This document shows positions 1 to 31,113 of a stretch of DNA of 31,113 nucleotides, piece by piece. The position numbers and the translations under genes are program-made. The notes under the pieces were generated by a model that made no database searches, had not been told where the DNA came from, and saw only the letters and a program-made list of their open reading frames with translations. The first letter of the stretch is position 1, and every line of letters begins with the position of its first letter. Source of the stretch: a virus; the IMG/VR virus record IMGVR_UViG_3300044616_000660, positions 1 through 31,113 of that record. The stretch is one strand, 5' to 3'.

Positions 1-128
1 TCCCCTTGTAGGTATACATTTGTTGTATTGTCAACTCTTTTTGATGCCTTAGAGTATAACCATAGAGTTACGGCATTACCACTATTAGGCCAGACAGTAT
101 AGATATAAGACTTTTGTTGTTTTTTCAT
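1..128 (-). CDS. hypothetical protein, N-terminal part (runs off window)
   Basis: Reads leftward out of the window, so only the first 42 residues are visible (beginning MKKQQKSYIYTVWPNSGNAV). The start is fixed by AAGGAG eight bases upstream of the ATG at 128. It overlaps the end of the next upstream gene by 4 bp and is the last visible gene of the cluster transcribed from the promoter-like element at 1741-1771. A lysine/glutamine-rich start followed by alternating hydrophobic residues suggests a small beta-rich protein. I do not recognise the family. Confidence 0.7.
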   Translation of the reverse strand, partial: MKKQQKSYIYTVWPNSGNAVTLWLYSKASKRVDNTTNVYLQG

Positions 129-301
129 ACTATCTCCTTATGTTGAATTAGATTTAATATTTGTTCAATCTCAGAGTATTGTATTTCAACCTCATTATGG
201 TCTTCTTCTGGATATAAGCACTCATTAAGCTCGTCATAGTTAGCCAAGCAATAACTAAGGACTACCCTTATAATTTCACGCTGTCTATCGGTTAAGTTCA
301 T
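125..301 (-). CDS. hypothetical protein, 58 aa, acidic helical
   Basis: Start chosen at the ATG at 301 (MNLTDRQREIIRVVLSY) because AAAGGAG lies at the right distance; the longer frame upstream has no such site. The C-terminal half is rich in Glu and Asp and ends in an amphipathic segment with Ile/Leu spacing. The N-terminal LTDRQREII pattern is helical and recalls short phage proteins of unknown role. It overlaps the preceding gene by 17 bp, which suggests translational coupling. No function assigned. Confidence 0.75.
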   Translation of the reverse strand: MNLTDRQREIIRVVLSYCLANYDELNECLYPEEDHNEVEIQYSEIEQILNLIQHKEIV

Positions 302-674
302 TGCTAACTCCTTTACTACTGGTAAGACAAAACAGAGGTTCAAGTTTCTTAAGTTCTTCGCTCAATACAACTTCCATATTCAATTCTTTAGCTACACGAA
401 TACCAAAATCAAAAACACAATAACAAGTACCTCTTGTACTTCCATCTCTTGGTTTTTCTACTTTAAAACTAGTACCTAGTTTATCGCCATGAATATGAAC
501 ATTTACAAATCCATCACTTATCCAAAGAACACCATCATCTGTAAGATGAGGCCTAGTTCCAGATCGATCTTTAATTGTGTATCTATTGGTGTTTCTATCA
601 AGCCATAGGCTATGACCATTTCCACCATCATTAAAACAAAACTTCCAGTCGTATTGAACATTTTCTTTAATCAT
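285..674 (-). CDS. hypothetical protein, 129 aa
   Basis: Starts at 674 behind AAAGGAG. The sequence is rich in aromatic, Gly and Asp residues in the first 90 positions (for example WKFCFNDGGNGHSLWLDRNT), consistent with a compact beta-sheet domain, then a short helical tail. Cysteines are scattered without a metal-binding spacing. It lies in a seven-gene cluster downstream of the promoter-like element at 1741-1771. Family not recognised. Confidence 0.75.
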   Translation of the reverse strand: MIKENVQYDWKFCFNDGGNGHSLWLDRNTNRYTIKDRSGTRPHLTDDGVLWISDGFVNVHIHGDKLGTSFKVEKPRDGSTRGTCYCVFDFGIRVAKELNMEVVLSEELKKLEPLFCLTSSKGVSNELNR

Positions 675-676
675 TG

Positions 677-889
677 TTATACTCCTTTATTTTTCTTAAG
701 TATTTTTTTCAATTCCTTTGTAAGTTCTTCGCATTCATTCAATACTTCTTTAATATTAAAAAAGTAATCTTCAATTGTTTCACAACTTCCAACACTCATA
801 AGATGTAATGTCATTTGATTTGGATAATGCTCAAGATCAGTTACATCTGCTTGCCACTCTTCAAGTTTTTCTTTATCTTTATCTGTCAT
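677..889 (-). CDS. hypothetical protein, 70 aa, charged helical
   Basis: Start placed at the ATG at 889 (MTDKDKEKLEEW) because AAGGAG precedes it with correct spacing; the frame stays open nine codons further upstream without a site. It is dominated by Lys and Glu, with a C-terminal helix ending in a poly-Lys run. It is probably all-alpha. The start overlaps the end of the upstream gene by 11 bp. No known family recognised. Confidence 0.75.
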   Translation of the reverse strand: MTDKDKEKLEEWQADVTDLEHYPNQMTLHLMSVGSCETIEDYFFNIKEVLNECEELTKELKKILKKNKGV

Positions 890-1256
890 CTGTATTCTCC
901 TTATTTTTTTCGTCATTAACTATGCCTTCAACAAAATCGTTGAGTCGTTCCAGCGATACGATGTTGTCTTGGAAATCATAGCCATGACTCTTGATGAGCT
1001 TGTAAATTTCATCTCCAAGTTTGAGAATTTCATGATTATTCGCACAAAACCTTTTACCAGCCTTTATGATATCACTCATTGTTATCTCCCTTTCTAAAAG
1101 TTTATTTATTTCTGCAACATCATACTTATCTGCTACAAACTCTGTTTCTTCATCATCCTCAAGCCCATCCAAAAAGTAATTGGTAGCTTCAAGCAATATT
1201 TTTAATTGCCATATTGATAATGATACTGCTACTGTTTTATTCTGATTGTCTGCCAT
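879..1256 (-). CDS. hypothetical protein, 125 aa, with a second internal start
   Basis: The ATG at 1256 (MADNQNKTVAVSLS) follows AAGGAG closely and is the preferred start. Residues 1-58 and 60-125 look like two helical halves. Inside the gene, an in-frame ATG at 1079 (MSDIIKAGKRF) is preceded by AAAGGGAG at good spacing, so a 66-aa C-terminal product may also be made. The protein is acidic and its family is not recognised. It belongs to the cluster downstream of 1741-1771. Confidence 0.7.
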   Translation of the reverse strand: MADNQNKTVAVSLSIWQLKILLEATNYFLDGLEDDEETEFVADKYDVAEINKLLEREITMSDIIKAGKRFCANNHEILKLGDEIYKLIKSHGYDFQDNIVSLERLNDFVEGIVNDEKNKENTDDR

Positions 1257-1281
1257 GTTACTCTCCTTGTTAAAATTAAAA

Positions 1282-1380
1282 TTAGTTTCGTTCAACAATC
1301 TTTTTAAATGCCTGAGAAAAAAAACCAATGATAAAACACAAAACAATCAAACTAGAATAGCCATCATCTGATCTGTACAT
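1282..1380 (-). CDS. micro-protein, 32 aa, one predicted membrane helix
   Basis: A short frame MYRSDDGYSS followed by a hydrophobic stretch LIVLCFIIGFF and a basic tail (KKIVERN). It starts at 1380 behind AACAAGGAG, the same site seen ahead of its neighbours, and fills an otherwise empty gap between two genes of the cluster. The layout predicts a single-pass inner-membrane peptide with a cytoplasmic basic tail. Function unknown; it could modify host membrane functions or be an accessory lysis peptide, but nothing here decides that. Confidence 0.6.
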   Translation of the reverse strand: MYRSDDGYSSLIVLCFIIGFFSQAFKKIVERN

Positions 1381-1393
1381 ATAACTCTCCTTG

Positions 1394-1666
1394 TTAAACT
1401 TTTAGTAAATTAATTGGTTCACCATTCAACACATGGGCTAACTGAAGGATTTTTGTAGAATATTTAATTTGTTCATCATATTTTTCATAAAACTCATTAT
1501 CAAAATCTTTTTCTGTCATGAGGTCATATGCTTGGTATCCATCACCTCTCAGGATGCCACAAATCATTTGATAGTCATTCGCATTTAAATCTTCACGCAA
1601 GGCAACGATATCCCACGCCATTAACAAACTGGTTTTTTCATCTCTTGTAAACTTACTGTTGCTCAT
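1394..1666 (-). CDS. hypothetical protein, 90 aa, first gene of its cluster
   Basis: Start chosen at the ATG at 1666 (MSNSKFTRDEKTSLLMAWD) because AAGGAG precedes it; the frame is open for 35 more codons but those overlap the leader hairpin and lack a site. It is predicted mostly helical and mildly acidic. It is the first gene after the promoter-like element at 1741-1771 and is preceded by a 12-bp perfect stem at 1692-1720. Family not recognised. Confidence 0.75.
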   Translation of the reverse strand: MSNSKFTRDEKTSLLMAWDIVALREDLNANDYQMICGILRGDGYQAYDLMTEKDFDNEFYEKYDEQIKYSTKILQLAHVLNGEPINLLKV

Positions 1667-1691
1667 AGTAATCTCCTTGTTAGTCCAGCAT

Positions 1692-1720
1692 CGTGAACTA
1701 AGGAACGCCCTTAGTTCACG
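1692..1720 (-). promoter_or_regulatory. perfect hairpin in a leader
   Basis: CGTGAACTAAGG and its exact complement form a 12-bp stem with loop AACGC. It lies about 20 bases after the promoter-like element 1741-1771 and about 25 bases before the start at 1666. There is no T-run after it on the minus strand, so it is more likely a 5' stabilising or regulatory hairpin than a terminator. Confidence 0.6.
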
Positions 1721-1740
1721 CAAAGCCGTTTCCCTTAACT

Positions 1741-1771
1741 TAGTATTCGTTTCACACTTCAAATTATTCAA
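1741..1771 (-). promoter_or_regulatory. phage promoter-like element, copy a
   Basis: Minus-strand TTGAATAA, 13 nt, ACGAATACTA (one mismatch to the consensus ACGAATAATA). It lies upstream of the seven-gene cluster 1666 to 1. The TGA stop of the gene 1768-2067 is formed inside its TTGAATAA half. Confidence 0.7.
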
Positions 1772-2067
1772 TAATTATTTCCAAAAACTTGATCTTTAAC
1801 TGTATACATAGAGTTATAAAATTCCCCATTAGGCACAGCTAAATTTAGATATGTAGCACCAGTCTTAAAACTCCGTATGTGCTTATCATCAACAGGGTTA
1901 TGTCCATCTACATAGATATACAGATTGGCACAATTGATAACGCCATGCTCATTCATTCTACCTCTAAGTATATGTAAGTATACTTTGTCTATATCTCTAT
2001 AAGCAGGGGCGTTAAGTTCTTCCCTTTTAATTCTCCATTGGTTTCCTACCTGTTTGATTTCAATCAT
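1768..2067 (-). CDS. hypothetical protein, 99 aa
   Basis: Starts at 2067, overlapping the stop of the upstream gene in a TAATG arrangement, with GAGGATG as a ribosome site. Strong alternation of hydrophobic and polar residues (for example NLYIYVDG) suggests a small beta-sheet protein. Its stop codon is supplied by the promoter element 1741-1771 that serves the next cluster. Family not recognised. Confidence 0.75.
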   Translation of the reverse strand: MIEIKQVGNQWRIKREELNAPAYRDIDKVYLHILRGRMNEHGVINCANLYIYVDGHNPVDDKHIRSFKTGATYLNLAVPNGEFYNSMYTVKDQVFGNNY

Positions 2068-2255
2068 TAGATTTCATCCTCAAAAGAAAAAGAAATTGGA
2101 AGAACAAAAGCGTTTAATTTTTCATAAAGTTTTTCCAATTCTTTTTTGTGCGTAGCATCCATGCTTGGAGTAATCCAAAGTTCATAGCTTAAGCTATTAG
2201 CTATCATAGATATTTCATCTGGTGTTAGCTGTACATTTACAATTGAATCATTCAT
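2067..2255 (-). CDS. hypothetical protein, 62 aa, acidic helical
   Basis: Starts at 2255 behind GAAGGAG. The sequence (MNDSIVNVQLTPDEISMIANSL) reads as a short beta strand followed by helices, ending in a Phe/Glu/Asp-rich tail. It overlaps both neighbours by a few bases, so it is probably coupled to them. No function assigned. Confidence 0.75.
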   Translation of the reverse strand: MNDSIVNVQLTPDEISMIANSLSYELWITPSMDATHKKELEKLYEKLNAFVLPISFSFEDEI

Positions 2256-2496
2256 TTGTTTCTACTCCTTCGCATTTGGAAAACGCAAATTCTTGTTCAA
2301 GTGCTTTAATTCTCAAGTTTAACATATACATATGGATATATGTTTTTCCAAGTAATGTGACTATCTCTTGCAAATTTTCAACCATAGCAGAAAAGCCTTC
2401 TTTAGATGGTTGCCAAGATTCATACTTGACCTCTGTGCATGAATCGTGCAAAGTCTGAATCATACCTTTAAGTTTTTCTTTAAATTGATCGTTCAT
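2248..2496 (-). CDS. hypothetical protein, 82 aa, coiled-coil-like
   Basis: Starts at 2496 behind AACAAGGAG. The whole chain looks helical with heptad-like spacing of Leu, Ile and Met (LQEIVTLLGKTYIHMYMLNLRIKALEQEF region), consistent with a small coiled coil. It overlaps the flanking genes by 8 and 17 bp. Family unknown. Confidence 0.75.
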   Translation of the reverse strand: MNDQFKEKLKGMIQTLHDSCTEVKYESWQPSKEGFSAMVENLQEIVTLLGKTYIHMYMLNLRIKALEQEFAFSKCEGVETNE

Positions 2497-2656
2497 GATT
2501 ATTCTCCTTGTTAAATTTTGCTCTTAGTTCACTTAATGTTAAGGTTAGTTCTCTATTTTCTTGCCGAAAGATAAAAACGCCAAGCCCTCTAGCATCTAGC
2601 CTATAGCCAATTGATTCCATGTACTGCAAGCATTCGTTAAGTGTTATGACTTTCAT
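2480..2656 (-). CDS. hypothetical protein, 58 aa
   Basis: Start set at the ATG at 2656 (MKVITLNECLQYMESIGYRL) because AAGGAG is correctly spaced; the 14 codons upstream lie inside the preceding gene. It has a helix-strand pattern with basic and acidic patches. It overlaps the upstream gene by 20 bp. No family recognised. Confidence 0.75.
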   Translation of the reverse strand: MKVITLNECLQYMESIGYRLDARGLGVFIFRQENRELTLTLSELRAKFNKENNHERSI

Positions 2657-2963
2657 GTTTGCTCTCCTTGTAATTTTGAACTTTGTAGTAATTTTCATTT
2701 ACATAAATAAGATCGTCATCTTCATCGATAAGAGTTACAGAACTTGAAATAGCATTGTATGCGTAATCACCAATCTTTATTTTTCCATTGCCTAACTTAA
2801 ACATTTCCTTTTCAAGAATCACTCTAAGTAATCCCTTGCGGTCACTTACGACCCATTTTAACCCGCCAGCAATTTCTGTTAATTTTTCTTTAAGCAAAAA
2901 ATTCTCTACTTTGCCATCAGAAAACTTACAAACAACTTGGCATCCAGTTACAAACTTGCTCAT
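2637..2963 (-). CDS. hypothetical protein, 108 aa, beta-rich
   Basis: Starts at 2963 behind TAGGAG. The first 90 residues alternate hydrophobic and charged residues (MSKFVTGCQVVCKFSDGKVE...), suggesting a beta-barrel or SH3-like fold; the C-terminus is polar. It is the second gene of the cluster downstream of the promoter-like element 3358-3388. Family not recognised. Confidence 0.75.
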   Translation of the reverse strand: MSKFVTGCQVVCKFSDGKVENFLLKEKLTEIAGGLKWVVSDRKGLLRVILEKEMFKLGNGKIKIGDYAYNAISSSVTLIDEDDDLIYVNENYYKVQNYKESKHESHNT

Positions 2964-2965
2964 GT

Positions 2966-3319
2966 TTATTCTCCTATGTAATCCATATCTAATAATTTCA
3001 TAACGCCATAAGTATGAACATTCTCTTCCCCATCATGCACAAACTCAATTTGTACTCTCACATATATGCCACCATCTTTATGAATAAGCTTTCGCCCACT
3101 TATATAGATATTGGTAGCTATCTCTGTAGTACCGAATGTGTATCCTGTTGGCAGATAGAAATCTGCTTTATCCCAGTCTGAAGACTTGAGGCATTCGCCA
3201 AACTTCCAACCATCAGCGTGAACATAATAGCCAACCTTGGCTTCAACCTTCCATCCATTGATCACTTTAAACTTCGGACAATCCTTTGGATTAAGTGCAA
3301 TGCTCATTCTCTTTTTCAT
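2966..3319 (-). CDS. hypothetical protein, 117 aa
   Basis: Start chosen at the ATG at 3319 (MKKRMSIALNPKDCPKF) because AAGGAG then sits six bases upstream; an ATG two codons earlier is too close to the site. It is rich in Trp, Tyr and Gly (GWKVEAKVGYYVHADGWKFG), a beta-sandwich-like composition. First gene of the six-gene cluster after the promoter-like element 3358-3388. Family not recognised. Confidence 0.75.
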   Translation of the reverse strand: MKKRMSIALNPKDCPKFKVINGWKVEAKVGYYVHADGWKFGECLKSSDWDKADFYLPTGYTFGTTEIATNIYISGRKLIHKDGGIYVRVQIEFVHDGEENVHTYGVMKLLDMDYIGE

Positions 3320-3357
3320 TTCCATCTCCTTGGTTAAAACTTTCCATCTCCATACTT

Positions 3358-3388
3358 AGTTATTCGTTCCACATCTTAAATTATTCAA
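3358..3388 (-). promoter_or_regulatory. phage promoter-like element, copy b
   Basis: Minus-strand TTGAATAA, 13 nt, ACGAATAACT. It stands 39 bp ahead of the start at 3319 and serves the cluster 3319-1768. The gene 3392-3826 ends 4 bp before it. Confidence 0.7.
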
Positions 3389-3391
3389 TAA

Positions 3392-3826
3392 TTATGGAAT
3401 ATATTTTTGCATAATTGCATATTTACAATTATAAAACTTTCCATCATGTATATAGATTCGATCACTATTGCCCCAGTAACTTGCTTTTTTCATATCCTTT
3501 GGATCAACATCGTTTAGAAAAGGAATATGCGGGAAGCATCTTTTAATGATCGCAATCTTATTATCTTCCTTCTCGTTCCTACCTTGTACATATACAAATA
3601 TGCTTTTGCAAGTAATTACATACTGGTATGTATCATTGAATTTATACTCTGGTTTTCTTTTCTCAAGCCTTTTTTCTTCTTTGCATGATTCAATACCTAC
3701 AAGCTTGACATAGACATCTTCCATGTCTACCCAATCGGTTCTTGTTAGTCCATCCTTTTTCAAGGTTGTAATCTTATACCTATATGTATTGCTTATACCG
3801 CTATACTCTTTAGTAAATGTAATCAT
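3392..3826 (-). CDS. hypothetical protein, 144 aa, basic
   Basis: Starts at 3826 behind AAAGGAG. It is Lys- and Tyr-rich with long beta-strand-like stretches (TYQYVITCKSIFVYVQG) and a central Lys/Glu cluster (KEEKRLEKRKPEYK). It shares a cluster with the 97-aa gene upstream, under the promoter-like element 4183-4213. Family not recognised. Confidence 0.75.
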   Translation of the reverse strand: MITFTKEYSGISNTYRYKITTLKKDGLTRTDWVDMEDVYVKLVGIESCKEEKRLEKRKPEYKFNDTYQYVITCKSIFVYVQGRNEKEDNKIAIIKRCFPHIPFLNDVDPKDMKKASYWGNSDRIYIHDGKFYNCKYAIMQKYIP

Positions 3827-3850
3827 TTCATTCTCCTTTGTTAAAGTTGC

Positions 3851-4144
3851 TTAGTCATCAGTATTATAAACCAGTCGATATTTAAAAACTCCCCAATCAA
3901 ATTTAGGGTAAAGTTCTTGAACTTCCTTTAATCTTTTTCTTGCACTTCGCCAATCTTTATGTTCGTACAAAGATTTAAAAAACTTCTTGCAAGCCCATAT
4001 AAGTTTTCTTCCTTCTCTCTCGTCTTTAATATATTTGTCCGCAGCTATTTTTTTTGCTGCTGGATTTAATTTTGACCACCCTTTAATATATTTAGGGTCT
4101 TTAATTTCAATTTTCCATAACCAGTCTGTCAATATTTGTTGCAT
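3851..4144 (-). CDS. hypothetical protein, 97 aa, basic helical
   Basis: Starts at 4144 behind AAAGGGG. It is rich in Lys, Arg and Trp (WLWKIEIKDPKYIKGWSKLNP) and predicted helical; the composition would suit nucleic-acid binding but no motif proves it. First gene after the promoter-like element 4183-4213. Confidence 0.75.
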   Translation of the reverse strand: MQQILTDWLWKIEIKDPKYIKGWSKLNPAAKKIAADKYIKDEREGRKLIWACKKFFKSLYEHKDWRSARKRLKEVQELYPKFDWGVFKYRLVYNTDD

Positions 4145-4182
4145 TACATTTCCCCTTTGCGTAAATTTTTACTTCCATACTT

Positions 4183-4213
4183 AATTATTCGTTTGACTGC
4201 CCAAATTATTCAA
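4183..4213 (-). promoter_or_regulatory. phage promoter-like element, copy c
   Basis: Minus-strand TTGAATAA, 13 nt, ACGAATAATT. It serves the two genes 4144-3392. Confidence 0.7.
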
Positions 4214-4224
4214 ATTTATTTTTA

Positions 4225-4692
4225 TTAAATACAACTTGGTTCAATTGAAGACTTACAGCTAATAGAAGACGATGTATAGAACAATTCTCGGCCAGAAGAA
4301 AAGATATTTAAGTTCTCGGCCTTGTCCATGTTTGTAGAGTTATGTCCTTGCCAGTTAGGTGCAACTCTAGGATTATATGACAACTTCATGTGTGTGTTTG
4401 CCACAACTTTATTTATATGGTTAATGTTTGCTCGCCCACCAGCGGTATCATCTCTGTAAATAACTAGGTTCTCACACTCTACCCATGCACACACAGTCTT
4501 ATTCGCCCCACATTTGATCTTTGTAGCTGTAGCCACATGATTGACCAACTTGGCATTAATCATCTGTATACACACAGTAGAAGGGTCGCAATAGAATGGC
4601 TTGCCACTTGGCTTATTAGGTGAAGCATCACCAGTAATTTGCCATTTCATGTAGTTTTCCCCTTTTGCCAAATGGAATCTTACCTTATACAT
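4225..4692 (-). CDS. hypothetical protein, 155 aa
   Basis: Start set at the ATG at 4692 (MYKVRFHLAKGENYMKWQI) because AAGGAGG precedes it closely. The first 100 residues form an ordered domain with a conserved look (YMKWQI, GANKTVCAWVECENLVIY) and several cysteines; the last 50 residues are Ser/Asn-rich and probably flexible. It reminds me of small phage proteins of unknown function that begin with the same strand pattern, but I cannot name a family. Confidence 0.75.
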   Translation of the reverse strand: MYKVRFHLAKGENYMKWQITGDASPNKPSGKPFYCDPSTVCIQMINAKLVNHVATATKIKCGANKTVCAWVECENLVIYRDDTAGGRANINHINKVVANTHMKLSYNPRVAPNWQGHNSTNMDKAENLNIFSSGRELFYTSSSISCKSSIEPSCI

Positions 4693-4702
4693 ATTGACCT
4701 CC

Positions 4703-5023
4703 TTATTTAATAAGACTTGAATCAACTAATGGATAACAATACTCACCTAAATGATCATCCAGAACATCAGTAAAACCTCCATGTGTAACTCTAAAGATAT
4801 TTTCATAGCCAGCCATGCTAATGAAATTAACAGGTCTATCTTTAAACGCCCTCTTTAATGCTGCTACTGTTTGCTTGTATGTCTTGGGCTTGCACTCATC
4901 GCCCTTAAGACTCCATGAGGGTTTCCACCAATACTCAATCTGGTAGACAAGTTCTTGCTTACCCTCAATGTTCAACTCTAGGTAGTTTCTAATACCACTA
5001 AGTTTGTATACATAAGCACCCAT
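4703..5023 (-). CDS. hypothetical protein, 106 aa
   Basis: Starts at 5023 behind AACAAGGAG. It has a mixed alpha/beta pattern with aromatic residues (YQIEYWWKPSW) and a basic central helix (KQTVAALKRAFKDRP). It is the middle gene of the three-gene cluster under the promoter-like element 5269-5299. Family not recognised. Confidence 0.75.
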   Translation of the reverse strand: MGAYVYKLSGIRNYLELNIEGKQELVYQIEYWWKPSWSLKGDECKPKTYKQTVAALKRAFKDRPVNFISMAGYENIFRVTHGGFTDVLDDHLGEYCYPLVDSSLIK

Positions 5024-5025
5024 GT

Positions 5026-5223
5026 TTACTCTCCTTGTTGTTTGTAGATTTCGTTTCTTCTTTTATCAGACTTATTTGCAAACCTTCTTGCTCTATTGCA
5101 AAGTTTTTGCCCATAGTCATTCTCATCAAAGTCAGGTTGAATGTAGACATCTTCTAAATGTCCAGCAAGCTCCTTAACCAAGTCGATCAACTTTTCCTCT
5201 GTCGTTTGTGGTTTTACATACAT
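5026..5223 (-). CDS. hypothetical protein, 65 aa, helical
   Basis: Starts at 5223 behind AAAGGAG. Acidic N-terminal half and basic C-terminal half (NRARRFANKSDKRRNEIYKQQ), predicted all-helical. First gene after the promoter-like element 5269-5299. Function unknown. Confidence 0.75.
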   Translation of the reverse strand: MYVKPQTTEEKLIDLVKELAGHLEDVYIQPDFDENDYGQKLCNRARRFANKSDKRRNEIYKQQGE

Positions 5224-5268
5224 CTTTCATTCTCCTTTGTGTTAGTGTTATCTTTCCTTGCCATACTG

Positions 5269-5299
5269 TATTATTCGTACCAAAACCAATTTTATTCAA
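5269..5299 (-). promoter_or_regulatory. phage promoter-like element, copy d
   Basis: Minus-strand TTGAATAA, 13 nt, ACGAATAATA, an exact match to the consensus in both halves. It serves the cluster 5223-4225. Confidence 0.75.
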
Positions 5300-5327
5300 T
5301 TTATTTTTAATATTTTTCCGTACTGTG

Positions 5328-5540
5328 CTACGGTTTAATTGCACCAAATGCGTTTTCTACCCCCTCAAAGCTAAACTCTACTGTTTTATGCCCATTTAAT
5401 GACATTATTTTCACCCCATTTTTAGTGACTATGACCAAAGAACTACCCTTGATCTTCCACACCCACACTTCCTCATTGGGCAAATTAGGGTTGTTAACAG
5501 ACACTAAAAAGTTGTCAGGTACTAAACTTGTTTCTTGCAT
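5328..5540 (-). CDS. hypothetical protein, 70 aa, beta-rich
   Basis: Start placed at the ATG at 5540 (MQETSLVPDNFLVSVNNPN) preceded by GGGGGAAAA; an ATG seven codons upstream has no site. The sequence alternates Val, Ile, Ser and Trp and looks like a small beta-barrel. No promoter-like element lies directly ahead of it, so it may be expressed by read-through from 6142-6172. Family not recognised. Confidence 0.65.
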   Translation of the reverse strand: MQETSLVPDNFLVSVNNPNLPNEEVWVWKIKGSSLVIVTKNGVKIMSLNGHKTVEFSFEGVENAFGAIKP

Positions 5541-5750
5541 TTTTCCCCCATATTTATGCACTTTTTGACTGTTTACAACAACTAAAATTATTAATATTAT
5601 CCTTACTAATATACATAGGGCAGAGAGGCTTTTTCACTATAGCGTATTAGGTGAACTAACATGGTATAAGAAAGTGGCTTCCACGCAACAAGATGTATAG
5701 TTTTGTATACTTTGACATAAGTCCTTTGATACCATATGTTTACGGCTGAA
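5541..5750. other. short gene-free gap with one palindromic repeat
   Basis: Open frames here have no convincing ribosome site. The recognisable element is the 20-bp TGTATAG-type repeat at 5694-5713. Confidence 0.5.
5694..5713. repeat. TGTATAG repeat, third copy
   Basis: The 20-mer TGTATAGTTTTGTATACTTT, identical to the copy at 6098-6117. Its core GTATA, 6 nt, TATAC is palindromic, as expected for a dimeric DNA-binding protein. Confidence 0.65.
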
Positions 5751-5921
5751 TTAATCCCTCCAGAGGCATAATCTAACGAGGTTTTTGTCTTCTGGAGACA
5801 CGCCAGCATCATGGAGAATCTTCTTGAGTCGCATGATTTCTGTGGCTAAGACACCGATATCTAGCTCATTAATCGGGTGTTTTTTGTCTAGTTTTTGTTG
5901 ATACTTTATCGATAGTCTCAT
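5751..5921 (-). CDS. hypothetical protein, 56 aa, helical
   Basis: Starts at 5921 (MRLSIKYQQKLDKKHPINEL) behind TTAGGAG at eight bases. It has a helical pattern with a second segment DAGVSPEDKNLVRLCLWRD. It is preceded by an unusually long leader of about 215 bases running from the promoter-like element 6142-6172, which holds two tandem TGTATAG repeats and a B-like stem. Function unknown. Confidence 0.65.
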   Translation of the reverse strand: MRLSIKYQQKLDKKHPINELDIGVLATEIMRLKKILHDAGVSPEDKNLVRLCLWRD

Positions 5922-6141
5922 TTTCTATACTCCTAATAGGTAAAAAGCTCATATTCCTGCGGAAAAACACACATTTTGTGTCCATAGTGACCACCAAGGT
6001 CAAGAAGGGCTAAAATAAGCTTAAAAAGGTGCAAATTTGTGACGATTTGCCACTCAAAAACTCATTTTTTGTCCAAATGTATAGTTTTGTACACTTTTGT
6101 ATAGTTTTGTATACTTTTGAAACTTCTTTCCTTCCATACCT
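5922..6141 (-). promoter_or_regulatory. long structured leader with B-like stem
   Basis: This gene-free stretch lies between the promoter-like element 6142-6172 and the start at 5921. On the minus strand it contains, around 5972-6008, CTTGGTGGTCACTATGGACA, which resembles the first stem of the B elements at 9.1 and 11.1 kb, and TGACC...GGTCA self-complementarity. Two tandem 20-bp repeats lie at 6078-6117. It may be a regulatory leader; no known riboswitch class is recognised. Confidence 0.45.
6078..6117. repeat. two tandem TGTATAG 20-mers
   Basis: Two head-to-tail 20-bp units that differ at one base (GTACAC versus GTATAC in the second half). They lie just downstream of the promoter-like element 6142-6172, a position suited to repression of that promoter. 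Confidence 0.65.
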
Positions 6142-6172
6142 CATTATTCGTACCAGATTCAGATTTATTCAA
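6142..6172 (-). promoter_or_regulatory. phage promoter-like element, copy e
   Basis: Minus-strand TTGAATAA, 13 nt, ACGAATAATG. It serves the 56-aa gene 5751-5921 through the long leader. Confidence 0.7.
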
Positions 6173-6194
6173 ATAAAAAAATAAAAATTTAGTT

Positions 6195-6225
6195 TTGAAT
6201 AAAAGACAACTTGAAACGAATAATA
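6195..6225 (+). promoter_or_regulatory. phage promoter-like element, the only rightward copy (f)
   Basis: TTGAATAA, 13 nt, ACGAATAATA on the plus strand, an exact match. It is back-to-back with copy e and faces copy g at 6382-6412. It would drive a rightward transcript through the GC-rich block 6231-6375. Confidence 0.75.
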
Positions 6226-6230
6226 CAATA

Positions 6231-6375
6231 GAAGTGTGAGGGGCAACCGCATCAAACCCGCCTATAGGACTAGATTGTCTTGTGGGGATAGGGGATTGCG
6301 TACTTGCAAAAAAAGCAGTATGTGGGCGTACCCTCCCCGAACCCGCTTATTGTTGGTAAGACAAACAGCAGGGCT
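6231..6375 (+). ncRNA. candidate structured RNA, A-like element (A3)
   Basis: A GC-rich block without a convincing gene, directly after the rightward promoter-like element f. It shares ACCCGCCT (6256-6263) and GGGATAGGGGAT (6285-6296), in the same order and similar spacing, with the minus-strand A1 element at 8.9 kb. It also shares TTGGTAAGACA (6353-6363) with the block at 12.6 kb. A GTG-initiated frame of 67 codons crosses it but has no ribosome site. The opposite strand would also be transcribed from copy g. Confidence 0.5.
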
Positions 6376-6381
6376 ATACTT

Positions 6382-6412
6382 TATTATTCGTATGAGAACG
6401 AAAAATATTCAA
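6382..6412 (-). promoter_or_regulatory. phage promoter-like element, copy g, facing copy f
   Basis: Minus-strand TTGAATAT, 13 nt, ACGAATAATA (one mismatch). No leftward gene follows within 450 bp, so its product would be antisense to the A3 block. Confidence 0.65.
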
Positions 6413-6421
6413 AAGAAAAAG

Positions 6422-6461
6422 AAAAAAAACGCAGAGTGAAGTAAAGGGATCTCCACTCTGC
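6422..6461 (-). terminator. rho-independent terminator of the DUF932 gene
   Basis: Minus-strand stem GCAGAGTG/CACTCTGC (6454-6461 with 6431-6438) followed by a T run (the A run at 6422-6429). It lies about 90 bp after the stop of the gene 6552-7685. A second imperfect stem (6467-6472 with 6492-6497) lies between. Confidence 0.75.
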
Positions 6462-6551
6462 CTGAGTCCTGCCAGCGAGAGGTTTGCACCAGCAGGATTG
6501 TATTAATAAGGGGATAAGCTGCCCAGTTCTTACCCCCCCATCCAAACCATC

Positions 6552-7685
6552 TTAGGCGAACATAAGTTCTTTGCCCAAGATAGAGTGAACATCCTTGGTA
6601 GTCAAGGCATTAGCTTTGTTTCTCAGGCCGATAAACTCGGATTCTGAATAGCTAGCCAAAGCACCACCAACTTCGTTAAGCTTCTCCCATGAGGATTCAC
6701 CAAGCTTTTGGCTACCTCTGGTAAGGGAGTTGACCATACCAAAGAGAGTCTTCGCATAGAAGGGAGTCTCTTGGCGTTCAATATCCCAACCATTCTGAGC
6801 AGCATCGATCTCTGCCTTAGAGAACTTGTAGGTCTGAGCTACAGAGGCAAAGAGTGGAGTCATCGAAGCACCTTCTCCGAATACCATCTTCTTCGTACCT
6901 AATAGCTTATCAATCATCACAGGGATAGACTGAATGTGTTTGGCAATGCAAGACTGAATCTGATTAGCCAAGTGGCCAAGATCAACCTTACCTCGATGAA
7001 CTACCGAAACATCATCGTGCCTTACCCACCCAATCATGCCATTAGAACAAATAGTCCTAAAGACTCCAGCAGAGATATCAAGCCTATGAGTGCCAATCTC
7101 AGAGTTCTTGATCTTGATCAAGCCACCATAATCAGAGTCATCGTCAGAGCGAAGCGAAGCTGGCAGAACTACACTGAAGTTAATGTAATCGTCACCAGAC
7201 TTATCGCAAGCAACAGCTTGACCACATTCTTGCGGTAGGAATTGCTTTGTCTGATCAAGTACCCAGTTGTTGTCAATAACTGCATACCTATCTGACAAGA
7301 ACGCCCTACAGCTATCATCCTGATCATTAAAGCGGAATAGCATCTCCTTGCCAAAGTCCTCTTGGAAGCTAATGTCTACCAAATCTTTCAAGATGGTTTG
7401 ATGCTTGACATTATTAGAAGCATATAGCTTATTAAGCGTAAAGCTTCCCCATTTGGTCTTAGAGGCAAGCTGACTAAGGAAGTGCTTAGTTGGTTTATAC
7501 AGCTTATTCGCCTGACGATCAAGGATATGGAACTTCTCATCAGCAACCACTGCCTTGACTTGAGGTTCAGCACCACCCACAGTGCATAAAGCATCGTGAT
7601 AATGGTTCTTGTTTTCGTTGTAGCGGGCAATCACGCCAGCGTAAGCACCACCAGTAAAACCACGGACAGATCTAACAGCATTCAT
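6552..7685 (-). CDS. DUF932 / phage-plasmid-like protein, 377 aa
   Basis: Starts at 7685 behind AAGGAG. The segment LFRFNDQDDSCRAFLSDRYAVIDN (split here around residues 120-145) and the later DISAGVFRTICSNGMIGW are typical of the DUF932 family found on phages and plasmids, whose biochemical role is not established. Length fits the family. The gene has its own promoter-like element (7744-7774), a short hairpin touching its ribosome site (7698-7710) and its own terminator (6422-6461), so it is a single-gene unit. It is the longest gene of the left arm and its base composition is less AT-rich than its neighbours, which suggests high expression or a different origin. Confidence 0.8.
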   Translation of the reverse strand: MNAVRSVRGFTGGAYAGVIARYNENKNHYHDALCTVGGAEPQVKAVVADEKFHILDRQANKLYKPTKHFLSQLASKTKWGSFTLNKLYASNNVKHQTILKDLVDISFQEDFGKEMLFRFNDQDDSCRAFLSDRYAVIDNNWVLDQTKQFLPQECGQAVACDKSGDDYINFSVVLPASLRSDDDSDYGGLIKIKNSEIGTHRLDISAGVFRTICSNGMIGWVRHDDVSVVHRGKVDLGHLANQIQSCIAKHIQSIPVMIDKLLGTKKMVFGEGASMTPLFASVAQTYKFSKAEIDAAQNGWDIERQETPFYAKTLFGMVNSLTRGSQKLGESSWEKLNEVGGALASYSESEFIGLRNKANALTTKDVHSILGKELMFA

Positions 7686-7697
7686 AAGAATCTCCTT

Positions 7698-7710
7698 GTG
7701 GCAAAGCCAC
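7698..7710 (-). promoter_or_regulatory. hairpin touching a ribosome binding site
   Basis: GTGGC, TTT, GCCAC on the minus strand, ending directly before AAGGAG of the DUF932 gene. It may affect ribosome access or mRNA stability. Confidence 0.45.
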
Positions 7711-7743
7711 TATTAGTTAAAAATTTAAAACCTCTTACTACTA

Positions 7744-7774
7744 CATTATTCGTACAGACACGAATTTTATTCAA
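7744..7774 (-). promoter_or_regulatory. phage promoter-like element, copy h
   Basis: Minus-strand TTGAATAA, 13 nt, ACGAATAATG. It serves the DUF932 gene; its TTGAATAA half contains the TGA stop of the gene 7771-7953. Confidence 0.7.
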
Positions 7775-7953
7775 CTACATTTTAAAAATCTTGGTTCTTT
7801 AGTTACAAGATTACCATTCTCCCAAGTCTTACCTTGGGGAACTACTTGCCATTTCTGATTATCTACGGTGAAGACTCCACCGAAGACTGACCATGTTCCC
7901 TCATCTTTAGCTTCTTGCCAAAGCTTTAATAACTTAGCCTTAGTTGTCTCCAT
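7771..7953 (-). CDS. hypothetical protein, 60 aa
   Basis: Starts at 7953 behind GGGGGGAT. A helical N-terminus (METTKAKLLKLWQEAKDEG) followed by a Trp/Val-rich beta segment. It overlaps the upstream gene by 14 bp and is the last of three genes under the promoter-like element 8579-8609. Function unknown. Confidence 0.75.
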   Translation of the reverse strand: METTKAKLLKLWQEAKDEGTWSVFGGVFTVDNQKWQVVPQGKTWENGNLVTKEPRFLKCS

Positions 7954-8287
7954 AGTTATCCCCCCAAGTTACATAACCATCGTTTTTTAACATTTGGAAA
8001 ACCTCAGCATAATAGTAGTTATGCCAATTGAAATCCATGTCGCCACACGCCTCAATGTATTCTTCCATGAACTGGGTCATATCTATATGATCATAGACAC
8101 TATCGTAGATGGTTCCCTTTAGAACCTCGTTATCTCTATCTATTTTGCGAAGTGTCTCTAAACCATACCTTCTCTCAAGTCTCTGCCCGAAGTGAGCAGC
8201 AAGGCACTCTAAATCGCCTTCCTGCGGTTTCTCGTAAGGCTTGTCCTTAACTTCCGGCAAACACCCTAGCTTATCGTAACTTCTCAT
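7940..8287 (-). CDS. hypothetical protein, 115 aa, acidic
   Basis: Starts at 8287 behind GAGGAC. Two helical segments rich in Tyr, Asp and Glu; the C-terminus is aromatic (FNWHNYYYAEVFQMLKNDGY). A similar organisation (acidic, Tyr-rich, helical) is seen in the 115-aa protein at 10127-10474, though no clear alignment is visible. Family not recognised. Confidence 0.75.
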   Translation of the reverse strand: MRSYDKLGCLPEVKDKPYEKPQEGDLECLAAHFGQRLERRYGLETLRKIDRDNEVLKGTIYDSVYDHIDMTQFMEEYIEACGDMDFNWHNYYYAEVFQMLKNDGYVTWGDNYGDN

Positions 8288-8299
8288 AACTATGTCCTC

Positions 8300-8560
8300 T
8301 TAGTTAGTAAAAACAAACAACGCATCATCTTTCATCCAACTACCTACCATATCGCCTTCCCACTTTAACTTCTCTGCGAAAAGTCTTGCAGCATTGGCGA
8401 AATTTTCCTTATATTCCAACTCATAATCCCAACCTACTGTCAGGTAAGGAGGTCTACGCATCCCATTTCCTAGGCTACACTTAAGGCGTTTGCCTCTTGT
8501 ATCTGTGATAGGTAGAACCTTCACAAAGATAGTTGCACCGCCCACAAATCTTACATTCAT
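8300..8560 (-). CDS. hypothetical protein, 86 aa
   Basis: Starts at 8560 (MNVRFVGGATIFVKVLPITD) with GGAG about a dozen bases upstream. Alternating strands then a helix (NFANAARLFAEKLKWEGD) suggest a compact alpha/beta fold. First gene after the promoter-like element 8579-8609. Family not recognised. Confidence 0.75.
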   Translation of the reverse strand: MNVRFVGGATIFVKVLPITDTRGKRLKCSLGNGMRRPPYLTVGWDYELEYKENFANAARLFAEKLKWEGDMVGSWMKDDALFVFTN

Positions 8561-8578
8561 CTTTCATTCTCCATATAT

Positions 8579-8609
8579 AGTTATTCGTTTCAAATCCAAA
8601 ATTATTCAC
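8579..8609 (-). promoter_or_regulatory. phage promoter-like element, copy i
   Basis: Minus-strand GTGAATAA, 13 nt, ACGAATAACT. It serves three genes (8560-7771) and abuts the stop codon of 8610-8744. Confidence 0.65.
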
Positions 8610-8744
8610 TTACATTTCAAATTTTTTCACAAGTTCTCGATAAAGAAAATCGTAATCTTCTTGCCTTATCTCATTAGCCATCAACTTATCATCCAATCTA
8701 TCAACAGCTTTTTCAAATCTCACTTCTTTTTCTTGTTCGCTCAT
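8610..8744 (-). CDS. hypothetical protein, 44 aa, charged helical
   Basis: Start set at the ATG at 8744 (MSEQEKEVRFEKAVDRLDDK) because AAAGGAG precedes it; the 18 codons further upstream overlap the promoter-like element. Strongly helical and charged. It is the gene at the end of the duplicated cassette 8781-9125, in the same place as the gene 10542-10754 in the second cassette. Function unknown. Confidence 0.7.
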   Translation of the reverse strand: MSEQEKEVRFEKAVDRLDDKLMANEIRQEDYDFLYRELVKKFEM

Positions 8745-8780
8745 CTCATCTCCTTTGTTTGTTGTGTCCTTCTCATACTT

Positions 8781-8811
8781 TATTATTCGTACGAACATGA
8801 TTTTTATTCAA
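8781..8811 (-). promoter_or_regulatory. phage promoter-like element, copy j, with upstream site
   Basis: Minus-strand TTGAATAA, 13 nt, ACGAATAATA (exact). It serves 8610-8744. The 19-bp site at 8831-8849 lies 19 bp upstream of it. Confidence 0.75.
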
Positions 8812-8830
8812 AAGATTTTTAAAATATTTT

Positions 8831-8849
8831 TTGTAATACTAAGTATTAC
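8831..8849. promoter_or_regulatory. GTWWWAC operator-like site 1
   Basis: TGTAATACTAAGTATTACC. The inner GTAATAC-TAA-GTATTAC is a perfect palindrome. It stands 19 bp behind promoter-like copy j. Confidence 0.65.
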
Positions 8850-8962
8850 CAGAAAAGCTATAGGCGTTCCGCATCCCCTATCCCTCTCCCGATACCAGAG
8901 AGGCGGGTTGTTTTACATCGGCCCTCCCGATTTTTTTCAAGTTTTAGATTCTTGTTTTCCTT
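8850..8962 (-). ncRNA. candidate structured RNA, A element (A1)
   Basis: This lies directly downstream of promoter-like copy k. On the minus strand it has a hairpin ATCGG-GAGGG-CCGAT (8916-8930), then ACCCGCCT (8900-8907), a CCTCTC/GAGAGG stem, GGGATAGGGGAT (8872-8883) and GCGGAACGCC. There is no open frame with a ribosome site. A2 (10.9 kb) shares the layout and A3 (6.2 kb, plus strand) shares the conserved blocks. No known RNA family is recognised; ends are estimates. Confidence 0.5.
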
Positions 8963-8969
8963 TCTATAC

Positions 8970-9000
8970 TATTATTCGTTTGAACTTGAAAATTATTCAA
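8970..9000 (-). promoter_or_regulatory. phage promoter-like element, copy k, with upstream site
   Basis: Minus-strand TTGAATAA, 13 nt, ACGAATAATA (exact). Only the A1 block follows it before the next promoter-like element, so it appears dedicated to that RNA. Confidence 0.75.
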
Positions 9001-9020
9001 AAAAATCTTTTTATTTTATT

Positions 9021-9039
9021 GGTATAACAAAGTATAACC
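9021..9039. promoter_or_regulatory. GTWWWAC operator-like site 2
   Basis: GGTATAACAAAGTATAACC, 20 bp behind promoter-like copy k. Symmetric only at the GG/T, AC, GT and ACC positions; the A/T triplets are not complementary, which argues for a DNA-binding site rather than an RNA stem. Confidence 0.65.
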
Positions 9040-9045
9040 ATTTTT

Positions 9046-9125
9046 GGCTTTGGTGGTATGGGTAATCCGCTTGCTATTCGGGCATTACTTCGGGAACTCC
9101 GGTGGTATCCATAGGACACCGCCAG
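9046..9125 (-). ncRNA. candidate structured RNA, B element (B1)
   Basis: GC-rich block on the minus strand with the stem GGTGTCC-TAT-GGATACC, then ACCGGAGTTCC and a GTAAT/ATTAC stem enclosing AGCAAGCGG. It aligns over about 70 bases with B2 at 11.1 kb: GTCCTATGGA, ACCACCG, ATGCCC and TAGCAAGCG are shared in order. No gene fits here. No promoter-like element of the phage type lies directly ahead of it. Confidence 0.45.
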
Positions 9126-9195
9126 ATTAAAATTTAACTTTTTTGTTCATTGGATAAAAGTTATAAACCAATTTTGAAATCTCTGAAGAATTGTC

Positions 9196-9225
9196 TTGAC
9201 AGGTTTTTAACCCCATCAGTATAAT
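9196..9225 (+). promoter_or_regulatory. perfect sigma-70 consensus promoter on the plus strand
   Basis: TTGACA, 18 nt, TATAAT, both hexamers perfect. It points rightward, against all genes of this arm, and would make an RNA antisense to the 3' end of the operon 9342-10066. The host housekeeping polymerase is the expected user. Confidence 0.6.
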
Positions 9226-9261
9226 TGTCTAGCAGAGGGATTTACTCTCACTTTTATTAAA

Positions 9262-9286
9262 AGCCTATCCTATCTCCGAACAGGCT
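9262..9286 (-). terminator. terminator-like hairpin ending the 9342-10066 operon
   Basis: Minus-strand stem AGCCTGTT/GATAGGCT (8 pairs with two G-U) followed by TTTTAATAAAA. It lies 55 bp after the stop at 9342. The T-run is imperfect. Confidence 0.5.
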
Positions 9287-9341
9287 AAAAATAATCTCCA
9301 TCTGTAAGAGTTCTGTACTTGAGCAAAGATAGTTAAATAGA

Positions 9342-9536
9342 CTATACATTATCACTTTCCTCCAATAAGAAATATTCTGGTACTGGTGCAAGTTCATGCT
9401 TACCAAAGTAAAGCTTGATCCATAATTCTTTGATGTCTGATTCCTTATAGAATTCGCCATCTTGTTTATCTAAACCTAATATGATCAAAGCGTGTTCAAT
9501 CAATTTCTTCTCTGCCATACTTAATTCTATTAGCAT
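9342..9536 (-). CDS. hypothetical protein, 64 aa
   Basis: Starts at 9536 (MLIELSMAEKKLIEHALIIL) behind GTGGAG, and the ATG directly abuts the TAA of the preceding 28-aa gene. Helical N-terminal half, acidic C-terminus. Last gene of a five-gene operon led by the promoter-like element 10086-10116. Function unknown. Confidence 0.7.
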   Translation of the reverse strand: MLIELSMAEKKLIEHALIILGLDKQDGEFYKESDIKELWIKLYFGKHELAPVPEYFLLEESDNV

Positions 9537-9623
9537 TTATAACTCCACAAAAAGGTTACAGTAGATAAGTGTAAAAACAAAGAAAATGTTTCCAATCAAT
9601 GCCAGTGCAATTACTTCGTTCAT
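9537..9623 (-). CDS. micro-protein, 28 aa, membrane helix
   Basis: Reads MNEVIALALIGNIFFVFTLI then YCNLFVEL: almost entirely hydrophobic, with one membrane helix. AGGGAG precedes the ATG at 9623, which overlaps the stop of the previous micro-gene by 4 bp (ATGA). It forms a pair with the adjacent 30-aa membrane peptide. The function is unknown; accessory lysis or membrane modification are possibilities. Confidence 0.6.
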   Translation of the reverse strand: MNEVIALALIGNIFFVFTLIYCNLFVEL

Positions 9624-9712
9624 TTGTCCATCTCCCTAAAAAGTTGTGCAAAAAGAATAATCCCTACAAACAACATATTGGCTAAACCACCTACACATAT
9701 TAACTCAAACAT
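9620..9712 (-). CDS. micro-protein, 30 aa, membrane helix
   Basis: Reads MFELICVGGLANMLFVGIIL then FAQLFREMDK: one hydrophobic helix with a charged C-terminal end. GGGAGG lies five bases before the ATG at 9712, a strong site. It overlaps the Cys-rich gene upstream by 8 bp and the 28-aa gene downstream by 4 bp, so the three are likely translated together. Confidence 0.6.
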   Translation of the reverse strand: MFELICVGGLANMLFVGIILFAQLFREMDK

Positions 9713-9917
9713 AAGTACCTCCCTTTTTAAGCCTATCCTTATAGGCACTTCCAATAGGAGAAATCTTTTTCAAACCTTCAAATATTTGATCTTCATTAAA
9801 TAATACAACCCCATCTACGATGTGAAAAAACGCAAAGCACTTATAACAAAGCTGGTAGTGTTTACACTTAACCACAACCTTCGCTTCTTTTCTGCAATCA
9901 TCGCAATTCATTCCCAT
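9705..9917 (-). CDS. small Cys-rich, probable zinc-binding protein, 70 aa
   Basis: Starts at 9917 behind AAAGGAG. Cys5 and Cys8 (CDDC) followed by Cys18, His20, Cys24 and Cys27 (CKHYQLCYKC) suggest a zinc ribbon or RING-like fold in the first 30 residues, with a basic C-terminal tail. Such small proteins may bind nucleic acid or host proteins; the partner is unknown. Start overlaps the preceding stop by one base (TAATG). Confidence 0.7.
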   Translation of the reverse strand: MGMNCDDCRKEAKVVVKCKHYQLCYKCFAFFHIVDGVVLFNEDQIFEGLKKISPIGSAYKDRLKKGGTYV

Positions 9918-10066
9918 TACACACTCTCCTTTACTTGGCGTTTCTCTGCTTGTCTACCGCCCTTGGTAGACTTCTTCTTGCTCTTGAATACCACCATGCC
10001 CCTTGGCGTTTCGCCCCTACGCTCGAAGGGCATATTTACCAGCGTGAATCTAATAGTCCTACTCAT
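9917..10066 (-). CDS. small basic protein, 49 aa
   Basis: Starts at 10066 (MSRTIRFTLVNMPFERRGET) behind AAGGAG. The C-terminal half is strongly basic (FKSKKKSTKGGRQAEKRQVK), consistent with nucleic-acid binding. First gene of the operon under the promoter-like element 10086-10116. Its codon use is more GC-rich than that of its neighbours. Family not recognised. Confidence 0.65.
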   Translation of the reverse strand: MSRTIRFTLVNMPFERRGETPRGMVVFKSKKKSTKGGRQAEKRQVKESV

Positions 10067-10085
10067 CGTACTTCTCCTTGTAAAT

Positions 10086-10116
10086 TATTATTCGTACAAA
10101 CACACAATTTATTCAA
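10086..10116 (-). promoter_or_regulatory. phage promoter-like element, copy l
   Basis: Minus-strand TTGAATAA, 13 nt, ACGAATAATA (exact). It serves the five genes 10066-9342. Confidence 0.75.
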
Positions 10117-10126
10117 AACTTTTTTG

Positions 10127-10474
10127 CTAATCCCGATCATATCTACTTGGTTTACGCATAGCATTGCCATGCTCATGAATGAAATCGTCAATACCTAGTG
10201 CTTCCTCATTCTCCAATTCTCTTGCCTCAAGCATCTGATGGACTGCTTGGCAACCATCAAGTATTCGGCAGTGTAGGTAATTTGGGTAAAGCCCAGTGTG
10301 ACTATCTACATACCATCCCCATTCAAACTTTTCTTCCCATGATGTAACCTTAAAGGTATTAGACTTGGGATCGTAATCCACACCCACATTATATTCCCTG
10401 CCACTAAGCAGGAGTGGTGGCATATGCTTGCGAAACTCGGCAAAATTCTCAACTTCGTGAATGATACTGGACAT
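10127..10474 (-). CDS. hypothetical protein, 115 aa
   Basis: Starts at 10474 behind AAGGAG. A mixed fold is likely: N-terminal helix, a central Trp-rich beta region (EEKFEWGWYVDS), then an acidic helix (EARELENEEALGIDDFIHEH). It is a single-gene unit under 10509-10539. Family not recognised. Confidence 0.75.
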   Translation of the reverse strand: MSSIIHEVENFAEFRKHMPPLLLSGREYNVGVDYDPKSNTFKVTSWEEKFEWGWYVDSHTGLYPNYLHCRILDGCQAVHQMLEARELENEEALGIDDFIHEHGNAMRKPSRYDRD

Positions 10475-10508
10475 CTTTCTATCTCCTTGTTAGTGTTACT
10501 TCCTACTC

Positions 10509-10539
10509 TATTATTCGTACAACTATGATTTTTATTCAA
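10509..10539 (-). promoter_or_regulatory. phage promoter-like element, copy m
   Basis: Minus-strand TTGAATAA, 13 nt, ACGAATAATA (exact). It serves 10127-10474 and lies 2 bp from the stop of 10542-10754. Confidence 0.75.
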
Positions 10540-10541
10540 AA

Positions 10542-10754
10542 TTATTTGTCATAAGTTCCATAACTTCCACCGCCATAATATTTCATTGCAGCATTTATCT
10601 CATCTTCCCTCTCTTGCCTATCCTTGCAGTATTGTTGAGCTTCCGCAAGACTTTCAAATTCCTCTTCAATTTCTTCGATTTCCATCGTTTCAACGATCCA
10701 TTGACCGCCAATTTCATAATTTTCTTCAGCCCACTTCATTATTTCTTTTCCCAT
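10542..10754 (-). CDS. hypothetical protein, 70 aa, Glu-rich
   Basis: Start set at the ATG at 10754 (MGKEIMKWAEENYEIGGQW) because AAAAGGAA precedes it; an earlier in-frame ATG at 10790 would start almost at the promoter-like element. Strongly acidic helix in the middle, ending in a Gly/Tyr-rich tail (YYGGGSYGTYDK). It occupies the gene slot of the second duplicated cassette. Function unknown. Confidence 0.7.
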   Translation of the reverse strand: MGKEIMKWAEENYEIGGQWIVETMEIEEIEEEFESLAEAQQYCKDRQEREDEINAAMKYYGGGSYGTYDK

Positions 10755-10794
10755 CGTTCTTTCCTTTTCGTTAGTGTTGTTGTCTTCCATACTC

Positions 10795-10825
10795 TATTAT
10801 TCGTTTAAACCTTAAAATTATTCAA
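10795..10825 (-). promoter_or_regulatory. phage promoter-like element, copy n, with upstream site
   Basis: Minus-strand TTGAATAA, 13 nt, ACGAATAATA (exact). It serves 10542-10754; the 19-bp site 10846-10864 lies 20 bp upstream. Confidence 0.75.
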
Positions 10826-10845
10826 AAGTTTTTTAAATTATTTTT

Positions 10846-10864
10846 AATTATACTAAGTTATACC
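10846..10864. promoter_or_regulatory. GTWWWAC operator-like site 3
   Basis: AATTATACTAAGTTATACC, 20 bp behind promoter-like copy n. The right half keeps GTWWWACC; the left end has lost the GG. Confidence 0.6.
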
Positions 10865-10947
10865 TAATTTTATAAGTCCAGCCTCCCCCCATCCCCCCTA
10901 GATATTTCTCTAGGAGGCAAGCTTATTTTGTATCGATCCTTCTCGAT
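10865..10947 (-). ncRNA. candidate structured RNA, A element (A2)
   Basis: Begins at promoter-like copy o. On the minus strand it has the hairpin ATCGA-GAAGGA-TCGAT (10932-10947), then a long G/C stem (CCTCCTAGA with TCTAGGGGGG and a terminal GGGGGGAGGC). The layout matches A1: purine-loop hairpin, A-rich linker, large stem. Primary sequence is less conserved than between A1 and A3. No open frame of note. Confidence 0.45.
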
Positions 10948-10951
10948 ATTA

Positions 10952-10982
10952 TATTATTCGTTTGAAACGCAAAATTATTCAA
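10952..10982 (-). promoter_or_regulatory. phage promoter-like element, copy o, with upstream site
   Basis: Minus-strand TTGAATAA, 13 nt, ACGAATAATA (exact). Only the A2 block follows before copy n. Confidence 0.75.
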
Positions 10983-11000
10983 AAAAAAATTAAAATAATT

Positions 11001-11019
11001 GGTATAACAAAGTATAACT
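11001..11019. promoter_or_regulatory. GTWWWAC operator-like site 4
   Basis: GGTATAACAAAGTATAACT, 18 bp behind promoter-like copy o. It is identical to site 2 except for the last base. Confidence 0.65.
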
Positions 11020-11021
11020 TT

Positions 11022-11215
11022 GCAAGCTTTTTGGCAGGGCAAAGACGCTTGCTAGCAGGGCATACCATCAGGAACCTCGGTGGTGTCCATAGGACACACC
11101 AAGCTTTTTTTTAAAGATCTGCTTTTTTCGATTTTAGGTATCTCACCTTGGTTTTCCCCTAAAAGCAGCAAACATTACCTATCGTTTAAACTTAATACAT
11201 TTTTTTTCCCTCTTG
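11022..11215 (-). ncRNA. candidate structured RNA, B element with 5' extension (B2)
   Basis: Follows promoter-like copy p. The first half has CTGCTTTT pairing with AAAAGCAG around a small AGGT/ACCT hairpin. The second half (11026-11105) has GTGTCC-TAT-GGACAC and the blocks ACCACCGAGGTTCC, ATGCCC and TAGCAAGCG shared with B1. No gene fits. Not recognised as a known riboswitch or ribozyme. Confidence 0.5.
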
Positions 11216-11222
11216 TGTATTA

Positions 11223-11253
11223 TATTATTCGTTTTAAACTAAGATTTATTCAA
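11223..11253 (-). promoter_or_regulatory. phage promoter-like element, copy p
   Basis: Minus-strand TTGAATAA, 13 nt, ACGAATAATA (exact). Followed by the B2 block; no GTWWWAC site lies behind it. Confidence 0.75.
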
Positions 11254-11263
11254 AAAAATCTTT

Positions 11264-11440
11264 TTATTTTATTATCCATATTTCATCTTTATGATACATA
11301 TCCAAGCATTTTTGTAATTCTTGAACATTAGGCATATCGCCCAATTGCTTTAGTACTTTTCTATTTCTACTTGAAGCAAACATAGCCAACCTTATCAATT
11401 TGCCATTAATAGCTATGTTTGCAGGTATTGCGTATCTCAT
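11264..11440 (-). CDS. hypothetical protein, 58 aa, basic
   Basis: Starts at 11440 (MRYAIPANIAINGKLIRLAM) behind AAAAGGA. N-terminal strand pattern then a basic helix (SSRNRKVLKQLGDMP) and an acidic end. It lies 18 bp after the Gp88-type gene and is probably co-transcribed with it from the element 12185-12215. Function unknown. Confidence 0.7.
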   Translation of the reverse strand: MRYAIPANIAINGKLIRLAMFASSRNRKVLKQLGDMPNVQELQKCLDMYHKDEIWIIK

Positions 11441-11458
11441 TATATAATCCTTTTCTTT

Positions 11459-12148
11459 CTAGTGATAGATATAGGCCACATTGCTTACGCTTTTATCCCA
11501 ACATTTACGGCAATCATTGCAGTTGACCTTGCTTGCACCATTAAAGGCATCAAGACTTGCTTGACATATATTTTCGTGCCGACTATCTGCATTAACTGGT
11601 GTTCTTATTGCAGTGCTTGTAGGCAATCCAAGCCCCTTGCTAGGCACTTGATCGACCATGTACATACTTGGCCTAACAGTGAAGTTACTTGCAAATTCGC
11701 CATGTATAGCTAGGTATTCCCGAACCATACCATGTTCCTTGGTAGGTAGCCAAAACTTAACTTCTGGCAGAGCAAGAGCAATCTCATTCATTGCCACTAA
11801 CATCTCCAAACTTTGAACATCGCCCGAAGTAAACCACCTAAAGTATGCTTGCGTTTTATCCCGCATATGTTTATATTTCTTGCCCAATGCTTTGATAAAA
11901 GCTTCTTTCCAAACTTCAAGCCCCTTGTTAAGCTCATTGAACCTATTCGTATTTGCATCTTTGACGATACCGAATCCATATCGCCCCTTTAGGGCATAAC
12001 ACCCCTCGCATATTGACCCCTTGACATTTACCAATTTACCGCCTGTTTTACATTCAAACGCTGGAATATCCCATGATATCCAAGGCATTTTTTCAGTTTG
12101 ACTAAACTTTATTTCAACTACTGGCTTGATAACTTCTAGACTTAACAT
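11459..12148 (-). CDS. Gp88-type Cys-rich phage protein, 229 aa
   Basis: Starts at 12148 behind AAGGAA. Features that recall the phage gene-product-88 family are Cys47 and Cys50 in ICEGCYA, the block FRWFTSGDVQS near residues 103-113, and a C-terminal CNDCRKCW cluster; Cys33 may also take part. The Cys arrangement suggests bound zinc or an iron-sulphur cluster. The family is widespread in phages and its role is not known to me. Family assignment rests on motif memory, not on a search. Confidence 0.65.
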   Translation of the reverse strand: MLSLEVIKPVVEIKFSQTEKMPWISWDIPAFECKTGGKLVNVKGSICEGCYALKGRYGFGIVKDANTNRFNELNKGLEVWKEAFIKALGKKYKHMRDKTQAYFRWFTSGDVQSLEMLVAMNEIALALPEVKFWLPTKEHGMVREYLAIHGEFASNFTVRPSMYMVDQVPSKGLGLPTSTAIRTPVNADSRHENICQASLDAFNGASKVNCNDCRKCWDKSVSNVAYIYH

Positions 12149-12184
12149 CTTACAGTTCCTTGTGTTAGAGTAACTTTCCTATCA

Positions 12185-12215
12185 TATTATTCGTTTCAAC
12201 TTTCAAATTATTCAA
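12185..12215 (-). promoter_or_regulatory. phage promoter-like element, copy q
   Basis: Minus-strand TTGAATAA, 13 nt, ACGAATAATA (exact). It serves the Gp88-type gene; its TTGAATAA half contains the stop codon of 12212-12466. Confidence 0.75.
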
Positions 12216-12466
12216 AACTTTTCACAATTATTTTCAAATTCTTCAAGTAGTGCTTGCTCACATTCAAACTTATCGATCATCCTTGAAGTTAATTCTTCAA
12301 GATTAAAATCCTCAATCTCTTGGCAAGTAGTTGGCATTAAAGCTTCAAAATCAGGGATGATATTTTCATCATCGATTACAATCTCATAATCTCTCTCATT
12401 ACCAAGATATTCGATAAGATCATCTTGATTTTGTTCCCACTGGCCATCATCATTAAAGTTAATCAT
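12212..12466 (-). CDS. hypothetical acidic protein, 84 aa
   Basis: Starts at 12466 (MINFNDDGQWEQNQDDLIEY) behind AAAAGGAA. Extremely rich in Asp and Glu and net strongly acidic. Highly acidic small phage proteins sometimes mimic DNA or bind basic host proteins, but this is only a compositional hint. Single-gene unit under the element 12509-12539. Confidence 0.7.
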   Translation of the reverse strand: MINFNDDGQWEQNQDDLIEYLGNERDYEIVIDDENIIPDFEALMPTTCQEIEDFNLEELTSRMIDKFECEQALLEEFENNCEKF

Positions 12467-12508
12467 CTTGCGTTTCCTTTTCGTTATAGTGTTTCATCTT
12501 CCATACTT

Positions 12509-12539
12509 TATTATTCGTTTTAACTTAAAATTTATTCAA
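12509..12539 (-). promoter_or_regulatory. phage promoter-like element, copy r
   Basis: Minus-strand TTGAATAA, 13 nt, ACGAATAATA (exact). It serves 12212-12466. Confidence 0.75.
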
Positions 12540-12594
12540 AACAATTTTAAAATATTTTTAAAATCATATTAAGATAAACATATCCAATTCAAAT

Positions 12595-12656
12595 CAGCCG
12601 ATCTTAGCCTATAGGCATAGCTTCCCTAAGCCCAGTGACTTTGGTAAGACACTAGG
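12595..12656. other. structured gap after the sigma gene
   Basis: Holds the palindrome GCCTATAGGC (12607-12616), a 7-bp stem between 12631-12637 and 12650-12656, and TTGGTAAGACA (12641-12651) shared with the A3 block. No gene. It may be the 3' part of the sigma transcript or a separate RNA. Confidence 0.35.
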
Positions 12657-12668
12657 TTATTTTAAATA

Positions 12669-12691
12669 CCCCCTAGCTATTCACTAGGGGG
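12669..12691 (-). terminator. hairpin after the left-arm sigma gene
   Basis: CCCCCTAG, 7-nt loop, CTAGGGGG, a perfect 8-bp stem 15 bp after the stop at 12706. The following minus-strand sequence is TATTTAAAAT, a weak T tract. Confidence 0.55.
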
Positions 12692-12705
12692 CTTATCTAC
12701 CTTGC

Positions 12706-13176
12706 CTATTCTGCCATCTTAGCAATAGCCTTAGAATGTAGTCCGTGAGCCGATCCTAAGCTTATTTCTAATAAATCAGAGATTTCATAGAAGTTATTAC
12801 CTAGTGCTTTTAAGCTTAGAATATTGTGTTCTAATTCATTTATAATGCCATTATCAAAGGCATCTTTAAGATGGAATTTTAGAATATCCATAGTGTTAGT
12901 AGGATTAGCTTGCAATTCCATATTGTTGCCGTCTTCATTATCTAATGAATTATCAATGGTAACTGTTTTACGATATACTTGCTTGCGTAAATAATCGATT
13001 TTTACAGATCGCATTACATTAAAACAAAATGTCTCAAACTTACCCTTGCTATCGTCATATGATTGACTAGCAATAACATAAACATCTTGCGATAAGTCTT
13101 CATGATTTTTAAAACCTTGTTTTTTCAGCTTATTGCTAATCTTTTCAATAATCTTTCCAGCAATTTCATTATTCAT
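12706..13176 (-). CDS. phage sigma-70-family factor, 156 aa
   Basis: Start set at the ATG at 13176 (MNNEIAGKIIEKISNKLKK) behind AAGGA; the frame extends 38 codons upstream with no site. Residues about 22-66 (EDLSQDVYVIASQSYDDSKG then FETFCFNVMRSVKIDYLRK) match sigma region 2, and residues about 118-156 (ILSLKALGNNFYEISDLLEI) match the region 4 helix-turn-helix. Length and two-domain layout are those of small ECF-like sigma factors. It is expected to direct host core RNA polymerase to phage promoters, and the repeated TTGAATAA/ACGAATAATA element of this arm is the obvious candidate target. No such element lies ahead of the gene itself. Its leader carries a strong hairpin (13205-13239). Confidence 0.75.
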   Translation of the reverse strand: MNNEIAGKIIEKISNKLKKQGFKNHEDLSQDVYVIASQSYDDSKGKFETFCFNVMRSVKIDYLRKQVYRKTVTIDNSLDNEDGNNMELQANPTNTMDILKFHLKDAFDNGIINELEHNILSLKALGNNFYEISDLLEISLGSAHGLHSKAIAKMAE

Positions 13177-13204
13177 GATACAAATCCTTGTTTTAGATAG
13201 TTTG

Positions 13205-13239
13205 CTGATTGATTCTAAAAAGTAGAATCTAAAAATCAG
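13205..13239 (-). promoter_or_regulatory. stem-loop in the sigma leader
   Basis: CTGATT/AATCAG outside GATTCTA/TAGAATC, loop AAAAG. It lies 29 bases before the sigma start codon and may control its mRNA. Confidence 0.5.
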
Positions 13240-13538
13240 TAACTTATCTACTATTAGCTTATCGAATTTATTTAAATAACACAATAGCAAAAATATAAAT
13301 AATTCTAAAATAAATAAATCTTCATGAATTCTACTTATTCTTAAAAATAAGAATTTTATTAAAATAAATGTTCACTATGTTTATAAACATTAAATTCTTA
13401 AAAGTGAGAAAATCGATTTTAAGCGAAAATATTTAATATTTGTATATTTACTCAATAAATGCAATCGCTCAAAATAATGGCATTATTGGGGTTTTAAATG
13501 CCATGTCAATATGGCATATTGCTACTTGATAGGGTTGA

Positions 13539-13557
13539 AATATAACAAAGTTATACC
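13539..13557. promoter_or_regulatory. GTWWWAC operator-like site 5
   Basis: AATATAACAAAGTTATACC, first of two sites whose centres are 25 bp apart. Confidence 0.55.
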
Positions 13558-13563
13558 AAAAAT

Positions 13564-13582
13564 AGTAATACTAGGTAATACC
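13564..13582. promoter_or_regulatory. GTWWWAC operator-like site 6
   Basis: AGTAATACTAGGTAATACC, second of the pair in the control region. Confidence 0.55.
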
Positions 13583-13589
13583 AGCGGGA

Positions 13590-13665
13590 TGCCAAAATGG
13601 CAGGGGGTTTTTTCAAAAATTGACAAAATGGCAGGCGACTGCCAAATTGGCGGGGGGCATTGCCA
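13590..13665. repeat. cluster of TGGCA/TGCCA inverted repeats
   Basis: Includes the perfect palindrome TGCCAAAATGGCA (13590-13602), then TGGCA at 13629, TGCCA at 13640 and TGCCA at 13661. Three further copies lie at 13478, 13499 and 13512. They probably bind a dimeric protein. Confidence 0.5.
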
Positions 13666-13819
13666 CTTACCAAGCCACACTTTCCCCAATGTACTACCAA
13701 AGCCATACTTGTTCGCCCCAAAGTACTAATGATGTCGCAGACAGCCTTGCAATCCGATTGAAACAGTAGTATCATACATAAGATGTACTAATACAATTTT
13801 CGCAGAAAATGGTGATGCC

Positions 13820-13966
13820 ATGAACAAAGATGAACCAATTGAAGTAGAAACAAGAATTAAGGTGATAGCAGGGTGTGTATTACCAGAACCAGAACTGTTG
13901 GCTCCAACACCCCCCATTGAACAGGCGTTAGCCAGTATCGAAGAGAACATCATAAAAGATGAGTAA
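13820..13966 (+). CDS. hypothetical protein, 48 aa, acidic
   Basis: Reads MNKDEPIEVETRIKVIAGCV and ends in EENIIKDE. The ATG at 13820 follows GGTGAT, a weak site. The stop overlaps the start of the next gene in ATGAGTAA, so translation of the sigma-like gene is probably coupled to it. Proline-rich middle (PEPELLAPTPPIEQ). It is the first plus-strand gene of the right arm. Function unknown. Confidence 0.55.
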   Translation: MNKDEPIEVETRIKVIAGCVLPEPELLAPTPPIEQALASIEENIIKDE

Positions 13967-14552
13967 TTATCCGCATGGATTAAAAGAAGAAGATGTTATA
14001 ATAGCTTTAAAGAAAGCGATCAACCTTCTTGCCCCAACATTTACTTTCGGGTATTACGATGTGGAAGACATTAGGCAGGAAGCTTACATATTTGGACTTG
14101 AATCTTTATCTCGCTATGACCCATCTCGCCCCTTAGAAAACTTTCTTTATTCGCACATTAAAAACAGACTTATTAATTTCAAGAGAGACAAGTATCATAG
14201 GACAGATCCCCCATGTAAATCATGTCATGACTCGAACAAATGTTCAGATGGCAATTACTGCGAAAAGTATAAGGCATGGAAGAAAAGGAATTCGTCTAAG
14301 CAAAATTTAATGCGACCCTTAGATATACAAACAATCTCAGACGATACAGAAAAGAACGCACACGGAAAACAATCTGTTGTAGATGAGGCAAACATATCTG
14401 AGTGTTCTAATCTAATAGACTTGCACCTTCCTGTTGAACTTCGCTCAATATATCTTAGAATTAAAGCTGGTGAGTCTGTTCCCAAAATAAAAAAGCAAAG
14501 AGTTGAACAAGCAATTAAGGAGATCCTCAATGGCAGGAAAGAAGCTGAATAG
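13959..14552 (+). CDS. sigma-like factor with inserted Cys/His cluster, 197 aa
   Basis: Residues about 30-78 (YYDVEDIRQEAYIFGLESLS, then PLENFLYSHIKNRLINFKRD) match sigma region 2. They are followed by Cys86-x2-Cys89-His90-x4-Cys95-x5-Cys101, a likely zinc knuckle, and a conserved-looking WKKRNSSKQNLMRPL. The C-terminal segment (ELRSIYLRIKAG, then KIKKQRVEQAIKEIL) resembles region 4. I recall similar region-2 plus Cys-cluster proteins in uncultured phages. It heads the structural arm, so it may direct late transcription. It overlaps the next gene by 23 bp. Confidence 0.65.
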   Translation: MSNYPHGLKEEDVIIALKKAINLLAPTFTFGYYDVEDIRQEAYIFGLESLSRYDPSRPLENFLYSHIKNRLINFKRDKYHRTDPPCKSCHDSNKCSDGNYCEKYKAWKKRNSSKQNLMRPLDIQTISDDTEKNAHGKQSVVDEANISECSNLIDLHLPVELRSIYLRIKAGESVPKIKKQRVEQAIKEILNGRKEAE

Positions 14553-15309
14553 AACTGATCGTGATTATATAACTAAGCACTATGAAACTTTATCGGTAGA
14601 AGACTTAAGCTCGTTCTTGCTCAAGCCTGTGGTAGTAATTGAAGAGTTTGTACAGACACTCAATGATGAAAATCATAAAAATTTAAGAAGTAGTAAAGCT
14701 TGGAAGCAGCTTAAGCAGGAAATGGATGAGGAAGAGTTGGAATATTTTGAAGAGCAGTATGTAAAGTACATGGCCCAGTTCAGAGAAGATGTTCTCGTAA
14801 CTGAGGAAACACAAATATTTTTGGTTATTAAGTTTGAAATAATGATGCACAGGAATGCTAAAAGCAAAAGAAACTCTGGCAAAGAGATAGCAAAGTTGAT
14901 TAGAATGCAGGAAGAATACATGAGAAGATTTCCTGATATGCAAGGCATGTCCGAATCTGATCGTGAATATGTGCTCGGCTTAGAGACACAGATACAAGCA
15001 GCTAAATCTTCTGAACAGGCTAGGTCTACAGAATTTATTAAACTTGAAGAGAAACATCAGGGATTACTCAAAGACTTAAAAGCCACTAGAGATCAGCGTA
15101 TTACTCGTATCGAGTCATCTAAAGAGACATACTTGGCGATTATTAAAAAACTTCAGAACGAGGAAGAGCGTGACTTAGTGGGAGGTACTATGGAAACCAT
15201 GAAGATAGCCACTAAAAAGGAAGAGAAGAAGTTAACTAGCGTTCATACATTTGATGATGGTAGTCAAGACCTACCAGTTTTAATTCCAAAGGATAAAGAC
15301 GATGAATAA
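14530..15309 (+). CDS. HTH and coiled-coil protein, possible small terminase, 259 aa
   Basis: Start chosen at the ATG at 14530 (MAGKKLNRTDRDYITKHYET) because AAGGAG precedes it, inside the sigma-like gene. Residues about 8-45 have a helix-turn-helix look (LSVEDLSSFLLKPVVVIEEF); most of the rest is long charged helix (residues about 60-235), probably coiled coil, with an acidic tail. An N-terminal HTH followed by oligomerising helices, upstream of TerL, fits a small terminase subunit, but two other genes intervene and no motif proves it. Confidence 0.6.
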   Translation: MAGKKLNRTDRDYITKHYETLSVEDLSSFLLKPVVVIEEFVQTLNDENHKNLRSSKAWKQLKQEMDEEELEYFEEQYVKYMAQFREDVLVTEETQIFLVIKFEIMMHRNAKSKRNSGKEIAKLIRMQEEYMRRFPDMQGMSESDREYVLGLETQIQAAKSSEQARSTEFIKLEEKHQGLLKDLKATRDQRITRIESSKETYLAIIKKLQNEEERDLVGGTMETMKIATKKEEKKLTSVHTFDDGSQDLPVLIPKDKDDE

Positions 15310-16351
15310 AACGGCATTGGTATTTGGGGCGACAGGACAAGATGGTTCGTATCTCTGCGAAAGCCTTTTGGCAAAAAAGTACAATGTCTTAGCGGTAGCA
15401 AGACGGTCGTCAATAGATAATGGAGCAAGGCTTAATGGTTGTTCAGATCACAAAAACTTCACTCTCTTAAGAGGCGATGTCTGCGATCAATCGTTTGTCT
15501 TCTCCACTATCTATAAATATACCCCTACAGAAATCTACAATCTGGCAGCACAGAGTCATGTGGGCGATTCGTTTACGCAACCGCATCACACGCTCGATGT
15601 GGATTTGAAGGGAACGCTTAATGTCTTAGAAGGGATTTTGAATTTTTCAAAATCTTCAAGATTATATCAGGCATCAACAAGTGAAATGTATGGATCATGT
15701 TTTTCTTATTATAGTCCTACTGATGGAATTAGAAAAGAATCTAAAACTGCTATTAGCAGAGAAGATTTTATTAATAAAGATTGTTTTCAAGATGAAGACA
15801 CTTTAATGGTTCCAAACTCTCCATATGGTGTGGCAAAGCTGGCATCCCATAATTTGGTTAAAATTTATAGGGAGTCTTATGGCTTGTACGCCTGTTCGGG
15901 CATTCTTTTTAATCACGAATCACCTAGAAGGGGAGAATTGTTTGTAACTAGGAAGATAACCTCTTGGATAGGTAAGTATGTTAATAAACTAACTAAAGAT
16001 AAATTACAGCTTGGTAATATAGATTCTCTGCGTGATTGGGGTCATGCAAAGGATTATGTTGAGGCAATGCGTTTAATGCTTCAGTTAGATAACCCACAAG
16101 ACTTTGTTATAGCTACTGGATCTACCTATTCTGTAGAAGACTTTTTAAACAAATCATTTGAAGCTGCTGGACTTGGCGATTGGGAAAAATATGTCACATT
16201 AAACAAGTCGCTGAAAAGACCATTTGAGGTTGATGCTCTTCGTGGTGTATCAACAAAGGCAAGAGAAGTTCTTAAATGGAAACCACACTATAATTTTGAT
16301 CTCCTTGTAAAAGAGATGGTCGAAAGCGATATCAATGGACATAAAGTATAA
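15302..16351 (+). CDS. gmd: GDP-mannose 4,6-dehydratase, 349 aa
   Basis: An extended short-chain dehydrogenase with GATGQDGSYL (residues 9-18) for NADP binding, AAQSHVGDSF near 82-91, the catalytic Thr126 and Glu128 in STSEMYG, Tyr175 and Lys179 in YGVAK, and NHESPRRGELFVTRKI near 204-219, all hallmarks of Gmd. It converts GDP-mannose to GDP-4-keto-6-deoxymannose, the precursor of GDP-fucose, GDP-rhamnose and related sugars. The stretch between the two catalytic motifs is longer than usual, with an insertion around residues 132-168. It sits inside the packaging operon, overlapping both neighbours, so the sugar is probably made late in infection. Confidence 0.9.
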   Translation: MNKTALVFGATGQDGSYLCESLLAKKYNVLAVARRSSIDNGARLNGCSDHKNFTLLRGDVCDQSFVFSTIYKYTPTEIYNLAAQSHVGDSFTQPHHTLDVDLKGTLNVLEGILNFSKSSRLYQASTSEMYGSCFSYYSPTDGIRKESKTAISREDFINKDCFQDEDTLMVPNSPYGVAKLASHNLVKIYRESYGLYACSGILFNHESPRRGELFVTRKITSWIGKYVNKLTKDKLQLGNIDSLRDWGHAKDYVEAMRLMLQLDNPQDFVIATGSTYSVEDFLNKSFEAAGLGDWEKYVTLNKSLKRPFEVDALRGVSTKAREVLKWKPHYNFDLLVKEMVESDINGHKV

Positions 16352-16841
16352 AGTAATCAGAGATACGAGAGAGCAAAACGGCTGGACTTTTATGCCAGCA
16401 AAAGCTTGTGAAGGAACTGTATCTGGAACACTAAAGACTGGTGATTATTCCATAGAGGGATATCAAGACATACTGACAATAGAAAGAAAAGGTTCTATTG
16501 CAGAACTGGCAACAAATTTAGTTGAAGATAGATTTGAAAGAGAACTAGAAAGAATGCAGTCATTTAAATATGCATTTATGATTTTAGAATTTTCTATGGA
16601 TGACTTAATTAAATACCCAAAAGGAACTGGCATACCATCCTATAAGATGAAGAGCGTAAAGCTCAACCCATTTTTCCTATTGAAGAGATTGATAGAGATA
16701 GAATTAAAATACAAGGTTAAAATAATCTTTTGTGAAAATCATGGGCAAACAGTTGCCTCTTCCATATTCAAACGAGTAATTGAAAATGAAGGACCAAGAG
16801 AAGCTAAAGAGGATAATAGACCGAGCTTGGATGCTTTCTGA
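16335..16841 (+). CDS. ERCC4-type nuclease, 168 aa
   Basis: A single ERCC4/XPF-type nuclease domain: Asp10 and Glu13 in RDTREQ, GDY (36-38) and Glu50-Arg-Lys52 form the catalytic motif. These enzymes cut branched or flapped DNA. No helix-hairpin-helix domain is attached. It overlaps gmd at its start and terL at its end. Placed directly ahead of the large terminase, it may trim replication intermediates or forked ends before packaging; this role is inferred from position only. Confidence 0.85.
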   Translation: MDIKYKVIRDTREQNGWTFMPAKACEGTVSGTLKTGDYSIEGYQDILTIERKGSIAELATNLVEDRFERELERMQSFKYAFMILEFSMDDLIKYPKGTGIPSYKMKSVKLNPFFLLKRLIEIELKYKVKIIFCENHGQTVASSIFKRVIENEGPREAKEDNRPSLDAF

Positions 16842-18915
16842 GCAGGAAATGCTTGCGGTAAATCCTCTTACAGACATTAATGATATTCAACGAATAGTTG
16901 ATGTTCCATTAAATACGATCCATCCTCTTAAGAACATTTCTAAAGCAGACATGGAAAGAATGGATATATATCTGCTAAAGATAATGAGAAATCCAGACTA
17001 CTTTCCTTTTACATGCAAGCTTCTGTTCGGAATAGACATATTTCCTTTTCAACACATCATCTTAAAAGAGCTTTGGAAAAGACCATTCCCAATGATCATC
17101 GCTGGTCGTGGTGCAGGGAAAAGTTATATCCTTGCGTTGTATTCTATGCTTAGACTTTTGTTTACTCAAGGATGCAAGATTGCAATCATAGGTAAAGTAT
17201 TTAGACAGAGTAAAGTTATATTTGAATACATGGAAGGTCTATGGGCAAATGGAGTTATCTATAGAGACATATGTGGTGTTGGCAAAGGTAGAAACAATAG
17301 AGATCAAGGCCCAAGACGAGACATAGATAGATGTGAAATGATTGTTGGCGAAAGCGTTGCTATGGCATTGCCATTAGGAACAGGTGAAAAGATTAGAGGT
17401 CAAAGAGCTAACTATACAGTTTGTGACGAGTTCGCTTCTATTAGAGAAGACATTTATCAAAATGTGGTAAGAGGTTTTTCTAGCGTTTCTTCTAATCCAA
17501 GTGAGAAGGTACATAGACAAGCAAAAATAAGATTGATGAAACAGCTTGGGGTTTGGACTGATGAAGATGAAGCACAGGAAAGCAAAATACTTAGAAGCAA
17601 TCAGAACATAGTTTCTGGTACAGCATATTACTCCTTCAATCATTTTTATAAAACATGGTTTAACTATAAAAGAATTATTGAAAGTAATGGCGACAAAAAT
17701 TTGTTGGAGCAAATATTTCAAGGCCCAGTTCCAGATGGCTTTGATTGGAGAGATTATTCTATCATAAGACTGCCTGTGGAAATATTACCGCCCGGCTTTA
17801 TGGATGCTAAACAAATAACTTCTGCAAGAATAAATAGCACTAAGGCAAATTATCTAATTGAATATGGTGCTACATTTGCAACCGATTCAGATGGCTTCTT
17901 TAAGAGAAGCTTAATTGAATCTTGCGTTTCTGGAAATCCAAGTTCGCCAATTGTTTTGCCTAGTGGTGAAGTTTTATTTCACGCTTCTCTTCTTGGCGAT
18001 TCATCTGTGCAACATGTTATGGCTATTGATCCAGCATCTGAAAGAGATAATTTTGCAGTAATAATCTTGGCACTTTATCCAGACCATAGACGAATAGTAT
18101 ATTGCTGGACTACAACTAGATCTTCGTTTAAAGAAAAAATGAAAAGCGGAATTGTAAATGAAAAAGACTTTTACAGTTATTGCTGTAGAAAAATAAGAAA
18201 TTTAGCAAAGATGTTCCCCAATATGGTTCGCATAGCTTTGGATAGTCAAGGTGGAGGTATTGCTATTGAGGAAGGCTTACAAGATACAAATAGATTGCAA
18301 GATTCAGAAAAAGCAATCTACAAGGTAATTGATCCACTTAAAAGAAAAGACTCAGACGATAAAAGTGGTGAACATATTTTATCAATGATAAATTTTGCTG
18401 ATCCAAACTGGGTAGTGGAAGCAAATCATGGATTAAGAAAAGATTTAGAAGACAAGACTTTGCTATTTCCATACTTTGACCCAATTTCATTGACTCTTGC
18501 ACAAGAAGAAGATATGGCAACAGGAAGGGTTAATATGTATGACACCTTAGAAGATTGCGTGATGGACATAGAAGAATTAAAAGATGAGCTTTCCAGCATT
18601 GTTCATGTTCATACCCCATCAGGTAGAGATAGGTGGGATACTCCAGAAAGTAGAGATCCAGATGGCAAAAAGAGCAGGACAAGAAAAGATAGGTATTCTG
18701 CATTACTTATGGCGAATATGGTAGCCAGAGGATTTCAAAGGATTGAGGTCCAAGATGAATATACTCATACTGGTGGGTTTGCTAGACAGGTTGCATCTCA
18801 AAGTGCAGAAGATAAAGAAATGTATATTGGGCCAGAATGGTTTAAAAAAGCTACTAATCATAATTCTGGTTATGGTATAGTTGTTCCTACAAGGTGTAAT
18901 AATACTGTAGAGTAA
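16786..18915 (+). CDS. terL: terminase large subunit, 709 aa
   Basis: The DNA-packaging motor ATPase and nuclease. With the ATG at 16786, GRGAGKS (107-113) is Walker A and VCDE (212-215) is Walker B with the catalytic Glu. The nuclease half has Asp415 in MAIDPAS, Asp486 in ALDSQGG and Asp635 in RKDRYSALLMA. A TTG two codons earlier could also start the gene; the ribosome site is weak for both, and translation is probably coupled to the overlapping nuclease gene (56-bp overlap). At about 710 residues it is longer than most TerL proteins. Confidence 0.92.
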   Translation: MKDQEKLKRIIDRAWMLSEQEMLAVNPLTDINDIQRIVDVPLNTIHPLKNISKADMERMDIYLLKIMRNPDYFPFTCKLLFGIDIFPFQHIILKELWKRPFPMIIAGRGAGKSYILALYSMLRLLFTQGCKIAIIGKVFRQSKVIFEYMEGLWANGVIYRDICGVGKGRNNRDQGPRRDIDRCEMIVGESVAMALPLGTGEKIRGQRANYTVCDEFASIREDIYQNVVRGFSSVSSNPSEKVHRQAKIRLMKQLGVWTDEDEAQESKILRSNQNIVSGTAYYSFNHFYKTWFNYKRIIESNGDKNLLEQIFQGPVPDGFDWRDYSIIRLPVEILPPGFMDAKQITSARINSTKANYLIEYGATFATDSDGFFKRSLIESCVSGNPSSPIVLPSGEVLFHASLLGDSSVQHVMAIDPASERDNFAVIILALYPDHRRIVYCWTTTRSSFKEKMKSGIVNEKDFYSYCCRKIRNLAKMFPNMVRIALDSQGGGIAIEEGLQDTNRLQDSEKAIYKVIDPLKRKDSDDKSGEHILSMINFADPNWVVEANHGLRKDLEDKTLLFPYFDPISLTLAQEEDMATGRVNMYDTLEDCVMDIEELKDELSSIVHVHTPSGRDRWDTPESRDPDGKKSRTRKDRYSALLMANMVARGFQRIEVQDEYTHTGGFARQVASQSAEDKEMYIGPEWFKKATNHNSGYGIVVPTRCNNTVE

Positions 18916-18934
18916 TCCGATTGCAATCAGATTA
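18913..18934 (+). other. near-perfect palindrome in the terL-portal gap
   Basis: TAATC-C-GATTG/CAATC-A-GATTA, 22 bp with one mismatch pair, beginning at the terL stop codon. It could be an RNA processing stem or a protein site. CAATCCGATTG at 13750-13760 is a partial match. Confidence 0.4.
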
Positions 18935-18945
18935 GGGAAAATACA

Positions 18946-21090
18946 ATGTCAAATGATAAAGCAATGTTTGTAACTTGGGATGAAAATGATCCAGCTTCAA
19001 AAGAAAAGGCATTCGCAAAAGCTAATCATGCAGACTCATTAAGTAGGTCTATTGCAGGAAATTCATTTCAAAATGTGGCCACTAATCATGTTTCAGTTAG
19101 GGAATCCTTTGATCGAAGAGATTACGACTTCTTTAGACCAGGCGAACAGATCCCCTTATTTGATAAAGACATCATGCTTGCTTGTATGCAAGCCTATGAA
19201 CGCATTGGAATTGTGCGTAATGTAATAGATATGATGGCAGAGTTTGCCTGTCAGGGAATAGAACTTGTTCATCCAAATGAAAAAATCCAAGATTTTTATC
19301 GTGAATGGTTTAAAAAAGTAAATGGATTAGAAAGAACTGAGCGTATTTTAAATATGCTTTATCGTGCAGGAAATGTAATTATAAAACGATCTACTGCAAA
19401 ACTTAAAAATTCAGAAGTTGAAAATTTGCAAAAGGGTTCAGCAGCAGACTTAGTTGTTGAAAAACCAGTAGCTGTAGCTAAGAATGAAATTCCTTGGTCA
19501 TACACGATTTATAATCCTTGTACTATTGAAGTATACGGAGAAGAGTTAGCACCATTTCTTGGTCCAAGTTCATTTAGGTATGGCGTTAGAATTCCAGAAA
19601 TAATTGCTAAAAAACTTAAGAATCCAAAAGAAGAAATAGAAAAAGAAATGCTGTCTGGATTACCGACATCAAATTTTAATTCAAGTATTGCTGGTGGAAA
19701 ATCAATCCCATTACCAGCAGATAAAACTGTTGCTATTTATTATAAGAGAGATGATTGGCAAGTTTGGGCAAAGCCAATGATCTATTGTATCTTAGAAGAT
19801 TTGTTGATGCTCAAGAAAATGAAGCTTGCAGATCTTGCAGCATTAGATGGTGCGGTTAGTCATATTCGACTTTGGAAATTAGGCTCTTTAGAACATAGAA
19901 TATTACCAACAGAAAATGCAATCGGCAGACTTGCAGATATGTTATTGAATAATGTTGGTGGTGGATCTATCGATCTTATATGGGGTCCAGAATTAGACTT
20001 TAAAGAAACATCTACTGATGTAGCTAAATTCTTAGGTGAAGAAAAGTATAAGCCAATTTTAAATGCAATTTTTGCAGGACTAGGTATACCACCATCTTTA
20101 ACTGGTTTGCCTACTGGTCAAGGATTTTCAAACAATTACATTAGCCTTAGAACATTAATTGAAAGATTAGATTATGGTAGACAATTACTAACTAGATTTT
20201 GGGAAACTGAAATAAAAGTAGTTCAAAAAGCAATGGGATTCAAATTTCCTGCTCAAGTTGTTTTTGATCATCAAACATTACAAGATGAAGCAGCAGAGAA
20301 GAGATTGCTTATTGATTTAGTTGATAGAGATATTATTAGTGAAGAAGCAATTCAAGAAAGATTTAACTTTGTTCCAGAAATCGAAAGTGTCAGAAGAAAA
20401 AGAGAGCTTAAGAAAAGGGAAAACGATCAAATGCCTAAAAAGGCTGGACCTTGGCATAACCCACAAAGACTAGAAGAAATCAAAAAGCTTTGGGCACAAA
20501 TGGGTGTGCTTACTCCAAAAGACTTTGGGGTTGAAGCCTCTCAAGAAACAGCACCGCCAAAAGTTCCTCCAATGGGTCAAAATCCAAATCAATCTCAAGA
20601 CAAGCCTATTGGAATTGAAGGGCAAGGAAGACCAGTTGGGATTAAAGATCAAGAAGTAAGAAAGAAAAAAGAAATAAAGCCAAGGACTGCTGCTGAATTA
20701 GTAGAGATAATGTCTTGGGCAGAAGCTGCTCAAAAATCTATATCTGATTTAGTTAATCCAGCTTTCTTACATTCATCAAAAAAGAAATCCATAAGAGAAC
20801 TATCTTCTGAAGATTTTAATTCATTAGAAAAAACAAAGTTCCATATACTTTGTAATTTAAGTTATTTGGAAAAAGTGGAGAGGCAAACCATAGCAAAAAT
20901 TATTAATACAGACATGAAAATTCATGATGATATAAATAAAGTTCTATCTATAGCTACTAAGAATTATATTTCTAAAGAAGGCATTCAACCAAATACAGAA
21001 ACAAGAAGAAAAATTGAAGCGTCATCTGTTGCAATTTACTTTATAGGCAAACAAGATGAAACCAATAATTCTGATTACCCTATATCGTAG
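18946..21090 (+). CDS. portal protein, 714 aa
   Basis: Position after terL, size and sequence pattern fit a phage portal. The core (residues about 40-500) includes GLGIPPSLTG around 379-388 and a long helix ending EAAEKRLLIDLVDRDIISEE, typical of portal stem and wing regions. Residues about 520-590 are Pro/Gln/Lys-rich and probably disordered, followed by a helical C-terminal extension. It forms the dodecameric ring through which TerL pumps DNA. Starts at 18946 after TTAGGG; overlaps the next gene by 35 bp. Confidence 0.85.
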   Translation: MSNDKAMFVTWDENDPASKEKAFAKANHADSLSRSIAGNSFQNVATNHVSVRESFDRRDYDFFRPGEQIPLFDKDIMLACMQAYERIGIVRNVIDMMAEFACQGIELVHPNEKIQDFYREWFKKVNGLERTERILNMLYRAGNVIIKRSTAKLKNSEVENLQKGSAADLVVEKPVAVAKNEIPWSYTIYNPCTIEVYGEELAPFLGPSSFRYGVRIPEIIAKKLKNPKEEIEKEMLSGLPTSNFNSSIAGGKSIPLPADKTVAIYYKRDDWQVWAKPMIYCILEDLLMLKKMKLADLAALDGAVSHIRLWKLGSLEHRILPTENAIGRLADMLLNNVGGGSIDLIWGPELDFKETSTDVAKFLGEEKYKPILNAIFAGLGIPPSLTGLPTGQGFSNNYISLRTLIERLDYGRQLLTRFWETEIKVVQKAMGFKFPAQVVFDHQTLQDEAAEKRLLIDLVDRDIISEEAIQERFNFVPEIESVRRKRELKKRENDQMPKKAGPWHNPQRLEEIKKLWAQMGVLTPKDFGVEASQETAPPKVPPMGQNPNQSQDKPIGIEGQGRPVGIKDQEVRKKKEIKPRTAAELVEIMSWAEAAQKSISDLVNPAFLHSSKKKSIRELSSEDFNSLEKTKFHILCNLSYLEKVERQTIAKIINTDMKIHDDINKVLSIATKNYISKEGIQPNTETRRKIEASSVAIYFIGKQDETNNSDYPIS

Positions 21091-21817
21091 ATATCATGAA
21101 TTTTGTAACAGCATTGAAAACATAGAAAGATATAAAAAATTTTTTAAGGTTAAGCCAGACATATATGTAATATGGTCTTCTCCAGAAAATGGAAAGCTTT
21201 GGTTATTTGAAGATTTAATTAAAAAAGATATTATTCAAAAGCTAATTACAAGAAAAGGTTTCCCAAACGAAAATGGAAAACACCCAACATCTTTCTTTGA
21301 ATCTCACAATATAAGACTAGGATTAGAAACTGTATTTAGAGATCATCCAGACTCATACTGCATAGTTCAAGCAGCAGATGTAAAAATAACAGAATATGGC
21401 TTTAATGTTATAGAAAACGAGATGATTTCTGGTGCTAGTGCTGTAACCTTTATTTGGAATAATAGGTTTACAACAGATGCTTGGGCAACAAATTGCTTTG
21501 CAGTTTCATCTGCTAGAAAATTTTGGCCTCCATTTGTTGAATACGACACAATTGATACTTTAGAAAGATATTGGTATAAAGAATTTGCTAAAAATAGTAA
21601 AAAAGATTATATTACAGTACTTGGAAATCAATCTAATTTTATATTTACTCATGAACACAAAAGCGAAAAACTTCCAAAATTTTTAGATAAATTTATTGTT
21701 GAAAATGAAAGTGTGGGATTGTTTATAAAAGGACAAAAATCTTTAATTAAAAGAATATATGATTTTTGGGTGTATTTAATAGGGAGATACTATGCCAAAG
21801 ATAAAAGTAATATATGA
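21056..21817 (+). CDS. glycosyltransferase-like protein, 253 aa
   Basis: The N-terminus (PIILITLYRRYHEFCNSIEN) and the later YCIVQAADVKITEYGF (residues 101-115) follow the pattern of GT-A glycosyltransferases: a nucleotide-binding strand and an acidic D-x-x motif before a helix. WNNRFTTDAWATNCFAVSS near 134-152 could form the acceptor side. The classic DxD is replaced by AAD, so metal binding is uncertain. It lies between portal and protease genes and may use sugar made by the gmd product, possibly to modify the virion. This is inferred from pattern and context. Confidence 0.55.
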   Translation: MKPIILITLYRRYHEFCNSIENIERYKKFFKVKPDIYVIWSSPENGKLWLFEDLIKKDIIQKLITRKGFPNENGKHPTSFFESHNIRLGLETVFRDHPDSYCIVQAADVKITEYGFNVIENEMISGASAVTFIWNNRFTTDAWATNCFAVSSARKFWPPFVEYDTIDTLERYWYKEFAKNSKKDYITVLGNQSNFIFTHEHKSEKLPKFLDKFIVENESVGLFIKGQKSLIKRIYDFWVYLIGRYYAKDKSNI

Positions 21818-22046
21818 CACAGAAACTTCTGATGTAGAAGTATATATGGGCAAAAAGAAGGTTGATGATATTTACGCAGTTTTTTTGCATCAAGACATTG
21901 AAAATTCATATAAGTTTACATTGCAATTATTTAGTGTAGACGATGGCATACTTAAATTTAAGAATGCAGATGTTGAAAAAGAAATAGATAATGTTTTGTT
22001 TTTAAGCAAAATAACAAACTATTTTAATTTAGGAGAAAAGAAATGA
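21792..22046 (+). CDS. hypothetical protein, 84 aa
   Basis: Starts at 21792 behind AGGGAG inside the end of the glycosyltransferase-like gene and overlaps the protease start by ATGA. Beta-rich N-terminal 65 residues (MPKIKVIYDTETSDVEVYMG), acidic. A small head protein encoded between portal and protease is common in phages, but I do not recognise this one. Confidence 0.7.
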   Translation: MPKIKVIYDTETSDVEVYMGKKKVDDIYAVFLHQDIENSYKFTLQLFSVDDGILKFKNADVEKEIDNVLFLSKITNYFNLGEKK

Positions 22047-23506
22047 AAGAATTTGCAATTTTTAAGTCAGAAATACAAGATGGACTTAAAGAAAAAATTA
22101 TTTCTAGTATGTCTATTTCTTCTACATGTGAATTGGAAATCTGTGATCCTTTCCTATTAAACAAGCCACTTAGAGCAACAGCAGAGAACAAAAATCAGAT
22201 GGATCTTCATTATTTGAAGTCTATCTTAGTTACTACTGGCTGGAATAAAAACGATGATGTGTTTGATAAGGCAGAAGTTTGGACTGCAAGAAATACTCCA
22301 TCTGATAAGCCATTTAATTATGAGCATGATCAAAAACAAATAATTGGTCATATTACTGGATCTAAAGTAATTGATGAAGATGGTAATGATGTAGCAGAAG
22401 GAATTAGTGTTGATGAATTGCCTAAAAAGTTTCACATCTTGACTTCTGCTGTACTTTATAAATTTTGGGAAGACCCAAAAAAACAAGAAGAGATGAATGA
22501 TATAATCTCTGGCATAGCAAACAACAAATGGTTTGTTTCTATGGAAGCATTATTTAATAATTTTGACTACGCTATGGATGATGGTGTTACTGCCAAAGTA
22601 ATTGCTAGAAATGAAAAGACTGCTTTTCTAACTAAACATTTACGAGCATATGGCGGTAATGGTGTTTTTAATAATGTCAAAATAGGAAGAGTTTTAAAGA
22701 ACATCGTCTTCTCTGGAAAGGGGCTTGTCAGCAAGCCAGCCAATCCAGAAAGCATTATTTTTGATGAAACGGAAGCTTTTATTACAAGTTCGGTGTACCA
22801 ATTAGATGAGACTACAAAGTCAAAGGAGATCATTATGAGCATTGAAGAAGTTAAAGTAGAAAAAATCGTTGCTGAATTTCCACCAGAAGAAAAGAAGGAA
22901 GAAACTTCTGAAGATCCAGCAATTAAAGAAAAGGATAAAGAAGAAGTAGAAGCAAATTATATGGAATATAAAAAGAAAATGGAAGAAGAAGCTTCTATGC
23001 ATGAAGAAGATAAAAAGAAAATGATGGCTGAATCTGAAGCCATGAAAAAACAATTAAACATGGTTGTTAACGAACTTAACAGCATGAAGAAAGAAAAAAG
23101 CATGAGTGATCGTGCAAGCTTGGTAATCGAAAAGTTTGGCATGAATAAAGATGAGGCTACTTTGGTAGTTTCTGCATTAAGTACTCTTAATGATGAATCT
23201 TTTGCCACCGCTGTTAATGTACAGTCTGATTACTTTAATAAAAAAATGTCTGAATACAAATCTGGAAAAACTGTTAATGAAGAAGCACCAGCTAAAGATC
23301 CAGAAGAAGACAAAAAGAAAACTCCAAGTGAAAATGTAGAAATTAGTGAAGATCCAGCAGATGTTAAAGCATCTGCATCTATCTTGGATACTGCTGAAGT
23401 TAAATCAGATGCTGCTCTTGCAACTTCAGAAAGTTCTAATGGTGTAAAGCAAGTAGCATCGCAAATTGCGTCTTATTTTGGTTTAGAAACATCGGCCACA
23501 GAGTAA
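22043..23506 (+). CDS. prohead protease fused to scaffold, 487 aa
   Basis: Residues 1-250 form a capsid-maturation protease-like domain: NYEHDQKQIIGHITGSKV (92-109) contains the candidate catalytic His95, and KWFVSMEAL (162-170) the candidate Ser166. From residue 265 onward the chain is highly charged helix with many Lys, Glu and Met, then an acidic Pro/Ala-rich tail, as in phage scaffolding proteins. Directly ahead of Met265 lies a strong ribosome site (AAAGGAG), so the scaffold part is probably also made alone. Position between portal and capsid genes agrees. Confidence 0.8.
   Translation: MKEFAIFKSEIQDGLKEKIISSMSISSTCELEICDPFLLNKPLRATAENKNQMDLHYLKSILVTTGWNKNDDVFDKAEVWTARNTPSDKPFNYEHDQKQIIGHITGSKVIDEDGNDVAEGISVDELPKKFHILTSAVLYKFWEDPKKQEEMNDIISGIANNKWFVSMEALFNNFDYAMDDGVTAKVIARNEKTAFLTKHLRAYGGNGVFNNVKIGRVLKNIVFSGKGLVSKPANPESIIFDETEAFITSSVYQLDETTKSKEIIMSIEEVKVEKIVAEFPPEEKKEETSEDPAIKEKDKEEVEANYMEYKKKMEEEASMHEEDKKKMMAESEAMKKQLNMVVNELNSMKKEKSMSDRASLVIEKFGMNKDEATLVVSALSTLNDESFATAVNVQSDYFNKKMSEYKSGKTVNEEAPAKDPEEDKKKTPSENVEISEDPADVKASASILDTAEVKSDAALATSESSNGVKQVASQIASYFGLETSATE
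22835..23506 (+). CDS. nested scaffold protein, 223 aa (internal start)
   Basis: An in-frame ATG at 22835 (MSIEEVKVEKIVAEF) is preceded by AAAGGAG at seven bases, as strong as the site of any separate gene here. The product is the coiled-coil, Lys/Glu-rich part without the protease. This is the same arrangement as lambda C/Nu3, where the scaffold starts inside the protease gene. It would be the abundant form filling the procapsid. Confidence 0.65.
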   Translation: MSIEEVKVEKIVAEFPPEEKKEETSEDPAIKEKDKEEVEANYMEYKKKMEEEASMHEEDKKKMMAESEAMKKQLNMVVNELNSMKKEKSMSDRASLVIEKFGMNKDEATLVVSALSTLNDESFATAVNVQSDYFNKKMSEYKSGKTVNEEAPAKDPEEDKKKTPSENVEISEDPADVKASASILDTAEVKSDAALATSESSNGVKQVASQIASYFGLETSATE

Positions 23507-23521
23507 TAAAAGGAGAGACTA

Positions 23522-23989
23522 ATGGCTCTTAAATCTGACCGTAATGTACTTGAAACTGACATTTCTTTGGTTTGCAACGATGTTGTAAGCAAGGGTCTTG
23601 TTCTTGTTTATGGTACTGCTGCTTCTGGCGTTGGTAACGAAACTCCAGGAATTGCATCTTTAGTTGCAAACCCATCTGGATATAAAGTAGCTGGTTTGAC
23701 TTTGGCAAGCTTTGTAAGCATTGACCAAACTCGTCAGCATCGCAACTTTATGAAAGATGAACAAGTAGTTGGCGAAAAGGCTCCATTGCTTCGCAAAGGT
23801 TATGTTGTAACTGATGCCGTAGCTGGTACTCCAGCCCCCGGTGCTCCAGCATATCTTGTTGGAACTGGTGTTCTATCAACTGTGGTTTCTGCTACTGGTG
23901 GTGTAGCTGCTACTCCATTAGTTGGGGCTTTTGCTACTGCAAAAGATGAAAGTGGTTTCGCAAAAGTTTACATTAACCTTCCTGCATAA
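23522..23989 (+). CDS. probable head decoration protein, 155 aa
   Basis: Starts at 23522 behind AAAAGGAG. Gly-, Ala-, Val- and Thr-rich throughout (for example VVSKGLVLVYGTAASGVGNE) with few charged residues, ending in a beta-rich segment; size and place between scaffold and major capsid gene fit a capsid decoration or stabilisation protein such as lambda gpD analogues. Codon use is biased toward C/G-ending choices compared with upstream genes, as expected for an abundant protein. Confidence 0.65.
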   Translation: MALKSDRNVLETDISLVCNDVVSKGLVLVYGTAASGVGNETPGIASLVANPSGYKVAGLTLASFVSIDQTRQHRNFMKDEQVVGEKAPLLRKGYVVTDAVAGTPAPGAPAYLVGTGVLSTVVSATGGVAATPLVGAFATAKDESGFAKVYINLPA

Positions 23990-24014
23990 CTTTAAAAAAA
24001 GGAGAGATAGTTCC

Positions 24015-25007
24015 ATGAAGACACCAACTCCAGAAATGGTAGACTTGTTGAAAAAGTCAGGCAGCAACAATTATGAAGTTGCTTGTGCTGCACAAGTTGA
24101 ATTGGCCAAAGCTTTAACCCTCCCTCTTCGTCAGGGTATTGTTAACGGAGATATCGTTAGCAATATTTTTGAAACTGTAAATTTTGCTCCTGGTACTTCG
24201 GTAGAATTTCCTTTGGATTTTCTTGCTCCTGGTACTGAGAAAGATTTCGTTGCTTATACGATTCCTGCACAGGGTAAAATTCCTGAGCGAAGCGTAGAAG
24301 GCGACTATGTAATGGTTCCTACCTATGAAGTTGGTGCTTCCATCGACTTCTCCCTGCGTTATGCTAGGGATGCAAGGTGGGATATCATTGGTCGAGCAAT
24401 GCAAGTTCTTGAAGCATCTTTTGTTCGTAAAATGAACAGCGATGGCTGGAGAACTATTCTTGCTGCTGGCGTTGGTCGTGGCCTTGTCATTTATGACGAT
24501 GTTGCTGCTGCTGGCTATTTTAGCAAGAGGCTAGTTGCTCTTCTCAAAACTTCTATGAGGCGAAATACTGGTGGTAATAGTACCTCGATTAATCGTGGTA
24601 AGCTTACTGACCTTTATATCAGCCCAGAAAGTCTTGAAGATATTCGTGGATGGCAGATTGGTGAAGTTGATGACTTTACCCGAAGGGAAATCTTCGTTCA
24701 AGAAGAAACTCCACTTCCAAGGGTATTTGGCGTTAACCTTCACGACCTTGATGAAATTGGCGTTGGTCAAGAATTCCAGAAGTATTATGCTGGACCTCTT
24801 GGTGCATCTATGCCAGGCAGCAAAGTTGAAATTGTTATCGGCTTAGACCTTGATAAACAAGACAGCTTTGTTCATCCTGTTCGTCAAGAAATCGAAGTTT
24901 ACGAAGATCCTACTTTCCATCGTCAACGCAGGATGGGTATGTATGGTTTTGGTGAACACGGCTTTGCTGTACTTGATAACCGAAGGGTTCTTCTTGGTGC
25001 AGTATAG
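24015..25007 (+). CDS. major capsid protein, HK97-type, 330 aa
   Basis: Start set at the ATG at 24015 (MKTPTPEMVDLLKKSGSNNY) behind AAAAAGGAG; an upstream in-frame ATG lies inside the previous gene. The central acidic/beta region, the long helix (DIIGRAMQVLEASFVRKMN) and the C-terminal block with FHRQRRMGMYGFGEHGFAVL match tailed-phage HK97-fold capsid proteins that are common in uncultured aquatic phages. A terminator follows 26 bp later. Codon use is again that of a highly expressed gene. Confidence 0.85.
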   Translation: MKTPTPEMVDLLKKSGSNNYEVACAAQVELAKALTLPLRQGIVNGDIVSNIFETVNFAPGTSVEFPLDFLAPGTEKDFVAYTIPAQGKIPERSVEGDYVMVPTYEVGASIDFSLRYARDARWDIIGRAMQVLEASFVRKMNSDGWRTILAAGVGRGLVIYDDVAAAGYFSKRLVALLKTSMRRNTGGNSTSINRGKLTDLYISPESLEDIRGWQIGEVDDFTRREIFVQEETPLPRVFGVNLHDLDEIGVGQEFQKYYAGPLGASMPGSKVEIVIGLDLDKQDSFVHPVRQEIEVYEDPTFHRQRRMGMYGFGEHGFAVLDNRRVLLGAV

Positions 25008-25033
25008 TGTTAAAATATTAAATAAAATAAAGC

Positions 25034-25062
25034 AGTCCTCTTTACGAGGACTGTTTTTTTTG
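25034..25062 (+). terminator. rho-independent terminator after the capsid gene
   Basis: CAGTCCTC, loop TTTAC, GAGGACTG, then eight T. A perfect 8-bp stem, the clearest terminator in the window. It separates the head genes from the fibre module. Confidence 0.9.
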
Positions 25063-25103
25063 TTATATTACTCAAAGGATTTGAAACACTAAAGGAGAAT
25101 ATC

Positions 25104-25355
25104 ATGGCTAAAGAACCAACAATTTTTGAAAAAGCAGCTAATTTTGCAGTAGCATTAACTAAACATGTCGCTACTGGAATGCCAACTCTAACAGAAGATA
25201 AAGTAAAAATAAGATTAGATATTTGTGATACATGCCCCGAAGTAAATAAGTCTAGCCCTAATTGGACATGTACAAAGTGTGGTTGTAATTTAAAGGTAAA
25301 AGCTAGTTGGGCTGGTCAGGATTGCCCTATTAAAAAGTGGCCAGCGATTACTTAA
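25104..25355 (+). CDS. small zinc-ribbon protein, 83 aa
   Basis: Starts at 25104 behind AAAGGAG. Cys41-x2-Cys44 (CDTC), Cys56-x2-Cys59-x-Cys61 (CTKCGC) and Cys74 (CPIKKW) form a zinc ribbon. The N-terminal 30 residues are helical. Similar short CxxC proteins ending in a CP..KW pattern are frequent near phage structural genes; their role is not known. It is the first gene after the terminator. Confidence 0.75.
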   Translation: MAKEPTIFEKAANFAVALTKHVATGMPTLTEDKVKIRLDICDTCPEVNKSSPNWTCTKCGCNLKVKASWAGQDCPIKKWPAIT

Positions 25356-25388
25356 TATATGGTGTATTTATCTTTGGAGAAATAAAAT

Positions 25389-28300
25389 ATGCACTTCCAA
25401 AGAAACATAACACGAATACAAGATCAAGATGACTTTTCTGGAGTACCAACCTCTGGAGAAGTCGTTTTTTTTGATGGTCAAAGTTTTATTACAGCAGACA
25501 TTACTGGATATCAAGGATCGCAGGGTAGACAGGGAAATCAAGGTTATCAAGGATTTCAAGGCATAACTGGTTTTCAAGGTTTAACTGGAGCAGGAAGTCA
25601 GGGGGATCAAGGTCTAATTGGATTGCAGGGTTTTCAAGGTATTGCAGGAACAATTGGGAATCAAGGCTTTCAAGGTATCGTGGGAGCCATAGGTTCACAA
25701 GGATTTCAAGGGAACCAAGGATTTCAAGGTATCGTAGGAACAATTGGTAATCAAGGCTTTCAAGGAGTAATCGGATCTTCTGGTGGAATAACTTTAGCCG
25801 TTACTAATTCTGGATCTGGTTCTTATACAATAAATGGTTCAGCTAATCCAATTCTATCTTTTATTCGAGGCCATAGATATGTAATTAATGTTTCCGCAAT
25901 TGGTCATCCTTTTTGGATTCAAACAGTCTCAGGTTCTTATAGCCCATTAAATATTTATAATGATGGAGTAACAAATAACGGAACAGATAACGGAACAATT
26001 ATATTTGAAGTTCCTTTTAATGCCCCTCAACTTTATTATGCTTGCCAATATCATTCATCAATGGCTGGTTCTATTACAGTATCTAATTTAGGTCCAACAG
26101 GATCTCAAGGAAACCAAGGTTTACAAGGCAATCAAGGAAATCAAGGAAGACAAGGATTTCAAGGTCACCAAGGAGAGCAAGGATTTCAAGGCCATCAAGG
26201 ATATCAAGGAAGACAAGGATTTCAAGGCCATCAAGGAGAACAGGGTTGGCAAGGAGAACAGGGTTATCAAGGATTACAAGGCATAACTGGTTTTCAAGGT
26301 GTTGAAGGTGTAGCTGGAATAGATGCATTATGGAACTTCACAGGTGCTTACAATGGCGGTGCAGCATATGCCGTAGGTGATATAGCAACCTATTTAGGGC
26401 AAACTTGGTATCGTGTAAATTCTAATGGTGGGAATGTTGGTGATGCTCCCATAGAAGGAACTTTTTTATGGACACTGATTTCTGCAAAAGGAGATCAGGG
26501 TAATCAAGGTGATCAAGGCTCACAAGGAAACCAAGGGGAACAGGGATCGCAAGGTAATCAAGGAGAGGAAGGATTTCAAGGAAACCAAGGAGAACAAGGT
26601 TCTCAGGGCGATCAAGGATCGCAAGGCAATCAGGGAGAACAGGGTTCTCAGGGCGATCAAGGATCGCAAGGTAGTCAAGGAGAACAAGGCAACCAAGGTT
26701 GGCAGGGCGAACAAGGTTTACAAGGTAATCAGGGTTATCAAGGCGAGCGTGGAATTGGTGCATTGTCTTGGACATACAAAGTAAATACAACAACTCTTAC
26801 AGATCTTGACCCTACCAATGATTATATAAGTTTTAATGCTGATCCTTTTACTTCGGCTACTCAAGTTAAAGTAGATGATAATCCATACGGAATAAATACT
26901 ACTTTACATGATTTATTCTTAAGTATTCAGAGTGGTTATTTAACTTTAACAGATCAAGCCAATCCTTCAACATATGTTACTTATCAAATAACTTCTTGTG
27001 TAGATGGTACTTCAACAAACGATACTGAAGATGGAAGTTATGTAATATTTAATGTGGCACTAGTTAGTACATACGGAGTAATAAATAACGAAGATTTTGT
27101 TACTCTGTCTATTGGACTTGTTGGTTCACAAGGAAATCAAGGCAATCAAGGCAATCAAGGTTTACAAGGTAATCAAGGCAATCAAGGTTCACAGGGAGAA
27201 CAAGGACTACAAGGAATTCAAGGTTTTCAAGGAAACCAAGGAAACCAAGGCGATCAAGGATCGCAAGGCAATCAGGGTGACCAAGGAAACCAAGGCACAA
27301 CACCTTTAATTTGCACTACGCAAAACACAGGTGAATATTATTTTCAAGCAGTAGGTGAAAATTACTATCAAAGCCCTATAGCAACAGGATTGGCATTTGG
27401 TGCTGGACAAATACTGTCTGTATACGCACCCACTGATAATATTATACAGTACATGAGAATAACTTCTTATAACCCCACAACAGGGGATATAGTTGCAGTC
27501 GTTACACATTCTTTAAGCCCGGGATTTAAAACATATAACACGCTTTCAATTTGTCTTGCAGGAAAAATTGGCGAGCAAGGTTCACAGGGTGATCAAGGAT
27601 CACAAGGGAGTCAAGGAGATCAGGGAAATCAAGGCAATCAAGGCGACCAAGGAAACCAAGGAAACCAAGGTTCACAGGGTTATCAAGGTTTTCAAGGAGA
27701 ACAGGGTTCCCAAGGCAATCAAGGCGACCAAGGTAACCAAGGATTACAAGGCGAACAGGGAAATCAAGGCAACCAAGGAGATCGGGGATTTCAAGGAAAT
27801 CAAGGTGATCAAGGATCACAAGGTAATTATGGAGAACAAGGTTCTCAGGGTGATCAAGGCTCGCAAGGAAACCAAGGATTACAAGGCAATCAAGGATCAG
27901 ATGCATTATGGAATTTCACAGGTGCTTATAGCGGTGGTGCATCATACTCCATAGGTGATGTAGCAACTTACTCAGGTGAAACTTGGTATCGTGTTGGTGC
28001 TAATGGTGGTAATGTTGGAGATATTCCTTCGCCAGGATTCTGGACATTAATTGCTCAGAAAGGCGAACAGGGATTACAAGGATACCAAGGTGAACAAGGT
28101 TCACAAGGTAATCAAGGATTTCAAGGGCAACAAGGTTTTCAAGGAAGTCAAGGCGACCAAGGATATCAAGGAACATCTGGTTCTGGAGTAACTATTCAAG
28201 GATCAGAAACATGGGAAAACATATTTAACAATGAAACTTCTGGTTCTATACTTGGTGATATGTGGATACTTACATCTACATTGCAAGGTACTGCATCTCA

Positions 28301-30347
28301 AGCATGTCCAAATCCTTCTGGTGGTACAGCTTCTGCTGGAGATGGTGTTGTATACACAGGAACATCGCCAATTTATTGGCAAAATGTTGGTCCTATTCGT
28401 GGTCCTCAAGGATCTAATGGTTCGCAAGGAAGTCAAGGTATTCAAGGAAGTCAAGGCGATCAAGGCAGTCAAGGATTTCAAGGTCAACAAGGCTTACAAG
28501 GCAATCAAGGCTTACAAGGCAATCAGGGAGAACAAGGAAATCAAGGTTTCCAAGGTCAACAAGGATCACAAGGACATCAGGGCAACCAAGGATTTCAAGG
28601 CAACCAAGGAAATCAAGGATATAGAGGCGAGTCTACTGGGGAAACATATTATTTTAATTACTCTGTTGCATCTGATGTGGCTGGATATAAAGAACTTTCT
28701 ATAACCCCAATTGCTACAGCCCAACAGATGGTAACAACATCATTGGCTGGAAGCACAGACAATATACTTATCGCTAGTTTCATAACGCCACAATTAGGGT
28801 TTTCAGTTATACCAGGTGGATCTCAGTTATTCCACCAACACTTTTTAAAGCAAGCCTCAAACGACCACATTCAAACTTATATTACAATACAATTAGCAAA
28901 CTCTACTGGAACTCCAATAGGGCCAATATTATCAACAAATGCTCCAATGATAGGGTGGACTGATAGTACTAATGCAGTAGAAACCTTAATGGATTTAGTG
29001 TTAACAACAACGACTATAGATCCTACTAATCGTATGATCGTTAAGATTTATGCAAATAACGATGATAGTAATTTTCACTCTTTGAAATGGTATACCGAAG
29101 GAACCGCATATTATTCGTTTGTAAGAACAACTGTCAGCGTAGTGCCGGTAATAGGCGAACAGGGTTTTCAAGGCTTTCAAGGAAATCAAGGTAGTCAAGG
29201 TTCACAGGGAGAACAAGGATTCCAAGGAGATCAGGGCAGTCAGGGGGAACAGGGTTTTCAAGGTAATCAGGGCGACCAAGGAAATCAAGGTAATCAAGGA
29301 GAACAGGGTTTTCAAGGTCATCAAGGCGAACAGGGATTTCAAGGGTTTCAAGGTGAACAAGGATTCCAAGGAAATCAAGGAGATCAGGGAAATCAAGGTT
29401 GGCAGGGTGAACAAGGTTCACAGGGTGATCAAGGATTCCAAGGCGAACAGGGCGAGCAAGGATTTCAAGGAGATCAGGGAAATCAAGGTGATCAAGGTTG
29501 GCAAGGTGAACAAGGCTCACAAGGAGAACAGGGAAATCAAGGTGATCAGGGATCACAAGGCGATCAAGGCAATTATGGAAATCAAGGCGACCAAGGATAT
29601 CAGGGGGCAACTGGTAGCTTTGGCGGTGTAACAGTTGAATATAAAATAGATACAAATAATTATTCAATCAACGACCCAGGCGATAACTACATAAGATTTA
29701 ACAATGCTTCTCTTGCATCAGCTACTCATGTTATAATTGATGATAATCCCAATAATGCAAACATAGATCTTTCTCTATTCTTAGCTACAATCGCTGCTTC
29801 AACAAGCACTATGAAGGGCCACTTTAAATTATCTAAGAAAAATGACTCTACAGTATTTGCACTTTACACTATAAGCAATTCTTTAGAGCAAGAGCCTAGC
29901 TTCTTTGATGTCACAATTTCTTATCTGTCTGGAATCGGAACATTTTCTAATGATGATGAAGTATTGCTCACTTTTGCAAGAACTGGAGATAAGGGCGATA
30001 CTGGATATCAAGGTTTGCAAGGCAATCAAGGTTTACAAGGAGTCGTTGGAACCACAGGTAATCAAGGTTCGCAGGGTTTCCAAGGTGTCGTTGGAACAAC
30101 AGGAAACCAAGGTTCTCAAGGTTCTCAAGGTAACCAAGGTAGCCAAGGAACAGTGGGAACCACAGGTTCACAAGGCAACCAAGGATTTCAAGGCATCGTT
30201 GGAACCACTGGAAACCAAGGTTCACAAGGTGCAACTGGAACAGGAAGTCAGGGGTATCAAGGATATCAAGGTGTTGGAAATCAAGGATATCAAGGATATC
30301 AAGGGTCTTCAGCAACTATATCTACAATAGACGGAGGTAGTTTCTGA
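25389..30347 (+). CDS. giant Gly-X-Gln collagen-like fibre protein, 1652 aa
   Basis: After a 40-residue N-terminal segment, blocks of Gly-X-Gln triplets (NQGFQGNQGEQG type) alternate with globular domains: a cupredoxin-like domain (about 131-236), a carbohydrate-binding-like domain (312-368), a beta domain (about 461-579), another (about 638-727), a second carbohydrate-binding-like copy (838-892), further domains at about 931-1007 and 1084-1254, and a relative of the 461-579 domain at about 1413-1533. It ends in a short SSATISTIDGGSF tail. The architecture is that of a trimeric tail or head fibre for host attachment. In the collagen blocks the third position is nearly always Gln and proline is almost absent. 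Starts at 25389 behind TTGGAG. Confidence 0.85.
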   Translation: MHFQRNITRIQDQDDFSGVPTSGEVVFFDGQSFITADITGYQGSQGRQGNQGYQGFQGITGFQGLTGAGSQGDQGLIGLQGFQGIAGTIGNQGFQGIVGAIGSQGFQGNQGFQGIVGTIGNQGFQGVIGSSGGITLAVTNSGSGSYTINGSANPILSFIRGHRYVINVSAIGHPFWIQTVSGSYSPLNIYNDGVTNNGTDNGTIIFEVPFNAPQLYYACQYHSSMAGSITVSNLGPTGSQGNQGLQGNQGNQGRQGFQGHQGEQGFQGHQGYQGRQGFQGHQGEQGWQGEQGYQGLQGITGFQGVEGVAGIDALWNFTGAYNGGAAYAVGDIATYLGQTWYRVNSNGGNVGDAPIEGTFLWTLISAKGDQGNQGDQGSQGNQGEQGSQGNQGEEGFQGNQGEQGSQGDQGSQGNQGEQGSQGDQGSQGSQGEQGNQGWQGEQGLQGNQGYQGERGIGALSWTYKVNTTTLTDLDPTNDYISFNADPFTSATQVKVDDNPYGINTTLHDLFLSIQSGYLTLTDQANPSTYVTYQITSCVDGTSTNDTEDGSYVIFNVALVSTYGVINNEDFVTLSIGLVGSQGNQGNQGNQGLQGNQGNQGSQGEQGLQGIQGFQGNQGNQGDQGSQGNQGDQGNQGTTPLICTTQNTGEYYFQAVGENYYQSPIATGLAFGAGQILSVYAPTDNIIQYMRITSYNPTTGDIVAVVTHSLSPGFKTYNTLSICLAGKIGEQGSQGDQGSQGSQGDQGNQGNQGDQGNQGNQGSQGYQGFQGEQGSQGNQGDQGNQGLQGEQGNQGNQGDRGFQGNQGDQGSQGNYGEQGSQGDQGSQGNQGLQGNQGSDALWNFTGAYSGGASYSIGDVATYSGETWYRVGANGGNVGDIPSPGFWTLIAQKGEQGLQGYQGEQGSQGNQGFQGQQGFQGSQGDQGYQGTSGSGVTIQGSETWENIFNNETSGSILGDMWILTSTLQGTASQACPNPSGGTASAGDGVVYTGTSPIYWQNVGPIRGPQGSNGSQGSQGIQGSQGDQGSQGFQGQQGLQGNQGLQGNQGEQGNQGFQGQQGSQGHQGNQGFQGNQGNQGYRGESTGETYYFNYSVASDVAGYKELSITPIATAQQMVTTSLAGSTDNILIASFITPQLGFSVIPGGSQLFHQHFLKQASNDHIQTYITIQLANSTGTPIGPILSTNAPMIGWTDSTNAVETLMDLVLTTTTIDPTNRMIVKIYANNDDSNFHSLKWYTEGTAYYSFVRTTVSVVPVIGEQGFQGFQGNQGSQGSQGEQGFQGDQGSQGEQGFQGNQGDQGNQGNQGEQGFQGHQGEQGFQGFQGEQGFQGNQGDQGNQGWQGEQGSQGDQGFQGEQGEQGFQGDQGNQGDQGWQGEQGSQGEQGNQGDQGSQGDQGNYGNQGDQGYQGATGSFGGVTVEYKIDTNNYSINDPGDNYIRFNNASLASATHVIIDDNPNNANIDLSLFLATIAASTSTMKGHFKLSKKNDSTVFALYTISNSLEQEPSFFDVTISYLSGIGTFSNDDEVLLTFARTGDKGDTGYQGLQGNQGLQGVVGTTGNQGSQGFQGVVGTTGNQGSQGSQGNQGSQGTVGTTGSQGNQGFQGIVGTTGNQGSQGATGTGSQGYQGYQGVGNQGYQGYQGSSATISTIDGGSF
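25503..30306 (+). repeat. imperfect 9-bp tandem repeats coding Gly-X-Gln
   Basis: Blocks of CAAGGN-type 9-bp units scattered through the fibre gene. Long Leu-rich and Lys-rich open frames in other frames and on the minus strand here are artefacts of the repeat. The repeats make this gene prone to recombination and misassembly. Confidence 0.85.
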
Positions 30348-30348
30348 A

Positions 30349-31113
30349 ATGGCTGATACACATTGCGTATCTAATGCGGGTAGTACAGCAGTAAATGGAG
30401 TTTATGTCTTTAACCCAACTGCTGCGAGTGGTGCTGGTGCGTGGGAAAAAGTTGGAACTCCAACTACATATTATTATTATGATTACGACAGCGACAGATT
30501 TGTGTTTATGAATGGAAGTTCTACACTTTATATTGGAAATAATTTTCAAAGTAATCCACTTTTAGTAACTTGGTCTGTTTCTAGTGGTGCATCACCAGTA
30601 CCAACAATAACTGGGGGTGATTGTACAACTGCACCTTTCGTCACATCTGTTAGCCCTACTAGTGGTTCTATTGTTGGCAATAGGTCAATAACAATAACAG
30701 GCTACAAATTTACTGGAGCAACTTCCGTTACCATTGGTGGTGTTGCTGCCACTAATGTTACTGTAGTTAGTGCAACTAGCATTACGGCCACAACTCCTGC
30801 TGGAACCACTGGTACTGCAAGCGTTTTAGTTACCACATCAAATGGCACAAGTTCTGCAAATTCTTTATATACCTACTTAAATAGTGTTTGCGTGGCAGGT
30901 GCTGGCAATGCAACTTACAACGGAACATATGAAATTTTAGCTGACGGAACTTATCAAAAAACAGGAAGCCCTACTATAACGATTGGTTATGATGGGGAGT
31001 ACAACGAATGGTTGTTTTATAATAACGGTTCTCCAGGATATTACAAATCTGGTAGTTTTACTACACTACCTTTAACTGGATGGATTGCTTATGGTAATGG
31101 TACTGCCCCTGCA
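30349..31113 (+). CDS. IPT/TIG-domain adhesin-like protein, N-terminal part
   Basis: Open to the window end (255 codons visible). Starts at 30349 two bases after the fibre stop; ACGGAGG inside the fibre end is its ribosome site. Residues 1-75 (CVSNAGSTAVNGVYVF) and about 180-255 (CVAGAGNATYNGTYEI) are two copies of a Tyr/Gly-rich domain, separated by an IPT/TIG immunoglobulin-like domain at about 95-175 (VTSVSPTSGSIVGNRSITIT). Such proteins are surface-exposed phage fibres or adhesins. Confidence 0.75.
   Translation, partial: MADTHCVSNAGSTAVNGVYVFNPTAASGAGAWEKVGTPTTYYYYDYDSDRFVFMNGSSTLYIGNNFQSNPLLVTWSVSSGASPVPTITGGDCTTAPFVTSVSPTSGSIVGNRSITITGYKFTGATSVTIGGVAATNVTVVSATSITATTPAGTTGTASVLVTTSNGTSSANSLYTYLNSVCVAGAGNATYNGTYEILADGTYQKTGSPTITIGYDGEYNEWLFYNNGSPGYYKSGSFTTLPLTGWIAYGNGTAPA

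Follow-up and report, generated by a model that had tools for sequence, protein, structure and literature searches.

A predicted early promoter regulon and its candidate sigma factor in an uncultured phage

Motif array in the leftward arm

The window analysed here is a 31,113-nt stretch of viral DNA with a leftward arm of small genes and a rightward structural arm. It carries two divergent sigma-like genes: P0001 (12706..13176, minus strand, 156 aa) and P0002 (13959..14552, plus strand, 197 aa). Both strands were scanned with TTGAATAA-N13-ACGAATAATA, allowing up to three mismatches. The scan found exactly 18 copies, all where the original prediction had placed them; 100 dinucleotide shuffles averaged 0.13 copies and never gave more than 2. 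Seventeen are on the minus strand. None was found in 12540-31113, in agreement with the earlier claim that the plus-strand structural arm holds no full copy.

Eleven copies are exact. They are located at 5269..5299 (predicted transcription start 5264), 6195..6225 (6230; the sole plus-strand copy), 8781..8811 (8776), 8970..9000 (8965), 10086..10116 (10081), 10509..10539 (10504), 10795..10825 (10790), 10952..10982 (10947), 11223..11253 (11218), 12185..12215 (12180) and 12509..12539 (12504). The copies at 1741..1771 (1736), 4183..4213 (4178), 6142..6172 (6137), 6382..6412 (6377) and 7744..7774 (7739) have one mismatch, that at 3358..3388 (3353) has two and that at 8579..8609 (8574) has three. The halves and their spacing are therefore nearly invariant, as predicted, but the spacer is not free to vary: its tenth base (position 17, counting the first T as 0) is T in 17 of 18 copies, and all 18 spacers end in [A/G][A/T]. 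An A/T-rich tract lies upstream, so the motif is longer than first described.

T-A occupies positions 34/35 in every window copy. A pyrimidine-purine step there, which the original prediction had missed, is found in 120 of 122 distinct sites picked without using those positions; the runner-up offsets are 36/37 (85 sites) and 32/33 (49). This step is likely the transcription start, which places TTGAATAA at -35, although initiation could instead occur at position 37. Twelve of the 17 minus-strand copies are followed by an ORF that has a ribosome-site-like sequence and begins 13-54 nt from the predicted start (with TTG in one case), including the DUF932 gene 54 nt after start 7739 and the GP88 gene 32 nt after start 12180. 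The remaining five are 193-464 nt from such an ORF, so the copies do not all lie just ahead of a gene cluster; the distance is 216 nt for the copy at 6142, 456 nt at 6382, 221 nt at 8970 and 464 nt at 11223. The copy at 6142 forms a divergent pair with 6195, which is kept in the related records G001 (one mismatch) and G006. The copy at 8970 heads a non-coding unit, and a short called ORF (10191-10063) overlaps the one at 10086. The copy at 10952 is followed by a conserved structured non-coding RNA unit (10830..10947, minus strand), in which 5 of 21 predicted pairs have at least one two-sided change among 7 aligned sequences and one predicted pair is broken in 2 of the 7. Orientation, position before genes, -35/-10 geometry and the pyrimidine-purine step support the view that the motif is promoter-like without being a standard sigma-70 element, and the 18 copies look like promoters.

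The host is probably a planctomycete bacterium. The motif does not mark a host regulon in six planctomycete genomes (about 25 Mb): they contain no exact copy and 8 with 1-2 mismatches, and the backward control gave 3.

Two sigma-like proteins

The P0001 start was fixed by alignment; the mechanical ORF, which extends to 13290, begins too early. Window P0001 matches Sigma70_r2 at 1.6e-6, above its cut-off, and a Sigma70_r4 search with it alone gave no match. Among 14 family members, Sigma70_r2 is found in 13 and Sigma70_r4 in 8 (E up to 0.1). TIGR02937 (NCBI sigma70-ECF superfamily) covers residues 12-155 of window P0001 with 41.1 bits, compared to a cut-off of 42.9, and matches all 14 members at E up to 0.1 (best 2.8e-16). 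The best profile match is FliA region 2 (4.8e-9). The structural model, of moderate confidence (pLDDT 76.8, pTM 0.40), contains helices at 3-70 and 95-155 with a low-confidence linker (70-94) between them. In a fold search with this model, ECF sigma factors account for 12 of the top 14 matches, with TM to the query of 0.3-0.4; only one match counts at E up to 0.001, and TM is 0.2-0.4 among the top matches. The P0001 family has a sigma2 and a sigma4 domain without sigma3, as ECF (group IV) sigma factors do. These typically, not universally, recognize a GGAAC-type -35 element. No such element is present in the P0001 arrays, where the -35 blocks are TTGAATAA or mostly [C/G]TAAATAA. The original prediction had named no reader of the motif; P0001, whose gene heads the array, appears to be the likeliest one.

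Upstream of P0001 is a sigma-70-like site, TTGACA-16-AATAAT (13482..13509, minus strand, 11 of 12 matches), a candidate immediate-early promoter. A similar sequence is found at the same place in G006, G002 and G007 and is absent in G001, G004 and G005. Such sites are only mildly enriched (76 found, 58.6 expected). A full-core copy of the motif precedes P0001 by 57-60 nt (predicted start to ATG) in L122, L126 and L127, with one mismatch in L119-L121 and two in L124. G001, G004 and G005 have a one-mismatch copy 83 nt before the gene. The window and 9 of 19 other contigs have no good copy there, and the window's best lacks CG. The copies in several relatives make self-regulation possible.

P0002 matches Sigma70_r2 at 2.1e-6 and is a candidate late sigma factor. 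Sigma2 is the only domain recognized in it, also from an alignment of 13 homologues; its C-terminal helices (140-196) match no recognized domain. It is more conserved than P0001. The structural arm, for which megablast gave no match among 50,697 phage records, carries the single-block motif GGTGTATTT on the plus strand directly before a gene (21769..21777; candidate late promoter) and directly before the large structural gene (25361..25369). In G001, the right-arm motif GGTGTA[A/T][A/T] has 13 matches, 10 before starts and none antisense. P0002 may read this motif, a weaker proposal than that for P0001.

Arrays in related phages

Across 13 phage regions, 148 occurrences of the motif core are on the same strand as P0001, 3 are on the opposite strand and 2 read backwards; each of these regions has a P0001 homologue at its array. 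Confinement to the left arm holds within the window. G001 (141.8 kb) contains 34 matches with up to three mismatches, 24 of them within the first 15.5 kb and none in the structural arm (16.8-81 kb). Ten lie at 96-141.8 kb, two of which (103023 and 140776) are exact over the 17 scanned bases. The end of this record repeats its first bases, so the copies near 140 kb are probably adjacent to the left arm. In G007, three weak matches with 2-3 mismatches are found on the antisense strand of the structural arm. No such arrays were seen in seventeen more distant loci, most of them without a detected P0001.

Relatives with other P0001 types also have the arrays, but there the -35 half is mostly [C/G]TAAATAA. 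Gapped-word counts, made without the window motif, identified TAAAT..CGAAT arrays in L112, L119, L121 and L126. At position 2 of the -35 half, 92 of 94 sites from eight regions with sigma4 halves 50-99% identical have G, and all 54 sites from the five other regions, with sigma4 14-27% identical to the eight, have A. P0001 sigma2 is only 29-38% identical among the window, G001-type and type-B proteins; the main -10 block is nonetheless common to them. TCGGATAAT is found in all five contigs with P0001 type B (G002, G003, G006, L107 and L110) and in none of three with other types (the window, G001 and G004). The window and G006 are backbone sisters (97/98) with 100% identical P0002 and TerL proteins, yet they differ in TCGGATAAT, and their P0001 proteins are 46% identical. 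Four of the five type-B contigs form one P0001 clade (96/97). No TCGGATAAT site is more than about 1 kb from P0001, and these sites may travel with the gene on one swapped segment.

A partial Mantel test of motif against P0001 given TerL gave r=0.55 (p=0.0003, 12 regions). The reverse control, motif against TerL given P0001, is also significant (r=0.55, p=0.005), so common descent could explain much of the joint change, and the two are not fully separable. G003 joins the window group in the backbone tree (83/90); the TTG class may therefore represent a single lineage that arose in a single switch, although raw identity places L112 closer to the window than G003 (TerL 90 vs 87%, P0002 82 vs 77%).

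Flanks, spacers and leaders are mosaic, with exchanges at the motif. Each of three large related records contains exactly two sigma2 genes. The RNA polymerase beta domain Rpb2_6 is absent from all three, whose completeness is not established, and all 14 controls were positive.

Proposed transcription programme and known systems

The analysis suggested, with a probability of about 0.75, that all 18 copies serve as promoters for a single early/middle regulon, which the host core RNA polymerase would recognize through P0001. Host sigma-70 polymerase would transcribe P0001 first, perhaps from 13509-13482. P0001 would then guide the enzyme to the motif, with sigma4 contacting TTGAATAA (-35 to -28) and sigma2 the block around CGAATA (-13 to -8). 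Initiation is expected at the purine of the conserved step. The leftward arm would fire, expressing its small early genes along with several small non-coding RNAs, and P0002 may next switch on the rightward structural arm by reading GGTGTA[A/T][A/T].

Early phage genes commonly use host sigma-70, and the copies could be strong early promoters for the host housekeeping factor. TTGAAT-18-AATAAT has 9 of 12 matches to TTGACA/TATAAT, an 18-nt spacer and an A/T-rich, UP-like tract. However, the hexamers are not conserved: arrays in relatives have CTAAATAA and ACGAATATAA or ACGAATAGAT instead, and the window has better, different-looking sites (TTGACA-16-AATAAT at 13509, TTGACA-18-TATAAT at 9196). 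We consider this reading unlikely. T4 MotA is a phage activator that works with the host sigma factor, and a MotA-like protein binding TTGAATAA could account for an upstream block that is fixed in sequence and spacing; the activator could differ between relatives. That is quite unlikely, since the -10 block changes too and misfits sigma-70 in relatives, and all 13 regions have at the array a sigma factor whose C-terminal half is sigma4-like.

It is very improbable that P0002 reads the bipartite motif and P0001 has another role. P0002 homologues are present in all 13 phages used, and the C-terminal helices could hold a degenerate sigma4. Sigma2 is nevertheless the one domain recognized, and P0002's own arm is marked by a separate motif. 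Between window-type regions and L112, L119 and L126, P0002 is 62-83% identical despite the differing -35 half, whereas P0001 is 22-29% identical. The mosaicism would suit scattered DNA sites used in recombination, replication or packaging, but one-strand orientation with transcription, the promoter geometry, the pyrimidine-purine step and, for 12 of 17 copies, a ribosome-site-like sequence 13-54 nt further on leave this reading hardly credible. Transcription by host polymerase carrying P0001 remains our preferred explanation.

More tentatively, in otherwise near-identical phages the early sigma gene may have been repeatedly replaced by deeply diverged alleles, with promoters that travel, recombine and slowly re-code with it. 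If so, the phage would keep switching the specificity of its early programme, for example to evade host or rival-phage inhibitors of the sigma factor, and would leave behind a natural series in which sigma factor and promoter are paired and the -35 code changes stepwise. Since sigma4 types come with matched -35 blocks, rules of ECF-type promoter recognition become directly testable, and the pairs could become orthogonal parts in laboratory strains. The analysis also offers a readable transcription plan for an uncultured phage group, with two sigma-like genes, two arms and two motifs.

T4 gp55 is a late sigma factor with sigma2, without sigma4, and with a single-block promoter. P0002 may resemble it: it has a recognizable sigma2, no recognized sigma4 and a single-block motif in its arm. 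T4 early promoters serve host sigma-70. Arbiol et al. reportedly described in 2010 that T4 early-promoter cassettes mediate modular shuffling. The putative promoters here are similarly repeated between small early genes, some beside stem-loops, as exchange joints, but unlike T4 early promoters the motif is not sigma-70-like in relatives.

According to the parts of the literature drawn on here, SaPh711_gp47 of phage 7-11 is a phage sigma factor that works on the host core polymerase at eight bipartite late promoters, GTAAtg-16-aCTA (PMC8948821). The phiEco32 sigma factor, 15% identical to it, uses a different, single-block promoter, tAATGTAtA (PMC8948821), found before middle and late genes and read by gp36 (PMC8948821, PMC4331800). 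The 7-11 sigma gene is itself predicted to be served by promoters of this sigma factor (PMC4331800), as P0001 perhaps does in L122, L126 and L127. phi32_gp79 is an inhibitor of host sigma-70, and phage 7-11 lacks it. Like both phages, the present group carries a sigma gene, with no RNA polymerase beta domain of its own in the three records. The likeness to 7-11, as far as these sources describe it, extends to the bipartite promoter and to a diverged sigma factor in a related phage going with a different promoter. Compared to its eight late promoters, the window has 18 copies, and 24 of the G001 matches are in the early arm. The motif is unrelated, the second sigma-like gene is divergent from the first and the probable host is a planctomycete. 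GGTGTA[A/T][A/T] before structural genes recalls the single block of phiEco32, as reported there, whereas the early arm here holds a large two-block regulon probably read by another sigma factor. This kind of regulon is already known from phiEco32 and 7-11; the version proposed here is new.

The motif array and its predicted transcription start

The original prediction of 18 promoter-like copies in the left arm of the window (1741-12539) was borne out by a motif search, which returned 18 matches at the same positions; shuffled sequences gave a mean of 0.13. In an alignment that includes their flanks, the copies open with an A/T-rich tract and continue with TTGAATAA, a 13-nt spacer that is constrained in part, ACGAATAATA and three more variable bases; T-A follows in 18/18 copies. 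Twelve of the 17 minus-strand copies are followed 13-54 nt on by a start codon accompanied by a ribosome-site-like sequence, and the remaining five lie 193-464 nt from such a codon. The plus-strand copy at 6195 forms a divergent pair with that at 6142, retained in the related contigs G001 (141.8 kb) and G006. Two alike blocks at 8991-9240 and 10992-11222 (minus strand) have common GGTGTCCTATGGA-type text and GTTATACTTTGTTATACC at the end, followed by a motif copy. Against 50,697 phage records, the structural arm of the 31,113-base window gave no megablast match.

Viral contigs were scanned for relatives once with the exact motif and twice with proteins (the TerL scan limited to the best 80 of 229 matches), which yielded relatives down to about 48% TerL identity. 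The exact scan returned 48 stretches, 12 in seven multi-copy records and 36 with one match each; L026, among the latter, is a contig of the group. All seven many-copy records contain both P0001, an ECF-type sigma factor, and P0002, a second sigma-like protein. Gapped-word counts made without the window motif revealed arrays with an altered motif in contigs L112, L119, L121 and L126, mostly [C/T]TAAATAA-N13-ACGAATA, then TAA, GAT or AAG. Further forms are found in L150-L152, L197 and L159. In 17 distant-clade loci (L154, L155, L162, L163, L167, L171, L178, L179, L181-L184, L187, L189, L195, L196 and L198) the same counts gave other repeats or nothing, and no such array. The classes set apart are TTGAATAA/ACGAATAATA, TCGGATAAT, CTAAATAA/ACGAATATAA and GTAAATAA/GCGAATAAG, with GGTGTATTA separate from these. 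Contigs that cover a small part of their array (L113, L116, L122, L124 and L127) were omitted from motif counts.

A core of AATA and CG.ATA at fixed spacing was counted in 13 phage regions, omitting G005 and G007, near-duplicates of G001 and G002. It occurs 148 times (122 distinct) on the P0001 strand, three times on the opposite strand and twice read backwards. Constancy of AATA and CG.ATA in these sites is by construction; the gapped-word counts provide independent support. Bacterial polymerase prefers a pyrimidine-purine step at -1/+1. Such a step is found at positions 34/35 (first T of the motif at 0) in 120 of the 122 distinct sites, which were chosen without using these positions. Offsets 36/37 (85) and 32/33 (49) rank next; 33/34 and 35/36 (0/122 each) are no control, being ruled out by the step itself. 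Transcription probably starts at position 35, with position 37 a less likely alternative. If position 35 is +1, TTGAATAA begins at -35.

Two sigma-like proteins and the candidate reader of the motif

The two sigma-like genes flank the strand switch. P0001 (12706-13176, minus) heads the motif array, and P0002 (13959-14552, plus) heads the structural arm. Members of the P0001 family contain sigma2 (13/14) and sigma4 (8/14) domains; the window protein alone gives no sigma4 match. The NCBI sigma70-ECF model covers its residues 12-155 at 41.1 bits, just below the cut-off. Most fold matches to its predicted structure, which is of moderate confidence (pLDDT 76.8), are ECF sigma factors, at modest scores, and the protein's best profile match is FliA region 2. 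In P0002, sigma2 is the sole domain recognised, with further helices C-terminal to it.

Several candidate readers were considered. A multisubunit polymerase of the phage's own was rejected, as no Rpb2_6 (RNA polymerase beta) domain is found in three large related records, with positive controls. Each of these records has exactly two sigma2 matches, one of each pair falling below the family cut-off in G001 and the distant relative G008. From the two sigma2 genes and the lack of an RNA polymerase beta domain in these records, we infer that the natural transcription machine would be host polymerase guided by a phage sigma factor. Reading by host sigma-70 was rejected because the hexamers are not retained in relatives, and a host regulon because six planctomycete genomes contain no exact motif copy. 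Sigma-28-like promoters have TAAA, 17 nt and CGATAA. The CTAAATAA class could be read as sigma-28-like: its spacing fits, and this reading is in line with the profile match of P0001 to FliA, but the -10 has an extra A.

P0001 is a rapidly changing gene. Between the window and G006, P0002 and TerL are 100% identical (rounded) as proteins and align at 96.5% as DNA, whereas P0001 is 46% identical and only 3% of its DNA aligns. Three P0001 types occur in five phages (the window, G001, G004, G006 and G002) with P0002 97-100% identical. Across types, the sigma2 halves are 29-38% and the sigma4 halves 50-64% identical. It looks as though P0001 has been replaced by old diverged alleles. The 94 window-type sites combine upstream tracts, spacers and leaders in mixed ways; upstream clusters 0 and 29, for example, each occur with spacer clusters 29 and 34. 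This mosaic can be read as promoters serving as joints for exchange.

The -35 half has G at position 2 in 92/94 sites of window-type regions and A in 54/54 of the rest. The sigma4 halves are 50-99% identical within the window-type group and 14-27% identical to the others. That of L112 is 48-51% identical to those of L119 and L126, and all three have the same -35 block. Group differences extend to the end of the -10 block.

Such co-change is hard to separate from relatedness. Across 12 regions, partial Mantel tests gave r=0.55 (p=0.0003) for motif and P0001 given TerL, and r=0.55 (p=0.005) for motif and TerL given P0001. L107, with one site, was omitted from this test and the trees; in the identity comparisons, TerL and P0002 of L119 were taken from its sister contig L146. 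Raw identities had indicated that the motif tracks P0001 against the backbone. This reading is weakened by the backbone tree, which groups G003 with the window (support 83/90) and leaves room for a single switch of motif class. The window and G006 are sisters in the TerL and P0002 tree (97/98), whereas the P0001 tree places G006 with G002, G003 and L110 (96/97). The TCGGATAAT variant is present in 5/5 contigs with this P0001 type (type B) versus 0/3 others, or 6/6 versus 0/4 with the near-duplicates G005 and G007, and is the only discordance supported on both trees. Every TCGGATAAT site is at most about 1 kb from P0001, and physical linkage could by itself explain the discordance.

Possible control of P0001, the right-arm motif and non-coding units

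Some relatives carry a motif copy ahead of P0001 itself, which may mean that the sigma factor regulates its own gene. Among 20 contigs examined, a full 11-base core copy is located 57-60 nt (predicted start to ATG) upstream in L122, L126 and L127. The copy has one mismatch in L119, L120 and L121 and two in L124; a one-mismatch copy lies 83 nt upstream in G001, G004 and G005. No good copy was found upstream of P0001 in the window and nine other contigs. A TTGACA-16-AATAAT site in the window ends 306 nt upstream of the P0001 start; G006, G002 and G007 have comparable sequences. Sigma-70-like sites in the region, motif copies counted in, number 76 versus 58.6 expected. Because this enrichment is mild, the site is only a suggestion for the cascade start. 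A perfect sigma-70 consensus, TTGACA-18-TATAAT, at 9196-9225 (plus) is directed against the early arm and is accompanied by a short terminator-like hairpin at 9235-9249.

G001 and G007 are enriched in GGTGTAT, GGTGTAA and overlapping words upstream of right-arm genes; in G008 the enriched words are TGGTGTA and GGTGTAA, and G013 shows no such enrichment. GGTGTA[A/T][A/T] occurs in the G001 right arm 13 times in sense, 10 of them at most 90 nt before a called start, and 0 times in antisense. The early arm has none and the replication arm three (one before a start). Sense/antisense counts of plain GGTGTAT are 9/0 in G001, 9/3 in G007, 3/1 in G008 and 2/0 in G013. GGTGTA[A/T][A/T] may be the P0002 promoter, a link that we infer.

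Three apparently non-coding units lie behind the motif copies at 10952, 8970 and 6195. The conserved unit at 10830-10947 (minus) is predicted to form a small structured RNA. Its alignment (window, G001, G004, G006, L112, G012 and L126) contains a hairpin, AUCG[A/G]-GAAGG[A/G]-[U/C]CGAU, and another stem that is G-rich on one side. Of the 21 predicted pairs, 5 change on both sides in at least one of the seven sequences. The units at 8815-8965 (minus; retained in G001, G004 and G006) and 6230-6310 (plus; retained in G006) have similar G-rich elements (GGGATAGGGG), located 81 and 54 nt downstream of the predicted start. Rfam gave three matches at E 0.45-0.96, none reaching the gathering score.

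Host and comparison with known systems

The host is probably a planctomycete, an assignment based on one gene of G001 and not on the window. All 23 genome hits of the G001 DUF1501 protein are in planctomycetes (best 70-73%, three at 29-31% identity). This protein (133488-134765) is close in sequence to planctomycete genes, and a cobalamin adenosyltransferase is encoded at 124787-125395; 20 of the 75 larger G001 ORFs were scanned. The structural arm of G001 also contains a single open reading frame of 4,694 residues (57120-71204). The G001 intervals at 88.5-92.9, 93.3-97.7 and 118-119 kb hold several glycosyltransferase genes and DNA polymerase III alpha, which is divided between adjacent frames (L084, 13286-14911 and 15818-17740).

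Among the matches listed, mainly open literature, no title or abstract opening describes the window's phage group. A hot-spring fragment of a Gemmata phage has been published; neither 'sigma factor' nor 'promoter' occurs in that paper (PMC5707555). Phage sigma factors of phiEco32 and 7-11 bring host polymerase to phage promoters (PMC8948821). The phiEco32 promoter is a single block, tAATGTAtA, and that of 7-11 is bipartite, GTAAtg-16-aCTA; the sigma factors are 15% identical (PMC8948821). Like these, the window system is proposed to be a phage sigma factor acting on host polymerase. Beyond them, the window group has a second gene for a sigma-like protein, a large predicted regulon in its early arm, and motif classes that form a matched series.
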